Assembly: GCF_000332115.1 (NCBI RefSeq)
Contig: NC_020156.1
Coordinates: 930,001 to 994,000 of the forward strand
Direction of reading: 5' to 3'
From: Nonlabens dokdonensis DSW-6
GTDB taxonomy: Bacteria; Bacteroidota; Bacteroidia; Flavobacteriales; Flavobacteriaceae
Length of the DNA stretch: 64,000 nucleotides
Shown: positions 1-64,000 of the stretch, one piece after another
How positions within the stretch are numbered: the stretch's first letter is position 1
Layout of the letters: each line of letters starts with the position of its first letter
Program-made: the position numbers and the translations under genes
The notes under the pieces: generated by a model
The model's database searches: none
Told to the model about the DNA's origin: nothing
What the model saw: the letters and a program-made list of their open reading frames with translations, nothing else

Positions 1-3000
1 ATCGTATAGGTATAATCGGTATCACCATAGTTGTAATGATTTAATTGTATCACCTCATTATGAACTGGTAGCGATCTTCCTGCAACTGCATAATTGTTTG
101 CTAACTGCTCTACGGCTACACTCTCATCAAAGTTCATGATCTTAACATAATCTCCAGCTCCTATAGCATTTGAATAATTAGAACCAAAACGTATCAATAA
201 CCCATCACTTAATGAGTTCCCGCTAGTAAAACTTGCAGTATCATATAAGGACATTGAGATAGATGCTGGTCCTGTAGATGGAATGCTTGTTACTGAATTT
301 GAAGCTCCTGTTACTAAACCACTGATATCCGTCTGATCTGGTCTGTAGCTGATCACGGCATCATTGGTAGGCCCGTTTGCTCCTGCATTTGCTCTTACAA
401 ACACTGCTTGTCCTGGTTGTATGAATCCATTGTTAGCACTAGCTGGTGTTGCTATTCCTGCGCCGCCTCCATCAAATCCTGTGTACGTCACATAAGCTCC
501 ACCACTACCTGTTAAACCACCTAGGGTTGGATCCCAATAGTACACAACGTCATCTTCTATGTTTGTACTTGCATCAATAAGGTCTTCTACCTTAACCGCG
601 TTTTGGTATGGATTTCCTGTAAAAATAAAGTCGCTTTGCTCTACATCATAGCTTTTTGAGATAGGCTTGTGCTCTAGAATTCCTGTTGATCTTAATACCG
701 TAGCACTACTACTAGTGTTTGTTGTTAAATCAACATTACGGTCTCCACGTATATAAAGTAAGTAAGCTTGAGCCACTTTTAAAGAATCGGCTGCTTGATT
801 TGTACTGGTAACTACATTAAAACTTTGACTGGTATCATTACTATAAGTGCGCATGCTATTTGCTCCAGAAGAAGTCTGGTCAAATCCTGTAGCTGCGTCT
901 ACCATTCCTACAGTTCCAGAAGTTCCTGTAATATGAGTTCCAAATCCTGATGGTGAAGCACCGTTTTCTTGCCATTGAGAGAAAATCGTACTCATAGAAG
1001 AAACTGGCGAGCTTACAAATCGATAAGCACGACCTCTTACACTATTGTTCTCTGGTATGAACTGCTCTACCTGTACTTGCCCTGTGATACTGGCTGTACT
1101 AGATACTGTAGAGGTTGGAAAAGCAAAGTTTTGCGAATTAAACACCGCGGTACGATTATCAGTTGATTTAAATGTAATCGTTTTTAGAAAGTTCATAGGA
1201 CGGTCACTCATTTCAAATCTTTCATAAACATCCATCTCTAAATCTACGTTGACAGAGTTGGTATTTCCATTCTCATTTACATAGGCAAATGAACCGATAT
1301 TTGCTTTACCTATTCCAGTTATAGCAGTTAAAGATTGATTTGTTGTAGATACTGCTGCGGTGGCTGTCGTAGGTATTCCTCCTGAAAGTGGATTCAAAGT
1401 TCCGTCTATCTGCATCTTATAGTTGAAAACTAAATTATCATAGGAAACACTTGCATTTTGCGCTACGTATAAACTTCCTACACTTGGAGGAACAGGTTGA
1501 CCACTATTTGTCAGAGGCTGCTGCACGGCATCTCCATTTAAAATCTCCACTCTTTTATATGGGTTATTAACTAGCTCTGGATCTCCATTTGGTGCTTGCC
1601 ATCCATTATCATAGGTGTAAATCACAGGCTCTGACACGTCAATACAGTAATCAATACTTGAGTTGTCATTACTGTATACTTGAACATAATACGTGTTTCC
1701 TTGGGTAAGCCCCTTAGCATCTATAAAAGTACCATCTAAGAACTCCAAAGGTGGTGTAATAGATGTTGATGAACATGCTATAGCTGCTCCTAAAGTTGAA
1801 AAATCACCAAGCGTAGACGGTGCTTCATAAAGACTCAAAGTTAAGCCAATACTAGCTGACTGAGCTCCAAATCCAGAGATACCATTATCAGTGATCTTAA
1901 TTAACGCATCTCCACTACTAGAAGCTACAAATGTAAACCACTGAGATGAAGCTTGAGCAGGAGCAAATGGTGCACCTGTGTCAAATGCACAATCTGGAAT
2001 ATCTTCTCCCAATTCCAATGTAGAATCTTGAATATTATAAATACTTCCTGTACAACCAGCTCCATAAACTAAGGCAGTAGGTGTTGCTAAATTATCATTA
2101 GACGCTATAGTCACAGATTGTGAAGCACTACTAGAACATGTTCCAGTTGTTGTATAGGTCACTAAATAAGTTCCAGCCGTAGAAGCTGACAAGTCTATCG
2201 TTCCAGTCATACTATTTACTACTAACCCTAGACCACTTGAAAAACTTCCTCCTCCTAGGCCAGTAATAGTTGGCGTTGGGTCGGCGTCTGAAGCGGAGTA
2301 AGAGGTAGCAGAGTAACTAAAGCTAGCGTCGTCCAACGCATTAATGGTTACTATAGCTGTTGAAGTATTTGGACAAGTACCAACAGTCGTATAAGTTACC
2401 GTATACGCGCCTGGTGTAGATGCTGACACGTCTATTGCTCCTGAAGATCCATTGATAGATAATCCTGTGCCACTTGTAAATGTTCCACCTCCTAAACCTG
2501 TGATTGTAGGAGTTGGGTCTGCATCATCTTGACAGTAAGCGCTAGCAGAGTAGCTAAAGCTTGCATTATCCAGTGCATTAATGGTTACTGCAACTGTTGA
2601 GCTGTTCGGACAAGAACCTGAAGTTGTATAAGTAATCGTATATGCTCCTGGTGTAGAAGCTGACACGTCTATTGCACCTGAAGATCCATTGATAGATAAT
2701 CCTGCGCCACTGGTGAATGAACCACCGCCTATACCAGTAATCGTCGGTGTTGGATCTGATTCATTTTGACAATAAGCGCTAGCAGAGTAACTAAAGCTTG
2801 CATTATCCAGTCCATTAATGGTTACTGCAACTGTTGAGCTGTTCGGACAAGAACCTGAAGTTGTATAAGTAACCGTATATGCTCCTGGTGTAGAAGCCGA
2901 CACGTCTATTGCACCTGAAGATCCATTGATAGATAATCCTGCGCCACTTGTGAATGAACCACCGCCTAAACCTGTAACCGTAGGTGCTGGATCTGTATCA

Positions 3001-4694
3001 TCCTGACAATAAGAGCTTGCAGAGTAACTAAAGCTTGCATTATCCAGTCCATTAATGGTTACTGCAACTGTTGAGCTGTTCGGGCAAGAACCTGAAGTTG
3101 TATAAGTAATCGTATATGCTCCTGGTGTAGAAGCTGACACGTCTATTGTACCTGATGATGTGTTGATAGACAAACCTGCGCCACTTGTAAATGTTCCTCC
3201 TCCTGAACCAGTAATAGTTGGAGTTGGATCTGATTCATTTTGACAATAAGCGCTAGCAGAATAACTGAAGCTTGCATCATCTGCTCCAGAAATACTTATA
3301 AATTGATTGGAACTTGCTGAACAAACTCCGCCCGTTGTATATGTTATTTGATAAAAAGCAGGAGACGAGGCAGATAAATCAATTAGACCTGAGCTACTAT
3401 TTATAGAAAGTCCTGCAGGAGAACTAGTAAATGTACCTCCTGTTGTTCCTGATATCGTTGGAGAAACATCTGCACCATTAGAGCAATAACTAAAAGTAGA
3501 ATAATTAAAGTTGGCGCTATCTGCTCCATTAATGGTCACATTTACACTAGAGCTACTAGGACAAGAACCTGATGTAGTGTATGCTATAGAGTAGTTTCCT
3601 GGAGTAGACGCTGATAAATCGATAAAACCATTTGATGGATTCAATGACAAACCGAATGTACTTGAAAATGTACCACCAGTTGTTCCAGTGATAGTAGGTA
3701 ACGGATCTGAATCACTTGTGCAATAAGAAGAGGCAGAATAACTAAAACTAGCATCATCAACCGCAGTAGGATTGATGGTAATAGTACCACAACTTCCCGG
3801 AGTCACACAACCACCTTCTCCTCTTACAAAATATGTCGTTGAAAAATTTACTGCAGGAATCGCAAATGATCCAGTGGTAGTTGTACCTACTAATGAACCA
3901 CTACAAGAACCAGTATAAATATGCCATGCAGTAGCATCATTCAAATTTCCAGAAATATTGATTGTTGCAGGTGAGCCTACACAAACAGTACTAGGTGAGC
4001 TAGAAAGAGTAGGGATGCTTGGTTCGTTACAAACTGCAACAACTGATGTTGCAGTAACTAAAAGGTCATCAAATAGCATTTCTTCTTGAGGACCTTGTGA
4101 ATCAAAACGAACACGTACAACAAGAGATGTACCTGTCCCTGGAATAGCTTTAGTTATTTGTTGCGAATTTTGATTAATATTTATATCATCACCGCCTCCA
4201 CTGATTCCGTTTCCAGCTACATCGTAGTAAAAGTTAGTATTTGGTGCACCTCCTGTATTAATAAGTGTTTGAAATGCACCACCATCAATAGAATATTGTA
4301 CTTGTAGAAAATCACCTGGTTCATATCGGTTACCATCACTTCCACGTGGAGCGGCAAGACGAAATGTAAAACTCAATCCTGTTGCACCAGTAATATCAAT
4401 TTGATCTGTATTAATAGAATGTGGTCCAAAAAAACCTGCACCATCATGATCCTCCAAAGCAATTACGTTACCAGAGAAACCAGAAGCTGGATTTCCTAAA
4501 GGTAAACCGCCTGAAGCTGCTCTTTGTATGTAATCGCTACCATTAATTGCAAAACTCGCAGGACCACCACTAGAGTTACGCAGTTGATAACCACTCATAT
4601 CTGGACCTTCAAAACCATTAGAATAAAGAGTAACCTGTGCATGTAAGCTGACGGCACAGAATATGAACAATGCTGAGAGTAGTAATTTTTTCAT
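1..4694 (-). CDS. Giant secreted adhesin-like protein with tandem Ig-like repeats (C-terminus outside window)
   Basis: The reading frame is open from an ATG at 4694 to the left edge, about 1,564 codons, so the gene is cut by the window and its C-terminus is not visible. Residues 1-20 are a Sec signal peptide (MKKLLLSALFIFCAVSLHAQ). A jelly-roll/MAM-like N-terminal domain follows (GFEGPDMSGY, then LALEDHDG-type and DFLQVQYSIDGG segments). Seven tandem domains of about 79 residues come next, each with a cysteine pair and the pattern ASFSYS, YC, PTITG, GGTF, IDVSAS, YTVTYTTSGSC. The remainder is Ser/Thr-rich with Asp/Asn-rich stretches (YWDPTLGGLTGSGG), typical of large Bacteroidota surface proteins. 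By family knowledge such proteins end in a T9SS sorting domain; that is inference here because the end is missing. It follows two tail-collar genes on the same strand, separated from them by a hairpin. No enzymatic domain was recognised. Confidence 0.85.
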   Translation of the reverse strand, partial: MKKLLLSALFIFCAVSLHAQVTLYSNGFEGPDMSGYQLRNSSGGPASFAINGSDYIQRAASGGLPLGNPASGFSGNVIALEDHDGAGFFGPHSINTDQIDITGATGLSFTFRLAAPRGSDGNRYEPGDFLQVQYSIDGGAFQTLINTGGAPNTNFYYDVAGNGISGGGDDININQNSQQITKAIPGTGTSLVVRVRFDSQGPQEEMLFDDLLVTATSVVAVCNEPSIPTLSSSPSTVCVGSPATINISGNLNDATAWHIYTGSCSGSLVGTTTTGSFAIPAVNFSTTYFVRGEGGCVTPGSCGTITINPTAVDDASFSYSASSYCTSDSDPLPTITGTTGGTFSSTFGLSLNPSNGFIDLSASTPGNYSIAYTTSGSCPSSSSVNVTINGADSANFNYSTFSYCSNGADVSPTISGTTGGTFTSSPAGLSINSSSGLIDLSASSPAFYQITYTTGGVCSASSNQFISISGADDASFSYSASAYCQNESDPTPTITGSGGGTFTSGAGLSINTSSGTIDVSASTPGAYTITYTTSGSCPNSSTVAVTINGLDNASFSYSASSYCQDDTDPAPTVTGLGGGSFTSGAGLSINGSSGAIDVSASTPGAYTVTYTTSGSCPNSSTVAVTINGLDNASFSYSASAYCQNESDPTPTITGIGGGSFTSGAGLSINGSSGAIDVSASTPGAYTITYTTSGSCPNSSTVAVTINALDNASFSYSASAYCQDDADPTPTITGLGGGTFTSGTGLSINGSSGAIDVSASTPGAYTVTYTTVGTCPNTSTAIVTINALDDASFSYSATSYSASDADPTPTITGLGGGSFSSGLGLVVNSMTGTIDLSASTAGTYLVTYTTTGTCSSSASQSVTIASNDNLATPTALVYGAGCTGSIYNIQDSTLELGEDIPDCAFDTGAPFAPAQASSQWFTFVASSSGDALIKITDNGISGFGAQSASIGLTLSLYEAPSTLGDFSTLGAAIACSSTSITPPLEFLDGTFIDAKGLTQGNTYYVQVYSNDNSSIDYCIDVSEPVIYTYDNGWQAPNGDPELVNNPYKRVEILNGDAVQQPLTNSGQPVPPSVGSLYVAQNASVSYDNLVFNYKMQIDGTLNPLSGGIPTTATAAVSTTNQSLTAITGIGKANIGSFAYVNENGNTNSVNVDLEMDVYERFEMSDRPMNFLKTITFKSTDNRTAVFNSQNFAFPTSTVSSTASITGQVQVEQFIPENNSVRGRAYRFVSSPVSSMSTIFSQWQENGASPSGFGTHITGTSGTVGMVDAATGFDQTSSGANSMRTYSNDTSQSFNVVTSTNQAADSLKVAQAYLLYIRGDRNVDLTTNTSSSATVLRSTGILEHKPISKSYDVEQSDFIFTGNPYQNAVKVEDLIDASTNIEDDVVYYWDPTLGGLTGSGGAYVTYTGFDGGGAGIATPASANNGFIQPGQAVFVRANAGANGPTNDAVISYRPDQTDISGLVTGASNSVTSIPSTGPASISMSLYDTASFTSGNSLSDGLLIRFGSNYSNAIGAGDYVKIMNFDESVAVEQLANNYAVAGRSLPVHNEVIQLNHYNYGDTDYTYT
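2090..3760 (-). repeat. Seven tandem ~237-240 bp repeats inside the adhesin gene
   Basis: Repeat units start near 3757, 3521, 3281, 3044, 2807, 2573 and 2333 (minus-strand order). Each encodes one Ig-like domain of about 79 residues. Units 4 to 6 are nearly identical at the DNA level, sharing long stretches such as the segment that reads GCACCTGAAGATCCATTGAT on the plus strand, while units 1, 2, 3 and 7 are more diverged. This points to recent duplication or gene conversion in the middle of the array, and to possible copy-number variation between strains. Confidence 0.85.
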
Positions 4695-4733
4695 AATAAA
4701 TTTATTTAAACACGATTTTATAGTAAACAATCA

Positions 4734-4762
4734 AGGTGCTAGCATCAAATATGCTAGCACCT
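4734..4762 (-). terminator. 12-bp stem hairpin between tail-collar pair and adhesin gene
   Basis: AGGTGCTAGCAT (4734-4745) and ATGCTAGCACCT (4751-4762) form a perfect 12-bp stem with a 5-nt loop, just after the stop codon at 4779. A T tract lies before the stem on the minus strand but not after it, so it may be an attenuator or mRNA-stabilising hairpin rather than a strong intrinsic terminator. Confidence 0.55.
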
Positions 4763-4778
4763 AAAAAAATTAAATCTA

Positions 4779-5300
4779 TCAATTTCTAGATGGAAATGTT
4801 CCTTGCATTGCTATAATGTAATTAATACCAATGTAAGGATTTCTAGATGGAAATGGTTGTTGACCACCAGTATTCCCTAATTCAACACTTCCAAAACTTA
4901 AAGCTGTAGTTGACGCACCTTCTACAAATATTTCAGAAGACCCAATAGAGGCAGAACTTCCTGGTGAATCGTCATCAGCAGCAGCGTTAGACACTTTTAT
5001 TTCACCTGTATGAGAGTGATTAGGTAAATTTAATAATGATAAACTGATTTGCTCATTACCGCTGCGCTCACCCAATCTAATGTCGGTTAAACCAGGACCT
5101 TTTCCCTGATGGATCGGAGACCTACTTCTAAAATCCGGTAACGCAAACGTTGTTCGACCATCGCCGCCATAAGTCGTACCTAAAATTGAAAAAAGTGCTG
5201 AGTATTGGGTTATTGCTAGTAATTGACCGTTACATAAAGACCAGCCACGTGGTGCAAAATTTCCGGCGAACATCACTATTTCTCCTAAGAATGGATTCAT
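4779..5300 (-). CDS. Phage tail-collar domain protein (microcystin-dependent protein-like), copy 2
   Basis: This 173-residue protein starts MNPFLGEIVMFAGNFAPRGW and continues with CNGQLLAI, ALFSILGTTYGGDG and FALPDFRSR, the hallmark of the Tail Collar family (PF07484), first known from phage T4-type short tail fibre collars and from MdpB-like bacterial proteins. The C-terminal half (NHSHTGEIKVS to GGQQPFPSRNPYIGINYIIAMQG) is the usual second half of the family. There is no signal peptide. It lies 38 bp downstream of a paralogue of identical length and is presumably co-transcribed with it. No other phage genes lie nearby, so this is a domesticated or secreted stand-alone form. What the pair does is unknown. 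Confidence 0.85.
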   Translation of the reverse strand: MNPFLGEIVMFAGNFAPRGWSLCNGQLLAITQYSALFSILGTTYGGDGRTTFALPDFRSRSPIHQGKGPGLTDIRLGERSGNEQISLSLLNLPNHSHTGEIKVSNAAADDDSPGSSASIGSSEIFVEGASTTALSFGSVELGNTGGQQPFPSRNPYIGINYIIAMQGTFPSRN

Positions 5301-5338
5301 AATTTGAGTTTTAAATGGTTAGTTAAATTCTTGGGTAA

Positions 5339-5860
5339 TTAATTTCTAGATGGAAAAATCCCCTGCATAGCTATTATAAAATTCACTCCTTCAAAAGGGT
5401 TTCTTAAATGAAATGGTTGTTGCCCTCCAGTAGCCAATGTTTGGACACTTCCAGAAGCTAAAGCCGTATTTGCAGAACCCTCTACAAAAATTTCAGATGC
5501 ACCTATGGAAGAGCCTGAGCCTGGACTATCATCGTCTGCAGCGGCGCTAGAAACTTTCATAGAACCCATGTGCGTATGTGAAGGCATTTCAGAAATGGTT
5601 AATGTATGAGTCTCCGCTCCACCTCTTTCACCCAATTTGATATTAGTTAATCCAGGTCCTGTTCCTGGATGTATAGCTGTTCTACCTCTTAGGTCTGGCA
5701 ATGCAAATGATGATCTACCATCACCACCATAAGTAGTTCCTAGAATTGAAAATAACGCTGTGTTTTGAGAGATTGCCAAAAGCTGGCCATCACAAAATGC
5801 CCAGCCTCTTGGTGCAAAATTTCCTGCAAAGGACACAATTTGTCCTATAAATGGATCCAT
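5339..5860 (-). CDS. Phage tail-collar domain protein (microcystin-dependent protein-like), copy 1
   Basis: A 173-residue Tail Collar family protein with the same architecture as its downstream neighbour: MDPFIGQIVSFAGNFAPRGW, CDGQLLAI, ALFSILGTTYGGDG, FALPDLRGR, a central MPSHTHMG segment and a C-terminal NPFEGVNFIIAMQGIFPSRN. The two copies share both ends and most motifs and differ mainly in the middle, so they arose by an old tandem duplication. It is the first gene of the probable two-gene operon. Upstream, at 5951-5986, are two similar inverted-repeat sites that could be operators. It carries no signal peptide, so the route to the cell surface, if any, is not clear from sequence. Confidence 0.85.
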   Translation of the reverse strand: MDPFIGQIVSFAGNFAPRGWAFCDGQLLAISQNTALFSILGTTYGGDGRSSFALPDLRGRTAIHPGTGPGLTNIKLGERGGAETHTLTISEMPSHTHMGSMKVSSAAADDDSPGSGSSIGASEIFVEGSANTALASGSVQTLATGGQQPFHLRNPFEGVNFIIAMQGIFPSRN

Positions 5861-5950
5861 AATAATTGAGTTTTTTGGTTATTAGTTGGATGAAAATACA
5901 ACAAATAATATCCTAACCAATCATATAAACCGCTGTTTTTATCTAATTTA

Positions 5951-5986
5951 GGTGTAATTACCTATAAGAACATGGGTATAAATACC
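5951..5986. promoter_or_regulatory. Two tandem GGTnTAAnTACC inverted-repeat sites upstream of tail-collar operon
   Basis: GGTGTAATTACC (5951-5962) and GGTATAAATACC (5975-5986) fit one 12-bp pattern, with centres 24 bp apart. The second is the core of an 18-bp palindrome (ATGGGTATAAATACCCAT, 5972-5989). They lie about 91-126 bp before the start codon at 5860. Tandem dyads at this spacing suggest binding sites for a dimeric regulator; the regulator is unknown. Confidence 0.4.
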
Positions 5987-6100
5987 CATAGAAAGTTTGA
6001 AAATCAACAACTCACATTTCAAAAAAGCTATATCAAAGTAAACGTTAAGACTTGAATTAATGAACGAACTATACTAAAACCTAAATTGATCCATTAAAAA

Positions 6101-6127
6101 ACTCCCTAGAATAAAATCCTAGGGAGT
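6101..6127 (-). terminator. Intrinsic terminator of the 6150-6983 lipoprotein gene (possibly bidirectional)
   Basis: ACTCCCTAG (6101-6109) and CTAGGGAGT (6119-6127) form a 9-bp stem with a 9-nt loop. A T tract follows on the minus strand (6096-6100), and a second T tract flanks the other side. It lies 23 bp after the stop codon at 6150. Confidence 0.8.
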
Positions 6128-6149
6128 CATTTTTTAAAAGTTCGAGCCT

Positions 6150-6983
6150 TTAGTAGGATATAATAAATGAGCCATTGGTGACATCAAAGTTGTCAGGTGG
6201 ACCAGTCATAAAGTTAAACGTCCCAGAAACGGTATTATTTGCAGCATCTGCTGCTGTTATAATTAAGTCACCGCTCACTGCTTGAGCCACATTACTACCT
6301 TCTACATAAGAAGCAGAATAAGTAGAACCAGCTCCCGATAACATATAAGTTCCTGGAACCACACTGTCTGGCATGGTAAGCACTATTGATCCATTACCAT
6401 TACTACCTGTAACAGCAAGTATTCCTCCATTTGCCACACCATTAATAAGTGTAGGGTTCAAATTACTACCGTCTATAGTTGCGTTAAAAGAATTGGAAAC
6501 TGCTCCTCCTGCACCACTTCCTAGAGCTGTGCCAAATGGCACTTGAAATATTACTCCTCTACGCATGTAAAGTGAATCTGCATTATTTGCCAAATAACTT
6601 ACAAAGCTAAATTCACCTGTAACACCAGATATCGCATTTACTGAGGTAAGACGTACCTCACCAGTTCCGTTACCAAAATTTGTGGAAAAAGTATCGGCGC
6701 CATTAAAGGTGTACAACGCCTCACTTTGCGAGCCTGAACCTAATCTATAAATTCCTACACTATCATCTTCTAATCTCAACTCCAAAGTTTCTAATGGGGT
6801 CTGACCGAATAGCGATAAGCTACCATCGTCATTCAATGTTGCACTCATGCGGTCTGACTTAAAAAACTCGCCATTACGCACTGCTTGTAAAGCTGGAACG
6901 TTATCATCGTCAAGATTCTCTTCACAAGAAATAAAAGAAAAAACAGCTAGTGCTATTAATAAGTAAGTGCCTATCGTTTTCAT
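6150..6983 (-). CDS. Secreted lipoprotein, two-domain, DUF6252-like
   Basis: A 277-residue lipoprotein precursor: the signal sequence MKTIGTYLLIALAVFSFISC ends in a lipobox Cys at residue 20, followed by acidic residues (EENLDDD), consistent with outer-membrane or surface lipoprotein export in Bacteroidota. The mature part has two beta-rich halves; each contains a segment on forming or depositing a plain beta-sandwich (LRLEDDSVGIYRLG and LTMPDSVVPGTYML, then GEFSF and GTFNFMTG). This resembles DUF6252-type lipoproteins, by memory of the family pattern rather than a search. It is monocistronic, with a TACATTTG promoter element at 7004-7011 and a strong terminator after the stop. Confidence 0.75.
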   Translation of the reverse strand: MKTIGTYLLIALAVFSFISCEENLDDDNVPALQAVRNGEFFKSDRMSATLNDDGSLSLFGQTPLETLELRLEDDSVGIYRLGSGSQSEALYTFNGADTFSTNFGNGTGEVRLTSVNAISGVTGEFSFVSYLANNADSLYMRRGVIFQVPFGTALGSGAGGAVSNSFNATIDGSNLNPTLINGVANGGILAVTGSNGNGSIVLTMPDSVVPGTYMLSGAGSTYSASYVEGSNVAQAVSGDLIITAADAANNTVSGTFNFMTGPPDNFDVTNGSFIISY

Positions 6984-7003
6984 AGTAATAAAATGTGTTT
7001 AAG

Positions 7004-7011
7004 CAAATGTA
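7004..7011 (-). promoter_or_regulatory. Bacteroidota -7 element (TACATTTG) of the lipoprotein gene
   Basis: Reads TACATTTG on the minus strand, matching TAnnTTTG, about 20 bp before the start codon at 6983. Confidence 0.5.
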
Positions 7012-7052
7012 AATAAAATATAAAGATATGATGTATATAATTAAATAAATGA

Positions 7053-7060
7053 TATTTTTG
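7053..7060 (+). promoter_or_regulatory. -7 element (TATTTTTG) of the rpsP operon
   Basis: TATTTTTG matches TAnnTTTG and predicts a leader of about 45 nt. That leader contains a small GC hairpin, GGGT-CGGGC-ACCC (7081-7093), which stands out in AT-rich DNA and could take part in control of S16 synthesis. Confidence 0.6.
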
Positions 7061-7109
7061 CAAACTCAAATTAATAATCAGGGTCGGGCACCCATAAACT
7101 TTAATAGTT

Positions 7110-7613
7110 ATGCCAGTAAAAATTAGATTACAAAGACACGGTAAAAAAGGAAAACCTTTTTATTGGATCGTTGCAGCAGATGCAAGATCAAAAAGAGATG
7201 GTAAATATCTTGAAAAGTTAGGAACTTATAACCCTAACACAAACCCAGCAACAATTAATCTTGATGTAGATGGTGCTATAACTTGGTTAGAAAACGGAGC
7301 ACAACCTACTGACACGGCACGTAACTTATTAAGCTACAAAGGTGTTATGATGAAAAAACACCTTAAAGGTGGTGTTTCTAAAGGAGCTTTTACTGAAGAG
7401 CAAGCAGAAGAGAAATTCAACGCATGGTTATCTGAAAAAGAAGCTAAGATTGCTGGTAAAGCATCTGGCCTTCAAGCTGATGCCGATGCAGCAGCTGAAA
7501 AAGCTCTAGAAGCTGAAAAAGCCGTTAATGAAGCTCGTATTGCCGCAAATGCTCCAGAAGTAGTTGAAGAACCAGCTGCAGATGGTGATGACGCAACAGG
7601 AGAAGAAGAATAA
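7110..7613 (+). CDS. rpsP: 30S ribosomal protein S16
   Basis: The N-terminal 85 or so residues are a clear bS16 domain ([21 protein letters not shown], then [17 protein letters not shown] and [22 protein letters not shown]). S16 binds 16S rRNA in the body of the 30S subunit and aids assembly. At 167 residues it is about twice the size of the E. coli protein: residues 100-167 are an Ala/Glu-rich tail ([21 protein letters not shown] then [15 protein letters not shown]). Such tails are common in S16 of Bacteroidota. It is first in a translation operon with rimM 9 bp downstream and trmN after that; rimM is itself a 30S maturation factor acting with S16/S19 regions, so the pairing is functional. 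Confidence 0.97.
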
Positions 7614-7622
7614 ACCAAAGTC

Positions 7623-8150
7623 ATGCGTAAAGAAGAATGTTTTTACGTAGGTACAGTAGTAAATAAATTTAGCTTTAAAGGTGAGCTGCTAGTTAAACTA
7701 GATACAGACGAGCCTGAGCTTTTTACAGAAATGGAATCAGTTTTTATCGAGATCGGTAAAAACTTGGTTCCATTTTTTATTGAAAAAAGTCAGTTGCATA
7801 AATCTTTGTTGCTTCGCCTTAAAATAGAAGACATCGATGATGAAGCTACTGCAGACAGTATGATGAAAAGAGATTTGTACCTACCTCTATCATTTCTACC
7901 AGAATTAGAAGGAAATAAATTCTACTTTCATGAAGTCATCAATTTTAAAATGGTAGACTCAAATCATGGTGACATCGGTATAATTACTGACATTAATGAC
8001 ACTACCACACAGGCTTTATTTGAGGTAGATTTCAACGGTAATGAAATTCTTATACCACTCAACGATCATTTTATCAATCAAGTAGATCGCAAGAACAAGA
8101 CGATACACGTTACTACACCAGAAGGTCTAGTAGATTTGTACTTAGAATAA
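7623..8150 (+). CDS. rimM: 16S rRNA processing/30S maturation factor RimM
   Basis: A 175-residue protein of normal RimM length. Residues 6-85 form the RimM beta-barrel (FYVGTVVNKFSFKGELLVKLDTDEPE); residues 95-170 form the PRC-barrel-like half (YFHEVINFKMVD, IGIITDINDTTTQALFEVDFNGNEILIPLNDHFI). RimM binds S19 and helps mature the 3' domain (head) of the 30S subunit. It is in the usual rpsP-rimM order, although the trmD gene that often follows is replaced here by a different tRNA methyltransferase gene. Confidence 0.95.
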   Translation: MRKEECFYVGTVVNKFSFKGELLVKLDTDEPELFTEMESVFIEIGKNLVPFFIEKSQLHKSLLLRLKIEDIDDEATADSMMKRDLYLPLSFLPELEGNKFYFHEVINFKMVDSNHGDIGIITDINDTTTQALFEVDFNGNEILIPLNDHFINQVDRKNKTIHVTTPEGLVDLYLE

Positions 8151-8165
8151 TTAACTATCTCTATA

Positions 8166-8906
8166 ATGGGTTTGTTTAAATTCAAAGAGTTTCACATTGC
8201 TCAAGACCGCTGTGCACAAAAAGTAGGTACTGATGGTGTTCTTTTAGGAGCCTGGACCACACCTCACAAGATTCCGCAAAATATTTTGGACATAGGAACT
8301 GGTACTGGAGTCATTTCTCTTATGCTTGCACAACGTTTCACTGCATCAAACATTGAGGCTATAGAGATAGATACAGATGCGTTTGAACAAGCTACAGAAA
8401 ATTTTGAAAACAGTCCTTGGGGCGATAGGCTGTTTTGCTTTCATTCCTCGTTTCAAGAATTTTATGAAGAAGTAGAAGAACGTTTTGACCTCATTGTGAG
8501 TAATCCACCTTTTTTTGATTCCAACAGTTTAAAAAAAGAGTCTCAAATTGAAGAAAAAAGGCAGCAAGCACGATTTGATGATGCGTTACCTTTTGAAGAA
8601 TTGGTTTACGGTGTGTATCAGCTGTTAGCTTTAGACGGCACATTTTCCTGCATCATTCCTAAAGAAAGAGAAGAACGTTTTCTTGAGATTACTTCTCATT
8701 TTCAATTAACTCCAGTACGTACAGTTTATATAAAAGGCACTGCTAATAGTCCTGTTAAAAGATGTTTGATGGAATTCCGCTTTCGCGAAAGCGTAAAAGA
8801 AACAAACACCACACCTACAATTGAACATCTCACGATAGAAATAGCAAGGCATGACTATACCGATGATTACATCAACCTCACCAAAGATTTTTATCTCAAG
8901 ATGTAA
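8166..8906 (+). CDS. trmN: tRNA1(Val) (adenine(37)-N6)-methyltransferase
   Basis: This 246-residue SAM-dependent methyltransferase has motif I LDIGTGTGV (41-49) and the N6-adenine motif NPPFF (113-117), as in YfiC/TrmN6, which methylates A37 next to the anticodon of tRNA-Val. The conserved N-terminal FKFKEFHIAQDRCAQKVGTDGVLLGAW is also typical. It follows rimM by 15 bp. A perfect copy of the 16-bp palindrome lies in the gene (8778-8793) and encodes RFRES at residues 205-209, in a linker between the core and the C-terminal IARHDYTDDYINLTKDFYL motif. The catalytic parts are intact. Confidence 0.9.
   Translation: MGLFKFKEFHIAQDRCAQKVGTDGVLLGAWTTPHKIPQNILDIGTGTGVISLMLAQRFTASNIEAIEIDTDAFEQATENFENSPWGDRLFCFHSSFQEFYEEVEERFDLIVSNPPFFDSNSLKKESQIEEKRQQARFDDALPFEELVYGVYQLLALDGTFSCIIPKEREERFLEITSHFQLTPVRTVYIKGTANSPVKRCLMEFRFRESVKETNTTPTIEHLTIEIARHDYTDDYINLTKDFYLKM
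8778..8793. repeat. 16-bp palindrome CGCTTTCGCGAAAGCG (copy 1, in trmN)
   Basis: Perfect copy inside trmN, read in frame as RFRES. First copy in the window; the 8.7 kb to its left contain none. Confidence 0.97.
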
Positions 8907-9034
8907 GGCGATATTTATAAAAATATATCGAAATTTCTAACCACAAACCGTTTGTAGATTGCTATTTTTACGACCAATAGAAAACAGCTTAATAACTACT
9001 CTATCGATATAGTAGTTCTATAAAAAAATATCCA

Positions 9035-10219
9035 ATGAAACCAGACTTATTTGAAGCACCAGATTATTATAACATTGACGATCTTTTAACTGAAGAGCAT
9101 AAAATGATAAGGGACGCAGCTCGTTCATGGGTAAAGCGAGATGTTTCACCTATAATTGAAGAGGCTGCTCAAGAAGCAAAGTTTCCTAAAAGTATCATTC
9201 CAGGACTTGCATCCATAGGTGCTTTTGGACCTTATATTCCTGAAGAATATGGCGGTTCTGGACTAGATCAAATTTCTTATGGTCTTATCATGCAAGAAAT
9301 TGAGCGCGGTGATAGTGGGGTGCGTTCTACAGCCTCAGTACAATCTTCACTAGTTATGTATCCTATATGGAAATACGGTAGTGAAGAGCAAAAGCAAAAA
9401 TTCCTTCCTAAACTAGCCAGTGGAGAGTTTATGGGATCTTTTGGACTTACAGAGCCAGATCATGGATCTAATCCTGGAGGGATGATTACTAACTATAAAG
9501 ATGCTGGTGATGGTGAGAATGTGATTCTTAATGGCGCTAAGCTATGGATTTCTAACAGTCCGTTTTGCGATGTTGCAGTAGTATGGGCAAAAAACGAAGA
9601 AGGCCGTATTCATGGTGTTATTGTGGAACGTGGTATGGAAGGTTTCTCTACTCCAGAAACGCACAACAAATGGTCATTAAGAGCTAGCGCTACAGGAGAA
9701 CTCATCTTTCAAGATGTAAAAGTTCCTAAGTCCAATATCTTACCTAACAAATCTGGATTAGGAGCACCACTAGGTTGTTTAGACTCAGCTCGTTTTGGGA
9801 TTGCCTGGGGCGCCATAGGGGCGGCAATGGATTGTTATGATACCGCATTGCGTTATGCAAAACAGCGCATACAATTTGGAAAGCCTATCGCAGCTTTCCA
9901 GTTGCAACAAAAGAAACTGGCCGAAATGATTACTGAAATTACAAAGGCACAATTACTAGCTTTAAGGTTAGGACAACTTAAAAACGAAGACCGAGCTACT
10001 AGCGCACAAATTTCTATGGCAAAACGTAACAACGTAGAAATGGCAATAAAAATAGCTCGTGAAGCGCGACAAATCTTAGGCGGAATGGGAATCACAGGAG
10101 AATACAGCATCATGCGACACATGATGAATTTAGAAAGTGTGATTACTTATGAAGGTACCCACGACATTCACTTATTAATCACAGGTTTAGATATTACCGG
10201 TGAGAATGCTTTTAAATAA
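9035..10219 (+). CDS. gcdH: Glutaryl-CoA dehydrogenase (acyl-CoA dehydrogenase family)
   Basis: A 394-residue FAD flavoprotein of the acyl-CoA dehydrogenase fold. The specific sequence SVQSSLVMYPIWKYGSEEQKQKFLP and the preceding RSTA match glutaryl-CoA dehydrogenase rather than short- or medium-chain enzymes; the Arg of VRST corresponds to the residue that contacts the gamma-carboxylate of the substrate. FAD/substrate-binding FGLTEPDHGSNPGGM and the catalytic Glu in TYEGTHDIH (about residue 373) are present. It would oxidise and decarboxylate glutaryl-CoA to crotonyl-CoA in lysine/tryptophan breakdown in the cytoplasm. It is monocistronic, with a terminator just after. kynA (tryptophan dioxygenase) lies 14 kb away in the same window. 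Confidence 0.9.
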   Translation: MKPDLFEAPDYYNIDDLLTEEHKMIRDAARSWVKRDVSPIIEEAAQEAKFPKSIIPGLASIGAFGPYIPEEYGGSGLDQISYGLIMQEIERGDSGVRSTASVQSSLVMYPIWKYGSEEQKQKFLPKLASGEFMGSFGLTEPDHGSNPGGMITNYKDAGDGENVILNGAKLWISNSPFCDVAVVWAKNEEGRIHGVIVERGMEGFSTPETHNKWSLRASATGELIFQDVKVPKSNILPNKSGLGAPLGCLDSARFGIAWGAIGAAMDCYDTALRYAKQRIQFGKPIAAFQLQQKKLAEMITEITKAQLLALRLGQLKNEDRATSAQISMAKRNNVEMAIKIAREARQILGGMGITGEYSIMRHMMNLESVITYEGTHDIHLLITGLDITGENAFK

Positions 10220-10237
10220 GATATTTATTAATATTTG

Positions 10238-10267
10238 AAAGGCTTAGAAATAAATTTCTAAGCCTTT
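10238..10267 (+). terminator. Intrinsic terminator after gcdH
   Basis: AAAGGCTTAGAAA (10238-10250) and TTTCTAAGCCTTT (10255-10267) form a 13-bp stem with a 4-nt loop, followed by T residues; 19 bp after the stop codon. Confidence 0.9.
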
Positions 10268-10286
10268 TTGTTTCAAAAATTTCATT

Positions 10287-10757
10287 ATGAAATACGTTCA
10301 AATCTTTTTTTACTTTTTATTCACAGTTCCTGTTTTTGGGCAAATAAATATCAACGGCACATATAATATCATAAAATATGAAAGAAGCACGAAAATGATA
10401 TTTATAGATGGAGAAGAAAAAAGTGTATTAACTTCAGAAACAAAATTTGAAGGAAAGAGTAATGCTAATATTACTTTCTTTGAAAACGGAACTGTTGTTA
10501 CTGAAGGCTCCATTCTTTGTTCTGTAATTACCAATGATGAAGGCGAAATTTATGAAGAAACTGAAGAAATTAATTTAGATGATGAAGGCTCTTACAGCAT
10601 TGAAGGAGAAGAATTAATTATAAGTTCTGGAGAGTTAATGACTTTCAAAATATTACAATCTAGTAAAAATAGATTCACAATAATGTATAAAGATTCTACA
10701 GAAGACGAATATGGACAGAAAGAAACAATGGCACTAATTGAATTTATGAAAGATTGA
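10287..10757 (+). CDS. Small secreted protein, lipocalin-like
   Basis: A 156-residue protein with an N-terminal signal peptide (MKYVQIFFYFLFTVPVFGQ, cleavage near residue 19) and a short beta-strand-rich mature part with alternating NGTYNIIKYE, ANITFFENGTVV, GSYSIEGEELIIS and KNRFTIMYKD segments. This order of strands resembles the lipocalin-like small proteins widespread in Bacteroidota, but there is no diagnostic motif and no Cys at the cleavage site. Start: the only ATG in the region, 20 bp after the gcdH terminator, which makes the leader very short and leaves the promoter unresolved. Function unknown. Confidence 0.65.
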   Translation: MKYVQIFFYFLFTVPVFGQININGTYNIIKYERSTKMIFIDGEEKSVLTSETKFEGKSNANITFFENGTVVTEGSILCSVITNDEGEIYEETEEINLDDEGSYSIEGEELIISSGELMTFKILQSSKNRFTIMYKDSTEDEYGQKETMALIEFMKD

Positions 10758-10768
10758 AAACGTTTTAG

Positions 10769-10852
10769 CAGAATATTATTCTCCTCAAAACAGAAACAAA
10801 GCCTGATTTTAAATTTAATGCGCAAGGCACTTACACATTAGTAACACAGTAA
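10769..10852 (+). pseudogene. Possible 3' remnant of a decayed gene
   Basis: Between two small secreted-protein genes there is an open stretch of 27 codons without a start, ending in TAA: QNIILLKTETKPDFKFNAQG then TYTLVTQ. The KFNAQGTYTLVT segment looks like the final beta strands of a secreted lipocalin-like protein. Nothing matching its 5' part is left upstream. It could equally be chance. Confidence 0.25.
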
Positions 10853-10889
10853 TTAGATATTATTTTATTTAAAACGGTATTAAAATTGA

Positions 10890-10919
10890 GGGTTAGAAAT
10901 CAAAATTACTAATCCTTTT
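10890..10919 (+). terminator. Weak terminator-like hairpin before 10933 gene
   Basis: AGGGTTAG and CTAATCCT pair with one G-U, followed by a T tract (10915-10919). It sits just before the next start codon and may end transcription from upstream. Confidence 0.4.
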
Positions 10920-10932
10920 TCATTTCTCTATT

Positions 10933-11478
10933 ATGAAACTACTTATCAACTTCATATTCGTGCTATGCTGTATGTTACTAACAGCTCAAAACAACTCAAA
11001 ATCTAGCTTTTCTAATGAAACTATAAAAAGGATTCATTTGCTTTCTCCTGGTTTTGAAATTGAACAGGATCTGAATAAAAACTTATCTTTCGTAGGGAAC
11101 TTTGGTTTTTTCCCAGCTTTCTATAGTCAAGGTGGTAGTTTAAATAAAAGACGTGAAGGTATAGTATGGGCACCGTTTATAGATTTACAAGGCAGGTACT
11201 ATACCAACTTTAATCGCCGACTTGACAAAGGAAAATCAATAGAAAATAATAGCGGTAATTTTATAGCATTAAAGCTTACTAACTACTTTCCAAGTGAAAA
11301 TGATGAAGCTACTACAGATGCTTTGACTATAGCAGGTTTTGTCTATGGAATACAACGTACTTACTGGGATCATTTTCATATAAACCTTGAAAGCGGACTA
11401 ATGGCAGACCTCAATGCCGCTCAAAATGACAGCTTTGTTTTGCCTTGGGTTTCTTTTCAATTAGGATATACATTTTAA
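10933..11478 (+). CDS. Small outer-membrane beta-barrel-like secreted protein
   Basis: A 181-residue precursor with a signal peptide (MKLLINFIFVLCCMLLTAQ, cleavage after residue 19). The mature part has alternating aromatic strands, GFEIEQDLNKNLSFVGNFGF, WAPFIDLQGRYYTNF, GNFIALKLTNYF, HFHINLESGLM, and ends in a C-terminal aromatic residue, WVSFQLGYTF, as small outer membrane barrels do. About eight strands would fit. No family name recognised; function unknown. It is monocistronic and ends against a bidirectional terminator. Confidence 0.65.
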   Translation: MKLLINFIFVLCCMLLTAQNNSKSSFSNETIKRIHLLSPGFEIEQDLNKNLSFVGNFGFFPAFYSQGGSLNKRREGIVWAPFIDLQGRYYTNFNRRLDKGKSIENNSGNFIALKLTNYFPSENDEATTDALTIAGFVYGIQRTYWDHFHINLESGLMADLNAAQNDSFVLPWVSFQLGYTF

Positions 11479-11625
11479 ACAATCCTTAAAGATTTGGGTT
11501 CAATTTAAGCCATTTGTAAGTCCTAATAATTAAAAACTTTTTCTCGACATTGTAAGTCACTTAATTTGTTTCATCTGCGATCAAAAGAAAGGTTTTATGT
11601 CCAGATAAAATCCAATACTTAGCAT

Positions 11626-11662
11626 AAAAAAAGTCAGCTCAAAAGTAAGAGCTGACTTTTTT
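11626..11662. terminator. Bidirectional terminator between convergent genes
   Basis: An A-tract plus AAGTCAGCTC and GAGCTGACTT plus a T-tract form a long stem (11626-11640 with 11649-11662) with an 8-nt loop. It serves the plus gene ending at 11478 and the minus operon ending at 11682. Confidence 0.9.
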
Positions 11663-11681
11663 ATATAGGTTTGATTTTAAT

Positions 11682-11966
11682 TTACAAATCAATAGAATCT
11701 CTATGATCTTCTTTAAGCGTTTCACCACTTACATCTTGAACAGTTAAAATCTGCGGTGCGTGCTTTTTTATGGTAAGTTCTACTCCAGACTTAAGAGTCA
11801 TTTGATTGACACTACATCCCACACAAGTACCTAAAAGTCGTACTTTTACATACTTATCTTCCTCGATAGAAACTAGCTCTATATCTCCATGATCACGTTG
11901 TAAAAAGGGTCTTATTTCTTCTAAGCCAGCCTCCACAGCAGTTTTTAATTCTTGTCCTGTCATCAT
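11682..11966 (-). CDS. NifU C-terminal-domain Fe-S carrier protein
   Basis: A 94-residue protein that is only the Nfu domain: VEAGLEEIRPFLQRDHGDIELV, then LLGTCVGCSVNQMTLKSGVE. The CVGC motif at 48-51 bridges a [4Fe-4S] cluster in a homodimer for delivery to apoproteins. Its start codon overlaps the stop of the upstream mrp gene by one base (TAATG), so translation is coupled. The pairing with an Mrp-type Fe-S ATPase strongly supports a cluster-transfer role. It lacks the A-type domain of NfuA. Confidence 0.93.
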   Translation of the reverse strand: MMTGQELKTAVEAGLEEIRPFLQRDHGDIELVSIEEDKYVKVRLLGTCVGCSVNQMTLKSGVELTIKKHAPQILTVQDVSGETLKEDHRDSIDL

Positions 11967-13108
11967 TATTTCTTATTTACAGCACTACATCCAGCCATAG
12001 TGGTTATTTCTATCGCCTTTGTAGGTGGCAACGCGTCATTTCTACGCACGGTTTCTTGCACAACCTTTTTGGTAATTTCTATAAAGGCATTTTCTATATC
12101 TGTACCTTCTTGCATGGCTGCAGGCCTACCTATATCTCCAGCTTCTCTTATAGATTGTATTAGTGGTAATTCTCCTAAAAATGGAATATTCAAATCTTCA
12201 GAAAGGTTTCTTGCTCCATCTTTTCCAAAAATATGGTACCTATTTTCTGGTAATTCTGGTGGTGAGAAATACGCCATGTTTTCAACAATCCCTAATACTG
12301 GGACATTTATACTTTCTTGCTGAAACATAGCAACTCCTTTGCGAGCATCAGCTAGTGCAACAGTTTGAGGTGTGGATACTACTACTGCACCTGTAAGCGG
12401 TAGCGATTGCATGATACTTAAATGAATATCTCCTGTTCCTGGTGGAAGATCTACAATAAGAAAATCAAGATTACCCCATGCAGCATCAAAAATCATTTGA
12501 TTCAATGCTTTTGCAGCCATTGGACCTCTCCATACCACTGCTTGATCTGGTTGTGTAAAGAATCCTATAGATAGAATTTTGACTCCGTAGCTTTCTACTG
12601 GCTTCATTTTAGACTTACCATCTACATTTACAGAAAGAGGTTTTTCATTGATGATATCAAACATTATCGTCGCACTAGGCCCATAAATATCAGCATCGAG
12701 AAGTCCTACTTTAAAGCCCATTTTAGATAGTGTTACAGCAAGATTTGCCGTAACTGTAGATTTACCTACACCACCTTTTCCAGATGCTACAGCAATGATA
12801 TTATCAATACCAGGTATAGGTTTTCCTTTAATCTCTGGTTTTTTATCTGGGGTTGCGGCAGCTTCTACTTTTAAATTTACCTTGATTTGTGCCTTTTCAT
12901 ACACTTCTTTGTGGATCGCTTGTAATATAGAAACCTCTGTCTTTTTCTTTGCTTGAAGACTGTGGTTGTTAATGGTTACATCTACCACAACTTCATCACC
13001 AAAAACAAGAACGTTTTTAATCGCTCCACTCTCTACCATATTTTGTCCTTCTCCTGGAACCGAAATGGTTTCCAACGCTTTAAGGACATCTTTCTTTTCT
13101 ATTTTCAT
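11966..13108 (-). CDS. Mrp/NBP35-family iron-sulfur cluster carrier ATPase
   Basis: This 380-residue protein has an N-terminal MIP18/DUF59 domain (residues 1-80), a linker, and a ParA/MinD-type P-loop ATPase domain with deviant Walker A GKGGVGKST (110-118), DADIYGPS, and the IVDLPPGTGD Walker B region. It binds and hands over Fe-S clusters in the cytoplasm. The usual CxxC of the Mrp C-terminal half is not obvious; a single Cys in TTMAGCSAVNKK closes the protein, and the partner Nfu may supply the cluster. The promoter element at 13128-13135 gives a leader of about 20 nt. It heads the mrp-nfu operon. Confidence 0.92.
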   Translation of the reverse strand: MKIEKKDVLKALETISVPGEGQNMVESGAIKNVLVFGDEVVVDVTINNHSLQAKKKTEVSILQAIHKEVYEKAQIKVNLKVEAAATPDKKPEIKGKPIPGIDNIIAVASGKGGVGKSTVTANLAVTLSKMGFKVGLLDADIYGPSATIMFDIINEKPLSVNVDGKSKMKPVESYGVKILSIGFFTQPDQAVVWRGPMAAKALNQMIFDAAWGNLDFLIVDLPPGTGDIHLSIMQSLPLTGAVVVSTPQTVALADARKGVAMFQQESINVPVLGIVENMAYFSPPELPENRYHIFGKDGARNLSEDLNIPFLGELPLIQSIREAGDIGRPAAMQEGTDIENAFIEITKKVVQETVRRNDALPPTKAIEITTMAGCSAVNKK

Positions 13109-13127
13109 CTTAAATTTTAGAGTCTTA

Positions 13128-13135
13128 CAAAGATA
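13128..13135 (-). promoter_or_regulatory. -7 element (TATCTTTG) of the mrp-nfu operon
   Basis: TATCTTTG on the minus strand, matching TAnnTTTG, 20 bp before the mrp start. Confidence 0.55.
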
Positions 13136-13194
13136 ACTCTCAGAACTCGTAGTTAAAAATCATTCTAAATAAAAGACATAGATTGTTCTTATAC

Positions 13195-13210
13195 CGCTTT
13201 CGCGAAAGCG
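13195..13210. repeat. 16-bp palindrome (copy 2, intergenic)
   Basis: Perfect copy 23 bp downstream of the stop of the GreA/B-type gene (13234) and upstream of the mrp promoter. Confidence 0.97.
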
Positions 13211-13233
13211 TATTTAAAAACAGTTAAATGATA

Positions 13234-13746
13234 TTATAGACTTTCTTGATAATGAATACCTTCTATCATTAAAGGTCGCACCTCGTTTCCTAGCTTAAAA
13301 CGAATAGTTTCTCCCACTTTTGCGCCCATCAACACTTTTGCTATAGGAGTGGTAAATGAAATTTTACCTTGAGCAACATTGGCTTCATCAACGCCGGTAA
13401 TAGTTATTTTTTGACTAGAGTTGGAGTTTAAGTTTTTGAAGATTACCGTAGCCCCAAAGCGCACCTCATCCTGCGGTTGCATTTTTAAGTCAATAGGTCT
13501 TGCTTTGGCGATGCGTTCTTTGAGTAAATTTATTTTTCCCTGAATAAGAGTTTGCTCTCTTCTCCTTTCATTCTCGTCTTCTATTGTTATTGAAGAGAAA
13601 TTATTTTCTAAACTTTTTAGCTCATCGTGTAAAGCAGTAAAACCAGAAGGCGTGACATAATTGATAACACCATCAGGCAACACAGCTCTTTGCGGTATCA
13701 CTACTGGTTCTTCTTGATCGCCTTCTCTTACAAAACCTCTACTCAT
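13234..13746 (-). CDS. GreA/GreB-family transcript elongation factor
   Basis: A 170-residue protein with the two GreA/B parts: a coiled coil (residues 33-85, FTALHDELKSLENNF to GKINLLKERIAKARPID) and a C-terminal FKBP-like domain (VRFGATVIFKN, ANVAQGKISFTTPIAKVLMGAKVGETI). Gre factors insert the coiled coil in the RNA polymerase secondary channel and stimulate cleavage of backtracked RNA. The acidic tip residues expected for this (DE.E in SSITIEDENERRR) are present. Closer to GreB in length and in the N-terminal YVTPSGF. It overlaps the 3' end of the upstream DUF2237 gene by 8 bp. Confidence 0.85.
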   Translation of the reverse strand: MSRGFVREGDQEEPVVIPQRAVLPDGVINYVTPSGFTALHDELKSLENNFSSITIEDENERRREQTLIQGKINLLKERIAKARPIDLKMQPQDEVRFGATVIFKNLNSNSSQKITITGVDEANVAQGKISFTTPIAKVLMGAKVGETIRFKLGNEVRPLMIEGIHYQESL

Positions 13747-14179
13747 CTACGACATATTTTTGTAATAACTCTATGGTAGTGTATTCTAAAGCTTTATCAT
13801 CAGTAGATTTGAGTGAAACCTTAGGAGCTTTTCCTACCTTTTCGGCCTCCAGCCATCTTAGAATGCACAAGCACCACTTGTCTCCAGGTTTCAAGCCTGG
13901 GAATTGATATGCAGGTATAGGTCTAGTAAGGTCATTTCCTTTAGACTTTGTAAAGTCTAGAAATTCTTGGGTCATTATGGCGCATACCACGTGCGTGCCT
14001 TGATCTTCATTTGCAGTACGGCAATAACCATCTCTCCAGTAACCAGTCATAGGATCAATACAACAAGATTCTAATGTGGTTCCTAGAACATTTAGTGCTT
14101 TGGGTTTTTCTGTGGTTTGTGACATACTAGTAGAGTAAATAAAAAGGGTTAATACTAATGTTAGAAACTTTGAATACAT
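13739..14179 (-). CDS. DUF2237-family protein
   Basis: A 146-residue protein whose residues 29-125 match DUF2237: NVLGTTLESCCIDPMTGYWRDGYCRT, DQGTHVVCAIMTQEFLDFTKSKGNDL and FPGLKPGDKWCLCILRWLEA. The repeated Cys and CxC suggest metal or redox chemistry but none is established. An N-terminal hydrophobic stretch (KFLTLVLTLFIYSTSMS) looks like a signal peptide, unusual because most DUF2237 proteins are short and cytoplasmic; an internal start could restore that form. It overlaps the downstream Gre gene by 8 bp and follows trx, so the three may share a transcript. Confidence 0.85.
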   Translation of the reverse strand: MYSKFLTLVLTLFIYSTSMSQTTEKPKALNVLGTTLESCCIDPMTGYWRDGYCRTANEDQGTHVVCAIMTQEFLDFTKSKGNDLTRPIPAYQFPGLKPGDKWCLCILRWLEAEKVGKAPKVSLKSTDDKALEYTTIELLQKYVVDE

Positions 14180-14225
14180 TATAGGTAGTAGAATTAATTA
14201 GTAATTTGAAAGTTACTGATAAAAA

Positions 14226-14531
14226 CTAAACCGCTGCTGCTGCTTTATCAATTTGAGCTTTCAACTCATGTAAAGGTTGTACTCCAGCTCCTTTCCAAAT
14301 TTGTTTCCCATTTTTAAAAATCATAAAAGCTGGAACTCCTCTTATTTGAAATTTAGTTGCCAGTGCTTGATTTTTATCTACATCAATTTTTAAAATACGC
14401 ACCTTATCACCTAGTTCTTCTTTTAATTTATCTAAAACAGGCATCATGGTTTGACAAGGTCCACACCATGTGGCAAAAAAGTCAATTAAAACCGGCGTAT
14501 CACTATTTGTTATTTCTTTAAAACTAGACAT
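14226..14531 (-). CDS. trxA: Thioredoxin
   Basis: A 101-residue single-domain thioredoxin with active site WCGPC (22-26), the cis-Pro segment RGVPAFMIFKNG and the usual LKIDVDKNQALATKF. It lacks a signal peptide and so acts in the cytoplasm as a general disulfide reductase. A TATCTTTG promoter element lies about 29 bp upstream. It may be read with the DUF2237 and Gre genes 47 bp downstream. Confidence 0.95.
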   Translation of the reverse strand: MSSFKEITNSDTPVLIDFFATWCGPCQTMMPVLDKLKEELGDKVRILKIDVDKNQALATKFQIRGVPAFMIFKNGKQIWKGAGVQPLHELKAQIDKAAAAV

Positions 14532-14559
14532 AAAATTTTATTTAAGTATGAAGGATATA

Positions 14560-14567
14560 CAAAGATA
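14560..14567 (-). promoter_or_regulatory. -7 element (TATCTTTG) of trxA
   Basis: TATCTTTG on the minus strand, matching TAnnTTTG; start codon at 14531. Confidence 0.55.
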
Positions 14568-14624
14568 AAAAGCAGTCGAAGCATTATTCAAAATCAAAAC
14601 CTAAAGTTTACCCTAGTGAAATCG

Positions 14625-15596
14625 CTACATGTAGATTTCTAGTAGCTCCATATGTGTTGCTTCTAATTGTACTTCTGCTAATCCTGCAGGAAGTAATAAA
14701 CACTCACCAAAACCCAATTTATAACTTGTTCCGTCATTTATCAAAGTACCGTTTCCTTTGACACACATATAAATTACAAATGAATCTAATTGTGAATAAT
14801 CTCTATTCAACTCACCTTGAACTTGTAGAAAATTAGAATTGAAAAAAGGCGTATTAATCAGCTCATTAGTCTGGTTTATTTTCCTGTCATAATCGGTATG
14901 ATAAGAATCTTGCAGTTCAAAATCTATAGCGTCTAGTGCATGATCTGTATGTAACTCACGTTTCTTGCCCGTGACAGCATCTTTACGGTCATAATCATAG
15001 ATACGATAAGTCACGTCAGACGATTGCTGGATCTCTGCAAGCACAACTCCTTTTCCTATGGCGTGTATTCTACCTGTAGGAATATAAAAGGCATCACCTT
15101 CACTTACTTTAATTTCATTTAAAACCTCTGTAAGCGTATTATTTTTAAGGTGTTCTTGATAAGATTCCTTATCTATTTCTTGATTAAAACCTACAGTTAT
15201 AGTGGCATCTTCAAAAGAAGGCATGATATACCACATTTCATTTTTACCAAAAGAATTGTGACGCTCTTTAGCCAGTTGATCATTAGGATGCACTTGTATA
15301 GAAAGAGGCTTTTTTGCATCTATGAATTTGATAAGCAATGGAAACTCGCCTTTATATTTTTGGTAAACTGATTTCCCTATAAAATCTTCCTTATATTCAG
15401 TGACCAACTCATAAATGGTTTTACCTGTATAGACTCCATTTTCCACTAGGGTCTCACTTCCTGGAACTGCACTAATTTCCCAAGTTTCACCTATAGATTC
15501 TTCCTCATAATCTTTACGAAAATGTGTTTTGAGACGTTCACCACCCCAAATACGGTAGTGAAATACTGGTTTAAATTTTAGGGGATAAAACTTCAT
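14625..15596 (-). CDS. manA: Mannose-6-phosphate isomerase, class I
   Basis: This 323-residue cupin enzyme interconverts mannose-6-P and fructose-6-P and needs Zn. Seen motifs: IWGGERL (17-22), LSIQVHPND (98-106, Zn-binding region), FGKNEMWYI (117-124, Glu ligand at 120), and GRIHAIGKGVVLAEIQQSSD...TYRIYDYDR. The length fits the short Bacillus-type class I enzymes, which lack the long insert of E. coli ManA. It is monocistronic and diverges from uvrC across an intergenic region holding a palindrome copy. Role: mannose entry into glycolysis or supply of GDP-mannose precursors. Confidence 0.93.
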   Translation of the reverse strand: MKFYPLKFKPVFHYRIWGGERLKTHFRKDYEEESIGETWEISAVPGSETLVENGVYTGKTIYELVTEYKEDFIGKSVYQKYKGEFPLLIKFIDAKKPLSIQVHPNDQLAKERHNSFGKNEMWYIMPSFEDATITVGFNQEIDKESYQEHLKNNTLTEVLNEIKVSEGDAFYIPTGRIHAIGKGVVLAEIQQSSDVTYRIYDYDRKDAVTGKKRELHTDHALDAIDFELQDSYHTDYDRKINQTNELINTPFFNSNFLQVQGELNRDYSQLDSFVIYMCVKGNGTLINDGTSYKLGFGECLLLPAGLAEVQLEATHMELLEIYM

Positions 15597-15684
15597 TAAT
15601 GACTAACTAACAGCATCAAGCCCGCAATTTAAGATATAGGCAGCACAAATACTATTATTTTATACTCTAGATCGCTTTGAGTTA

Positions 15685-15700
15685 CGCTTTCGCGAAAGCG
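15685..15700. repeat. 16-bp palindrome (copy 3, between divergent manA and uvrC)
   Basis: Perfect copy in the divergent promoter region. The only intergenic copy in the window that is not just downstream of a stop codon. Confidence 0.97.
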
Positions 15701-15767
15701 AGACAAGCATAAACTTCTATTAAAAACAACTTTGCAAAGTGATCAATATTCCTATCTTTACTGTGCT

Positions 15768-17567
15768 ATGGAATTACCACCTCTTGAGGTACAAATTAAA
15801 ACCTTACCACTATCGCCTGGAGTCTACTTGTATTTTGACAAAAAGGACAGACTTCTCTATGTAGGAAAAGCTAAAAAGCTTAAAAAACGCGTCTCCTCGT
15901 ATTTCAATAAGAATCACGATAGTTACCGTATCAAAACGATGGTAAAAAACATCCATCGTATTGAACATATAGTGGTAGAAACAGAGACTGATGCTTTACT
16001 ACTAGAAAATAGTTTAATAAAAAGTCGCAATCCTCGATATAACATCATGCTACGTGATGACAAAACCTATCCGTGGTTAGTTATTAAAAAAGAACGTTTT
16101 CCTAGAGTGTTTCTCACGCGTAAAATGATTAAAGATGGAAGTGAATACTACGGTCCTTATACTAGTGTAAGAACGGTGCGAACTTTACTTGAACTTGTGA
16201 AAACCTTATATCCTATACGAACTTGTAATTATGACTTACAACAAGACAAGATTAATGAAGGTAAATTCAAATTATGCCTAGAATACCACATAGGAAATTG
16301 TAAAGGACCATGTACAGGTTTACAAAATGAGGTGCAATACAATAGAAGTATCGAGGCCATAAGAGGAATTGTAAAGGGAGACTTTAAAGAGGCTGTTTCT
16401 TATTTTACAGAGTTGATGCAAGAGCATGCGGCAAATATGGAATTTGAAGAAGCACAACTGCTCAAGGAAAAATTAGAAATTCTCACTAGATATCAGGCAA
16501 AATCTACTGTGGTTAATCCTAATATTTCAAATGTTGATGTATTTACTATAGTAAGCGATGAAGCTGCAGGATATGTGAATTACTTGCAAATCAATCATGG
16601 AGCAATCACTCGTTCTCATACCATGGAGCTTAAAAAACAGCTGGATGAGACCGACAAAGAGCTTCTAGAATTAGCCATCATAGAAATAAGAAATAGATTT
16701 GATTCTCAATCTAGAGAAATTTATACTCAATTTGAAGTAGAACTAGGTGAATCCCTTAAAGTTACTATTCCAAAACTAGGCGATAAAAAGCGAGTTGTAG
16801 ACCTGTCAGAACGTAATGCAAAGTTCTTTAGGCAAGAGCAATTTAAAACCATAAAAATCGTTGATCCAGACCGACATACAAATCGTCTTATGGTTCAAAT
16901 GAAAGCAGATTTGAGGCTAGATGAAGAGCCACGTCATATGGAATGTTTTGACAACTCAAATATTCAAGGTACTAATCCTGTTGCTGCCTGTGTGGTATTT
17001 AAAAACGGTAAGCCCAGTAAAAAAGACTATAGAAACTTTAATATTAAAACCGTTGAAGGTCCAGACGACTTTGCCAGTATGGAAGAAGTCGTTTATCGAC
17101 GTTATAGAAGATTACTAGAAGAAGATCAACCACTACCTCAACTTGTTATCGTAGATGGAGGAAAAGGACAGCTTTCTAGCGGTGTGACTGCATTAGAGCG
17201 ATTAGGCTTGCGAGGCAAAGTACCGATTATAGGAATTGCAAAACGTCTGGAAGAGTTGTTTTATCCTAACGATCCTGTACCTTTATATCTAGATAAGAGA
17301 TCAGAAACCTTAAAAGTTATACAGCAAATGCGTAATGAAGCGCACCGCTTCGGTATCACACACCATAGAAATAAAAGAAGTAAACAAGCCATAGAAACAG
17401 AGCTTGACGAGATACCTGGAATAGGAGAAAAAACAGTTGTAGAACTTTTGAAACACTTTAGAAGCGTAAAACGCGTTAAAAATGCAAGCAAAAAAGAATT
17501 AACTGAAATCGTGGGTACTTCAAGAGCTCAAAAAATAATAGACTTTTATATAGATGAGGAAGAGTAA
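15768..17567 (+). CDS. uvrC: UvrABC excinuclease subunit C
   Basis: A 599-residue UvrC with all domains: N-terminal GIY-YIG nuclease (LPLSPGVYLYFDKKDRLLYVGKAKKL), Cys-containing NCKGPCTG linker, UVR motif (FEEAQLLKEKLEIL), central RNase H-like nuclease (MECFDNSNIQGTNPVAACVVF, LVIVDGGKGQL), and C-terminal helix-hairpin-helix (DEIPGIGEKTVVELLKHF). It makes both incisions around UvrB-bound lesions in nucleotide excision repair. I place the start at 15768 (MELPPLEVQIKT): an upstream in-frame ATG at 15732 would lie before the likely promoter element CAACTTTG. The 3' end overlaps the next gene by 14 bp. mfd, the transcription-coupled repair factor, is elsewhere in this window. Confidence 0.96.
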   Translation: MELPPLEVQIKTLPLSPGVYLYFDKKDRLLYVGKAKKLKKRVSSYFNKNHDSYRIKTMVKNIHRIEHIVVETETDALLLENSLIKSRNPRYNIMLRDDKTYPWLVIKKERFPRVFLTRKMIKDGSEYYGPYTSVRTVRTLLELVKTLYPIRTCNYDLQQDKINEGKFKLCLEYHIGNCKGPCTGLQNEVQYNRSIEAIRGIVKGDFKEAVSYFTELMQEHAANMEFEEAQLLKEKLEILTRYQAKSTVVNPNISNVDVFTIVSDEAAGYVNYLQINHGAITRSHTMELKKQLDETDKELLELAIIEIRNRFDSQSREIYTQFEVELGESLKVTIPKLGDKKRVVDLSERNAKFFRQEQFKTIKIVDPDRHTNRLMVQMKADLRLDEEPRHMECFDNSNIQGTNPVAACVVFKNGKPSKKDYRNFNIKTVEGPDDFASMEEVVYRRYRRLLEEDQPLPQLVIVDGGKGQLSSGVTALERLGLRGKVPIIGIAKRLEELFYPNDPVPLYLDKRSETLKVIQQMRNEAHRFGITHHRNKRSKQAIETELDEIPGIGEKTVVELLKHFRSVKRVKNASKKELTEIVGTSRAQKIIDFYIDEEE

Positions 17568-19794
17568 GATCATATTACTTTTTATTGTTCTCGCTCTTGC
17601 GAAAGCGGACTATCTTCTAGCGCAACAGAATGAAACTTCTTCACGACCTAAAATAGGATTAGTGCTATCTGGTGGCGGCGCAAAAGGTCTTGCACACATA
17701 GGCACGTTAAAAATCATTGACTCCTTAGGTATCAAAATAGATTACATTGCTGGAACAAGTATGGGAGCGATAATAGGCTCTTCATATGCGTCTGGTTATA
17801 CCGGCAAACAACTGGACTCAATATTCAAAACTTTGGACTTTGATAAAATCATCTCTGACGATATACCTCGTAGCGCCAAAACTTTCTTTGAACGTAGAAG
17901 CAATGAAAAGTATGCGATCACATTACCTTTCAAAGATTTTCAAGTGCAAATCCCTTCTTCACTAAGCAAGGGACAGAACATTTATGATCTTTTATCTGGA
18001 TTGTTGTATCATGTAAAGGACATCGATGACTTTAGTGAGTTACCTATTCCATTTTTATGTATTGCGACAGATATTACCACGGGAGAAGAGGTTGTTTTAG
18101 ACAGTGGTTATTTACCTAAAGCAGTAAATGCTAGCGGTGCACTACCTTCGCTTTTTGCGCCTGTTGACATCAACGGTAAACTTTTAATTGATGGCGGCGT
18201 TACAGATAATTACCCTATTCAAAAATTAAGAGATCGTGGAATGGACATTATTATAGGAGTAGATGTTCAGGACGATTTAAAATCTCTTGAAGAGCTGGAT
18301 AGCGCACTCGATATCCTTTCTCAAATCAATAATTTCAGGACGATCAATGACATGAAAGAAAAAGCACCTGAAACAGATGTTTATATCATGCCAGATATCT
18401 CGTCGTTCTCTGTGGTGTCCTTTGAAAAAGGGAGAGAAATTATCAAAAAGGGAGAGCTCGCCGCAAGAAGACAAATGGAACAACTGAAGGCTCTCAGTGC
18501 AACAGATTATCAAAAACCTGAGTTGCAAATAAAAGCTCGGGATAGTGTTTATATAAATGATATAAACGTTGATGGCAATAACAATTATACCAGAGCTTAT
18601 ATAGTAGGTAGATTTAAAGTTAAAACACCAGGAAAGATCGCTTATGATGATATTAATATAGCTATTAATAATTTACAAGCCTCAGATAATTTTGCCAAAA
18701 TCAACTATGAAATCATAGGGTCTGGAGAAGATGCCACTTTAAACATTGAAGTTGTAGAAAGCGATGTACGTAACTATCTACGTCTAGGATTGCACTATGA
18801 TGAATTGCTAAGAAGTGCTGCACTAATTAACCTATCTAGAAAAAATGTGCTTTTTAATAGTGATATTATCTCTGCAGACGTTATTGTAGGAGATAACCTC
18901 CGATACAACTTCGACTATTATATCGATAAAGGAAGATACTGGTCCATAGGGATTCATAGTGAGTTTTTAAAATTTCAAAAAGATGTAAAAGCCTCCTTAG
19001 TTCAGGAAATAGGGAACATACCATCTTTAGGAGTAAATAATATCGACTTAGAATATAGGGACTGGACGCAACAATTGTATGTACAAACTAGAATTAACAA
19101 ATCCATTAATTTTATCTCAGGTGCCGAAATTAAAACTCTTGATGTTTTTACAGAAACCTTGACCACTCCAGATCCAGATGATAATGATATAACGGACTTC
19201 TCAAATGGTACTCTAGGTAGTATTTATGGTAAGGTTCTACTTGATTCTTATGATAATGCATTCTTGCCTTCTTCGGGCTGGAGAATAGATGGAGATTTTC
19301 ATCTGTACCTTTTTAATACCGAATTTGGCGAGCGTTTTAATGAATTTTCTATGGCTCAGTTGCAGGTAGGTCGTGCACAGAGTTTTGGTAATTTAACGTT
19401 ACGCGGTAATGCGCACATTGGGATTACCATAGGTGACACAGATAACTCTGCGATGGATTTTTTCTTAGGAGGCTATGGCTCAAGACGCATTAATAATCTC
19501 GTCCCGTTTTTTGGATATGACTTCATAAGTGCTGGTGGAGACACTATAATTAAAGCGTTATTTGAAATCGATTATGAAATTTTTAAAAAAAACCACATCA
19601 TCTTTAGTTCTAATTTTGCAAGTGTAGAAGATAATTTATTTGAAACTAAGGACTGGTTTACAAATGCCCGCTATACAGGTTATGCCATAGGCTATGGAAT
19701 GGAAACTTTTTTAGGACCTATTGAAGTTAAATACACGTTCTCACCACAACAAGATGATGGGCAAGTTTTTGTCAATCTGGGATTCAGGTTCTAA
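17554..19794 (+). CDS. Patatin-like phospholipase with BamA-type outer membrane barrel (PlpD-like)
   Basis: A 746-residue protein: signal peptide (1-23), patatin domain (about 33-235) with oxyanion GGGAKG (40-45), nucleophile motif GTSMG (Ser 69) and catalytic dyad Asp in DGG (213-215), then a POTRA-like domain (about 330-410, SVYINDINVDGNNNYTRAYIVGRF), then a 16-stranded BamA-like barrel ending VFVNLGFRF. This is the layout of type Vd autotransporters: a lipase exposed or released by its own barrel. It overlaps uvrC by 14 bp. Odd: the signal peptide core contains ALAKAD (14-19), encoded by a decayed palindrome copy at 17592-17607, placing Lys and Asp late in the hydrophobic stretch. Confidence 0.9.
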   Translation: MRKSKIILLFIVLALAKADYLLAQQNETSSRPKIGLVLSGGGAKGLAHIGTLKIIDSLGIKIDYIAGTSMGAIIGSSYASGYTGKQLDSIFKTLDFDKIISDDIPRSAKTFFERRSNEKYAITLPFKDFQVQIPSSLSKGQNIYDLLSGLLYHVKDIDDFSELPIPFLCIATDITTGEEVVLDSGYLPKAVNASGALPSLFAPVDINGKLLIDGGVTDNYPIQKLRDRGMDIIIGVDVQDDLKSLEELDSALDILSQINNFRTINDMKEKAPETDVYIMPDISSFSVVSFEKGREIIKKGELAARRQMEQLKALSATDYQKPELQIKARDSVYINDINVDGNNNYTRAYIVGRFKVKTPGKIAYDDINIAINNLQASDNFAKINYEIIGSGEDATLNIEVVESDVRNYLRLGLHYDELLRSAALINLSRKNVLFNSDIISADVIVGDNLRYNFDYYIDKGRYWSIGIHSEFLKFQKDVKASLVQEIGNIPSLGVNNIDLEYRDWTQQLYVQTRINKSINFISGAEIKTLDVFTETLTTPDPDDNDITDFSNGTLGSIYGKVLLDSYDNAFLPSSGWRIDGDFHLYLFNTEFGERFNEFSMAQLQVGRAQSFGNLTLRGNAHIGITIGDTDNSAMDFFLGGYGSRRINNLVPFFGYDFISAGGDTIIKALFEIDYEIFKKNHIIFSSNFASVEDNLFETKDWFTNARYTGYAIGYGMETFLGPIEVKYTFSPQQDDGQVFVNLGFRF
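17592..17607. repeat. Decayed palindrome copy in a signal-peptide coding region
   Basis: CGCTCTTGCGAAAGCG differs from the 16-bp palindrome at two positions (5 and 7), both in the left half. It is read as ALAKA, the shifted form of AFAKA seen in other genes. Confidence 0.7.
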
Positions 19795-19832
19795 TGAGAA
19801 AAGTACTCCTGCAACAACGTTTGTGATGATCT

Positions 19833-19848
19833 CGCTTTCGCGAAAGCG
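19833..19848. repeat. 16-bp palindrome (copy 4, intergenic)
   Basis: Perfect copy 38 bp after the stop of the patatin gene (19794), 120 bp before hmgA. Confidence 0.97.
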
Positions 19849-19968
19849 GAATTAACAACATGCTTCTTCTAATTTTTCGTATTCAACAAGAATAACTTGT
19901 AAATAATTCCTATTCCTCATGGAAGGATCTAAATTATTTACGAAATTTGAGAGATTTAACTTGTTACT

Positions 19969-21123
19969 ATGCCTTTTTACCACAAATTAGGAAAGATACC
20001 TCCTAAAAGACACACACAATTTAGAAAACCAGATGGTTCGTTGTATTCAGAACAACTCTTTGGCACGATAGGATTTGACGGAATGTCAACTAACTCCTAT
20101 CATGTTCACCGACCTACGATGGTAAAGGAAATAAGGAATCAGTATAGTGTAAAACCAGAGATAGCCTTAAAAAATCATATCAAATCTTACAGATTGCGAG
20201 GTTTTCAAATTGCTCCTGAAAAGGATTATATAGAAAGCCGTAAAACTGTCCTAATCAACAGTGATTGCGCCATTATTCTTGCTGCACCACAAGAGTCAAC
20301 TAAAGATTACTTCTATAAAAATAGTGATGCAGACGAGCTTTTATTTATACATAAAGGAACTGGAACATTAAGAACACATCTTGGAAACTTAGAATTTAAA
20401 TATGGTGATTACTTATTAATTCCCAGAGGAGTCATTTATAAAATAGATTTTGATACAGAAGATAATAGAATGTTTATTGTAGAAAGTAGACGACCTATTT
20501 ATACTCCTAAGCGATACAGAAACTGGTTCGGACAGCTGTTAGAGCATTCTCCATTTTGTGAACGTGATTTGCGACGGCCAGAAACACTAGAAACTCACGA
20601 TGAAAAAGGTGAGTTTATAATCAAAATTAAAAAGCAGGACGATATTTTTGAAATGGTGTATGCTTCACATCCATTTGATGTAGTAGGTTATGATGGATAC
20701 AATTTCCCTTATGCTTTTTCTATTCATGATTTTGAACCTATAACAGGACGCATCCATCAACCGCCGCCAGTGCACCAAACATTTGAGACCGATGCCTTTG
20801 TAGTTTGCAGTTTTGTACCTAGGCTGTATGATTACCATCCTGATAGTATCCCAGCACCTTATAATCATAGCAACATTGATAGTGATGAGGTGTTGTACTA
20901 TGTAGATGGAGATTTTATGAGCCGCAATGATATAGATGCAGGACACATAAGCTTACATCCGGCCGGCATACCACATGGACCACATCCTGGAACCGTAGAA
21001 AAAAGTATCGGTAAGGAAAAAACAGAAGAACTAGCTGTTATGGTAGATACTTTTAAACCGCTTATGGTAACTAAAGAAGGATTAGAAATTGCCGATGATA
21101 GTTATCACAAAAGCTGGTTATAA
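19969..21123 (+). CDS. hmgA: Homogentisate 1,2-dioxygenase
   Basis: A 384-residue cupin-fold non-haem iron dioxygenase that opens the ring of homogentisate to maleylacetoacetate in tyrosine breakdown. Visible: MPFYHKLGKIPPKRHTQF at the N-terminus, the ADELLFIHKGTGTLRTHLGNLEFKYGDYLLIPRGVIY cupin strand pair, and the C-terminal HPAGIPHGPHPGTVEKS with the expected iron His residues. The length is about 50 residues shorter than the human enzyme, as in other Bacteroidota. It lies ahead of hpd (two genes on), the enzyme that makes its substrate, with one small gene between. Fumarylacetoacetase and the isomerase are not in this window. Confidence 0.93.
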   Translation: MPFYHKLGKIPPKRHTQFRKPDGSLYSEQLFGTIGFDGMSTNSYHVHRPTMVKEIRNQYSVKPEIALKNHIKSYRLRGFQIAPEKDYIESRKTVLINSDCAIILAAPQESTKDYFYKNSDADELLFIHKGTGTLRTHLGNLEFKYGDYLLIPRGVIYKIDFDTEDNRMFIVESRRPIYTPKRYRNWFGQLLEHSPFCERDLRRPETLETHDEKGEFIIKIKKQDDIFEMVYASHPFDVVGYDGYNFPYAFSIHDFEPITGRIHQPPPVHQTFETDAFVVCSFVPRLYDYHPDSIPAPYNHSNIDSDEVLYYVDGDFMSRNDIDAGHISLHPAGIPHGPHPGTVEKSIGKEKTEELAVMVDTFKPLMVTKEGLEIADDSYHKSWL

Positions 21124-21128
21124 TAAAT

Positions 21129-21136
21129 TATTTTTG
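21129..21136 (+). promoter_or_regulatory. -7 element (TATTTTTG) before 21154 gene
   Basis: TATTTTTG matches TAnnTTTG; the TTG start codon lies about 17 bp downstream. Confidence 0.5.
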
Positions 21137-21153
21137 CGCAAAACATTATAGCA

Positions 21154-21786
21154 TTGGAAAACGACACACCAAATTATTCAAACAAGCCTCCTTACGGGAA
21201 CTCGGGACAGCAACCTTATCAAAACCAAGGACAACAGCGGTCTGGACAGAATCAGTATCAAAATCAGGGGAATTATCAATTTCCCTATCAAGGAGAAAAA
21301 TTACCTGGAGACCCTAGCGCATTGACTTTAGGAATAGTTTCTTTAGTGCTGTTTTTTATGGGGTGTATTTGCTATGGTATTCCATCAATTATTACCTTAA
21401 TACTAGGAATCATAGGACTAGTAATTGCTAATAGAAGTTTAGCTACTTATCAGGAAGACCCATCAAAATATAGTCAAAGTACGGTAAAGAGTGTCAACGC
21501 AGGTAAAGTAATCAATATTATAAGCGTAGCCCTTTCTGGATTGACTTGTCTCATATTTTTAATCATCGCGTTGTTCTTTGGTGGTATTTTCCTTTCTATC
21601 ATGAATGGTGAATTTGAAGGTTTTGAAGACTTTAAAAATCAACAAGAGCAAGAATCAATTTATGAAGACGACAATTCATACTCTGACGATGACTGGCAAT
21701 ACAACGATGATACTGAAGCAGAAAGCATAGAATTAGAAAATGATTCTGTACCTGTTTTTGAAGAGATGGAAGAGGAAGAATTATAA
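21154..21786 (+). CDS. DUF4190/CCC-motif-type membrane protein
   Basis: A 210-residue membrane protein with a TTG start (no in-frame ATG fits; a promoter element precedes it by 17 bp). Residues 1-45 are rich in Gln, Tyr, Asn and Pro (YQNQGQQ repeats), likely disordered. The hydrophobic segments near 60-90 (LGIVSLVLFFMGCICYG, ITLILGIIGLVIA) and 115-150 (VINIISVALSGLTCLIFLIIALFFGG) make three to four membrane spans in the pattern of DUF4190/CCC proteins. The C-terminus is acidic. It sits between hmgA and hpd but has no known part in tyrosine catabolism; the promoter in front suggests separate control. Confidence 0.7.
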   Translation: MENDTPNYSNKPPYGNSGQQPYQNQGQQRSGQNQYQNQGNYQFPYQGEKLPGDPSALTLGIVSLVLFFMGCICYGIPSIITLILGIIGLVIANRSLATYQEDPSKYSQSTVKSVNAGKVINIISVALSGLTCLIFLIIALFFGGIFLSIMNGEFEGFEDFKNQQEQESIYEDDNSYSDDDWQYNDDTEAESIELENDSVPVFEEMEEEEL

Positions 21787-21891
21787 TGGTAGTAAAAAGA
21801 ATAGATTTAACGGCACACGGCAGAGCCATGTGGTAGCTTTAATAAGCTCAAAAAAAATCGTATTATTTAATTACCTATTTAAAAACAAATT

Positions 21892-23055
21892 ATGGCAGCT
21901 GAAATAAAAAACCTCAAAGATTTACAGAACACAGAATATTCACTTAAAAAACTTTTTAAAGAAGCCGAAGACTTTCTTCCTCTTCTTGGAACTGACTATG
22001 TAGAGCTTTACGTAGGTAACGCAAAGCAAAGCGCACATTTCTACAAAACTGCTTTTGGTTTTCAATCAGAAGCCTATGCTGGTTTAGAAACAGGACTTAA
22101 AGACCGAGTTTCATACGTCTTGAAACAAGGCAAAATAAGATTAGTGCTTACCACACCACTTCAAAAAGGTGGCGAACTTAACGAACATATTAATATACAT
22201 GGCGATGGTGTAAAAGTGGTGGCATTATGGGTAGAAGATGCAAGAAAAGCCTTTGAGGAAACAACCAAAAGAGGAGCAAAACCGTATATGGAACCTACCG
22301 TAACATCAGATGAACATGGTGAAGTTGTACAATCTGGTATTTACACCTATGGAGAAACAGTTCACATGTTTGTGGAACGCAAGAATTACGATGGCATCTT
22401 CTTGCCTGGATTTAAAAAATGGGAATCTCATTACAATCCAGAACCTGTTGGACTTAAATTCATAGACCATATGGTAGGTAATGTAGGCTGGGATGAAATG
22501 AATACCTGGTGTAAATTTTATGGCGAGGTCATGGGATTTGCACAAATCATCTCCTTTGCAGATGATGATATTTCCACTGAATACACAGCTCTTATGAGTA
22601 AAGTAATGAGCAATGGAAATGGAAGAGTTAAGTTTCCTATAAATGAACCTGCAGAAGGAAAGAAAAAATCTCAAATCGAAGAGTATTTAGATTTTTACAA
22701 CGGTCCAGGAGTACAACATATAGCAGTTGCCACAGATGATATCGTTGCAACCGTAAGTGCCATGCGAGACCGAGGTGTTGAGTTTCTTTATGTTCCAGAA
22801 GAATACTATGACGACTTACTGGAACGAGTAGGTGAAATAGATGAAGACGTAGAAGTACTTAAGAAACACGGTATTTTAATCGATAGAGATGAAGAAGGTT
22901 ACTTGCTGCAACTGTTTACAAAAACAGTAGTAGATCGACCTACGATGTTTATAGAAGTGATACAACGTAAAGGAGCACAATCCTTTGGAGTTGGTAATTT
23001 TAAAGCTCTATTTGAAGCTATAGAAAGAGAACAAGCCTTAAGAGGTACTTTATAA
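21892..23055 (+). CDS. hpd: 4-hydroxyphenylpyruvate dioxygenase
   Basis: A 387-residue two-domain vicinal-oxygen-chelate enzyme that makes homogentisate from 4-hydroxyphenylpyruvate. The N-terminal domain starts LGTDYVELYVGNAKQSAHFYKTAFGF; the catalytic C-terminal domain has the Fe ligands His193 (FIDHMVGN), His276 (GVQHIAVATDDI) and Glu355 (FIEVIQRKGAQSFG), all present. Product goes to HmgA, encoded just upstream, so the two form the core of tyrosine degradation. There is a spacing of about 105 bp from the preceding gene and no strong terminator, so readthrough from upstream is possible. Confidence 0.95.
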   Translation: MAAEIKNLKDLQNTEYSLKKLFKEAEDFLPLLGTDYVELYVGNAKQSAHFYKTAFGFQSEAYAGLETGLKDRVSYVLKQGKIRLVLTTPLQKGGELNEHINIHGDGVKVVALWVEDARKAFEETTKRGAKPYMEPTVTSDEHGEVVQSGIYTYGETVHMFVERKNYDGIFLPGFKKWESHYNPEPVGLKFIDHMVGNVGWDEMNTWCKFYGEVMGFAQIISFADDDISTEYTALMSKVMSNGNGRVKFPINEPAEGKKKSQIEEYLDFYNGPGVQHIAVATDDIVATVSAMRDRGVEFLYVPEEYYDDLLERVGEIDEDVEVLKKHGILIDRDEEGYLLQLFTKTVVDRPTMFIEVIQRKGAQSFGVGNFKALFEAIEREQALRGTL

Positions 23056-23146
23056 TAAAATGGTAGTGAGTCAGTTATCATTTTGGAATAAACTTTGTAA
23101 AGGTAATGATGAAGGGCATTTTGTCTTTATTCAATTATAATACGAT

Positions 23147-23953
23147 ATGAAAAAGATTATTTTTATAATGATAACTGTATTTACTGTATCAACAGCATTT
23201 ACACCTGTTCAACCACCTGAAGAAACTGTTGAAGACCAACTTGCTTTTAAAAATGGAGAGTGGTTTAAATTCAGGATTCACTACGGTATTTTTAATGCCA
23301 GTTATGCAGAGCTTAAAGTAAACAAGTCCAGACTTAAAGGAAAACCAGTTTATCACATAAAAGGAACTGGAAAATCCACTGGTTTACTCCACCTATTTTT
23401 TAAGGTAGATGACAATTATGAAACTTACATAGACCGTGAAACGGTAAAACCTTACCGCTTTGTTAGAAAAATAGATGAAGGTGGCCACACTAAAGATATT
23501 CAAATAGATTTTGATCACGAATCTGGAACGGCTTTAGTACACGATAAAAAACACAAGACAAAATCTACCGTTAAAATAGCACCATCTACTCAAGATATGA
23601 TGAGTGCCTTCTACCACTTAAGAAATATGGTAGACATCGATAGCCTTCAATTGGGTGATGAGTTTACATTGCCTATGTTTTTTGATAAAGAAAACTTTGA
23701 TTTTAAACTGAAATACCTCGGTGAAGAAGTTGTTAAAACTAAGTTTGGTAACGTGGCTTCTTTAAAATTTAGGCCCTATGTACAGTCAGGACGTGTATTT
23801 GAAGAAGAGGAAAGTCTTACCGTATGGATTTCTAAAGATGAGAACAAGATACCTCTCAAGATTAAGGCAAAGCTAGCTGTAGGATCTCTAACAGCTGATC
23901 TTGATGCTTTTAAAGGACTCAAACATTCCTTCAAAATCATAGCTGATCGATAG
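23147..23953 (+). CDS. DUF3108 periplasmic protein
   Basis: A 268-residue protein with a signal peptide (MKKIIFIMITVFTVSTAFT) and a DUF3108-type beta-rich domain: FKNGEWFKFRIHYGIFNASYAELKVN, KPVYHIKGTGKSTGLLHLFFKVDDNYETYID, then QDMMSAFYHLRNM and LTVWISKDENKIPLKIKAKLAVG. DUF3108 proteins resemble LolA/YceI-like half barrels in the periplasm; function is not established. It sits between hpd and kynA in the same direction, a common flavobacterial neighbourhood by my recollection, but no link to aromatic catabolism is evident. Confidence 0.85.
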   Translation: MKKIIFIMITVFTVSTAFTPVQPPEETVEDQLAFKNGEWFKFRIHYGIFNASYAELKVNKSRLKGKPVYHIKGTGKSTGLLHLFFKVDDNYETYIDRETVKPYRFVRKIDEGGHTKDIQIDFDHESGTALVHDKKHKTKSTVKIAPSTQDMMSAFYHLRNMVDIDSLQLGDEFTLPMFFDKENFDFKLKYLGEEVVKTKFGNVASLKFRPYVQSGRVFEEEESLTVWISKDENKIPLKIKAKLAVGSLTADLDAFKGLKHSFKIIADR

Positions 23954-24056
23954 TTCTAGAATGACTCTTTTCTATTCAAAAAGATAGATCCTTTTTTTAA
24001 AGTTATTTATCGTTAAGACTATGCCCTAAAGAATTGATAAAAACCTTAGGGTTCGT

Positions 24057-24064
24057 TACTTTTG
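24057..24064 (+). promoter_or_regulatory. -7 element (TACTTTTG) of kynA
   Basis: TACTTTTG matches TAnnTTTG, 13 bp before ATG 24078 and 22 bp before ATG 24087, so the kynA leader is very short. Confidence 0.6.
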
Positions 24065-24077
24065 TAGGTCATTTTTA

Positions 24078-25055
24078 ATGAACCAGATGTCAGCAGAAAT
24101 CAGCCCAGAGATTGCAAACCGGATTAAGTTACTTGAAGACAAGTTTAAACATTCTGGACAAGACATGCTTTCTTATCTCGATGGCTTGCTCTACGACACT
24201 TATACCACATACTGGGATTATATAAGACTAGACACTTTACTTAGCCTTCAAGTTCCTTCTACTGAGTTTCCTGATGAGATGATCTTCATAGGTTATCATC
24301 AAATTACGGAATTGTACTTTAAACTCATCATCCATGAGCAAAAGCAAGTTATAGAAAATGAGCACCTCACTGGAGCTTTCTTTCATGAAAAAGCCGTGCG
24401 CATTAACAGGTATTTTCAGGTATTGATTAATTCTTTTGAAGTTATGATCAAAGGAATGGAAAGAGAACAGTTTCTCAAGTTTAGAATGTCTCTTCTGCCT
24501 GCTAGTGGTTTTCAAAGTGCACAATTTAGAATGATTGAATTCTATAGTACTTCGCTTTTGAATTTAGTGCATCCGTCGGTTAGGTCTCGCTTTCGCGAAA
24601 GCGATAATCAAAACAGCAACGAAGATCTTTATGAAAATATCTACTGGAAAAAAGGCGGTATAGATATGTACACTGGAGAAAAGACACTGACACTAAAACA
24701 ATTTGAAAAACGTTATACTCCTAGATTTTTGAGAATCGCAAAAGAAGTAGAGAATACTAATTTGAATCAGCGTTTTATCGCCTTACCAGAAGAAGAAAAA
24801 ACTCCAGAACTAATAGATGCACTACGTTCTCTTGATCAAAATTTAAATATCAACTGGAAATTAATGCACACAGGCGCTGCTCATCGCTATTTGCGTAAAG
24901 AAGGACAAGCCGTTCAAGCCACAGGAGGAACTAACTGGAAAGAGTTTTTACCACCTAGCTTTCAAAAAATATCATTTTTCCCATCACTTTGGAGCGATCA
25001 AGAACATGGAGATTGGGGAAAAGAATGGGTTAATCATGTATTAAATACAAAATAA
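24078..25055 (+). CDS. kynA: Tryptophan 2,3-dioxygenase
   Basis: A 325-residue all-helical haem dioxygenase that opens the indole ring of tryptophan to N-formylkynurenine. The distal-pocket motif GYHQITELYFKLIIHE (His 74) and the proximal haem ligand region WKLMHTGAAHRYL (His 264) with downstream ATGGTNW are present. The start may be ATG 24087 (MSAEISPE) rather than 24078. A perfect palindrome copy (24588-24603) encodes RFRES near residues 171-175 in a loop of lower conservation. It is followed with no gap by an M23 peptidase gene (stop TAA directly joined to ATG). Confidence 0.93.
   Translation: MNQMSAEISPEIANRIKLLEDKFKHSGQDMLSYLDGLLYDTYTTYWDYIRLDTLLSLQVPSTEFPDEMIFIGYHQITELYFKLIIHEQKQVIENEHLTGAFFHEKAVRINRYFQVLINSFEVMIKGMEREQFLKFRMSLLPASGFQSAQFRMIEFYSTSLLNLVHPSVRSRFRESDNQNSNEDLYENIYWKKGGIDMYTGEKTLTLKQFEKRYTPRFLRIAKEVENTNLNQRFIALPEEEKTPELIDALRSLDQNLNINWKLMHTGAAHRYLRKEGQAVQATGGTNWKEFLPPSFQKISFFPSLWSDQEHGDWGKEWVNHVLNTK
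24588..24603. repeat. 16-bp palindrome (copy 5, in kynA)
   Basis: Perfect copy read as RFRES inside tryptophan dioxygenase, in the loop after VHPSVRS. Confidence 0.97.
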
Positions 25056-26306
25056 ATGATCAAAAAAATTATTGTTGCTTCACTAGCAATAAGCCTTAGT
25101 ATTTCTTCCTGTAAAAAGGAGGATAAGACCGTGGAGCCTGTTGTTCCAGAAAAGCCTGTAGTTGTAGAACCGATGATCAAATATGGCTTTGATCTTAATG
25201 AATATGAAATCGTTGCAGATACGGTGAAAAGCGGTGCCACGTTTAACGATCTTATCATACAGCATATTGTAGAAGGTCAAAGTGCCTACAAAACTGCACA
25301 AAGACTGAATGAAATCTATGATTTACGCAGAATACAAGCCGGTAAACCATTTAAAATTTTAAAAAGAAAAGATAGTATAGGCACGCCAGAGGTTTTTATC
25401 TATGAGTCAAGTAAACTTGATTATGTTGTTGTAAATTTTAATGACACACTAGCCGCATATAAAGATAAACACCCAATTACTTTTAAAAGAAAAACGGCAA
25501 GCGGTATTATCAACTCCACACTTTCTGAAGCAATGGAAGATGAAGGTTTAGGATTAAGCGCGATATACGAATTATCTGATATTTATAGATGGTCTATTGA
25601 TTTCTTTAAACTTCAAAAAGGAGATCGTTTTAAAATGATTTACAAAGAACGCTATATAAATGATTCTATATATGCAGGAATTGAGTCTATAGAAGCTGCA
25701 GTATTTGAAACTGATGAGACGCCATTTTATGCTTTTGACTATGTAACAGATTCCATCACAGAAATAAGTGATTACTACGATGAGAACGGTAAAACTTTGA
25801 GAAGTTTTTTCTTAAAAGCTCCTGTGAATTACTCTAGAATCTCGTCTAGATTTACTAAAAGAAGATTTCATCCCGTACAAAAACGATGGAAAGCACACAA
25901 AGGAACAGATTATGCAGCAGCATACGGTACGCCTATTGTAGCTACAGCAAATGGTGTGGTTACAAAATCTGGTTACACTGGTGGAAATGGTAATTATGTC
26001 AAGATCAAACATAACGGCACCTACTCTACTCAATACCTACACATGACTAAGCGTAAGGTTAAAGTAGGACAACGAGTAAAGCAAGGTCAGATCATAGGAA
26101 CTGTAGGAAGTACAGGTTTAGCAACAGGTCCACATGTATGCTATAGATTTTGGGTAAATGGCCGTCAGGTAGATCCCTATAAACAAAACTTACCAAGTGC
26201 AGATCCACTGCCTAAAGATAAAATGGATGATTACATGCAATTTATCGCTCCACTTAAAGATGAAATAGATCAATTGCCATTCAAAGAAACAGATGAAGTT
26301 CTGTAA
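25056..26306 (+). CDS. M23-family peptidase lipoprotein (LasA/LytM-type)
   Basis: A 416-residue lipoprotein: signal sequence MIKKIIVASLAISLSISSC with lipid Cys 19. Middle region has a LysM/OapA-like segment (VKSGATFNDLIIQHIVEGQSAYKTAQRLNEIYDLRRIQAGKPFKIL). C-terminal M23 domain (about 285-380): RRFHPVQKRWKAHKGTDYAAAYGTPI with the HxxxD Zn site, then YLHMTKRKVKVGQRVKQGQ and GPHVCYRFWVNG. It would cleave peptidoglycan cross-links in the periplasm, or act as a regulator if inactive; the His and Asp ligands are present so activity is likely. It abuts kynA and precedes pgi by 40 bp. Confidence 0.92.
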   Translation: MIKKIIVASLAISLSISSCKKEDKTVEPVVPEKPVVVEPMIKYGFDLNEYEIVADTVKSGATFNDLIIQHIVEGQSAYKTAQRLNEIYDLRRIQAGKPFKILKRKDSIGTPEVFIYESSKLDYVVVNFNDTLAAYKDKHPITFKRKTASGIINSTLSEAMEDEGLGLSAIYELSDIYRWSIDFFKLQKGDRFKMIYKERYINDSIYAGIESIEAAVFETDETPFYAFDYVTDSITEISDYYDENGKTLRSFFLKAPVNYSRISSRFTKRRFHPVQKRWKAHKGTDYAAAYGTPIVATANGVVTKSGYTGGNGNYVKIKHNGTYSTQYLHMTKRKVKVGQRVKQGQIIGTVGSTGLATGPHVCYRFWVNGRQVDPYKQNLPSADPLPKDKMDDYMQFIAPLKDEIDQLPFKETDEVL

Positions 26307-26346
26307 ATCAACCTCCTTTTTTACCTTTTAAGATAATAGAAACTCT

Positions 26347-27978
26347 ATGAAAAATATAAATCCTACCTCAACCGATGCATGGAATGTTTTGACAGAACAC
26401 TTTAAAGATGTCAAAAACCTAAACTTGAGAGAAGCATTTTCTCAAAATTCCAATCGCGCTGAAGAACTTACGCTTACCGAAGGTGATTTTTTAGTAGACC
26501 TTTCTAAGAACCTTATCACAAAAGAAACACAGCAAAAACTTATAGATCTTGCAAAAGAATGTGAGCTGGATGCTGCTATTCATTCGTATTTCAATGGTGA
26601 AAAAATTAACGCAACAGAAAACAGAGCTGTTTTACATACTGCATTAAGAACTCAGGATACTAGCTCTAAAGTAGGAGAAAAGGTAACTGCTGCTCTTGCA
26701 AGTAAAGAAAAGATGTTTGCTTTTGTAGACGCAGTAAATGATGGTAAAATTACCGCAGCAAACGGGCAAAAATTTGATACCATTGTTAATATAGGAATAG
26801 GTGGTAGTGATCTAGGACCAGTGATGATCTATGAAGCTCTACAAGCCTATAAAAATGAAATGACTCTTCACTTTGTTTCTAATGTAGAAGGAGATCACGT
26901 CGAAGAAGTCATCAAAAAAATAAATCCAGAAACAACTTTATTTGTGATTGTTTCTAAGTCATTTGGGACCCAAGAGACACTTACTAATTCTACAACTATA
27001 AGAAATTGGTTCTCTAAAAAAGTAAATGATCATGCAATAGCGCAACACTTTATTGCAGTAAGTAGTAATGTTCAAAGAGCAGTTGATTTTGGAATCGATC
27101 AAGAAAATATCTTCCCTATGTTTGATTGGGTAGGTGGTCGTTTCTCTTTGTGGAGTACCGTAGGTATGTCTGTCGCATTAGGAATAGGAACTCAAAATTT
27201 CCAAGATCTACTTGAAGGAGCACATGAAATGGATGAACATTTTAAAAACACCACTTTTGAAAAAAATATTCCAGTTCAACTCGGTTTATTGACTATATGG
27301 TACAATAACTTTTATAAAGCACAGAGTGAAGCCGTTATTCCGTACACGCAATACCTACATAGACTTCCAGCTTATTTACAGCAGGCAATTATGGAAAGTA
27401 ATGGCAAGAGCGTAGATCGTAATGGCAATCCTGTGAACTATGAAACTGGAAATATCGTTTGGGGTGAACCTGGAACTAACTCTCAACATGCCTTCTTCCA
27501 ATTGATACACCAAGGAACCAAGTTAATTCCTGCTCATTTTATCGCTTTCGCGAAAGCGAAATACCACCATCCTGATCACCATAACAAGCTCATGGCAAAT
27601 TTCTTTGCACAGACCGAAGCATTGATGAACGGGAAGAATCAAGATGAAGTGATTAAAGACTTACAGAGCTCTGGCAAGTCAGAAGAAGAGATAAATAAGT
27701 TAGCTCCTTTCAAAGTATTTACAGGCAACAAGCCCACTACTACTATTTTAATTGATGAACTTACTCCTAGAAGTTTAGGAAAACTAGTGGCTATGTATGA
27801 GCATAAAATATTTGTAGAAGGAGTTATCTGGAACATATATAGTTATGATCAATGGGGCGTAGAACTGGGTAAAATTCTTGCAGATCGCATCCTTAACGAT
27901 ATAGAAAACTCAGAATCTGACGCTCATGATGCAAGTACAACACAACTTTTACAAAAATTTTACTCCATAAATAATTAG
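26347..27978 (+). CDS. pgi: Glucose-6-phosphate isomerase
   Basis: A 543-residue PGI with the family signatures: IGIGGSDLGPVM, SKSFGTQETLTN, GRFSLWS, MESNGKSVDRNG with the catalytic region, and GEPGTNSQHAFFQLIHQGTK, ending with the WGVELGKILADRIL signature. It interconverts glucose-6-P and fructose-6-P. A perfect palindrome copy (27543-27558) encodes AFAKA at about residues 400-404, between HF and the conserved DHHNKLMANFFAQTEAL; other PGIs have a short variable stretch there (IAP-type in E. coli), so the element replaced tolerant sequence. 40 bp after the M23 gene. Confidence 0.96.
   Translation: MKNINPTSTDAWNVLTEHFKDVKNLNLREAFSQNSNRAEELTLTEGDFLVDLSKNLITKETQQKLIDLAKECELDAAIHSYFNGEKINATENRAVLHTALRTQDTSSKVGEKVTAALASKEKMFAFVDAVNDGKITAANGQKFDTIVNIGIGGSDLGPVMIYEALQAYKNEMTLHFVSNVEGDHVEEVIKKINPETTLFVIVSKSFGTQETLTNSTTIRNWFSKKVNDHAIAQHFIAVSSNVQRAVDFGIDQENIFPMFDWVGGRFSLWSTVGMSVALGIGTQNFQDLLEGAHEMDEHFKNTTFEKNIPVQLGLLTIWYNNFYKAQSEAVIPYTQYLHRLPAYLQQAIMESNGKSVDRNGNPVNYETGNIVWGEPGTNSQHAFFQLIHQGTKLIPAHFIAFAKAKYHHPDHHNKLMANFFAQTEALMNGKNQDEVIKDLQSSGKSEEEINKLAPFKVFTGNKPTTTILIDELTPRSLGKLVAMYEHKIFVEGVIWNIYSYDQWGVELGKILADRILNDIENSESDAHDASTTQLLQKFYSINN
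27543..27558. repeat. 16-bp palindrome (copy 6, in pgi)
   Basis: Perfect copy read as AFAKA within glucose-6-phosphate isomerase. Confidence 0.97.
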
Positions 27979-28060
27979 ATAACTGTATTTCAGATTATTA
28001 AGCTAAGTAAGTGTTTCACTTCTTAATGTTAGCTTAATATTAGAATGGTTGATTAGGGCG

Positions 28061-28068
28061 TACTTTTG
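28061..28068 (+). promoter_or_regulatory. -7 element (TACTTTTG) of the Oar-like receptor gene
   Basis: TACTTTTG matches TAnnTTTG, 27 bp before the start codon at 28095. Confidence 0.6.
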
Positions 28069-28094
28069 CAAAATCAAACTAAACATATTCTGAA

Positions 28095-31000
28095 ATGAAC
28101 AGATCATTAAAATTTTTATTTACGATTGGACTTTTTATAAGTTCCATGGCAGTAAGTGCTCAGGTAACCACCTCGAGCATTAACGGTCGTATCATGGAAA
28201 TGATGGACAATGCCGAAGAACCACTTTTAGGAGCAACCGTACAAGCGCTGCATGGTCCTACTGGTACTAATTATGCCACTTCTACTGACATAGAAGGTTA
28301 TTACCGTATTTCAAATATGCGTGTAGGTGGTCCTTATACCATTACTATTACCTACGTAGGTAAAAAAGAGGAAGTATTAAACGACATCTTTCTTCAGTTA
28401 GGTGAGTCTGAAAGAATCAGCATCACGATGACTGATGAGTCTAACGCACTTGATGAAATTGTAATCAATGCAGTGAGAGATGGAATTTTTGATTCTGGGA
28501 CGACTGGAACAAACACTAACATTTCGCAGCGTGAAATCAACACAATGCCTTCTGTAACAAGAGGTATAGGTGATTTCTTAAGAAAGACACCTCAGGCACA
28601 AGTGTCTGAAGGTGGCGCGATCTCTATCGGTGGTCAGAACAACCGTTACAACTCTATCTTTATTGACGGTGCCGTAAACAATGACGTTTTTGGTCTTGCA
28701 GGTTCTGGTACAAATGGTGGTCAAATAGGAGTAAACCCTATCTCTATCGATGCTATCGAGTCTTTTCAAGTAAACGTTGCCCCATTTGACGTACGTCAAT
28801 CTGGTTTTACAGGTGGAGCAATTAACGCAATTACTCGTTCTGGTACTAACGAGGTAAAGGGAAGTGCTTATTTCTATACTCGTAATCAAGATCTTGCTGG
28901 TAAAACTCCAGTAGGAATTCGCGAGGATGATCGTGAGAAACTAGACGACTTTACAGCAAACCTTTATGGTGCTCGTGTAGGTGGGCCGATTATCAAAAAC
29001 AAACTTTTCTTCTTCGTAAATGCTGAAATTCAAAGAGAGGAAGAGCCAAGACCTTTTGATGCAGCATTATATAGTGGTGATAGCAGCATTGCAGATATCA
29101 ATACTTTAAGAGATAATTTAATCAGCCAGTTTGGGTACAATCCAGGTGGTTATGAGAATACTATTACTGAATTAAACAGTGAGAAATTTACTATCAAGTT
29201 GGATTACAACATTGATGATAAGAACACCATAACAGCAAAGCACAATTATGTAAATGGTGAGTCTCTTTCTCCAAGTCAAAGTAATAATGGTAACATTAAC
29301 TTTGCAAACGCCGGAATCTTTTTCCCATCTACTACTAACTTCTCTACCTTAGAGTGGAATACAACAAATGGTAGCAACTTATCTAACAATTTAATTGTAA
29401 GTTATACAGATGTTTTAGATGATAGAAGTCCATTAGGAAATCCTTTCCCAAGAGTTAGTATTGATGATGGTAATGGATCAATCACTTTTGGATCTGAGGC
29501 GTTTTCTACTGCAAACATTCTTGAGCAGAAGATCTTTACAGTTACTAACAACTTTGAAGTTTCTAAAGGAGCACATAACATGACCTTTGGTGGTAACTTT
29601 GAAAATTATAACATAAGAAACGTATTTGTAAGACAAAACTTCGGTCAGTACTCATTCAACTCTCTAGCAGACTTCAATACGTACTTTGATAACGACCCAA
29701 CTAACGACGCGCTTGCAGATTCTTATTTTCACTCTTACTCTTTAGTTGATCCAGCGGGAACTTCTGGAGATGCTATTCAAAATGCAGCTGCAGAATTTCA
29801 GTATTCTCAATTAGGTCTTTACGCACAAGATCAATGGAATCTTACTGATAATTTTAAGTTAACTTATGGTGTTCGTTTTGATGTTCCTTTCTTTGAAGAT
29901 GGAGCAGCAAATGATGACTTCAACAATAGAACCGTAGCTTTATTAGAAGCAGAAGGGAAAGACCTTGAAGGTGCTCGTGTAGGTAAGAAAATTAAAAGCC
30001 AAATACACGTTTCTCCTCGTGCAGGATTTAACTGGGACGTAAATGGTGATAGAAGAACTCAAATACGAGGTGGATTAGGAATCTTTACTTCAAGAATACC
30101 TTTAGTATGGCCTGGTGGAATTTACAACAACAATGGTTTAAGTGTAGGTGGTACTGCCGCTTTTGATAGCCAAACTTTCGTTGCAGACCCTAACAACCAG
30201 CCATTAAACGGTGCTCCAGCTCCAGGAAGTGGTGCAAACGGTGGACAGATTGATATCTTTGCTCCAGACTTCAAGTTACCACAAGTAATGAAGTATAACA
30301 TCGGTATTGATCAAAAAACTAATATATGGGGATTGATAGTTAGTGCAGACTTCTTGTACAACTCTACAATCAATAACGTTTTCTATCAAAACTTAAATTT
30401 ACGAGATGCAAACGAATCATTAAACAATGCAGATGGTCGTCCATTCTATGATCGTGGTGATGAAATTGATGATACATATACTAGAGTTATCTTAGGAACT
30501 AACACAAATGAAGGATGGTCTTACAATGGTACGTTTAGTATCTCTAAGCCGTTTGAAAATGGTTTCGGAGGTCAAGTTTCTTACTCTTACGGACAAGGTA
30601 AATCTATTTTTGAAGGAACTTCTTCTCAAAACAGTTCACAGTGGAGAAATGTTGCTACTGTAAATGGTAAAAACACTGCTGGTATCGGTAATTCAGAATT
30701 TGCTTTTGGTCACAGAATTTCTGCAAACGCATCTTATGAAATCAACTGGAATGAAAACTTAAGAACTACGTTTGGTTTGTTCTATAACGGTCAACAAGGT
30801 GGAACCATCAATTATATCTACAGAGGTAGAGATTTATTAAACGATGATTCATCTGATAACGCTCTTTTCTATATTCCAAGAGACCAAAGTGAAATCAACT
30901 TAGTAGATAATAATGGTGTTACTGCTGCTGAGCAATGGGCTGCACTTGATGCTTATATAGATAGTAATGATTACTTAAGCGAGCGTCGTGGTAAGTATGC

Positions 31001-31325
31001 TGAGCGTAACGGAGATCGTGGACCATGGAATCATATTGTAGACTTAAAAGTATTACAAGATTTCAATTTAAACATCAACGATAAAGAGCATACATTTCAA
31101 GTCTCTCTTGATATCTTCAATTTCTTTAATTTCTTAAATAAAGATTGGGGTGAGCAAAGTTTCATACCTGGTAACGTAGGAATAGTTGAAGTTGAAAGAA
31201 ACGGAGTAGACCCAGAATTCTCTTTTAATCCTAATTTTGCTCAAGACCTTGAAATTATTGATGACGCAGGTACTCGTTCTTCAAGATGGCAAATGCAACT
31301 AGGTCTTAGGTATATCTTTAACTAA
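28095..31325 (+). CDS. TonB-dependent receptor, Oar-like, with carboxypeptidase-regulatory-like domain
   Basis: A 1,076-residue outer membrane receptor: signal peptide (MNRSLKFLFTIGLFISSMAVSAQ), a carboxypeptidase-regulatory-like beta-sandwich (residues 25-115), a plug domain with the QREINTMPSVTRGIGDFLRKTPQ and AINAITRSGTNEVKGSAYFY segments, and a large barrel ending RWQMQLGLRYIFN. This fits the Oar subgroup (Myxococcus Oar, flavobacterial homologues) rather than SusC, and no susD gene follows. The substrate is unknown; large Oar proteins are often the most abundant outer membrane proteins. Codon use looks optimised and the gene has its own promoter and two downstream hairpins, consistent with high expression. 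Confidence 0.92.
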   Translation: MNRSLKFLFTIGLFISSMAVSAQVTTSSINGRIMEMMDNAEEPLLGATVQALHGPTGTNYATSTDIEGYYRISNMRVGGPYTITITYVGKKEEVLNDIFLQLGESERISITMTDESNALDEIVINAVRDGIFDSGTTGTNTNISQREINTMPSVTRGIGDFLRKTPQAQVSEGGAISIGGQNNRYNSIFIDGAVNNDVFGLAGSGTNGGQIGVNPISIDAIESFQVNVAPFDVRQSGFTGGAINAITRSGTNEVKGSAYFYTRNQDLAGKTPVGIREDDREKLDDFTANLYGARVGGPIIKNKLFFFVNAEIQREEEPRPFDAALYSGDSSIADINTLRDNLISQFGYNPGGYENTITELNSEKFTIKLDYNIDDKNTITAKHNYVNGESLSPSQSNNGNINFANAGIFFPSTTNFSTLEWNTTNGSNLSNNLIVSYTDVLDDRSPLGNPFPRVSIDDGNGSITFGSEAFSTANILEQKIFTVTNNFEVSKGAHNMTFGGNFENYNIRNVFVRQNFGQYSFNSLADFNTYFDNDPTNDALADSYFHSYSLVDPAGTSGDAIQNAAAEFQYSQLGLYAQDQWNLTDNFKLTYGVRFDVPFFEDGAANDDFNNRTVALLEAEGKDLEGARVGKKIKSQIHVSPRAGFNWDVNGDRRTQIRGGLGIFTSRIPLVWPGGIYNNNGLSVGGTAAFDSQTFVADPNNQPLNGAPAPGSGANGGQIDIFAPDFKLPQVMKYNIGIDQKTNIWGLIVSADFLYNSTINNVFYQNLNLRDANESLNNADGRPFYDRGDEIDDTYTRVILGTNTNEGWSYNGTFSISKPFENGFGGQVSYSYGQGKSIFEGTSSQNSSQWRNVATVNGKNTAGIGNSEFAFGHRISANASYEINWNENLRTTFGLFYNGQQGGTINYIYRGRDLLNDDSSDNALFYIPRDQSEINLVDNNGVTAAEQWAALDAYIDSNDYLSERRGKYAERNGDRGPWNHIVDLKVLQDFNLNINDKEHTFQVSLDIFNFFNFLNKDWGEQSFIPGNVGIVEVERNGVDPEFSFNPNFAQDLEIIDDAGTRSSRWQMQLGLRYIFN

Positions 31326-31339
31326 AAGCCTATCCTAAA

Positions 31340-31358
31340 TCCTTTCCATAGGAAAGGA
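31340..31358 (+). terminator. Hairpin 1 after Oar-like receptor gene
   Basis: TCCTTTCC and GGAAAGGA form a perfect 8-bp stem around an ATA loop, 14 bp after the stop. No T tract, so possibly an mRNA 3'-end protecting hairpin. Confidence 0.6.
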
Positions 31359-31380
31359 CTTCAAATCAATATTTTTTTCA

Positions 31381-31409
31381 AGAACCCTACTCAAAACGAG
31401 TAGGGTTCT
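31381..31409 (+). terminator. Intrinsic terminator after Oar-like receptor gene
   Basis: AGAACCCTACTC (31381-31392) and GAGTAGGGTTCT (31398-31409) form a 12-bp stem with a 5-nt loop, then a T-rich run. Confidence 0.92.
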
Positions 31410-31446
31410 TTGTTTTTGGATTATTTTTGAATCAAATATTTTTTAT

Positions 31447-31887
31447 ATGTATTCCATCCTTAAATCTGCTCACTCTGGTTGGGCCTACCTACTATTATTA
31501 GTCTTACTTGTTGCCACTGTAAATGCACTCATCGGCTTTTTCGGTAAAAAAGAATTTGGTAACAAAGATTTTAGTCTTGCCTTAGTAGGTTTGATCGTAA
31601 CTCATATTCAATTGTTATTAGGTTTAGCACTATGGTTTGTAGGACCCTATTTTTCTATGCTTTTAGAAGATTTTGGAGGATTAATGACACCAGAATCTAG
31701 AGGCATCCGTTTACTTGCATTAGAACATCCACTAACCATGATTATCGCTGTGGCATTATTAACAGTAGGTTATTCTAAACACAAAAAGAAAATAGTAAGC
31801 AATGGCAAATTCAAGATGCTAGCCATTTTTTATACACTTGCATTTATACTAGTGTTATCAAGAGTGCCTTGGAAACAATGGTTATAG
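31447..31887 (+). CDS. Four-helix integral membrane protein (cytochrome b-like family)
   Basis: A 146-residue protein with four membrane segments, near residues 10-33 (HSGWAYLLLLVLLVATVNALIGF), 42-66 (FSLALVGLIVTHIQLLLGLALWF), 88-108 (HPLTMIIAVALLTVGYS) and 122-140. His residues occur in the first, second and third segments (HS, THIQ, EHP), which would suit haem ligation, and close homologues are often labelled cytochrome b-like, but I see no proven motif. It is monocistronic between a strong terminator and a palindrome copy. Confidence 0.7.
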   Translation: MYSILKSAHSGWAYLLLLVLLVATVNALIGFFGKKEFGNKDFSLALVGLIVTHIQLLLGLALWFVGPYFSMLLEDFGGLMTPESRGIRLLALEHPLTMIIAVALLTVGYSKHKKKIVSNGKFKMLAIFYTLAFILVLSRVPWKQWL

Positions 31888-31901
31888 GATTTTAACGATC
31901 T

Positions 31902-31917
31902 CGCTTTCGCGAAAGCG
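31902..31917. repeat. 16-bp palindrome (copy 7, intergenic)
   Basis: Perfect copy 14 bp after the stop codon at 31887. Confidence 0.97.
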
Positions 31918-31996
31918 TAAATAAACAAATAAAATAAACCGCTATTGCATCCTGAAGGTTGTAACAGTGGTTTTTTATTTCTACGGACTAACTAAC

Positions 31997-32004
31997 TATA
32001 TTTG
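31997..32004 (+). promoter_or_regulatory. -7 element (TATATTTG) of the T9SS cargo gene
   Basis: TATATTTG matches TAnnTTTG. It overlaps an in-frame TTG at 32002 and therefore decides for the ATG at 32020 as start. Confidence 0.65.
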
Positions 32005-32019
32005 AACAAAATAAACGCT

Positions 32020-34074
32020 ATGAAAAGGGAACCTCTATTATTAGTTATTGCTTTCCTGATTGCTACCTCTGCTGTCCAAGCTCAAGATTGGATTTATAGA
32101 ACTCCTATAAAAAATATCTCTGATATTACCGAAATAGACATCTCGCCAGATGGCAGCATTTTTCTATTTGATAAAAGTAATCTCCTCAACAGAATGTACG
32201 TTAGTGAAAACAACGGTGCAAGTTATAGACTAGAAGGAAACGGTCAAGGATTTGATATGCAAGTCTTAAATGACAATCTCGCTTATATAGTAGCAAGTAA
32301 TCGAGTTATTAAATCGACCGATAAATTTCTTACATCACAACAGTTTCCAGTTCTTTCGTTTAGACTAACCAGTATATTTTTTCTTAATGAATTAGAAGGT
32401 TTTGTATCTGGTGGTAATGGAGAGATTTGGAAAACTACAGATGGTGGCGCCAATTGGACACAACAAGTAAGCGGCACTACAGAAAATATAAACGACGTCT
32501 ACTTCTTAGACAGTAACACCGGTTTTGCATGTGGTGATGACCGTACCTTTTTAAGTACTACAGATGGAGGAATCACTTGGAATCCAATTATTCTACCCAT
32601 TCAAGATTTCTGGCCGTTAAACAAAATCACTTTTTCTAGTGCTACTGATGGTTTATTAATAGCCTCTGGAGGATTTATTTTTTATACTAATGATGCCGGT
32701 CTTACATGGAATTCTGCCACCAGTGGAACAGCAGAACGTCTTAATGATGTAGATTATATCAATAACCAATATTACATAGTAGGAAATGACGGAATAGTTT
32801 TAAATAGTACCGATCTAGGACTAACATGGAGTCTACAAGATCTAGGAAGAGATGATTTGTATAGTATCGCAGGAACTCCTTCTATTTTATATATAGGAAG
32901 TGAAGAAATCGTTCTTCAATCTACTGATAATGGTACCACATGGAACAGTCACTTAGAAGACTTTACTATGAGCGATCTAGAACAAGCTTCTTTTGCAAAC
33001 AGCAATACTGGGCTTATCGTGGGAATAGGAAACAATGGTAGTGCTGTATTTAGAGATGTTATGTACCGTACTACAAATGCTGGAGTATCTTGGGAACGCA
33101 AAACCGTAAGTGGTGGTTATTATGCAGTGCAGCTCAAAGAAAATGGTGAAGCACTCACCACTAACTTTAATATCAATCGTGTGAGCTATTCTGATGATTT
33201 TGGGGATACTTGGATAAATATAACTGGACCTAATATTACACAGCAATTTATTGCCAAAGACGTCTGGCTGAAGTCAAGAGATGACTTTTTTGTGGTAGGA
33301 GGTAACTTTTTTGCAAGCGATGGGATTTATCGTTTTCAAACTGGAACCGGCTGGACTCATGATACCACAACTGGAAACACAGAGTTTATTAAATTTCTAG
33401 ATGACAATGTAGGCGTCGCTACTAACACAAGTAACCAAGCTTTTAAAACCCTAGATGGAGGAACCACCTGGACACCCATAAATTATACTGGCGGAAATTT
33501 TGAAGGCATCGAGTTCATAGATGCTAATACATTCTACATAGGACAGCAAGTGACAACCGATGGCGGCCTTACGTTTCAATTTCACAACTTTCCAGGAGTT
33601 ATACTCAGCTACCGCTTCTTCACTTCCACATTAAGTATTGGGATGAACAGTAATGGAGATGTTTATCAAACCTTAGACGGTGGTAATAACTGGCAATTGA
33701 TCCTAGATCCTGTCACAAATGTTGGTACCAAGTTTTTTATTACCGAAGATATGATCTATAATTTTCAAGACCGCACAGACATTTATACGCTAGATATAAG
33801 TACTGTGCTAAGTAATCCTGAAAATTCAAATCAAAAAGAACTCGTATCGATCTATCCCAATCCTACTTCTAATTTTGTAATCATTGAATCAAGCGATACT
33901 GTTGCTCAAAAGGCAGAAATATTTGATCTGAATGGGCAGCTATTAAAATCAATTGAATTATCAATTCGTTCCACTAGATTAAATCTCGAAGATCTTTCAG
34001 ATGGTTTGTATTTTATTCATTTAAAGGATGCTGCTAGCAGAGTGATCTCAGCTCATAAAGTAATAAAGAGATGA
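32020..34074 (+). CDS. Secreted beta-propeller (YCF48/BNR-like) protein with T9SS sorting domain
   Basis: The start at 32020 gives a clean signal peptide (MKREPLLLVIAFLIATSAVQAQ). The 684-residue precursor is built of repeated propeller blades with the consensus W-TTDGGATW (for example IWKTTDGGANWTQQ, TFLSTTDGGITWNP, IVLQSTDNGTTWNS, AFKTLDGGTTWTP, VYQTLDGGNNWQL), as in YCF48/photosystem II stability-type and sialidase-like proteins. The last 75 residues (SIYPNPTSNFVIIES, AEIFDLNGQLLKSIEL, LSDGLYFIHLKD) are a type A T9SS sorting domain, so it is exported by the type IX system and attached to or released from the surface. No catalytic residues seen; ligand unknown. The ends of the gene are flanked on both sides by palindrome copies. 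Confidence 0.9.
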   Translation: MKREPLLLVIAFLIATSAVQAQDWIYRTPIKNISDITEIDISPDGSIFLFDKSNLLNRMYVSENNGASYRLEGNGQGFDMQVLNDNLAYIVASNRVIKSTDKFLTSQQFPVLSFRLTSIFFLNELEGFVSGGNGEIWKTTDGGANWTQQVSGTTENINDVYFLDSNTGFACGDDRTFLSTTDGGITWNPIILPIQDFWPLNKITFSSATDGLLIASGGFIFYTNDAGLTWNSATSGTAERLNDVDYINNQYYIVGNDGIVLNSTDLGLTWSLQDLGRDDLYSIAGTPSILYIGSEEIVLQSTDNGTTWNSHLEDFTMSDLEQASFANSNTGLIVGIGNNGSAVFRDVMYRTTNAGVSWERKTVSGGYYAVQLKENGEALTTNFNINRVSYSDDFGDTWINITGPNITQQFIAKDVWLKSRDDFFVVGGNFFASDGIYRFQTGTGWTHDTTTGNTEFIKFLDDNVGVATNTSNQAFKTLDGGTTWTPINYTGGNFEGIEFIDANTFYIGQQVTTDGGLTFQFHNFPGVILSYRFFTSTLSIGMNSNGDVYQTLDGGNNWQLILDPVTNVGTKFFITEDMIYNFQDRTDIYTLDISTVLSNPENSNQKELVSIYPNPTSNFVIIESSDTVAQKAEIFDLNGQLLKSIELSIRSTRLNLEDLSDGLYFIHLKDAASRVISAHKVIKR

Positions 34075-34083
34075 TGTTGTTCT

Positions 34084-34099
34084 CGCTTTCGCGAAAGCG
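34084..34099. repeat. 16-bp palindrome (copy 8, intergenic; 24-bp extended dyad)
   Basis: Perfect copy 9 bp after the stop of the T9SS cargo gene; perfect dyad symmetry extends to 24 bp (34080-34103). Lies between that gene and the convergent mfd. Confidence 0.97.
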
Positions 34100-34143
34100 A
34101 GAATTGTACCGTAAATCATAATATAAATAAACTGTATTACTTA

Positions 34144-37100
34144 CTAACTTACCTCTTGTGCAGCTGGCATAATGGCGTTTAAAATTTGATACACACGATC
34201 TACATTACGCACGTTTTCTACCGTGAGAAGCAAACGTAGACCTGAACGAGTTTGCTTTTCTTTCATGCGCAAAATCTTCGGATTATTTTGAACCGCTTTT
34301 AAAACCTTTCCAAAAGACTCGCTCTGGTAAAAACCACTTTGTTGATCTGAAACAAAATACCCTATAAACTTACCTTGCTTCATGACAATTTTCTCCAAAC
34401 CTAATCGAGTCGCAATCCATTTAATTTTTACACTGGTAAGTAATTGCTCTGCCTCTTCTGGCAACTCGCCAAAGCGATCTATTAACTCATTTCTATAGAC
34501 TTCAAGTCCTTTCTCATCTTCTACTTCATTGAGTTTGGCATAAAGAGCCAGTCGCTCTGTAATGGAATTGATATAATCGTCTGGAAATAACAATTCAAAA
34601 TCAGAATCTATGGTTACCTCTGTAACATGTTTCTTTTCTTTTTCATTAGTTTCATACAGGTCTGCAAATTCGTTTTCTTTAAGCTCCGTAATTGCTTCAC
34701 TTAAGATCTTTTGATAGGTATCAAAACCTATTTCGTTTATAAAACCACTTTGTTCTCCTCCTAAAATATCTCCAGAACCGCGTATCTCCAGATCCTTCAT
34801 AGCAATATTAAAACCACTACCTAATTCTGAGAACATTTCTAAAGCTTGAATACGCTTGCGAGCATCTTCAGTCATCACTTCATAAGGTGGCGTGATGAAA
34901 TAGCAAAATGCTTTTTTGTTACTACGTCCTACTCTACCACGCATCTGGTGTAAATCTGATAAGCCGAAGTTGTTTGCATTATTGATAAAAATAGTATTTG
35001 CATTAGGTACATCGAGACCACTTTCAATTATAGTCGTTGATACTAAAACATCAAACTCTCCATTGATAAAAGCAAGCATTAAATCCTCCAACTTTTTACC
35101 GTCTAACTGCCCATGACCGATACCTATTTTTGCATCTGGAACAGATCGTTGTATCATCCCAGCAACTTCTTTAATATTTTCAATACGATTGTGGACAAAG
35201 AATACTTGACCACCGCGAGAGATTTCATAACTGACTGCATCACGTATGGTTTCTTCACTAAAACGCACTACCTTAGTCTCTACCGGATGCCTATTAGGTG
35301 GCGGCGTTTTTATCACACTTAAATCTCGTGCTGCCATGAGAGAAAACTGCAAGGTTCGAGGTATAGGAGTTGCCGTAAGTGTAAGTGTATCTATATTTTC
35401 CTTAAGTGTTTTGAGTTTGTCCTTTACTGCTACGCCAAATTTTTGTTCTTCATCAATAATAAGTAATCCGAGATCTTTAAATACGATGGATTTACTAACG
35501 AGTTGATGTGTCCCTATCACAATATCAATAGAACCATCTTCTAGTCCTGCAAGAACCCCTTTTCGTTCTTTTGCAGTTCTAAATCGGTTTAAGTAATCCA
35601 CTTTCACGGGAAGGTCTGCAAGGCGTTCTCTAAAAGTCTTAGCGTGTTGAAAGGCTAGAATGGTCGTAGGAACTAGAACCGCGACTTGCTTACCATTCAC
35701 AGCTGCTTTAAAAGCGGCACGTATGGCTACCTCAGTTTTTCCAAATCCTACGTCACCACAAACCAATCGATCCATAGGACGATCGCTTTCCATATCCTTT
35801 TTTACATCTTCAGTCGCAGTGCTTTGATCTGGAGTGTCTTCATAGATAAAACTGGCCTCTAACTCATTTTGTAAATACCCATCTGGAGCGTACTGAAAAC
35901 CTTTTTGTGCACGACGTTTTGCATATAATTTTATTAAGTCAAAGGCGATTTGCTTGACTTTAGTCTTTGTTTTTGCCTTGAGCTTTTTCCATGCTGGACT
36001 ACCTAATTTATAAACCTTAGGCGCTTTACCATCTTTACTGCTGTAACGAGTAATCTTATGCAACGAGTGAATAGAAACATAAAGAATATCACGCTCACCG
36101 TAAATCAATTTAATTGCTTCTTGCTTTTTACCGTTGACATCAATTTTTTGAAGCCCACCGAATTTCCCTATTCCATGATCGATATGTGTAACATAATCGC
36201 CTATTTCTAGGGTATTCAGTTCCTTTAAGGTAATGGCCTGCTTTTTGGCATAACCATTCTTTAATTTGAACTTATGGTAACGGTCAAAAATTTGATGATC
36301 GGTATAACAAACTACTTTTAAATCATGACTTATGAAGCCTCGATATAAAGGCATGACAACCGTATCGTATTGCACGTTTGCCTTCATATCATCAAAGATA
36401 TCGTGAAAACGTTTTGCTTGCTGGTCACTACTACAAAAGAGCAAGTTTTTATAACCCCTTTCTTCGTTTTCCTTTAAATTCTCAATCAGTAAATCAAACT
36501 GTTTGTTAAAAGATGGCTGCGGTGCTGTTTTATAAACAATCATTCCGCTGGCCGTTGTGAATTCTAAGTGGTTGTATTCTTTGAGTTGTGATTTGATCAA
36601 GGCACTATCACTAAATATCTCCTGTGGCGTTAACTGGCGTATTTCTCCTTGCAGCTGGTTGTATGCTTGTTCCGCTTTCGCGAAAAGCGAATCCACACGA
36701 CCATATAATAAATCTACATTCATCGAGAAGATCACTGTCTTGCTTGATAGGTATTTTAAAAAGCTCTCTCGTACCTCATCAGACTGTTTGTTTTCTACAT
36801 TTGGAATGATGGAAATTTTCTTCGTCTGTTCTTTTGAAAGTTGAGTTTCTACATCAAAAACACGTATGGAATCAATCTCATTTCCAAAAAATTCAATGCG
36901 ATATGGTTCATCATTTGAAAAGGAAAATACGTCTAAAATTCCACCTCGCAACGAAAATTCCCCTGGCTCAGTTACAAAATCAACACGTTTAAATTTGTAC
37001 TCAAACAGCACCTCATTTGCAAACTCGATTGATATTTGATCGCCTACCCTTATTTTAAGAGTGTTTTTTTCTAATTCTTTACGCGTTACTACTTTTTCAA

Positions 37101-37485
37101 AAAGAGCGTCTGGATAGGTAACAATAACCGCAGGTTTCTTGCGTGAGTTGATGCGGTTCAAAACCTCAGCACGCAGCAATACGTTTGCATTATCAGTCTC
37201 TTCAATTTGATAAGGACGTCGGTAACTGCCTGGATAGAAGAGGACTTTCTCCTCGCCTATCATTTTTTCTAAGTCGTTGAGATAAAAAGCGGCCTCTTCC
37301 TTATCATTACAAATAAGCATGAAAGGCTTATCAGCATCTTTAAAAACAGCTGTTAAAACTATGGAAATAGAACTTCCGTTAAGTCCTTGAACTGTAGTCG
37401 ATCCTTGAGATGGGGACACAGCTTCTCGCAAGCTTTGCGTTTGTGTAGCTTGTGAAAATTTATTCAGAATAGTAGTAAAACTCAT
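34144..37485 (-). CDS. mfd: Transcription-repair coupling factor
   Basis: A 1,113-residue Mfd: N-terminal UvrB-like module, RNA-polymerase interaction domain (IGDYVTHIDHGIGKFGGLQKI), RecG-like translocase with Walker A CGDVGFGKTEVA, DEEQKFG box, TATPIPRTL and MRGRVGRS, and a C-terminal regulatory domain. It removes RNA polymerase stalled at lesions and recruits UvrA. The promoter element at 37496-37503 is only about 10 bp before the ATG, so the mRNA is nearly leaderless. A decayed palindrome (36673-36689, one extra A) encodes LFAKA within DSLFAKAEQAY in the N-terminal region. uvrC is also in this window. Confidence 0.96.
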   Translation of the reverse strand: MSFTTILNKFSQATQTQSLREAVSPSQGSTTVQGLNGSSISIVLTAVFKDADKPFMLICNDKEEAAFYLNDLEKMIGEEKVLFYPGSYRRPYQIEETDNANVLLRAEVLNRINSRKKPAVIVTYPDALFEKVVTRKELEKNTLKIRVGDQISIEFANEVLFEYKFKRVDFVTEPGEFSLRGGILDVFSFSNDEPYRIEFFGNEIDSIRVFDVETQLSKEQTKKISIIPNVENKQSDEVRESFLKYLSSKTVIFSMNVDLLYGRVDSLFAKAEQAYNQLQGEIRQLTPQEIFSDSALIKSQLKEYNHLEFTTASGMIVYKTAPQPSFNKQFDLLIENLKENEERGYKNLLFCSSDQQAKRFHDIFDDMKANVQYDTVVMPLYRGFISHDLKVVCYTDHQIFDRYHKFKLKNGYAKKQAITLKELNTLEIGDYVTHIDHGIGKFGGLQKIDVNGKKQEAIKLIYGERDILYVSIHSLHKITRYSSKDGKAPKVYKLGSPAWKKLKAKTKTKVKQIAFDLIKLYAKRRAQKGFQYAPDGYLQNELEASFIYEDTPDQSTATEDVKKDMESDRPMDRLVCGDVGFGKTEVAIRAAFKAAVNGKQVAVLVPTTILAFQHAKTFRERLADLPVKVDYLNRFRTAKERKGVLAGLEDGSIDIVIGTHQLVSKSIVFKDLGLLIIDEEQKFGVAVKDKLKTLKENIDTLTLTATPIPRTLQFSLMAARDLSVIKTPPPNRHPVETKVVRFSEETIRDAVSYEISRGGQVFFVHNRIENIKEVAGMIQRSVPDAKIGIGHGQLDGKKLEDLMLAFINGEFDVLVSTTIIESGLDVPNANTIFINNANNFGLSDLHQMRGRVGRSNKKAFCYFITPPYEVMTEDARKRIQALEMFSELGSGFNIAMKDLEIRGSGDILGGEQSGFINEIGFDTYQKILSEAITELKENEFADLYETNEKEKKHVTEVTIDSDFELLFPDDYINSITERLALYAKLNEVEDEKGLEVYRNELIDRFGELPEEAEQLLTSVKIKWIATRLGLEKIVMKQGKFIGYFVSDQQSGFYQSESFGKVLKAVQNNPKILRMKEKQTRSGLRLLLTVENVRNVDRVYQILNAIMPAAQEVS
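36673..36689. repeat. Palindrome copy with one-base insertion, in mfd
   Basis: CGCTTTCGCGAAAAGCG is the 16-bp element with one additional A in the right arm. It is in frame and read as LFAKA on the minus strand. Confidence 0.75.
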
Positions 37486-37495
37486 AATATCTTCA

Positions 37496-37503
37496 CAAAG
37501 ATA
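37496..37503 (-). promoter_or_regulatory. -7 element (TATCTTTG) of mfd
   Basis: TATCTTTG on the minus strand, 10 bp before the mfd start codon. Confidence 0.55.
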
Positions 37504-37580
37504 CGTCCTGAAGAAGGCATACCAAGAATATTGAGAATTCTTTAATAGTAGTGAAAAATTATAGCGAGTACCTTTAGGTC

Positions 37581-38918
37581 ATGAAGAAATTTGATGTTTT
37601 TATTTTTGGTACTGGAACGGCTGGCAAATTAGTGGCAAATACTTGTAAAGACGCTGGTAAGAGCGTTGCGATAATCGATAACAGAGAATATGGCGGTACT
37701 TGCTCACAACGTGGTTGCGATCCTAAAAAGCTAATTTTATCTTCTGTTGAAGCATTTGATCATGCTCAAAACATGAAAAATGATGGTATTTCTGGAAGTG
37801 TAGAACTGGATTGGAGAGCTGCTCTTAATTATGCTGGAAGATACACAAGTGATATACCAGATAACACTGAAAATAACCTAAAAAGTAACGGCATTACTTG
37901 CCTTCATGGCGAGGCAACCTTTCTTGATTCCAACACGGTACTCTTAGAAGGTGAAAAATATCAAGCGAGTCATTTTGTGATTGCAACTGGAATGCAAACA
38001 TTATCACTGGGAATTCCTGGAGAAGAATTCATGCTTACTTCAGACGATTTCTTTACTCTTAAAGATGTACCAGAGAAAGTAGTTTTTGTAGGTGCTGGTT
38101 ATATAGGGATGGAATTCGGTCAAATGCTTGCAAGAGCTGGTTCAAAAGTAACATTGATAGAAAAAGGAGATCAAGTTTTAGGACCATTTGAAGAATTTAC
38201 TGCAAACTTTATAGAAAAAGCATCAAAAGAATTAGGGATTCAAATCATTAAAAACGCTCAAGCATCTAGTGTAGAAGAAAAAGAAGGCAGATTTATAGTT
38301 AATTATTCTAAAGAAGATGGAATGCACCAAATTACTACAGATTGCGTTTTTAATACCGCAGGACGAGTGCCATCTATTGAAGCATTAAACTTAGAGAAAG
38401 CAAGTGTTCTTACCGACAAAAGAGGTGTAGTCGTAAATGAATATTTACAGAGCACGACACAACCTCATATTTATGCTTGCGGTGATGTATCCAGCAAGAA
38501 TTTACCGCTTACACCTTTAAGCGGTATAGAAGCTAGCATCGTTGCAAAAAATATATTGGGCGAGAAAACCAAGCTAGACATACCAGCAATACCAAGTACA
38601 GCTTTTACCATACCTCAATGTTCAGGTATAGGATTAACAGAGGCTCAAGCAAAAGAACTTCATAAAGAGTTTGAAATAATTGAAAAAGACGCCAGTGAAT
38701 GGTTTAATAATCAAAGAATTAACGCCTCTTTTTATGCTTATAAAATCATTACTGATAAGAAAACTGGTTTAATTCTAGGAGCTCATATTGCTGGTCCAGA
38801 AGCAAGCGAACAAATTAATATGTTTGCCATCGCCATGAAAGCAGGAATGACTTTTAAAGAGTTGAGAAAAACTATATTTAATTATCCTAGTTGGGGTAAT
38901 GATTTAAGGAGTATGTAA
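37581..38918 (+). CDS. FAD-dependent pyridine nucleotide-disulfide oxidoreductase (class I)
   Basis: A 445-residue flavoprotein with FAD-binding GTGTAGKL (10-17), redox pair GGTCSQRGCDPKK (Cys 41 and 46), NAD(P)-binding VFVGAGYIGMEFGQ, the second FAD motif IYACGDV and a C-terminal dimer domain. The redox pair is of the CxxxxC type used by glutathione reductase, mercuric reductase and dihydrolipoyl dehydrogenase. The C-terminal His-Glu pair of those enzymes is not evident (the end reads FNYPSWGNDLRSM), so the physiological substrate is uncertain; a glutathione-reductase-like or soluble quinone reductase role is possible. Monocistronic. Confidence 0.85.
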   Translation: MKKFDVFIFGTGTAGKLVANTCKDAGKSVAIIDNREYGGTCSQRGCDPKKLILSSVEAFDHAQNMKNDGISGSVELDWRAALNYAGRYTSDIPDNTENNLKSNGITCLHGEATFLDSNTVLLEGEKYQASHFVIATGMQTLSLGIPGEEFMLTSDDFFTLKDVPEKVVFVGAGYIGMEFGQMLARAGSKVTLIEKGDQVLGPFEEFTANFIEKASKELGIQIIKNAQASSVEEKEGRFIVNYSKEDGMHQITTDCVFNTAGRVPSIEALNLEKASVLTDKRGVVVNEYLQSTTQPHIYACGDVSSKNLPLTPLSGIEASIVAKNILGEKTKLDIPAIPSTAFTIPQCSGIGLTEAQAKELHKEFEIIEKDASEWFNNQRINASFYAYKIITDKKTGLILGAHIAGPEASEQINMFAIAMKAGMTFKELRKTIFNYPSWGNDLRSM

Positions 38919-38936
38919 TGAAAGCAAGCTACTTAA

Positions 38937-39782
38937 TCATTTTGATTCACGCCATTCCATGAACTTTTTACCAGGATTAGTTTTTACGTTTCTATATCCA
39001 TGAATACCAGTTTGAATAAATAGTGCGATTGCTAGACCTAACGCCGTATAGCTTATTAATGAACTTGAGGAAACATCTATCATATCTACAGAAGATTGAA
39101 ATCGAACATAAATAGCAACCAGAGCCCATACTCCAACTAACGCAAATTCTCGCATATTACGCATCCATATCATTAAAGAATTGATAATAAAGGCTACTGT
39201 AATCATAACTATAGTAATAGTAACTTGTGTCTCTACAGCTATCTCATAAGTCCCATTAAGCCATGCGGCTACATTTGCGATAGTAGCAACACTTATCCAT
39301 CCAGAGTACAAACATAATGGCCACCATACAAAAGCAATTATAGGAAACGGTGCATCCCAAATTTCCATATCCAACTGTCTAACACATATCAACAGGCAAA
39401 ATAAAATCCCGAACATCATGACTACCGATGCCGCAATATTCTCATCCAGCCATAAAGCAACCCATAAACCACAAAAAATATTTGCAGCGAGAAACCATGG
39501 ACTAGTAGTAAGTAAAAAATCAGATCTATAATCCTTTTTTGCCTCTTGATGCTTTTTAGAAAACGCTACATAAACGCCGTAAATTCCAAAAACAGTTAAC
39601 ATTAAAAAGATAATTCCCCAGATTGAAAATGCATAAGAGGCTGGCGTGAATAAATTATCATATTCTGCACTTAGTTCACCTACACTTTTACCATTATAAT
39701 TTCCAGTGTTGGCATACCCATTCCAAGCGATAAGAATAATAACACTTACTAAATTTAATATGGAGGTAGTTTTTTTAGACAT
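38937..39782 (-). CDS. TspO/MBR-related tryptophan-rich membrane protein
   Basis: A 281-residue protein with about eight membrane segments. It begins with a long N-terminal part (SVIILIAWNGYANTGNYNGKSV) then FTPASYAFSIWGIIFLML, and has WAPLCLYSGWISVATIANVAAWL. The FTPAxYAFSIWG and GWISVATIAN patterns recall TspO/MBR-type proteins that bind tetrapyrroles, but the length is almost twice that of TspO. Function unknown. The promoter TATATTTG ends only 4 bp before the ATG, so the transcript should be leaderless; an identical 15-bp arrangement precedes the HAD hydrolase at 55635. Confidence 0.75.
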   Translation of the reverse strand: MSKKTTSILNLVSVIILIAWNGYANTGNYNGKSVGELSAEYDNLFTPASYAFSIWGIIFLMLTVFGIYGVYVAFSKKHQEAKKDYRSDFLLTTSPWFLAANIFCGLWVALWLDENIAASVVMMFGILFCLLICVRQLDMEIWDAPFPIIAFVWWPLCLYSGWISVATIANVAAWLNGTYEIAVETQVTITIVMITVAFIINSLMIWMRNMREFALVGVWALVAIYVRFQSSVDMIDVSSSSLISYTALGLAIALFIQTGIHGYRNVKTNPGKKFMEWRESK

Positions 39783-39786
39783 AGAT

Positions 39787-39794
39787 CAAATATA
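39787..39794 (-). promoter_or_regulatory. -7 element (TATATTTG) giving a leaderless mRNA
   Basis: TATATTTG-ATCT-ATG on the minus strand: the element ends 4 nt before the start codon at 39782. Confidence 0.6.
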
Positions 39795-39873
39795 AATGTA
39801 TCACTTTTAAATCTACATAATTAGATTTCATTTAACGACAATTTTTGTATCATTAAGAATGAAGTATCTGAGC

Positions 39874-40509
39874 TTATTTCAGCTCCACGACCTCATCATC
39901 TGCAATGACAAAGATCCTATTTCCCTTTTTAGGTTGTAGGGAATAAGTACCAGTAAAATCACCAAATGCTGGCAGAATCATTCCATATTCTGTACAAAAG
40001 AAACAAGAAAGCTTAACTTTTTGTCTACCTGCACCTTTCAACTTTACTGATGGATGAACGTGCCCAGCAATATTAAATTTTCCATCTACCTCTTCTGGGT
40101 GATGCGTTAAAAATAAATTCCCCATTTGCAGTGCGTCATAGGTTTTCATTCCTAATCGTTCAAAGGAATCTCTAGAAATCACATCATGATTTCCCATAAC
40201 AAGTGCGATTTCTATTTCTTGAGACCGCAACCATTGTTCAAAAAAGTGCCACTCTGCATTTTTATAAGAATGAAATAAGTCGCCCAAAAACCATAATCGG
40301 GAAGGTTGAAACTCTTCAATTACCTGATTAAGCTTGTCAAATTCTTGATCATCAGCCTGTGATGGTACTGCCATTCCATGCCTCCTAAAATGAGCGCTTT
40401 TGCCCAGATGCACATCGGCCAGAAGCACCACATCTTGCTCCAACCAATAACACGCGCCACTGCTGTGCAATTGAAAGGTTTGATCTTGGAGTTTTATTTC
40501 TAAAGCCAA
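39874..40509 (-). CDS. pdeM: Ligase-associated metallophosphoesterase/DNA-repair endonuclease
   Basis: A 211-residue calcineurin-type metallophosphatase with the full metal site: LLADVHLGKSAHFRR, WFLGDLFHS, VMGNHD and AGHVHP. The HFRRHGMAVP and CFFCTEYGMILPAFGDFTG signatures belong to PdeM, which is usually encoded with an ATP-dependent DNA ligase and a Lhr-type helicase (LHR-core module). Neither partner is in this window, so the gene is detached from the usual cluster here. The substrate is probably damaged DNA or RNA 3' ends; inference from family. Confidence 0.88.
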   Translation of the reverse strand: MALEIKLQDQTFQLHSSGACYWLEQDVVLLADVHLGKSAHFRRHGMAVPSQADDQEFDKLNQVIEEFQPSRLWFLGDLFHSYKNAEWHFFEQWLRSQEIEIALVMGNHDVISRDSFERLGMKTYDALQMGNLFLTHHPEEVDGKFNIAGHVHPSVKLKGAGRQKVKLSCFFCTEYGMILPAFGDFTGTYSLQPKKGNRIFVIADDEVVELK

Positions 40510-40570
40510 CTTGCAGGATGTTTGTTTAATTAAATTAGGCTGTTTTGAGTGGAGAGGTTTGTTTTAATAC

Positions 40571-40586
40571 CGCTTTCGCGAAAGCG
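40571..40586. repeat. 16-bp palindrome (copy 9, intergenic)
   Basis: Perfect copy 6 bp after the stop codon of the TonB receptor gene (40593) and 61 bp before pdeM (upstream). Confidence 0.97.
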
Positions 40587-40592
40587 AGAACG

Positions 40593-42995
40593 TTAAAAAG
40601 CATATTGCAATGACAGTATTAAATTACGTCCAGCTGCTGCTATTCCAGAAGAATACGTCCTGTATCGCTGGTCCGTAATATTTTCTACAATTGCAACTGC
40701 GGTGAGTGTATCGTTGATTTTATAATTGGACCTAAAGTTGAAAGTGTACCATCGCGGTGAATAAGGATTGCCGTTCTCATCTTGAGCAAATAAATATGGT
40801 CTGGACTGCTGGCTAGGAGCTAAATCTTCAAAATCAAATTGCCCATTAAACACTAAAAACGCATCAAAATTCCATTTGTCATTTTTAAATACCGCATGTA
40901 AATCTCCAAAATTAGGCGATACGTGACGCACTGGAACGGTAGAGCCATCCATTTCTTCTTGTTCCCCATTGAGCCAGTTGTAGTGACCATAAATTCTAAA
41001 CTGGTCGTTAAACTCGTATTGCGCACCTATTTCAAGGCCATAAACGGTAGCAGTTTCGGCATTTTGAATGGCTTGCACCTGACTCAACTCACCTTGATAA
41101 ACAATCATGTCTTGACCATTAAGCTGAAAGTCTCGTGGGACAAGTGCATCTTTCAAATAAGTGTAATATCCCGCAACGTCTATGGTGAAACGGTCGCCGA
41201 TGCGTTTTTTCACGCCTAGCTCACTATTATAAGAGTACTCAGACTCGAGATTAGGATTAGGAACAATAACAGTTCCTGGATTAGGATCAAATAATTTCCC
41301 TTTATCGTCAATGTTAGGTGCTCTAAATGCGGTGCTGAAGTTTGCTCTAAGTTCCCAAGTCTCATCTGGCAAATAGGTAGCTCCTAAAGCTCCAGTTAAA
41401 GCTCCTGTACTCAAATTTGCATCTGTAAATGGAAAGTCATAAAACTGATCGTCAAATTGTGCATCAAGCCATATATGATTGTAACGCAATCCAGATTGAA
41501 TTACTAATTTTGGGTCTACTCGCCACTGGTAATTTGCATAGGCAGCTAGAGATCGCCATGAGGAATTGTCTGGATACCTGCTAGGAGCTGGCGCTCTTTG
41601 CTCGGTTTCTATATCAAACACGCTTCCTACAGAATTAACTCTATTATGAAAAAACTCTGCACCGTAAAATAGGACATTGTTCTCTCTGTTGCGTCTTTCA
41701 AAGTCTACTGAGGTAGTAAAAACATCTACTTGCTCTTTATTTTGAAAAAGCTCCGGTTCCCTAAATGATCTGTCATTACGACTTTCTTCAAATTGCTGAA
41801 AAGCTTGAGAGATAATCATTTTATCGTACCATTTACCATTACCGCGGTGTGTTGCTTTGGCCGTTCCCATGAGCCATGTTTGTGGTCCATAATACCATTC
41901 TGCATTACGAGGGTTTCCATCATCATCCAAGCGAGTTAAAATATCGTATCTATCAAAATCGCTTGTAGCAGTATAAATGATACCTAGATCAAAGTCCCAC
42001 TTTTGATTAGGTCGGTATTTGAACTTTTGAAGTAGGTTGATCTGGTCAAAACCAGTTGAAACTTGCCTTTCAGGATTCTGATTATTGATTACCTCATCTC
42101 GACCGTTAATTCTAGCAACATATTGATTGCGTAGATATTCCTCAGGCCCATGAGATCCCATAACTAAATCTCCAAATGAGTTGATCGTTATACTGGTTGC
42201 AGCGGCAAATTTAGATGTCCCGTAATTGAAATCGAGATGTGCTGTGTTCTCATCGTTTGCAGTTGCATACCTGATCAATGCATTACCTGTAAAGGCAAGA
42301 GAGTCTTGAGCTAATTGTGGTTTTTTAGTATAAAAATTCATCACTCCACCTATGGCATCGCTACCATAAACCACACTTCCTGGACCTAAAATTACTTCGG
42401 TCCTAGAGATGCTCAACGGATCTATAGAAATTACGTTTTGCAAATTCCCTCCTCTGAAAATGGCGTTATTCATACGTACGCCATCAACTGTAATTAATAG
42501 CCTATTAGTTGAAAAACCTCTTATTAAAGGACTTCCACCACCTTGTTGGGATTTTTGCACATATACCTGACCAGACTGTTGCAAAAGGTCTGCACTGGTT
42601 TGAGGATTATTTGTTGTAACATCCTTGGCGCTTTGTGATATTATCTTTTGCGGGATATCTTGCTTGCGTTGTTCAAATTTTGATGCCGAAATCACAATAG
42701 GGTTGATCTCTTCAGATCTTGGTTTCATTAAGATTTCTTGCCCTACTTTCTTGATCTCACTTTTATTAATTGCAAAAGTTTCAAATGCCATGCTTTGAAA
42801 ATAAATGCGATCACCTTTTGAAAACTTTTTTAAATCAGCAACTCCATCAAAATCAGTGATGGTACTTACACTTTTATCTTTATTATATACCGCAACAGAT
42901 GGCAAAGGCTCTTTTGTCACCTCATTCAACACGGTAACCGTTTGTGAGTTTGCAAAAAAACTTAAGAATACACAGAATAATAATACTAATTTCAC
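40593..42995 (-). CDS. TonB-dependent receptor (haem/siderophore-type)
   Basis: An 800-residue outer membrane receptor: signal peptide (MKLVLLFCVFLSFFANSQ), a carboxypeptidase-regulatory-like segment (TVLNEVTKEPLPSVAVYNKDK), a TonB-box region, plug domain (TSADLLQQSGQVYVQKSQQGGGSPLIRGF, GVRMNNAIFRGGN, GPGSVVYGSDAIGGVMNFYT) and a 22-stranded barrel ending in YAF. The NxxNNAIFRGG/QNVISIDPLS pattern is like haem or haemoglobin receptors. Its start overlaps the stop of recO by 4 bp (ATGA), so it is co-translated in the porZ-recO-receptor operon. Substrate not determined. Confidence 0.9.
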   Translation of the reverse strand: MKLVLLFCVFLSFFANSQTVTVLNEVTKEPLPSVAVYNKDKSVSTITDFDGVADLKKFSKGDRIYFQSMAFETFAINKSEIKKVGQEILMKPRSEEINPIVISASKFEQRKQDIPQKIISQSAKDVTTNNPQTSADLLQQSGQVYVQKSQQGGGSPLIRGFSTNRLLITVDGVRMNNAIFRGGNLQNVISIDPLSISRTEVILGPGSVVYGSDAIGGVMNFYTKKPQLAQDSLAFTGNALIRYATANDENTAHLDFNYGTSKFAAATSITINSFGDLVMGSHGPEEYLRNQYVARINGRDEVINNQNPERQVSTGFDQINLLQKFKYRPNQKWDFDLGIIYTATSDFDRYDILTRLDDDGNPRNAEWYYGPQTWLMGTAKATHRGNGKWYDKMIISQAFQQFEESRNDRSFREPELFQNKEQVDVFTTSVDFERRNRENNVLFYGAEFFHNRVNSVGSVFDIETEQRAPAPSRYPDNSSWRSLAAYANYQWRVDPKLVIQSGLRYNHIWLDAQFDDQFYDFPFTDANLSTGALTGALGATYLPDETWELRANFSTAFRAPNIDDKGKLFDPNPGTVIVPNPNLESEYSYNSELGVKKRIGDRFTIDVAGYYTYLKDALVPRDFQLNGQDMIVYQGELSQVQAIQNAETATVYGLEIGAQYEFNDQFRIYGHYNWLNGEQEEMDGSTVPVRHVSPNFGDLHAVFKNDKWNFDAFLVFNGQFDFEDLAPSQQSRPYLFAQDENGNPYSPRWYTFNFRSNYKINDTLTAVAIVENITDQRYRTYSSGIAAAGRNLILSLQYAF

Positions 42996-43714
42996 TTGTC
43001 GAAAAGTTGCTTTAATATGGATAACGAATGAGGTTTTTTAAAGATTTGCAAATGTATCTGAAAATAGTCAATGACCAAATTTAATAGGGCATTACGCTCT
43101 TCTCGATGCATCTTTATTTGATTTATTTGATCAAAATCTGTGCCTAGGAACTGTTTTAGCAAATTGCTTTCAGTTATCGACAAATGATGTGGCTGCAAAC
43201 CGTTGTCATCAAAATTTCCATTGAGTAAATTGAAATAAGGTTTTTCCATGGTCGATGTATCAGGTTGAAAACCTAAAAACATGGACATATCAATCAACAT
43301 CTTAATAGAAAAATTAGCTACTTCTTCGGCTTGATCCAGATACTGAAAAACTGAAGATAAATATTCAAACAACTCTTCGTCTGGTTGCTGTTCGGTAAGT
43401 ATTTGAGATAATACTTCAGAAAAAAACATTGTGATACTGCTCTTCACAATACTGGTGTGTATATAAACGTAAGGATGAATTACTTGTGCTTCTTTTATAT
43501 ATTCAAGTGATCCTTTTCCTTTATAATTGGTTTCTATTACCAATTGCGTGAGTGGTTGAAAAAACGAAATACGTAGTTTACCTTTTCGAGTTTTACGAAT
43601 TCCTTTTAGAATAAAGGATTGGGTTCCTAATTCTTTAGTATATAATCTTGCGATGAGATCTGCCTCACTATACTTTAAAGTGGACAGTACTATTGCTGGC
43701 GTCTTTACAAGCAT
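42992..43714 (-). CDS. recO: DNA repair protein RecO
   Basis: A 240-residue RecO: N-terminal OB-fold (MLVKTPAIVLSTLKYSEADLIARLYTKELG, FILKGIRKTRKGKLRISFFQPLTQL) and a helical C-terminal domain. The Zn-binding Cys residues of some RecO proteins are absent, as is usual in flavobacteria. It loads RecA on SSB-coated DNA with RecR. It begins one base after the porZ stop and its end overlaps the receptor gene, so all three are in one operon. Confidence 0.92.
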   Translation of the reverse strand: MLVKTPAIVLSTLKYSEADLIARLYTKELGTQSFILKGIRKTRKGKLRISFFQPLTQLVIETNYKGKGSLEYIKEAQVIHPYVYIHTSIVKSSITMFFSEVLSQILTEQQPDEELFEYLSSVFQYLDQAEEVANFSIKMLIDMSMFLGFQPDTSTMEKPYFNLLNGNFDDNGLQPHHLSITESNLLKQFLGTDFDQINQIKMHREERNALLNLVIDYFQIHLQIFKKPHSLSILKQLFDK

Positions 43715-46000
43715 TTACCTTACGATCATCACTTTAGAAACAGTTGTTTCTATATTATCACTCGTCGAAATAAATAACAGATAAACGCCAGAAGCTACTT
43801 TGTTTCCAGAAAAGCTTCTAGTATCCCAGGGAATACTTCCTCCTTGGGAAACGGCTTCATAAACTAGGTTTCCTTCTATATCGGTAATTTTAACTCTTGC
43901 TCGCTCTGTTAAACCATCTATTGTGACGTTACCATCAAAACCTGGTCGTACTGGATTAGGAAAAACTCTTATACTTTCAAGGTTTTCTTGAGGTTTGCTA
44001 GATCGTTCTCCTTGAAATGCAACTATACCTTTGTTTGTGGCAAAATAAACTTTTCCTGTTTCTTCATCAATGGCAATATCATTTACAGAATTAGTAGGTA
44101 ATGGTGAATTATCTGTTGTAAACTGAAATAAAGTCTCTCTTCCCGAAGGTGAAAACAAGAAAGCTCCAGAGCTTGCAGTAGCAACCCATTTATTATTATT
44201 TCCATCTATTTCTATATCAAGTACCGCCTCATCTTGTAGCAATTCTCTAGGAATACCATTAGTGTCTTCTATAATGATAGAACGAGCATCTTGGATCTCA
44301 TCAGAAAATAAACTGTTTACGTTAAATAATACTCTTAAACCTAAATTAGAACCAATCCATAACTGGTTGCGCTGATCTATTCTCAAAGCACTTACATAAG
44401 GGTTAATAAGATTACCTTCTGAAACCTCATCGGTCAGTCTAGTAAATTGGTCAAGAGTTGGATCATAACCTATAAGTCCACCATCTGTAGAACCAAAAAT
44501 TATTTTATCGTCGTTTGTAATAACCAACTTAGTAGTACTTGAGCCACTTGGAACTTCTTCAAACACAGAACCCACATCAAATGCTGTCCAGTTTCCAGAT
44601 GGGTTTCTTCTACTCAAAGCAAAGTCTACTTGCTGCTGTATCACCCATAAATTTCCTTGAGAATCGTATTCTCCATCTGGTATTCTAACAAAAAAAGTAG
44701 ATGGTGGCAAAATACTAGTAAGCGAACTATTATTTATGCCATATCGAGTGCTAGCCACACCATCAATAAAGTCTAACAATCCATTATTCATAGAATGAAC
44801 TACTAAGTCTGTAGGGTTTTCCGGATTTATAGTTATGGTTGGAACACTTAGCAATCCATCAATATCATCATTAGTGTAATTGATCCATCCTCCTTCAACA
44901 AAATGACTTATTCCTAACGCGGCATTATCAGGTGTATAGAAAATATCGTGAGAACCATAAGTAACCCACAATTCTTCGGGCAACGTCTGGATAGAAAAAG
45001 CAGCGTTTCTAGAAGGACCATCTGCTACTATAAATTCAAAGTCGGTTTGATTAAGTAGGTTCACTCGTATCATTCCATTTACTTCTGTTCCTATAAAAAG
45101 GTCATCACCTACTACTATTGCTTGTGTAAACTCAAATGATTCTCCATTGACATTAATTAAAGTTAAAAACTGACTCAAAGAAGTGTCATAAATGATAATC
45201 TGATTGTTGAGTGTAAAGACTAAAAAATCATTTGTCGCAGAAGCGTCCAGTACTCGTGATGGAAATTGAGTAATATTATTTGCAAACGTAGTACCATTAA
45301 ACTCGGCAAGAAATCCTCCTACTGTTACAGCAAATAGCCCAGCATCAAAAGCTATTACTTCATCCCAAACATCTGGATTAACTTGTTGCCAATTCATAAA
45401 ATCAATCAGAAATGGGTCTGCAATGGGTGCTCTTCTTAAATTATTAGAAGCATCAAGTGTCGCAGCGTATAAGAAGCCATTAAATATTTCTAGAGAAGAA
45501 ACAGGAACTTGTTCTCCATTATTTCCTATAAAATAGGTGTCATCAAACTCAAGTCTTTCTAGATTATAAATAGCAATACCAAAATCTGTCGCAATATAAA
45601 TCAGGTCACCACTCTCTAAGAATTCATTTACTTTCTTATTATCTGGTGGAATTACTTGTTTGTCTTTGATGGCGACTACATCGGTAACATCTCCATTTTG
45701 GTCGACTATTTGTAGCAGTCCGTTTTCATAACCTATTACCAGCAATGATTTATCTTCACTATAATGAATCTGGCTTATCTCGTCACCGCTCAGCCCATTT
45801 ACTGTAGTCAATGTAGTAAATGTGCGAGAGCTTAAGTCGTAAACAAAAACTGCATTTTCACTAGCTGCATAAACTGCAGTAGCAGACTCATCAATATCTA
45901 CTATTGTAGTAAACGAGAATAACCCTTCCCAAGAATCAGTAAAATCTTGCGCACTAGTTATATTAAAAGCTAAAAAAATAAAGAATACTACTTTTTTCAT
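43715..46000 (-). CDS. porZ: Type IX secretion system PorZ-like beta-propeller protein
   Basis: A 761-residue precursor with a signal peptide (MKKVVFFIFLAFNITSAQ), two seven-bladed propeller-like regions (SATAVYAASENAVFVYD, LSGDEISQIHYSEDKSLLVIGYENGLLQIVD, VNDIAIDEETGKVYFATNKGIVAFQG) and a C-terminal T9SS-like Ig domain (IRVFPNPVRPGFDGNVTI, VKITDIEGNLV). This matches PorZ, which in Porphyromonas gingivalis is a surface part of the T9SS needed for cargo modification with A-LPS. By adjacency to recO it looks like the orthologous locus. A promoter element (46043-46050) lies about 43 bp before the start. Confidence 0.85.
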   Translation of the reverse strand: MKKVVFFIFLAFNITSAQDFTDSWEGLFSFTTIVDIDESATAVYAASENAVFVYDLSSRTFTTLTTVNGLSGDEISQIHYSEDKSLLVIGYENGLLQIVDQNGDVTDVVAIKDKQVIPPDNKKVNEFLESGDLIYIATDFGIAIYNLERLEFDDTYFIGNNGEQVPVSSLEIFNGFLYAATLDASNNLRRAPIADPFLIDFMNWQQVNPDVWDEVIAFDAGLFAVTVGGFLAEFNGTTFANNITQFPSRVLDASATNDFLVFTLNNQIIIYDTSLSQFLTLINVNGESFEFTQAIVVGDDLFIGTEVNGMIRVNLLNQTDFEFIVADGPSRNAAFSIQTLPEELWVTYGSHDIFYTPDNAALGISHFVEGGWINYTNDDIDGLLSVPTITINPENPTDLVVHSMNNGLLDFIDGVASTRYGINNSSLTSILPPSTFFVRIPDGEYDSQGNLWVIQQQVDFALSRRNPSGNWTAFDVGSVFEEVPSGSSTTKLVITNDDKIIFGSTDGGLIGYDPTLDQFTRLTDEVSEGNLINPYVSALRIDQRNQLWIGSNLGLRVLFNVNSLFSDEIQDARSIIIEDTNGIPRELLQDEAVLDIEIDGNNNKWVATASSGAFLFSPSGRETLFQFTTDNSPLPTNSVNDIAIDEETGKVYFATNKGIVAFQGERSSKPQENLESIRVFPNPVRPGFDGNVTIDGLTERARVKITDIEGNLVYEAVSQGGSIPWDTRSFSGNKVASGVYLLFISTSDNIETTVSKVMIVR

Positions 46001-46042
46001 ATCGATAGAACGTACTCATCATTAATATATGATAAGTAGAAG

Positions 46043-46050
46043 CAAAAATA
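46043..46050 (-). promoter_or_regulatory. -7 element (TATTTTTG) of the porZ-recO-receptor operon
   Basis: TATTTTTG on the minus strand, matching TAnnTTTG. Confidence 0.5.
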
Positions 46051-46070
46051 AACTTAATTTAAACCATTAA

Positions 46071-46099
46071 AAAACCTCTGTAGCTTTTACAGAGGTTTT
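46071..46099 (-). terminator. Intrinsic terminator of gdhA
   Basis: AAAACCTCTGTA (46071-46082) and TACAGAGGTTTT (46088-46099) form a 12-bp stem with a 5-nt loop, followed on the minus strand by further T residues. A palindrome copy lies between it and the gdhA stop. Confidence 0.88.
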
Positions 46100-46114
46100 A
46101 GTTTGTTGGGTTTC

Positions 46115-46130
46115 CGCTTTCGCGAAAGCG
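46115..46130. repeat. 16-bp palindrome (copy 10, intergenic; 22-bp extended dyad)
   Basis: Perfect copy 23 bp after the gdhA stop (46154); dyad symmetry extends to 22 bp (46112-46133). Lies upstream of the gdhA terminator hairpin. Confidence 0.97.
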
Positions 46131-46153
46131 GAATAAAAATAATTATTTATGAT

Positions 46154-47515
<1,362 letters not shown>

Positions 47516-47541
47516 TTAAGAAAACGTTTTCGTTAAAGTTG

Positions 47542-47549
47542 CAAATATA
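47542..47549 (-). promoter_or_regulatory. -7 element (TATATTTG) of gdhA
   Basis: TATATTTG on the minus strand, 44 bp before the start codon. An imperfect dyad, AACG-TTTT-CGTT (47523-47534), lies in the resulting leader and may be a regulatory site. Confidence 0.6.
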
Positions 47550-47699
47550 ATATTATCGCGTTAGGGTTCTTTTTTTTTACCATTTTTTTATGCCTTACCA
47601 CCTAATTGTTAAACAACATTTTAAGGTATTAATATGCTGTACATCTATTACTGATTTTATTATCAAATAATTATTATAGTTGTATGGATTACATTTTGT

Positions 47700-47707
47700 T
47701 ATATTTG
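47700..47707 (+). promoter_or_regulatory. -7 element (TATATTTG) of the 47732 gene
   Basis: TATATTTG matches TAnnTTTG, 24 bp before ATG 47732. An in-frame ATG at 47684 lies upstream of it and is therefore not the start. Confidence 0.6.
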
Positions 47708-47731
47708 TTGCAATCACTTAGATTAATATTG

Positions 47732-48505
47732 ATGACGCATCCATTTAGATATATTAGTATATTGCTTGTAGTGCTAGCTTCTAGTAACCTCAGTAATGCT
47801 CAATTAGGTTTCTCACATGAATTAGGTTTTATAACAGGTCCAGTAGCTTTTCAAAGTGATTATGGAGAACGTTACGACTGGGATACAAATTCTGGTAACG
47901 TGGGAATAGGAGTAGGTTTAGTTCATTATATCAACTTTGCTTACCGAGCAGATTGTGATTGTTACTCTGCAGACACTTACTGGAATGATCACTTTAAAAT
48001 AAGAAGTGAAATTTCTTATCATGTCACTACTTTAAATCACTTAGGTCCTGAAGCTGAAAAACCATCTTTAGGAGGTTTACAATTAAGATCCATGCAAGGA
48101 AAGGCAAATGTCTTTGAAGCTGGAGCGCATCTAGAATGGTTTCCATGGAGCATAAGGGATTTTCAAACAGGAGGGAAAAAAATCGCCCCTTATTTGGGCT
48201 TAGGAGCGCATTATGTAAGCTATAGACCAGAAGCTACGAGTACTTTAGGTCCTCTGGGAAATCCTGTAACGACTTTTCCTACATTCATTGACCGTATCGA
48301 CACTTCTCAAGGTAGTGCAATAGCAGTAGTAGGAGATGTAGGTTTAAGATATAAAGTAGGCCCAATGAGTGATATTTTGATATCATCAAAATGGCATTAT
48401 TACACTGGAAGCAATCTTGTAGATGGCTTGAGTCCTAACAATGTTAATAATAGAGCAAATGATTGGATCTGGTGGTTCAACGTAGGTTATATTTTCTACC
48501 TATAG
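47732..48505 (+). CDS. THC0290_0291-family outer membrane beta-barrel protein
   Basis: A 257-residue precursor with start MTHPFRYISILLVVLASSNLSNAQ, which gives a proper signal peptide. The mature part LGFSHELGFITGPVAFQSDYGER, HYINFAYRADCDCY, NDHFKIRSEISYH, IAPYLGLGAHYVSYRP and DWIWWFNVGYIFYL matches a flavobacterial family known only as THC0290_0291. Eight to ten amphipathic strands ending in aromatic residues point to a small outer membrane barrel. The CDC motif may bind metal or form a disulfide. Function unknown. Confidence 0.75.
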   Translation: MTHPFRYISILLVVLASSNLSNAQLGFSHELGFITGPVAFQSDYGERYDWDTNSGNVGIGVGLVHYINFAYRADCDCYSADTYWNDHFKIRSEISYHVTTLNHLGPEAEKPSLGGLQLRSMQGKANVFEAGAHLEWFPWSIRDFQTGGKKIAPYLGLGAHYVSYRPEATSTLGPLGNPVTTFPTFIDRIDTSQGSAIAVVGDVGLRYKVGPMSDILISSKWHYYTGSNLVDGLSPNNVNNRANDWIWWFNVGYIFYL

Positions 48506-48544
48506 CTCTAAAACTTATCTAATAAATCCTTCTTACTTTTTATA

Positions 48545-49456
48545 ATGATTAAACAGTTATTCTGGTTCCTTGTCCTTTTCTGCATCATAGCTTGCAAGAC
48601 TCCTACTGGAAAAACAACTGTTAGTGATAAAAATAATTTTGATCTAAAAACCCTAACAATTTTAGATCCCAAGCTTACAGAGACTTCTGGGCTTGAAATT
48701 ATCGACGACCTAGTTATTACTCACAACGACAGCGGTGATCTACCTACTTTGTACTTTCTTAATCAGAAAGGACAATTACACTATAGCAAGACCTATAAAA
48801 ATATGAAAGCAGTAGATTGGGAAGACATTACTAAAGACGACACTCATATCTACATTGCAGACTTAGGTAATAATTATGGAAACCGCAAAGACCTGACTAT
48901 TTATAAGATTGCTATAAACGATCTTAATGATGAAAATGCACTAGTAGAAAAACTACAAATTTCTTATCCAGATCAAACGAGCTTCAAAAAGGGTAATCAA
49001 GATCATCCTTATGATGCAGAATCTATAGTTGCTATAAAAGATGAATTGTTTGTTTTCTCTAAAGACTGGAAAAAACAAACTACTGTTATTTACAAAATTG
49101 ATAAGAATGAACCCATCCAAAAAGCTCAAAAAATAAGCTCTTATAACGTTAAAGGCTTAATCACTGGAGCTACTTTTAACGGAAACGATAAAGTGCTCTT
49201 ATCTGGTTACAATAGTAGTCTAGAGGCTTTTGTTTATGAAGTAGATTATGACGACCGCACATTTACTTTTATTAAAAAAACAGATCTTCAAATAAAAGGT
49301 GGCGCTCAAGTGGAAGGCATCACTTTTTTAAAGAGTAATAATCAAAAAGAAACCTACCTCATTTCATCTGAAACTACCCAAATAAAATTGGGTGAAGACG
49401 AGGCTTTATCACCGTCGCAACTGTATCAATTGACTATTGCTACACAGAACCGTTAA
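48545..49456 (+). CDS. Beta-propeller-like lipoprotein
   Basis: A 303-residue lipoprotein precursor: MIKQLFWFLVLFCIIAC with the lipid Cys at residue 17. The mature part has repeated blades: TSGLEIIDDLVITHNDSGDLP, VDWEDITKDDTHIYIADLGNNYGNR, DAESIVAIKDELFVFSKDW, and QVEGITFLKSNNQKETYLISSE. The DLGNNxGxR element is typical of a conserved flavobacterial family of six-bladed propeller proteins that I cannot name further. It overlaps the convergent rhodanese gene by 4 bp at the 3' end, and has no terminator between them. Confidence 0.7.
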   Translation: MIKQLFWFLVLFCIIACKTPTGKTTVSDKNNFDLKTLTILDPKLTETSGLEIIDDLVITHNDSGDLPTLYFLNQKGQLHYSKTYKNMKAVDWEDITKDDTHIYIADLGNNYGNRKDLTIYKIAINDLNDENALVEKLQISYPDQTSFKKGNQDHPYDAESIVAIKDELFVFSKDWKKQTTVIYKIDKNEPIQKAQKISSYNVKGLITGATFNGNDKVLLSGYNSSLEAFVYEVDYDDRTFTFIKKTDLQIKGGAQVEGITFLKSNNQKETYLISSETTQIKLGEDEALSPSQLYQLTIATQNR

Positions 49457-49965
49457 TAAACTTTCTCGCCTGTCTTAAGGTATTTTGCCCAGGTTTTCCC
49501 AAATACATGAACCTTTTCAGTTGGTTTGTTTTCAGCATCTACAATTTGATATCCAGCATCTTTCCAAGAAAAAATACTCCCGTATAAATTATAGACTTTT
49601 TCAAATCCGTTTTTTTGTAAGTCTTCACCAAAAGATTCTGACCTGATGCCTACACTACAGTAAACAACCACTTTATCTTCTTTATTAATCTCAGGAAAAT
49701 TTTCAGGATTGTATTTTTCACCTACCCAAATAGCATTAGGTAAATGACTCACCTTATACTCTTCTTTCTTACGCGTGTCTAGTATAATATAGTCATCATA
49801 TTCCATTTTTAAAGTTTGTACAGTCACATAAGGAACCGTTCTTCTATTATAACTTTTAAGTAATTCTGGAATACCTTTTTCTTGAGATTCTTTTTCTTGT
49901 GCTATACCGCTTATTGGCATTGCGACTAGAAGAATAACAATCAGATAAAATAATTTATTCATCAT
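49453..49965 (-). CDS. Secreted rhodanese-like domain protein
   Basis: A 170-residue protein with signal peptide (MMNKLFYLIVILLVAMPISGIAQ) and a single rhodanese domain: DDYIILDTRKKEEYKVSHLPNAIWVGE and the active-site loop VVYCSVGIRS with catalytic Cys. Sulfur or redox transfer in the periplasm is likely; no specific partner is seen. It starts one base after the ruvC stop and may be co-transcribed with it. Confidence 0.88.
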   Translation of the reverse strand: MMNKLFYLIVILLVAMPISGIAQEKESQEKGIPELLKSYNRRTVPYVTVQTLKMEYDDYIILDTRKKEEYKVSHLPNAIWVGEKYNPENFPEINKEDKVVVYCSVGIRSESFGEDLQKNGFEKVYNLYGSIFSWKDAGYQIVDAENKPTEKVHVFGKTWAKYLKTGEKVY

Positions 49966-50520
49966 TTATTTTTTAATTCGTTTTTCATTTTGCTTCACAA
50001 ATGATGCCCAACCTGTATAATTCTTGCCGATTGTAACTTTTCCGCTATTGTAATAATGACATACTGCTGCTGCAAGACCATCCGTCATGTCTAAGTTTTT
50101 AGGCAATTCTTTAATACCCAAAAGACTCTGCAACATTTTTGCCACTTGTTCTTTGCTTGCTCTTCCTTTGCCTGTTATCGCTTGCTTAATTTTTAACGGT
50201 GCGTACTCAAACACTGGAATATCTCTGGATAATCCAGCAGCCATGGCAACACCTTGCGCTCTACCTAATTTGAGCATGGACTGCACATTTTTACCAAAAA
50301 ACGGTGCTTCCAGCGCAATTTCATCAGGATGATAAGTGTCGATTAATTCAATAGTTCTTTCAAAAATACGTCTCAACTTCGTGTAAGGATCGGTTATTTT
50401 TCTCATGTCCAGCTCATTCATTTGTACAAAGTGCATCTTATTGCCTTTTACATGAATAATCCCAAAACCCATAATAGCTGTTCCAGGATCTATACCGAGA
50501 ATGATTTTTTCTTTTGCCAA
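49966..50520 (-). CDS. ruvC: Holliday junction resolvase RuvC
   Basis: A 184-residue RuvC with catalytic acidic residues in IILGIDPGTAIMGFGII, IALEAPFFGKN and the NLDMTDGLAAAVCHYYN C-terminal motif. It resolves four-way junctions with RuvAB. Start: a promoter element TAGATTTG (50556-50563, minus) rules out a start at 50568; I take TTG at 50520 (MAKEKIILGID), which fits the family N-terminus, with GTG at 50538 as alternative. It diverges from the flippase-like gene with little space between. Confidence 0.92.
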   Translation of the reverse strand: MAKEKIILGIDPGTAIMGFGIIHVKGNKMHFVQMNELDMRKITDPYTKLRRIFERTIELIDTYHPDEIALEAPFFGKNVQSMLKLGRAQGVAMAAGLSRDIPVFEYAPLKIKQAITGKGRASKEQVAKMLQSLLGIKELPKNLDMTDGLAAAVCHYYNSGKVTIGKNYTGWASFVKQNEKRIKK

Positions 50521-50555
50521 TTGTTGTATTTTTCGCACATGTCCATCGCGCTTCA

Positions 50556-50563
50556 CAAATCTA
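50556..50563 (-). promoter_or_regulatory. -7 element (TAGATTTG) of ruvC
   Basis: TAGATTTG on the minus strand, upstream of both candidate ruvC starts. Confidence 0.5.
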
Positions 50564-50589
50564 AGCAATTCTTTGCTCCATTAATAAAA

Positions 50590-51450
50590 ATGTGCATCAT
50601 TGCGCTATGCGTGTACTTGCTTTACCATCAATGGTTAGAGCGACCATTAAGTCTTAGCACTCTATCTGATTTAATCAAAAAACTACCCTGGTGGACTTTA
50701 CCTACTCTATTACTTTTAAGTATAGGCAGCTGGATGATAGAATCTAAAAAATGGCAATTTTTAATAAAAGATTTTTATAAGTTACGCTTTCGCGAAAGCG
50801 TGCTACAAAACCTCACCGCTCAAGCAGCCAGTTTTATCACGCCGTTTAGAGCTGGCGAGTTTGCTTTAAAAAGTACATTTTTTAAAAAAGAGCTTCGAAA
50901 AAAAATACTGAGCAGAATCTTGGCAGGAAACATTGCCCAAATGGTAATTACCAGCACTCTTGGGATCTGTGGAGTTGTATTTTACATCAAGAATCAGTCA
51001 TCTGATAGCATTTTTTTATTGATATTTTGCTCAGCTCTTATTTGTGTCCTAGTTTTTACGATTTACTTATGGATTTCAAAAAAATGGCAATCTGATATTC
51101 TAAACACACAGCAATGGATAAAGATATTGATGTATTCCCTTTTAAGATATTTAATTTTTGCTAGCAACTGGCTCATTGTTCTTGTTCTACTAGATTATGA
51201 GGCATCGCTTTTTATAATAATGAGGAATATCACGATATACTACCTTCTCGTTTCTATTATTCCTGTGATTCAAATTTTTGATATCGCTTTAAAATGGACG
51301 GTTGCTTCTTATATTTTTAATGGGAGTCTTTATAATGCCGAATCCATTCTATTTGCGACAACCATTATCTGGATTACTAATTCCATTTTTCCTACGGTTT
51401 TAGGTTGCGCTATTTTACCGTTTCAAAAACTAAAAATAGCAACCTCATGA
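50590..51450 (+). CDS. Lysylphosphatidylglycerol-synthase-TM/flippase-like membrane protein
   Basis: A 286-residue membrane protein with about seven to eight hydrophobic segments, in the pattern of the LPG_synthase_TM (UPF0104, AglD-like) family: WTLPTLLLLSIGSWMIESKKWQFL, then QAASFITPFRAGEFALKSTFFKKEL, with the family GxG/E region. Start chosen at 50590; an ATG at 50539 is possible, while the further-upstream ATG at 50422 would run through ruvC. A perfect palindrome (50785-50800) gives RFRES at the edge of a loop (FYKLRFRESVLQ). It overlaps the next gene (ATGA) so the two are coupled; the pair likely makes or moves a lipid-linked glycan. Confidence 0.8.
   Translation: MCIIALCVYLLYHQWLERPLSLSTLSDLIKKLPWWTLPTLLLLSIGSWMIESKKWQFLIKDFYKLRFRESVLQNLTAQAASFITPFRAGEFALKSTFFKKELRKKILSRILAGNIAQMVITSTLGICGVVFYIKNQSSDSIFLLIFCSALICVLVFTIYLWISKKWQSDILNTQQWIKILMYSLLRYLIFASNWLIVLVLLDYEASLFIIMRNITIYYLLVSIIPVIQIFDIALKWTVASYIFNGSLYNAESILFATTIIWITNSIFPTVLGCAILPFQKLKIATS
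50785..50800. repeat. 16-bp palindrome (copy 11, in flippase-like gene)
   Basis: Perfect copy read as RFRES. Confidence 0.97.
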
Positions 51451-52589
51451 GTTGGTTATTTTTATTTATCGTTTGTGGATATGCACTGGTTATCATTTTG
51501 TTGTCCAAAGAACTACTTACTTATCCTAAAACTGAAGTAGAGAATACTGAAAAACTGCTTCCTTTCACGGTAATTATAAATTATCGCAATGAGCAGGCGA
51601 ATTTACCAGTGCTGTTATCTAGTATCAAAAGTCAAGAATACGACCTCGACCTTATACAATGGATATTTATTAACGACCATTCTACAGATAGAAGTCATGC
51701 GATCTTAGAACAATTTAAAAATGAGAATGCATATATCAACATTCAACTTTTAGATCGTAAAATAGAATCTGCAAGCGGTAAGAAAGATGGAATTTCTCAA
51801 GCAATAGAACTCAGTTCACACAACCACATCATCACTACAGATGCCGATTGTATGTTACCTCAAAGATGGCTGCTTTCCTATAATGCTATTTACAACAAAC
51901 ATCCCGATGCTCATTTTGTAGCTGCTCCTGTAATGATAGACCAAAGGAAAAGTATTATTTCTAGCCTACAAACTCAAGAAATGGATGCATTACAATTAAT
52001 TACTGTAGGTGGTTTTTCATTTCGGCAACCTTTTATGTGTAATGGTGCTAACATGAGTTTTACAAAAAGTGCTTTTCAAGAAGTCAACGGTTATGAAGGA
52101 AACGATCACATCTCGAGTGGCGATGACATTTTCCTATTAGAAAAACTAGCTGCTGAAGATGTTATGAAATGTCATTACCTAAAAAATAAGGAGGCAATCC
52201 TTACTACTTTTCCAAAGGACAGTTTCAAAGACATGATCTCTCAAAGAGCACGATGGGCACAAAAAGGCTCTGAAACTAGGAGCATGCTCAACAAATTAGT
52301 AAGCTTTCAAGTGCTAGCTATGAGCTTGTTGTTTGTTTTAAGTCCATTGTTCTGGGTTTTTGAAATGATAAGTTCTCCAATGTTTGTAGGCATTCTAGCG
52401 ACCAAACTTTTTACTGACGTGATGGTGTTATTTATAAGCGACCGTTTTTTTGAGAATGTAAAATGGAGATTTATTCCTATTAATTTCCTCATCTATCCTA
52501 TACTGGTAATTTTGATATCCTTTTTATCGCTTAAGAAATCAGACTGGCAAGGAAGAAAAATTAATACTCCAGTGAGTCCACAGGAATAA
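51447..52589 (+). CDS. Membrane-anchored family 2 glycosyltransferase
   Basis: A 380-residue GT2 with an N-terminal anchor (MSWLFLFIVCGYALVIILLS), GT-A domain with VIINYRNEQANLPVLLSSI, FINDHSTDRSH, the metal-binding TTDADCMLP (DxD) and the QRARWAQKGSETR (QxxRW-like) motif of processive-type enzymes, then C-terminal membrane segments. Start: the ATG at 51447 overlaps the stop of the flippase-like gene (ATGA); an upstream in-frame ATG at 51405 is less likely. Presumed role in synthesis of an exopolysaccharide or lipid-linked sugar with its neighbour. Ends convergently overlapping the next gene by 29 bp. Confidence 0.88.
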   Translation: MSWLFLFIVCGYALVIILLSKELLTYPKTEVENTEKLLPFTVIINYRNEQANLPVLLSSIKSQEYDLDLIQWIFINDHSTDRSHAILEQFKNENAYINIQLLDRKIESASGKKDGISQAIELSSHNHIITTDADCMLPQRWLLSYNAIYNKHPDAHFVAAPVMIDQRKSIISSLQTQEMDALQLITVGGFSFRQPFMCNGANMSFTKSAFQEVNGYEGNDHISSGDDIFLLEKLAAEDVMKCHYLKNKEAILTTFPKDSFKDMISQRARWAQKGSETRSMLNKLVSFQVLAMSLLFVLSPLFWVFEMISSPMFVGILATKLFTDVMVLFISDRFFENVKWRFIPINFLIYPILVILISFLSLKKSDWQGRKINTPVSPQE

Positions 52590-53049
52590 AAACAATAGGT
52601 AGTCGGTAAGAACTGCTTACAGGGATAGAACGTTTTCTGGCACTTTCAATAACGGGCAGGTCGTTTAAACGTGTTTGTAGAAGGCTATCAATCTTAAACT
52701 TATCAATCTCCTTTGCGCATTTGAAAATACTGTCATATTTTATCTGACCAGATTTTGCAACTGTTATAGACAAGTAAACGCTATCCTTTACAGCAAGCCG
52801 TATCGGTATTTTTTCTACTCTTAATTTATTATAAACTGTGCTTTGAAGGTTTTTATAAAAACAATCTGGTGTGGTGAGCATCTCGTCACAATCCTTAAAA
52901 ACTGGATAACTATCGATGGAAGACATATCGTAATATTCCAGTTCCTTTTGCGCCTTTAAATTTGCCTGTTCTCGTTTTTCCTCATCGCTCAAGCAAGAAG
53001 TTGCCATGAAGCAAATTATCAGTAATAAAGAAAACAGTCGATAGTTCAT
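52561..53049 (-). CDS. Lipoprotein with TonB-C-like domain
   Basis: A 162-residue lipoprotein precursor (MNYRLFSLLLIICFMATSC, lipid Cys 19). The mature part has CDEMLTTPDCFYKNLQSTVYNKL and VYLSITVAKSGQIKYDSIFKC, resembling the TonB C-terminal fold (VxxSxxxxxxG then VxIxFxx) used for many periplasmic lipoproteins in Bacteroidota. Four Cys residues in the mature part could form two disulfides. The 3' end overlaps the glycosyltransferase on the opposite strand by 29 bp. It is 20 bp downstream of the TPR gene and likely shares its transcript. Confidence 0.65.
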   Translation of the reverse strand: MNYRLFSLLLIICFMATSCLSDEEKREQANLKAQKELEYYDMSSIDSYPVFKDCDEMLTTPDCFYKNLQSTVYNKLRVEKIPIRLAVKDSVYLSITVAKSGQIKYDSIFKCAKEIDKFKIDSLLQTRLNDLPVIESARKRSIPVSSSYRLPIVFIPVDSLEY

Positions 53050-53069
53050 ATAGCTAAAATACGACCTTT

Positions 53070-54194
53070 CTATTTTTTGGCACTCAGAAAGATTTCTTTG
53101 CGTAAATCTTTAGCCCGCGCATTTGCCATTTCTTGATAGCGGCTCGTAGGATACTGCTCGATAAATTCTTCATAATAGGATAATTTCTCCTCCTTATCTG
53201 CAAAATATTGATCTGCAGCGATGGCATATTGATAACCTATAATATCATCTTCTGGCTTTTCATTTTTTGCTTTTTTGGTAGCATAAAATGCATTTTTATA
53301 ATCACCCATGCGCACATAAACTGTTGCTAGCTGTAAATATTCTTGATGCAGCTCTGGCGTTTTAAATTGGATGGATTGCTCAATATGATCTTGTGCTTCT
53401 ACAAACTTTTCCAACTGGAGATAAGCTTTAGACATTATAAAATAGATCAAGCTATTTTTATCTTCATAATCGCGGTTATAGATATTGTAATTATCAATCG
53501 CGAGTTGCCATTGTTGATCGTTAAAATACGACCAGGCCAGATTTTTTCTATTAAAATCTGTATCATTACCTAATTCAAATAAAAGCTCAAAGTGTTCAAT
53601 TGCTTTGTCATAGCGTTTAGCACCTAGATAAGCTTGTGCGATAAGACTGTTTATTTTAATATCGTTTGGATACAATTCCAGAGCAGGTTGCGCTGTGTTT
53701 ATGGCGTCGTTGAACTTTCTATTTTTAATGAGTAGTTTGATCCACTCGATTCTTGCTGCGCGGTAAGATTTGTTTAAGGATACCGCTTTCGCGAAAGCGG
53801 AAATAGCTCCAGCATCATTGCTTAAATCTACTAATGCCTGACCTAAATAGTACCTATAACTAGCATTATCTGGCACCTCTTCTATAAGTTCATCAAACAT
53901 TCCAAAAGCCGTAACAGGATCATTATTGCGCAATGCTAATCGTCCATACTCAAATCGCGGTGTGGTACTTATCGAGTCTTTTTGGAATCCTTTTTCATAA
54001 GTCGCTAGAGCGGCATACACATCGCCTAACAGAACGTATGCTTTAGCTAGTTTAAACTCGCTATCAGGAATTTTTTTATATTCTTCTATAGCCAGTTGAT
54101 ATTTACCAGCCTGCGCAAGACTATCTGCAACCTTAAATTGAGCTGGACTAAATATGGAAGTTAACAATACAATAAGAATCAATACATCTTTCAT
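53070..54194 (-). CDS. Secreted TPR-repeat protein
   Basis: A 374-residue protein with signal peptide (MKDVLILIVLLTSIFSPAQ) and about nine tetratricopeptide repeats over residues 20-330 (for example QLAIEEYKKIPDSEFKLAKAYVLLGDVYAALATYEKG, YDKAIEHFELLFELGNDTDF, WQLAIDNYNIYNRDYEDKNSL). It probably scaffolds a periplasmic complex. A perfect palindrome (53784-53799) is read as AFAKA within AISAFAKAVSLNKSYRAARIEW, which fits the TPR consensus with little cost. It shares a transcript with the lipoprotein gene just downstream. Confidence 0.85.
   Translation of the reverse strand: MKDVLILIVLLTSIFSPAQFKVADSLAQAGKYQLAIEEYKKIPDSEFKLAKAYVLLGDVYAALATYEKGFQKDSISTTPRFEYGRLALRNNDPVTAFGMFDELIEEVPDNASYRYYLGQALVDLSNDAGAISAFAKAVSLNKSYRAARIEWIKLLIKNRKFNDAINTAQPALELYPNDIKINSLIAQAYLGAKRYDKAIEHFELLFELGNDTDFNRKNLAWSYFNDQQWQLAIDNYNIYNRDYEDKNSLIYFIMSKAYLQLEKFVEAQDHIEQSIQFKTPELHQEYLQLATVYVRMGDYKNAFYATKKAKNEKPEDDIIGYQYAIAADQYFADKEEKLSYYEEFIEQYPTSRYQEMANARAKDLRKEIFLSAKK
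53784..53799. repeat. 16-bp palindrome (copy 12, in TPR gene)
   Basis: Perfect copy read as AFAKA in a TPR helix, where A-F-x-K-A is a natural consensus sequence. Confidence 0.97.
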
Positions 54195-54245
54195 GCTCTA
54201 AATTTAGGCACACTTATTGAAACGATAAAATCAAAACTATCTATT

Positions 54246-54782
54246 ATGAAATATATTACATTACTTTTTGCTCTAGCTATTACATTAACCGCTTGTGAAG
54301 GACCTCAAGGACCTCCAGGATTTGATGGCTTTGATGGTGCCGATGGAGTTAATGTCGTTGCACAATCCTTTGAATCGACAGTAGACTTTTTTGCTCCAGA
54401 TTATGAAGTGCTTATAGATTACCCTGCAAATATTACCGTATTTCCAGATGATATGACATTAGTTTATATTCTTTGGGATCAGGTACCAGGAAATAATGGT
54501 GGGCTTGTTGATGTATGGAGGTTATTACCTCAAACTATTTACACCAACTTCGGTGAATTTCAATACAATTATGACGCGACTAATGGAGATGCACGCATTT
54601 TCATTGATGCACCGGCAAGTACAGATCTGAGTCAACTAGCGCCAGGAGATATTTCTAATCAAACTTTCAGAATAGTCATTCTTCCAGTAGAATTACAATC
54701 CAGCACTTTAGATGTAACAAATTATGATGAGGTAATGAGTATTTCAGGATTACAACAAAAAGATATTATCAAAATCGATTAA
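54246..54782 (+). CDS. Lipoprotein with short collagen-like segment
   Basis: A 178-residue lipoprotein (MKYITLLFALAITLTAC, Cys 17) followed at once by a short Gly-X-Y run (EGPQGPPGFDGFDGADGVN), then a beta-rich domain of about 140 residues (VDFFAPDYEVLIDYPANITVFPDDMTLVYILWDQ, FGEFQYNYDATNGDARIFIDAP). Small proteins of this shape are common in flavobacteria. Function unknown. A terminator lies between it and the convergent HAD gene. Confidence 0.7.
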   Translation: MKYITLLFALAITLTACEGPQGPPGFDGFDGADGVNVVAQSFESTVDFFAPDYEVLIDYPANITVFPDDMTLVYILWDQVPGNNGGLVDVWRLLPQTIYTNFGEFQYNYDATNGDARIFIDAPASTDLSQLAPGDISNQTFRIVILPVELQSSTLDVTNYDEVMSISGLQQKDIIKID

Positions 54783-54800
54783 TAATAATGATTTTTGAAG

Positions 54801-54830
54801 AAGGCGGCTCCTTTAATTAGGGCTGCCTTT
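54801..54830. terminator. Bidirectional terminator between convergent genes
   Basis: AAGGCGGCT and GGCTGCCTT pair with G-U wobbles across a 12-nt loop, with a T run after 54828. It lies between stops at 54782 (plus) and 54832 (minus). Confidence 0.75.
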
Positions 54831-54831
54831 T

Positions 54832-55635
54832 TTATGTGTTTTCTTCTAACCAGATCGCTACGCCGTCTTTTTTATGATGCGCTGTTATGTAAGCAGCTGC
54901 TTTTTTAACTTCGTCTCTTCCGTTTTCTACAGCAACTCCATAACCTACCGCCTTCAACATATCAGTATCGTTATAATTATCGCCAAAGGCTACTACATTT
55001 TTCATTGCTATATCAGGAAACCTGAATTCCAGCAATTTCCTCAAGGCGACTTCTTTTGACGTTCCTTTAGGCGTGATTTCTGTGTAGGTATTTTTAGATC
55101 TGTATAAATGTACTTTTGAGGTGAGTTCTTTTTCCGCTTTCGCGAAAGCGAGATCCATTCCATCTTCATCACCCATGAACATCACTTTATGCGCGTTTCC
55201 CTTTTCTGATGTTTCTTTAAGATAATCTAAGGTCACAGCAGTGGATTGCACCGTAGGATGAACTCTAGTATTATTAATCTCTCTATTTGCCCAATGGTCC
55301 AAAGCAGGCACAAACCATTCTTCATTGCGGTAAAAAGCTACATGAAGTCCATGCTCTTCACCTATAGCAGCCAGCGCTTGCACCTCATCAAATGGAATCC
55401 CTAGCTCAAAAAGAACCTCATCACCATGCAGCACTAACGCACCGTTATAGCAAATAATAGCTTCACCCATAATGTCTAAAGCATCTTGCAAATAATACAT
55501 TGCTTGAGGCATGCGAGCAGAAATCAGAATTTTAGGAATAGTTAGTTCTTTTAACGTCTTGATCGTACGATGCGACAAAAACCTGTTTTCATCTAGTAGT
55601 GTCCCGTCTATATCTGTTGCAAAAAGTTGTATCAT
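54832..55635 (-). CDS. Cof-type HAD-superfamily hydrolase
   Basis: A 267-residue HAD IIB hydrolase: motif I ATDIDGTLLDENRFLS, motif II ILISARM, motif III Lys, and motif IV VVAFGDNYNDTDMLKAVGYGVAVEN. Dephosphorylates a small phosphometabolite; substrate unknown. A perfect palindrome (55135-55150) is read as AFAKA (DLAFAKAEKELTSKV). The TATATTTG promoter ends 4 bp before the ATG, predicting a leaderless mRNA, with the same 15-bp arrangement as the gene at 39782. Confidence 0.9.
   Translation of the reverse strand: MIQLFATDIDGTLLDENRFLSHRTIKTLKELTIPKILISARMPQAMYYLQDALDIMGEAIICYNGALVLHGDEVLFELGIPFDEVQALAAIGEEHGLHVAFYRNEEWFVPALDHWANREINNTRVHPTVQSTAVTLDYLKETSEKGNAHKVMFMGDEDGMDLAFAKAEKELTSKVHLYRSKNTYTEITPKGTSKEVALRKLLEFRFPDIAMKNVVAFGDNYNDTDMLKAVGYGVAVENGRDEVKKAAAYITAHHKKDGVAIWLEENT
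55135..55150. repeat. 16-bp palindrome (copy 13, in HAD hydrolase gene)
   Basis: Perfect copy read as AFAKA. Confidence 0.97.
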
Positions 55636-55639
55636 AGAT

Positions 55640-55647
55640 CAAATATA
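55640..55647 (-). promoter_or_regulatory. -7 element (TATATTTG) giving a leaderless mRNA
   Basis: TATATTTG-ATCT-ATG on the minus strand; identical 15 bases precede the gene at 39782. Confidence 0.6.
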
Positions 55648-55859
55648 GATACTATTAAAGAAATGCCTTGCAAGTGTAAAAAAATCAGGTTAAATGGAAA
55701 AATGATTTCAAAGCGCGATCATCACTTATTTATTTCATTTTCATCTTATTAGAAAAGGTATTTTAAGTAGACCAGTTACAGCTATTTGAGCCGAGTAAAA
55801 AATAATCGCTTTTTTTTGAAAAAAAATTCAAAAACTCTTGTCTATTCATAAATGAAAAG
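55648..55859. other. AT-rich intergenic region before tRNA-Asp
   Basis: About 210 bp with runs of A and T (including TTTTTTTTGAAAAAAAA near 55810) and no ORF or RNA gene I can recognise. The right end carries the tRNA promoter. Confidence 0.6.
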
Positions 55860-55867
55860 TATATTTG
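55860..55867 (+). promoter_or_regulatory. Promoter of tRNA-Asp (-33 TTG, -7 TATATTTG)
   Basis: TATATTTG at 55860-55867, with TTG 19 nt upstream of it, is a textbook Bacteroidota housekeeping promoter. The predicted transcript starts about 40 nt before the tRNA. Confidence 0.8.
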
Positions 55868-55912
55868 CATCCGCTAACGCAGAAATGTATTAGTGTCGTT
55901 CTATAAGAACAC

Positions 55913-55986
55913 GGTCTGGTAGTTCAGTTGGTTAGAATGCCTGCCTGTCACGCAGGAGGTCGCGAGTTCGAGTCTCGTCCAGACCG
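55913..55986 (+). tRNA. tRNA-Asp (anticodon GTC)
   Basis: 74-nt tRNA: acceptor arms GGTCTGG (55913-55919) and CCAGACC (55979-55985) with discriminator G; D arm with GTTGGTTAGA; anticodon stem CCTGC/GCAGG with loop CTGTCAC and anticodon GTC at 55947-55949; T loop GTTCGAGTC. No encoded CCA. A single tRNA with its own promoter and an unusually long 3' trailer before the terminator. Confidence 0.97.
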
Positions 55987-56073
55987 CTATACTTTTTTAA
56001 GTATGCAAATCAAGTTGTGTGTCCTCAGAAATACTTGAGGATTTGAGAAGGTGTCAACAGACACTTTTTGAGA
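55987..56073 (+). other. tRNA-Asp 3' trailer with nested hairpins
   Basis: Between the tRNA end and the terminator lie about 87 nt with two short hairpins: TCCTCA-(7 nt)-TTGAGGA near 56022-56042 and GTGTC-AACA-GACAC near 56051-56064. No ORF. The trailer is probably removed by RNase processing, but a stable small RNA is possible. Confidence 0.4.
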
Positions 56074-56101
56074 AGCTTTTCCGAACAGGAGAGGCTTTTT
56101 T
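56074..56101 (+). terminator. Intrinsic terminator of the tRNA-Asp transcript
   Basis: AGCTTTTCC (56074-56082) and GGAGAGGCT (56088-56096) pair over nine positions with two G-U, loop of 5, followed by a T tract. Confidence 0.85.
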
Positions 56102-56200
56102 GTTTTAGGGAAGTTTTGAAACTTATTTATCTTGAGTACGCAATTTTTCCAAAAACCTCAAATGTTCTCGTATCACAAAATCACAATTAAATTAATACCG

Positions 56201-56208
56201 TAGCTTTG
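56201..56208 (+). promoter_or_regulatory. -7 element (TAGCTTTG) of the DUF1624 gene
   Basis: TAGCTTTG matches TAnnTTTG; the start codon is only 11 bp downstream (GTG 56220) or 20 bp (TTG 56229). Confidence 0.5.
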
Positions 56209-56219
56209 CGGTTTAAGAT

Positions 56220-57323
56220 GTGCTTTTTTTGAAACCAAACCGCTTATTCTTTATCGATGCCGTAAGAGCATTTGCTATTATCATGATGCTACAAGGGCAT
56301 TTTGTTGATACGCTTCTCGCAATAGAATATAGAGATGACGGTAATACTGTATTTCAAGTATGGGGATACTTCAGAGGTATTACAGCTCCTACATTTTTTA
56401 CAATTTCTGGAATCATTTTCACCTATCTATTAATGAGGTCTAAAAAAAATGGAACTAGTGGTAAACGTATTAAAAAAGGTATCACACGAGGCATCATGCT
56501 TATTGCAATAGGATATGCGCTTAGAGCACCAGTTTTTGATTGGATTCAGGGAGATTTTAAAGACTATTTTCTAATTGTAGACGTGCTACAATGTATAGGT
56601 TTATCACTATTAATAACCGTTTTAATTTATCTGGCTACTTTCAAGAAATCTGCTGTGTTTTCTTTTATTATGTTTTGTCTCGCAAGTACTGTATTTCTAT
56701 GTGAACCCTTATATCGTTCTTTAGACCTTTATGATACTCCATTATTTATAGCTAATTATTTTTCTAAATCTAATGGTTCTGTGTTTACGATCATACCGTG
56801 GTTTGGTTATACGGCGTACGGAGCATTTATTGCTACCTTATTTTACGGCTTTCTAGAAAAACCCAGATTTAAAACGACCTTGATCACTGGATTAATCATT
56901 ATAGGAACTGCCCTGATCTGGAAGTCTTCCTGGTTTTTTAATTGGATTTATTTAAAAACCGATTTCCAATTGCTTAAAGACGTTGCCTATTACAATTACT
57001 TGTTTACTCGTTTAGGTAATGTACTTATCCTATTAGGACTGTTCTACTTATTAGAACGCTACATAAAACAAAGTTTAATATTAAAAATAGGACAAAAAAC
57101 GCTTTCTATTTATGTGATTCACTTTGTCATCATATATGGTAGTCTTACTGGAATAGGTTTACATCAAGTCATAGGTAAAACTTTGAATCCTTATCAAGCG
57201 ATTATAGGCGCTTTGTTATTTGTCACCACAGTTTGTGCGTTATCTCTTTATAGAGTGAAAACCAATCAATTTGTCTACAAACAGATTAGAAAATTATGGG
57301 ACGCTAGAGTTTCCTCTAGCTAA
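56220..57323 (+). CDS. DUF1624/heparan-alpha-glucosaminide N-acetyltransferase-like membrane protein
   Basis: A 367-residue membrane protein: FFIDAVRAFAIIMMLQGHFVDTLL at the N-terminus, with the invariant His in LQGHF, and about ten membrane segments (for example PTFFTISGIIFTYLLM, KGITRGIMLIAIGYALRAP). This is the HGSNAT/DUF1624 acyltransferase family, which moves acyl groups across a membrane to a sugar. No ATG fits the start: GTG at 56220 or TTG at 56229 (MKPNRLFFID) are the candidates, both close to the promoter element. The acceptor is unknown. Confidence 0.85.
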   Translation: MLFLKPNRLFFIDAVRAFAIIMMLQGHFVDTLLAIEYRDDGNTVFQVWGYFRGITAPTFFTISGIIFTYLLMRSKKNGTSGKRIKKGITRGIMLIAIGYALRAPVFDWIQGDFKDYFLIVDVLQCIGLSLLITVLIYLATFKKSAVFSFIMFCLASTVFLCEPLYRSLDLYDTPLFIANYFSKSNGSVFTIIPWFGYTAYGAFIATLFYGFLEKPRFKTTLITGLIIIGTALIWKSSWFFNWIYLKTDFQLLKDVAYYNYLFTRLGNVLILLGLFYLLERYIKQSLILKIGQKTLSIYVIHFVIIYGSLTGIGLHQVIGKTLNPYQAIIGALLFVTTVCALSLYRVKTNQFVYKQIRKLWDARVSSS

Positions 57324-57403
57324 TTCACTTATCCCTAAAAATCACCTTTTAACGATTTAACTTCAAGACGATGAATCAATTCATATAATTTATGATATCG
57401 CTT

Positions 57404-57411
57404 TAAATTTG
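57404..57411 (+). promoter_or_regulatory. -7 element (TAAATTTG) of the LEA-like lipoprotein gene
   Basis: TAAATTTG matches TAnnTTTG, 23 bp before the ATG at 57435. Confidence 0.6.
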
Positions 57412-57434
57412 TGTCGTAATTAAACAAATTAACC

Positions 57435-57905
57435 ATGAAAAAATTATTAGTTGGAGTTTTTGCTCTAGGATTAATCTTTACTACAAGTTGTAGAGAAGTA
57501 GAAGAAGGAATGGATGACGCAAAAGCCGGAATGGAAGAGGCTGGAGAGTCAATGAACGAGGCTGGAAAAGACCTTAAAGACGCTGCAAACGAAGGTGTTG
57601 AAAACATCAAAGATGGAGCTAAGGAAGCTGGTAAAGCAATGAACGAAGCTGGAAAGGATATGAAAGACGCAGCAAACGAAGGCGTTGAAAATATCAAAGA
57701 CGGAGCAAAAGAAGGAGCTGATGCCGTTAAAGGTGCTGCTAAAGATGGGATGGACGCTATGAAAGAAGCTGGCGAAAACATCAAAGGTGCTGCAAAAGAC
57801 GGCATGGACAAAGCTGGTAAAACAGTAGACGATGCTGCCGCAAAAACCAAAGCCGCTACCGATAAAGCTGCTGCAGATTTAAAAAATAAAATGAAAGGAA
57901 ACTAA
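57435..57905 (+). CDS. LEA-like repeat lipoprotein (YtxH/hydrophilin-type)
   Basis: A 156-residue precursor: signal MKKLLVGVFALGLIFTTSC with lipid Cys 19. The mature part is almost pure amphipathic repeat, rich in Ala, Lys, Glu, Gly and Asp, with 11-mer-like periodicity typical of group 3 LEA or YtxH-like proteins (AGKDMKDAANEGVENIKDGAKE). Two 29-residue units are nearly identical (57540-57626 and 57627-57713). Such proteins are unfolded when wet and helical when dry and are often induced by osmotic or desiccation stress. It has its own promoter and strong terminator. A long open frame on the opposite strand (57335-57850) is an artefact of the repeat. Confidence 0.8.
   Translation: MKKLLVGVFALGLIFTTSCREVEEGMDDAKAGMEEAGESMNEAGKDLKDAANEGVENIKDGAKEAGKAMNEAGKDMKDAANEGVENIKDGAKEGADAVKGAAKDGMDAMKEAGENIKGAAKDGMDKAGKTVDDAAAKTKAATDKAAADLKNKMKGN
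57540..57713 (+). repeat. Two 87-bp tandem repeats in the LEA-like gene
   Basis: Two head-to-tail 87-bp units, each encoding 29 residues (AGxxMNEAGKDxKDAANEGV, then ENIKDGAKE), followed by decayed partial units. Confidence 0.8.
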
Positions 57906-57930
57906 AATTATTTTTCTTTCCCCAACTTAA

Positions 57931-57954
57931 AAACCGCTGTAGAGCGGTTTTTTT
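57931..57954 (+). terminator. Intrinsic terminator after LEA-like gene
   Basis: AAACCGCT (57931-57938) and AGCGGTTT (57943-57950) form an 8-bp GC-containing stem with a 4-nt loop followed by a T tract. Confidence 0.9.
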
Positions 57955-57990
57955 GTGTTCTATTTTAAGGCTATATGAATTTAATAGCTC

Positions 57991-58671
57991 CTAAAGAATA
58001 TTATAGTATCCTGCCATTTGATATAGAAAAAGTAATACACCAGCAATGATTAAGTAGATATTACAGGCTTTATAAAAAGCTTGATAACTACTTTTTTTCT
58101 TCCATAATCTAATTAATAAAACAATAGGTATTAAAGCTATTATTTGCCCTAACTCTACTCCTAGATTAAAACTTAAAATCTTTAAAAGAACTTGATCAGT
58201 TCCCATATCAAAAGATTGCAATCGTGTAGAAAGCCCCATTCCATGAATCAATCCGAATAATAAAACCATCAAGAATAAATTAGGTGCTTTTACATTAAAA
58301 TACCTTTCAAAACCTTTTAAGTTCTCAAAACCTTTATACAGCACGCTTAGACCTATGATTGCATCTATGATGTGTTCGTTTACCTGAATTTCCATAAACG
58401 TAGCTCCTATAAGCATAATGCTATGGCCTATGGTAAATACCGTAATGAACTTTAAAATATCCTTGATGCTTTTTAAAAAGAAAATAACTCCAGCAAGAAA
58501 CAACAAATGATCGTAACCAGTAACCATGTGTTTGGCTCCTACCCATATATAAGATAGTAAACCGCCGTTGTTGAGTATTTCTTGATCTCCTGAACTGACA
58601 TCGTGAGCAAATACAACAACAGGAATAAAAAATAAACCAAGTGAAAGTAATAGTTTGGGATTCTTAAACAT
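57991..58671 (-). CDS. HupE/UreJ-family membrane metal transporter
   Basis: A 226-residue protein with a signal-like N-terminus and six or seven membrane segments. The signature HxxxGYDHLLFL (MVTGYDHLLFLAGVIFFL), FTIGHSIMLIGA and LFGLIHGMGLS carry the conserved His residues of HupE/UreJ_2 permeases, which move Ni, Co or related divalent metals. It lies 1 bp downstream of a His-rich DUF4198 gene, so the two act as a unit in metal uptake; the metal is not determined. Confidence 0.88.
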   Translation of the reverse strand: MFKNPKLLLSLGLFFIPVVVFAHDVSSGDQEILNNGGLLSYIWVGAKHMVTGYDHLLFLAGVIFFLKSIKDILKFITVFTIGHSIMLIGATFMEIQVNEHIIDAIIGLSVLYKGFENLKGFERYFNVKAPNLFLMVLLFGLIHGMGLSTRLQSFDMGTDQVLLKILSFNLGVELGQIIALIPIVLLIRLWKKKSSYQAFYKACNIYLIIAGVLLFLYQMAGYYNIL

Positions 58672-58672
58672 C

Positions 58673-59701
58673 TTATTTTTTCCTGTTAAACAAAAAGAAA
58701 AGAATTCCTACGAGAACAAAACTCCCGATCCAAAACACATAAGAAGGAATGCCGCCTTCTTCATGATCATGATGATCATGCTTTGCAGTGTCGTGACTGT
58801 GGCTTGCATTATCGTGGCTATGATCGCTAGTTCCTGCTTGAAAAGTAAGCGTCGCCCAATTGGACTCATGAGTGAGCCCTTCTATAGCTGACTTTTCCAT
58901 GTGAATGGTTTTAAGAAACCATACGCCGCTAGAATCTAGGTTAAATTTAACGATTCCATTCTTATCTGTACGTACTTCTTTTAGGTCATCATGAGAATGT
59001 TCTTTTCCTGCGTTATCGTCATGTGAATGCTCTTCACCACCGTCATGAGAATGTGTTCCATTTGCGGCGTGTTGATGATCCTCTTTATTACCGATAAGAA
59101 CCAACTGATTTTTAAGAGGTTTTCCTCTCAATAGCAAACGTACTTGAAGATCATGACCTGCATGGATCTCATAAGGGTTTTCTAAGGGTACAAATTCAAT
59201 AGGGTAACCCATAACTGTTTTCCAGTCCTCGCTCTTATCATTTCCTACTTGAAAAATAGTCTTCACATGCTTAGAGTACTTCTCAACCGCATCTTGATCA
59301 AGCTCGTTGTTATCTTTTCTATATTGAAGCATATCTACAACTCCATCGTGATCCAGATAGTTGTTAAACCGCTCGGCCTCCATTTCTATGTTTCTAGGTG
59401 CCGTAGAAACTCCAGCAATCCAAGTTCCAGATTTTCCCGTGGTGAAATCTAAGTAAGTGCTCAAGTCTTTTTCAAACCATTGTGTAGAATCTACCTCTGT
59501 ACGTTGACCGTTTCCTACTAGGCTCACATCCAGCATTCTGTTGCGATCGATGGTATTTTCACTGTTTTCAAAAGTCCCATTTACTAATTCTATAACAGCT
59601 GGCGTTTCTGGCTCAAGAAAGTAGTTATCTAATTTCAAGAACATGTCGTGGCTGCACAGCAAAAGAATAGCAACGGCACCTAAAAGTATTTTCTTATTCA
59701 T
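58673..59701 (-). CDS. DUF4198 periplasmic metal-binding protein with His-rich regions
   Basis: A 342-residue protein: N-terminal signal/anchor (MNKKILLGAVAILLLCSHDMFLKLDNYFLEP), a DUF4198 domain (LFLKLDNYFLEPETPAVIELVNGTF, and GxPLxxQLVLIGN with downstream Asn-rich turns), two His-rich stretches (residues about 215-240, HSHDGGEEHSHDD, and 293-315, HSHDNASHSHDTAKHDHHDH) and a C-terminal membrane segment ending in LFNRKK. The CSHDMFLKL start is typical of the family in these bacteria. The His/Asp stretches should bind Ni, Co, Zn or Cu. It is translated just before the HupE-type permease. Confidence 0.88.
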   Translation of the reverse strand: MNKKILLGAVAILLLCSHDMFLKLDNYFLEPETPAVIELVNGTFENSENTIDRNRMLDVSLVGNGQRTEVDSTQWFEKDLSTYLDFTTGKSGTWIAGVSTAPRNIEMEAERFNNYLDHDGVVDMLQYRKDNNELDQDAVEKYSKHVKTIFQVGNDKSEDWKTVMGYPIEFVPLENPYEIHAGHDLQVRLLLRGKPLKNQLVLIGNKEDHQHAANGTHSHDGGEEHSHDDNAGKEHSHDDLKEVRTDKNGIVKFNLDSSGVWFLKTIHMEKSAIEGLTHESNWATLTFQAGTSDHSHDNASHSHDTAKHDHHDHEEGGIPSYVFWIGSFVLVGILFFLFNRKK

Positions 59702-59873
59702 AATGTTTGATAAAAGTCCTAAAAGACAATTTAAAACAAATATGAGATAAATGCCCTTTTTGGCTTCTAAGCCAGTATCAAATTAGGAATATTATAACAT
59801 AAGAGCCTATTTTAATAGAAGATTTCATTTTAATGAAGAGATGATTTAATTTTTAAAGACTTTATGTAGATTC

Positions 59874-59889
59874 CGCTTTCGCGAAAGCG
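59874..59889. repeat. 16-bp palindrome (copy 14, intergenic; 24-bp extended dyad)
   Basis: Perfect copy with dyad symmetry over 24 bp (59870-59893). Lies 63 bp after the stop of the 76-residue gene (59953) and upstream of the DUF4198 gene. Confidence 0.97.
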
Positions 59890-59952
59890 GAATTGTAACA
59901 AACATCTTTCACAAAAAATAAAACTTGAACTACAACCTTCTATATATTTCTT

Positions 59953-60183
59953 TCAATGCAACTCTTCACATTCATAACCTAAACGTTTAATGTTTTTAAT
60001 GATATCTCTAGTAAAAATGGTATTTACCACCTCAAGCCTCAATATATTTTCCCAATCTTCTAAATCTAGATTCCAAGAAAAAATCGCTTTATGATTATTT
60101 AAATAATGGGTAACAATCTTAATATCTTTTTCACTTTCTATAGATGTCCTAAAAACAAGTACAGTAGGCTCAGGGAATTCCAT
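59953..60183 (-). CDS. Small ferredoxin-fold (HMA-like) protein without metal cysteines
   Basis: A 76-residue cytoplasmic protein. TVLVFRTSIESEKDIKIVTHYLNNHKAIFSWNLDLEDWENILRLE then TRDIIKNIKRLGYECEEL follows the beta-alpha-beta-beta-alpha-beta order of the heavy-metal-associated fold, but it has no CxxC motif; a single Cys near the C-terminus. Similar small proteins are common in flavobacteria and uncharacterised. It lies 26 bp downstream of the membrane gene at 60210 and so may share its ECF-type promoter. Confidence 0.65.
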   Translation of the reverse strand: MEFPEPTVLVFRTSIESEKDIKIVTHYLNNHKAIFSWNLDLEDWENILRLEVVNTIFTRDIIKNIKRLGYECEELH

Positions 60184-60209
60184 AAATTAGAGGTATTAAT
60201 AAACGTTTT

Positions 60210-60704
60210 TTAACTTTTCAGAGCCTTTTTATTGGCCAACAAACGATAGAAAATATAAATATGACTTAAGAAAACAACTAATCCATAGGTAATAAAAACT
60301 AACCAGATGGTACCTAAGTCATATTCATAAAGTTTTAAAGAGAAAAATTGAGGAAAAGCAGTAATCAAATCTGCAAATCCGACTATATTAAATATCCATA
60401 TAAAAGGAATAGCATATTTCCAGCGGTTTTTTAAGGCAAAAACTCCTATAATTGCCAGAATTGAGGTAGCCATGTCCCATAAACCAACAGTCGTTAAAAA
60501 GTCGGTTGGAAATCCAGAATAGAATTGCTCTTTTGCCATAAAAGTGAGGCCTAAGTACCTGAATGTATTTATAAAAACAAGCGGCAACAATGAATTATAA
60601 AATGATAAATGCTCCAGCCGTGGTTGTATCCAGATTTTAAATCCTAGAATAATACTTATAGCTCCAAGAATAGCTTGCGCGTTGATAATTATGAAATTGT
60701 CCAT
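60210..60704 (-). CDS. Four-helix membrane protein of the ECF-type regulon
   Basis: A 164-residue membrane protein with four to five hydrophobic segments (NAQAILGAISIILGFKIWI, LLPLVFINTFRYLGL, WDMATSILAIIGVFAL, YAIPFIWIFNIVGFADLITA, IWLVFITYGLVVFLSHIYIFY). No family recognised with confidence; the layout resembles small DoxX/DUF4345-type proteins. Start: ATG 60704 (MDNFII) rather than GTG 60710. Its promoter region contains a two-block element identical to that in front of the sigma factor operon 2.5 kb away, so it is probably controlled by that sigma factor. Confidence 0.7.
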   Translation of the reverse strand: MDNFIIINAQAILGAISIILGFKIWIQPRLEHLSFYNSLLPLVFINTFRYLGLTFMAKEQFYSGFPTDFLTTVGLWDMATSILAIIGVFALKNRWKYAIPFIWIFNIVGFADLITAFPQFFSLKLYEYDLGTIWLVFITYGLVVFLSHIYIFYRLLANKKALKS

Positions 60705-60744
60705 TTGCACGTAGATTGAGTTGTTTGAAATTTGTTTCTATTAC

Positions 60745-60777
60745 TTAGACAGCAACTAACTCTATGTGTAAAGACTT
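60745..60777 (-). promoter_or_regulatory. Putative ECF-sigma promoter, copy A
   Basis: On the minus strand AAGTCTTTACACAT (60764-60777), 9-nt spacer, TGCTGTCTAA (60745-60754), then nTAATA. All 24 defined bases and the spacing are identical to copy B at 63236-63268, while the spacers differ. It is 41 bp before the start codon at 60704. Confidence 0.75.
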
Positions 60778-60887
60778 CATTTAAAAAAACAAATAAAAGA
60801 TTCGTCTTGAGTGCTAGTAAAACCTATTCCTATTAAATGAGCCTCTAGAACATTTAAAACTTTTGGAAACTTAAATCGCTTGTAGAT

Positions 60888-61748
60888 TCACTCTTTAGAC
60901 TTGCTCAATTCTTTTAAAAAAGATAGGATCTCATCTTTCATGATTTCAGGGTTTTTCCATGCGAGCTCATGACCTACATCAGGAAATGTTTTTGTTCTCG
61001 CTTTCGCGAAAGCGCTATCGGTATAAACTAAATTTTCTACAGGAACAATATCGTCTGCATCGCCATGAAAATGTGCTATAGGAACAGTCACTTGAGGCCA
61101 ATCCTTTTCTATTTTTTGCAACTCTGCTGCGTGTACTTTTTTCTCATCTCCAGCGACACGATAACCTGTAGGAACGATCCATCTAGTCAGTTTCCACCGT
61201 GTAAAACGAGACGCCCAGATATCTTTTTCGATAGAAGGATCAATTGCAGCAGAAATCATGATAACTCCATCCACATTTTTATTAATCACAGCAATTCTAG
61301 CAGCAATAGGACCGCCATAAGAAGACCCAACAACTACCATATTTTTAAGGTTCAATTCTTCTAACAATCCATTGATAACAATGGCTTGTTGCTCGATAGA
61401 CGGTAATGCCTTGCCAAAACTCGTATAACCATATCCAGGACGATCTACGGCATATAAATTTGCTCGTGAGGCCAGTTCTTCATCTAATAAAAAGGCTTGC
61501 CACGCAACTAAGGAGCTAGGCGCTCCATGAATAAAGATAATATTGTACGTGTTGCCATCTTTAGATACCTTTTGCGCTCGTACTTTAAAATTAAGACTAT
61601 CCACTTGATGATAAACAAAACTGGTCTGGACATCGTTTTTTTGAAATGTCTGCAACATTTCTTTATCTGTTTTGCGGTATTGCAACACGGTACAAGAAGA
61701 AAAAAGTGTCATCACAAAAACAACAAAACAAGTTGTAAAAACTCGCAT
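60888..61748 (-). CDS. Alpha/beta-hydrolase lipoprotein
   Basis: A 286-residue hydrolase with lipoprotein signal (MRVFTTCFVVFVMTLFSSC, Cys 19) when started at ATG 61748. The alpha/beta-hydrolase core has IIFIHGAPSSLVAW (oxyanion region), nucleophile elbow VVGSSYGGP, acid in HFHGDADDIVP, and catalytic His in FPDVGHELAW. Substrate unknown. An upstream ATG at 61799 overlaps the stop of the sigma gene (TAATG) and would give translational coupling but would bury the lipobox, so 61748 is preferred. A perfect palindrome (60999-61014) is read as AFAKA (TDSAFAKARTKTF). Third gene of the sigma operon. Confidence 0.85.
   Translation of the reverse strand: MRVFTTCFVVFVMTLFSSCTVLQYRKTDKEMLQTFQKNDVQTSFVYHQVDSLNFKVRAQKVSKDGNTYNIIFIHGAPSSLVAWQAFLLDEELASRANLYAVDRPGYGYTSFGKALPSIEQQAIVINGLLEELNLKNMVVVGSSYGGPIAARIAVINKNVDGVIMISAAIDPSIEKDIWASRFTRWKLTRWIVPTGYRVAGDEKKVHAAELQKIEKDWPQVTVPIAHFHGDADDIVPVENLVYTDSAFAKARTKTFPDVGHELAWKNPEIMKDEILSFLKELSKSKE
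60999..61014. repeat. 16-bp palindrome (copy 15, in hydrolase gene)
   Basis: Perfect copy read as AFAKA, in the region before the catalytic His. Confidence 0.97.
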
Positions 61749-61798
61749 GGGTAGCTTTGATTGAGAACAAAAAATACTGATGTGTTGCGGTAAGGACA

Positions 61799-62674
61799 TT
61801 AATTCAAATTTAAAATAGATTTCCAACTTTCATTGTCTAGAATATCTTCAATAAATAGTTTTTTATCAAAGTCATTTTTAAAAGATAAATTTTGCTGTAA
61901 CTCGGCATATTTAAGATCGGCATTTGCGGTTAAGAAATCGGCATCAGGTTGCAGTTGCGATTGGAATGTTTCATATTCTGGTCTATTATGCAGTAAGTCT
62001 TTGGCGTTAATAAATTTCATATCGACCGCAGCTTTTACTTTTTTATGACACCTGCATGGGTTGTTTTTATCTACGAGACCGCATTGATTATTCATGAAGT
62101 TATAAAGGTCTTTTCTGGCTTTACTTAATTTCATCCGGAAATTTGCCTTACTCATTTCCATAATTTCTGAGCCTATGGTATGATTTGCTGCAAATATTTC
62201 TCCTATGATATAAATGAGTCTTTGCTCTTTATTAAGGCAAAGAATCATACCAGATAGACAGTTGAGTCGCACTTCTCTTATCAATTCTTGCTTTTCTTTC
62301 TGTTCTTCTGGCGTCATTTCATGGTCTGGCGCAGCATTAAGTTGTTTGCCCATTTCTTCAAAATTTGTAGGAATCACAAAATTCATTTTTTTCTTATCGT
62401 TTATAAAATGATTAAAAACAATGCGATAAGCCCACGTACGGAAAGAGCTCTTAAATTTAAACTGGCTTAGATTAGTAATAATCTTAATCAAGACTTCTTG
62501 ACTTAAATCTTTTGCATCATCTACGTTGCCAGTCATTTTCCAGGCTACATTATAAATATAAGCCTGATGATTTTTTATCAATAAGCTCAAAGCTTTCTTA
62601 TCACCTTTCAAGGTTAATTCTATCAACTCTTTGTCTAGCTGGTCTGAAGGATATGCCGCAGAAAATGGATTCAT
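61799..62674 (-). CDS. ECF-type RNA polymerase sigma factor with C-terminal Cys-containing extension
   Basis: A 291-residue sigma-70 family protein. Region 2 (residues about 20-95) has LIKNHQAYIYNVAWKMTGNVDDAKDLSQEVLIKI and FRTWAYRIVFNHFIND (DNA melting and -10 contacts); region 4 (about 130-190) is an HTH (EQRLIYIIGEIFAANHTIGSEIMEMSKANFRMKLSKARKDL). A C-terminal extension of about 100 residues contains CGLVDKNNPCRCHKK, which could bind Zn and sense redox state, in place of a separate anti-sigma factor; none is encoded next to it. It lies between a DUF1772 gene and the hydrolase gene in one operon whose promoter carries the same element as the gene at 60704, suggesting autoregulation. Confidence 0.88.
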   Translation of the reverse strand: MNPFSAAYPSDQLDKELIELTLKGDKKALSLLIKNHQAYIYNVAWKMTGNVDDAKDLSQEVLIKIITNLSQFKFKSSFRTWAYRIVFNHFINDKKKMNFVIPTNFEEMGKQLNAAPDHEMTPEEQKEKQELIREVRLNCLSGMILCLNKEQRLIYIIGEIFAANHTIGSEIMEMSKANFRMKLSKARKDLYNFMNNQCGLVDKNNPCRCHKKVKAAVDMKFINAKDLLHNRPEYETFQSQLQPDADFLTANADLKYAELQQNLSFKNDFDKKLFIEDILDNESWKSILNLN

Positions 62675-62748
62675 TACTTATTCTTTTATGAGAAAGCGTC
62701 AATTAGATTTTGTAGATTAAGATACATCTTCTATTTGACACTTGATGA

Positions 62749-63216
62749 TTATTTGTTTAACGAAAGATTTGATTGTTTAAAACCTAATAGGGCAAAAACC
62801 GTTGCAACGATGGCAATTCCAATACGCAACCAATGAAAAAACACCCAGCCTTGTAATTTGCTAGACGCTTCTGTAGCACTGTATTTTAACTCCATAAAGT
62901 TAAGGTTCATGGGTAGATGATAAATTGAAGTTTGAATTATCGTGAGCAGTAAACCAAAAAAAGCAAAGAGGTAATATTTTCTAGCTAGTTTGTTATCCTT
63001 GGTCATAAGAAATAATGATAAAGTAGCTATAAAGGCAGGCAGTAAAGTAATAACCGTAGGTCCTAACAAAAGTGGGAAGTCCACTTTAAAAGTCTCCATA
63101 AAAACGATAGGATCTAATGACTGCCAGTGCAAACAATAACTAAGTCCTATATTGATCATATTTCCAATAAACGCTCCTGAAGCGATTATTGCAATGAAGG
63201 GAAGAAGCTTTTTCAT
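62749..63216 (-). CDS. DUF1772-type four-helix membrane protein
   Basis: A 155-residue membrane protein with four segments (FIAIIASGAFIGNMINIGLSY, LLLGPTVITLLPAFIATLSLF, YYLFAFFGLLLTIIQTSIYHLPMNL, WVFFHWLRIGIAIVATVFALLGF). The PxNLNF, W..FHWLRI pattern is that of the DUF1772/anthrone-oxygenase-like family. It is first in the operon with the sigma factor 74 bp downstream; the ECF-type promoter lies 20 bp before its ATG. It may be the target of regulation or a sensor partner; function unknown. Confidence 0.75.
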   Translation of the reverse strand: MKKLLPFIAIIASGAFIGNMINIGLSYCLHWQSLDPIVFMETFKVDFPLLLGPTVITLLPAFIATLSLFLMTKDNKLARKYYLFAFFGLLLTIIQTSIYHLPMNLNFMELKYSATEASSKLQGWVFFHWLRIGIAIVATVFALLGFKQSNLSLNK

Positions 63217-63235
63217 AAAACATAGAATTTATTAT

Positions 63236-63268
63236 TTAGACAGCACTTCTTTAAATGTGTAAAGACTT
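63236..63268 (-). promoter_or_regulatory. Putative ECF-sigma promoter, copy B, of the sigma operon
   Basis: On the minus strand AAGTCTTTACACAT (63255-63268), 9-nt spacer, TGCTGTCTAA (63236-63245), then ATAATA. It is 20 bp before the DUF1772 start. CTTTACA is repeated just upstream (63266-63276). Same element as 60745-60777. Confidence 0.78.
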
Positions 63269-63326
63269 TGTAAAGTATAATTCTAATATAGCTTCATTAA
63301 TTTATGAGTTTATTAGTTAATATTTT

Positions 63327-63342
63327 CGCTTTCGCGAAAGCG
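63327..63342. repeat. 16-bp palindrome (copy 16, intergenic)
   Basis: Perfect copy 26 bp after the stop of the outer-membrane protein gene at 63369. Confidence 0.97.
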
Positions 63343-63368
63343 GAACAGCAATAAAACATCTTTTCAAA

Positions 63369-64000
63369 CTAGTCCACTCGACTCTTTTCATCTTCTAGAC
63401 TCGTTTTACGACTGCGTGCTTTTTTGATCTCTGAGCTTCCAAAGTTGTAGGTCAATCCTAAGGCAACATTACGGGAATCGCTTCCTCCAGAGCCGTCGAT
63501 AAACAATTCTCCAAAGCGAGTAGTTCCTTGCCAAAAGCTGCTAAATAGCACATCGTTAAAAGCCAGTCTTATGTTCAACTTATTATCTAGAAACTTTTTT
63601 TGTACAGCAAGATTCAGTGAACCCAAAGCCCTTGTTTCATAAGTACCGCCCCAAACGGATGGTGAGCTGTACCAGCCAGAAACCTCTAGACGGTAATCTC
63701 TAGGCAAACTGATCGTGTTTTGCATGTAAAAACCCAAAGTTTCCTGACTGGTAGAAACAAAATTAGGATCTGTAGACGTGTAGGTAATAGAAGAGGCATT
63801 GAGACTTATGTAATAATTCCACCATTTTGTAATCTGGAAAGGGTAAGAAATAGACAGGTTCCACACTTCTTGATCAGCAATATTGCGCTCATTGATAAAG
63901 TTCCCATTTGCGCCATCTTGCTCGGTTACTTGAGTAAAAAAGTCAGACGTGTAGGCATAACTCAATGAAGTACTGAATCGATATTTAAAGGTATGATTCA
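63369..64000 (-). CDS. Outer-membrane beta-barrel protein, C-terminal part (start outside window)
   Basis: An open frame of about 210 codons runs from the right edge to a stop at 63369, so only the 3' part is visible. It has alternating barrel strands: YKWWNYYISLNASSITYTS, FYMQNTISLPRDYRLEVSGWYSSP, SLNLAVQKKFLDNKLNIRLAFNDVLFSSFWQGTT and NVALGLTYNFGSSEIKKARSRKTS. The LNIRLAFNDV and GLTYNFG patterns and the short charged tail are those of outer membrane beta-barrel family proteins related to TonB-dependent receptors (PF14905-type), which carry a CarboxypepD-like N-terminal domain. Ligand unknown. Confidence 0.8.
   Translation of the reverse strand, partial: NHTFKYRFSTSLSYAYTSDFFTQVTEQDGANGNFINERNIADQEVWNLSISYPFQITKWWNYYISLNASSITYTSTDPNFVSTSQETLGFYMQNTISLPRDYRLEVSGWYSSPSVWGGTYETRALGSLNLAVQKKFLDNKLNIRLAFNDVLFSSFWQGTTRFGELFIDGSGGSDSRNVALGLTYNFGSSEIKKARSRKTSLEDEKSRVD

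What the first reader, a model, noticed from the sequence alone, without database searches (positions are those of the whole stretch)
8778..63342. A perfect 16-bp palindrome, CGCTTTCGCGAAAGCG, occurs 16 times in 55 kb
Perfect copies start at 8778, 13195, 15685, 19833, 24588, 27543, 31902, 34084, 40571, 46115, 50785, 53784, 55135, 59874, 60999 and 63327, plus decayed copies at 17592 and 36673. By chance a given 16-mer is expected about 64000/4^16, or 1.5e-5 times, in this window. Spacing is 1.1 to 6.5 kb, mostly 2-5 kb. The core is invariant in 16 copies while flanking bases vary, so the DNA sequence itself is under selection or is being copied. The base just before the core is never G. There is no transposase and the element is too short for a REP/BIME or MITE. 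Candidates: a DNA-uptake signal, a nucleoid or chromosome-organising protein site, a methylation or restriction-related site, or an RNA hairpin. Comparable families (HIP1 in cyanobacteria, USS/DUS in Pasteurellaceae and Neisseria) are known, but I know of no described function for this sequence in Flavobacteriaceae.
Basis: seen in the sequence. Interest (0 to 1): 0.88.

Follow-up and report, generated by a model that had tools for sequence, protein, structure and literature searches.

The report
Genus-wide 16-base palindrome marking self DNA
Marine bacteria of the Nonlabens and Dokdonia group carry hundreds of evenly spread copies of one exact 16-letter palindrome, kept in place even inside genes, which most likely works as a "this is our DNA" tag for DNA uptake, though this has not been tested in a living cell.

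Summary
CGCTTTCGCGAAAGCG occurs 16 times here (chance 0.05, even allowing 3 mismatches) and 737 times in the 3.91-Mb chromosome. It is abundant in all 23 Nonlabens and 18 Dokdonia genomes held and in one genome of a third genus (g205), and at most 13 times in any other genome of a 397-genome family sample. About half the copies are intergenic (9% of the DNA), the rest in all three reading frames. Spacing is more even than chance. In one 20-kb region, 44 of 50 mapped copies in 20 congeners lie where this genome has a copy. In pgi the motif replaces other residues without a gap. So it looks selected or driven in place, not copied. Nonlabens copies have 12-bp arms with T (A on the other side) every third base, weaker in Dokdonia, not seen in g205. 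Best explanation: a DNA-uptake (self-recognition) sequence; Riemerella-type uptake genes are present, but in non-carriers too. Uptake bias is untested and no receptor was found; a chromosome-organising site is the main rival.

The parts
8778..8793 (.). perfect copy, inside a gene (frame RFRES)
13195..13210 (.). perfect copy, intergenic
15685..15700 (.). perfect copy, intergenic (divergent genes)
17592..17607 (.). decayed copy, 2 mismatches
19833..19848 (.). perfect copy, intergenic; a copy maps to the same place in 9 of 20 congeners (flanks themselves mostly not alignable)
24588..24603 (.). perfect copy inside a gene (Trp_dioxygenase-like, RFRES); perfect at the same place in 13 of 20 congeners, some with gaps close by
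27543..27558 (.). perfect copy inside pgi (AFAKA); perfect at the same place in 12 of 20 congeners; absent from this position in the one Dokdonia, one g205 and 3 outgroup genomes compared
31902..31917 (.). perfect copy, intergenic; a copy maps to the same place in 10 of 20 congeners (flanks alignable by blastn in 1 only)
34084..34099 (.). perfect copy, intergenic (convergent genes); no congener copy mapped here
36673..36689 (.). decayed copy: the motif with one inserted A
40571..40586 (.). perfect copy, intergenic; no congener copy mapped here (near the edge of the compared region)
46115..46130 (.). perfect copy, intergenic
50785..50800 (.). perfect copy inside an ORF (RFRES)
53784..53799 (.). 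perfect copy inside a gene (AFAKA, minus strand)
55135..55150 (.). perfect copy inside a gene (AFAKA, minus strand)
59874..59889 (.). perfect copy, intergenic
60999..61014 (.). perfect copy inside a gene (AFAKA, minus strand)
63327..63342 (.). perfect copy, intergenic

Best explanation
The 16-mer, in Nonlabens with its two 12-bp arms, is a genome-wide self-recognition signal of the Nonlabens-Dokdonia-g205 clade. The most likely use is in natural transformation, as with the DNA uptake sequences of Neisseria and Haemophilus. A dimeric receptor reads the palindrome on extracellular DNA, so DNA of relatives is preferred; uptake-biased recombination then builds up and maintains copies at permissive places (intergenic gaps, tolerant codons). 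Shown: abundance, near-restriction to the clade, even spacing, conservation of sites in place, gapless replacement of residues in pgi, presence of homologues of Riemerella uptake genes. Inferred: that uptake is biased, that a receptor reads the palindrome, that drive maintains it. Unknown: the receptor, and what the 3-bp phase of the arms is for.
For: Abundant in 23 of 23 Nonlabens, 18 of 18 Dokdonia and G226; at most 13 copies in every other genome of a 397-genome family sample. Sharp optimum: 86 perfect, 14 one-mismatch, 3 two-mismatch, 5 three-mismatch copies in 464 kb. Even spacing: CV 0.63; 1 of 57 gaps under 1 kb against about 12 expected if half the sites are placed between genes. 44 of 50 mapped congener sites lie within 200 bp of a site here, 9.7% expected at random (one region, 20 of 22 congeners). 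In pgi the motif codons are kept at 94%, other conserved residues at 49%; 0 of 116 five-residue runs reach this, and the motif replaces amino acids without a gap. Some site-poor stretches look acquired, by eye: two serine recombinases in a 14-kb gap, an NRPS-like cluster in L113 with no site. Stray copies in other genera include a metal-resistance cluster. ComEC in 8 of 8 genomes tested (4 carriers), a DUF5689 protein in 12 of 12 (6 carriers), a full-length outer-membrane channel homologue in 24 of 25 carrier genomes, the miss being 77% complete. Genes of the DUF5689 and channel kind are needed for transformation in Riemerella anatipestifer (PMC8459023: abstract, passages, section 19). R. columbina transformation is competed by its own DNA but not by equal amounts of foreign DNA (PMC7965970: section 16 and passages). 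Neisserial DUS are likewise more conserved than their surroundings, sit in permissive parts of the core genome and are absent from recently acquired genes (PMC2397512: abstract and passages).
Against: The uptake genes are equally present in the non-carrier genomes tested, so they do not explain the restriction to this clade. No clade-specific receptor was found. The DUF5689 protein is very acidic (computed pI 4.05-4.14) in all 10 genomes computed, carriers or not, so it does not look like a DNA receptor. Known uptake sequences are shorter and not palindromic (recalled). Some viral contigs carry the motif at about host density (6 in a 37-kb contig), which fits a function inside the cell as well or better. 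Other long site-free gaps hold ordinary-looking genes. Neisserial DUS were argued to arise often by recombination rather than point mutation (PMC2397512, abstract), unlike the gapless case seen here. The 3-bp phase of the arms is not general in the clade. A search for Dokdonia with DNA uptake gave one paper, on Pelagibacter by title; competence of Nonlabens was not searched for. In PMC7965970 Flavobacterium johnsoniae was not competent (start of abstract in listing), so competence is not universal in the family.
Confidence: 0.5

Rival explanations
1. Binding site of a clade-specific nucleoid or chromosome-organising protein that anchors or insulates DNA about every 5 kb. The site is a perfect dyad, as for a dimeric protein, and the arms add contacts.
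For: Perfect dyad whose flanks fit independent half-site preferences, with no extra pairing between arms. Even spacing. No significant trend with distance from parS (30 stretches, Spearman -0.33, p 0.07). Present in some viral contigs.
Against: No carrier-specific ParB paralogue: exactly one ParB in G000, G003, G242 and G226; a second, 616-aa one in G014 and G019 also occurs in non-carriers. A perfect parS remains in G000 and G003 and one-mismatch copies in G242 and G226 (with up to 2 mismatches the reversed control is hit about as often). Acquired-looking DNA without sites sits in the chromosome (by eye). No candidate protein was found.
Confidence: 0.22
2. Chi-like or self-marker site that steers recombination or nuclease machinery on DNA already in the cell. 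The T/G-rich arms would feed a RecA-type or AAA+ protein that binds three nucleotides per subunit.
For: Arms T-rich and C-poor, with T at -3, -6, -9, -12 in Nonlabens: phase ranks first of 495 position choices in intergenic copies. About one copy per 5 kb. Some viral contigs carry sites in ORFs that look phage-like by eye.
Against: Chi sites are short, non-palindromic and strand-biased (recalled). The phase is weaker in Dokdonia (rank 58 of 495) and not seen in g205 (rank 330 of 495); 28 viral copies show only part of it. Confined to one clade although recombination enzymes are universal (recalled).
Confidence: 0.13
3. HIP1-like product of a methyltransferase and biased mismatch repair.
For: Frequent palindrome; 10 of 14 one-base deviations are at the first or last position, as reported for HIP1 (PMC4390886, abstract and passages). 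Outside the motif GCTTTCGC is 6 against 2.9 expected.
Against: Outside the motif the central sub-sites are not enriched: TCGCGA 35 seen, 34.2 expected; CGCG 377 seen, 547.5 expected; GCGAAAGC 1 seen, 1.1 expected. A 16-bp core exceeds any methyltransferase site I know of (recalled). No methyltransferase was searched for.
Confidence: 0.07
4. Mobile repeat (REP or MITE) or RNA hairpin/terminator.
For: Perfect inverted repeat; about half the copies are intergenic. One of the two Dokdonia copies in pgi lies beside a 3-residue gap of the alignment, and some congeners have gaps near site 24588.
Against: The Nonlabens copy in pgi replaces codons with no gap against one Dokdonia, one g205 and three outgroup genomes. 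The 3' flank is A-rich, not T-rich, on either strand. Intergenic copies lie in tandem (29), divergent (8) and convergent (6) gaps.
Confidence: 0.03

Closest known systems
DNA uptake sequences (DUS of Neisseriaceae, USS of Pasteurellaceae)
   Same: Hundreds of exact copies through a clade, genic and intergenic, conserved in place above their surroundings (PMC2397512, abstract and passages); AT-rich flanks contribute in Haemophilus (PMC7811141, passages)
   Different: 16-bp perfect palindrome instead of a 9-12 bp oriented motif (recalled); arms with a 3-bp phase in Nonlabens; another phylum; about one per 5 kb here against about one per kb in H. influenzae (PMC7811141); no pilus homologues reported in Riemerella (PMC8459023, introduction passage); uptake not tested
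HIP1 (GCGATCGC) of cyanobacteria
   Same: Very frequent exact palindrome; one-base deviations mostly at the ends (PMC4390886, abstract)
   Different: Longer, unrelated sequence, with arms in Nonlabens; no excess of TCGCGA or CGCG outside the motif
parS / Noc-type sites
   Same: 16-bp perfect palindrome read by a dimer (recalled)
   Different: 737 copies spread over the chromosome; no carrier-specific ParB; parS present separately
Chi sites
   Same: Density of one per about 5 kb (E. coli value recalled); T-rich arms
   Different: Palindromic, so no strand bias is possible; much longer; clade-restricted

Membership tests
DNA uptake sequence (DUS/USS) | Genome-wide over-representation in all members of the clade | tested here: met
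   23 of 23 and 18 of 18 genomes of two genera, 1 genome of a third
DNA uptake sequence (DUS/USS) | Sites more conserved than surrounding DNA, with few near-misses | tested here: met
   only one 20-kb region was compared, in 20 of 22 congeners; one G000 site there (34084) has no counterpart and one congener place (6 copies) has none in G000
DNA uptake sequence (DUS/USS) | Concentrated in core genome, absent from recently acquired DNA | tested here: inconclusive
   One 14-kb gap has recombinases and L113 is NRPS-like, by eye, but other long gaps hold ordinary-looking genes and some viral contigs carry sites
DNA uptake sequence (DUS/USS) | Carriers encode a DNA uptake machinery | tested here: met
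   by homology only; also present in the non-carriers tested
DNA uptake sequence (DUS/USS) | Preferential uptake of motif-bearing DNA | not testable with these tools
   needs an uptake assay
DNA uptake sequence (DUS/USS) | Sequence-specific receptor | not tested
   No candidate found; the DUF5689 protein is acidic
HIP1 | GCGATCGC sequence | tested here: not met
   different sequence
HIP1 | Internal methyltransferase-size sites enriched | tested here: not met
   no enrichment of TCGCGA or CGCG outside the motif
HIP1 | Cognate orphan methyltransferase | not tested
   no methyltransferase was searched for
ParB/Noc binding sites | A ParB-family paralogue specific to carriers, or canonical parS replaced | tested here: not met
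   one ParB in 4 of 6 carriers tested; the other 2 have an added 616-aa one, also found in non-carriers; parS exact in G000 and G003
REP/MITE mobile repeats | Copies arise by insertion | tested here: not met
   gapless replacement at the Nonlabens pgi site; one locus examined in depth, one other Dokdonia copy lies beside a gap
Intrinsic terminator | Hairpin followed by a T-run | tested here: not met
   3' flank is A-rich; no preference for convergent gaps
Chi | Short, oriented, strand-biased (recalled) | tested here: not met
   perfect palindrome of 16 bp

The most novel reading that the evidence does not exclude
A new class of chromosome-scale self-DNA signal: a perfect palindrome read by a dimer, whose arms are then engaged in three-nucleotide steps by a repeat protein or a RecA/AAA+-type filament. 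It would serve pilus-independent DNA uptake or recombination in Bacteroidota, strongly enough to rewrite amino acids in housekeeping enzymes.
Probability: 0.25. Interest if true: 0.92.

Novelty: new variant of a known kind. Interest (0 to 1): 0.77.

Why it matters
Sequence-tagged self DNA is well documented only in Neisseriaceae and Pasteurellaceae (recalled; both named in PMC7811141, summary), and both use type IV pili (recalled). A tag in Bacteroidota would give an entry point to the uptake machinery of this family, which in Riemerella seems to lack pili, and to its unknown receptor, and an independent case for the dispute over drive versus selection. It is also useful at once: stray copies in other genera mark DNA that has probably passed through this clade.

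Tried and rejected
ParB/Noc paralogue: rejected (G014 and G019 have a second ParB of 616 aa, but so do non-carriers, and G000, G003, G242 and G226 have only one). Altered chromosomal ParB: disfavoured, parS kept (the reversed control has as many matches at up to 2 mismatches, so the argument rests on the exact copies in G000 and G003). Different palindromes ('dialects') in ten other genera, 40 kb each: none found; TTTGGCCAAA, three copies in each of two genera, looks like ordinary coding sequence (5 of 6 inside ORFs). Genes beside comEC as a clade-specific receptor: the neighbourhood is the same in 4 carriers and 4 non-carriers. A second DUF5689 protein: in 4 of 6 carriers and 0 of 6 non-carriers, but by eye it looks like ordinary secreted proteins and two carriers lack it. 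Acidic pI argues against the DUF5689 protein as receptor. Arms pairing as a longer hairpin: no excess over independent preferences. Triplet phase as a general feature: not supported beyond Nonlabens and partly Dokdonia. Plasmid BLAST of 6 kb: no match. Rows dropped: 6 of 56 congener sites were not mapped, and 2 of 22 congeners were not fetched for it; sites too near the ends of stretches were left out of logos; the placing of intergenic sites may be helped by the motif itself being part of a match. In one search only 2 of the 6 sites tried could be aligned in most congeners; the four intergenic ones aligned in 7, 1, 0 and 0 of 20. In one search rows were grouped by hand; L081-L111, whose titles were not shown, stayed among the 58 'other' loci although many look like carriers.
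Full report
What was checked. The 16 perfect copies are real and at the stated places; shuffled sequence gives a mean of 0.05 with up to 3 mismatches. One of the two 'decayed' copies (36673) is the perfect motif with an inserted A. The window is G000:C1:930001-994000 of a single 3,914,632-bp chromosome. Contig lengths tie the genus to Nonlabens: G002 C2 has 2,403,690 bases as CH672374 (strain BBFL7), G017 C12 has 624,900 as N. tegetincola NZ_MQVV01000012. G242 C1 (483,439) matches Dokdonia sinensis NZ_REFV01000001. The species is probably N. dokdonensis DSW-6, from its size, by recall only. The genus of G226 (g205) was not identified.

Distribution. The chromosome holds 737 exact copies; 22 of 22 congeners hold 180-680, counting incomplete genomes, and the reversed control gives 0 in each. 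All 18 Dokdonia genomes hold 138-711. In a sample of 397 genomes of the family, 48 have at least one copy, but only Nonlabens, Dokdonia (630) and G226 (153) are rich; every other genome has 13 or fewer. With the 12-base core CTTTCGCGAAAG the counts are 879, 917 and 445, against at most 19 in any other genus sampled (239 genomes) and at most 10 in the 147 other genomes of a phylum sample. G226 keeps the inner 12-14 bases but mostly relaxes the ends. An unrooted tree of six proteins around comEC (8 genomes, 3,266 columns) puts the four carriers together with support 0.87, so one origin is plausible.

Anatomy. In 464 kb there are 86 perfect copies, 14 with one mismatch (10 of them at base 1 or 16), 3 with two and 5 with three; the reversed control has 0 with none or one, 1 with two and 4 with three. 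In 660 kb of G000 (125 copies, both strands folded together) the intergenic flanks carry T at -3 (0.90), -6 (0.62), -9 (0.80) and -12 (0.68), with A mirrored on the other side, and C is 0.00-0.11 from -3 to -12 against 0.18 overall. Phase 3 is the best of 495 choices of four positions (test run on intergenic copies). Genic copies show it more weakly (0.71, 0.52, 0.67, 0.59), so it is not a codon effect. In Dokdonia (87 sites) the T's are at -2 (0.82), -6, -9 and -12 (0.60, 0.56, 0.55) and the phase test ranks 58 of 495; in G226 (27 sites) it ranks 330 of 495. So the phase is a Nonlabens feature, partly shared with Dokdonia. Flank pairing is as expected from independent half-sites, which fits a dimeric reader rather than a hairpin.

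Location. 43 of 86 copies are not wholly inside ORFs although only 9.4% of the sequence is outside called ORFs (simple ORF caller). Genic copies use all three frames on both strands: AFAKA 21, LSRKR 12, RFRES 10. In 280 contiguous kb the 57 spacings have mean 4.8 kb and CV 0.63 (0.0001 of random placements are as even); 1 is under 1 kb against 11.9 expected if half the sites are placed between genes. In 30 stretches the trend with distance from parS is not significant (Spearman -0.33, p 0.07).

Evolution. I compared one 20-kb region in 20 of 22 congeners (68-83% identical in the 5-kb search query). Of 56 sites there, 50 could be mapped and 44 of these fall within 200 bp of a G000 site, mostly within 30 bp; 9.7% is expected for random places. 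Against this, the other 6 share one place where G000 has no copy, G000 sites 34084 and 40571 have no counterpart, and the flanks of intergenic sites can mostly not be aligned. Two genic sites are perfect in 13 and 12 of 20 congeners. In pgi, motif codons are identical in 94% of comparisons with the same residue, other conserved residues in 49%, and 0 of 116 other five-residue runs reach that. At this place one Dokdonia, one g205 and three outgroup genomes have different residues with no gap (GFKKS, GFKRP, AFSNS, LFAES, LFSES), while Dokdonia has two copies elsewhere in the same gene: one aligns without a gap to g205 (LSRKR against LSEKE), the other lies beside a 3-residue gap. So the motif can appear and disappear by substitution, is held in place once present, and costs amino-acid changes. 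This speaks for selection or drive and against a mobile repeat, from few loci.

Copies outside the clade. Small clusters in other genera recur with the same spacings (933 bp in G114, G123 and G137; 2,446 bp in G114, G180 and G344) and share flanking sequence. The one read in full (L132) is a heavy-metal cluster: an AcrB-type pump and an outer-membrane efflux protein (Pfam), with ORFs that look by eye like copper ATPases and a multicopper oxidase. That it was transferred from the clade is inferred. In the viral collection 41 stretches carry the motif; one 37-kb contig has 6 copies and one 24-kb contig 4, in ORFs that look phage-like by eye. This does not decide between the explanations, but suits a role inside the cell at least as well as uptake.

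Function. Transformation in Flavobacteriaceae is real: Riemerella anatipestifer needs ComEC, DprA, ComF, RecA and new proteins, among them an outer-membrane protein with a carboxypeptidase-regulatory domain and a DUF5689 protein encoded together, and no pilus homologues were found (PMC8459023: abstract, passages, section 19). R. columbina transformation is competed by its own DNA but not by equal amounts of E. coli or R. anatipestifer DNA, although a tenfold amount of these did compete; those authors listed A/T-rich k-mers of up to 10 bp and left their role open (PMC7965970: section 16). Homologues are in the carriers: ComEC in 8 of 8 genomes tested (4 carriers), the DUF5689 protein in 12 of 12 (6 carriers), the channel homologue full length in 24 of 25 carrier genomes, the miss being 77% complete. 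In 10 of 10 neighbourhoods read, channel and DUF5689 gene are adjacent and a nuclease gene of one cluster lies nearby (the G000 one is Exo_endo_phos_3). None of this is specific to carriers, and no receptor was identified.

Verdict. What is shown is a clade-wide, largely position-conserved, evenly spread palindrome that is kept against codon drift. That profile resembles neisserial DUS (PMC2397512, abstract and passages: DUS about 97% identical against about 85% for conserved sequence on average, in permissive parts of the core genome, absent from recently acquired genes). I put 0.5 on an uptake tag, 0.22 on a chromosome-organising site, 0.13 on a Chi-like or self-marker role. Searches for a description: the 16-mer (0 papers), the 14-mer, Nonlabens with Dokdonia and palindrome, uptake sequence with Bacteroidetes, competence and Flavobacter, Dokdonia with DNA uptake (1 paper, listing only), over-represented palindromes (12 of 56 listed), Nonlabens with repeat and motif (12 of 25 listed); none of the titles points to this motif. 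The library lacks most subscription papers.

Noticed in passing
L132 and L133-L141 (other Flavobacteriaceae genera): A heavy-metal cluster (read in L132) with motif copies at recurring spacings and shared flanks in several genera; the motif could serve as a tracer of DNA that passed through the Nonlabens-Dokdonia clade.
   Followed up: partly
window 26347-27978: Phosphoglucose isomerase has AFAKA at the motif in Nonlabens where relatives differ; the Dokdonia genome compared has two copies elsewhere in the same gene.
   Followed up: yes
G000:C1:890946-892314; L132:5390-6607; L303 nuclease gene: Several genic copies sit near the N terminus as ...AFAKA... in what look like signal peptides, which fits the AxA cleavage rule (recalled) and may be a permissive place for the motif.
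   Followed up: no
L295-L304: The channel and DUF5689 genes are neighboured by a nuclease gene in all 10 neighbourhoods read; a candidate for processing DNA at the surface.
   Followed up: partly
L189-L229 (viral contigs): Some phage-like contigs carry the motif at host-like density, including GC-richer ones (locus GC 0.42-0.48) that might belong to g205-like hosts (G226 stretches: GC 0.46).
   Followed up: partly
G000:C1:878129-892251: A 14-kb stretch without the motif, by eye with two serine recombinases, an AAA ATPase and a methyltransferase-like protein: probably an acquired defence island.
   Followed up: partly
G000:C1:1128043 (in L154), L292, L294: A second, longer DUF5689 protein in 4 of 6 carriers and 0 of 6 non-carriers tested, next to a similar neighbour gene (LuxE-like by eye) in three of them.
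   Followed up: partly
Nonlabens genomes: Motif density varies about 2.5-fold (88 per Mb in G022, 225 in G019, rounded genome sizes); the cause is unknown, and the channel gene is full length in the low-density G022 and G004 too.
   Followed up: no
G137:C1:100001-140000 (L239, L240): An 11-mer, CCCGGCGTCGC, with 14 occurrences in 40 kb of a 32% GC genome; not looked into.
   Followed up: no
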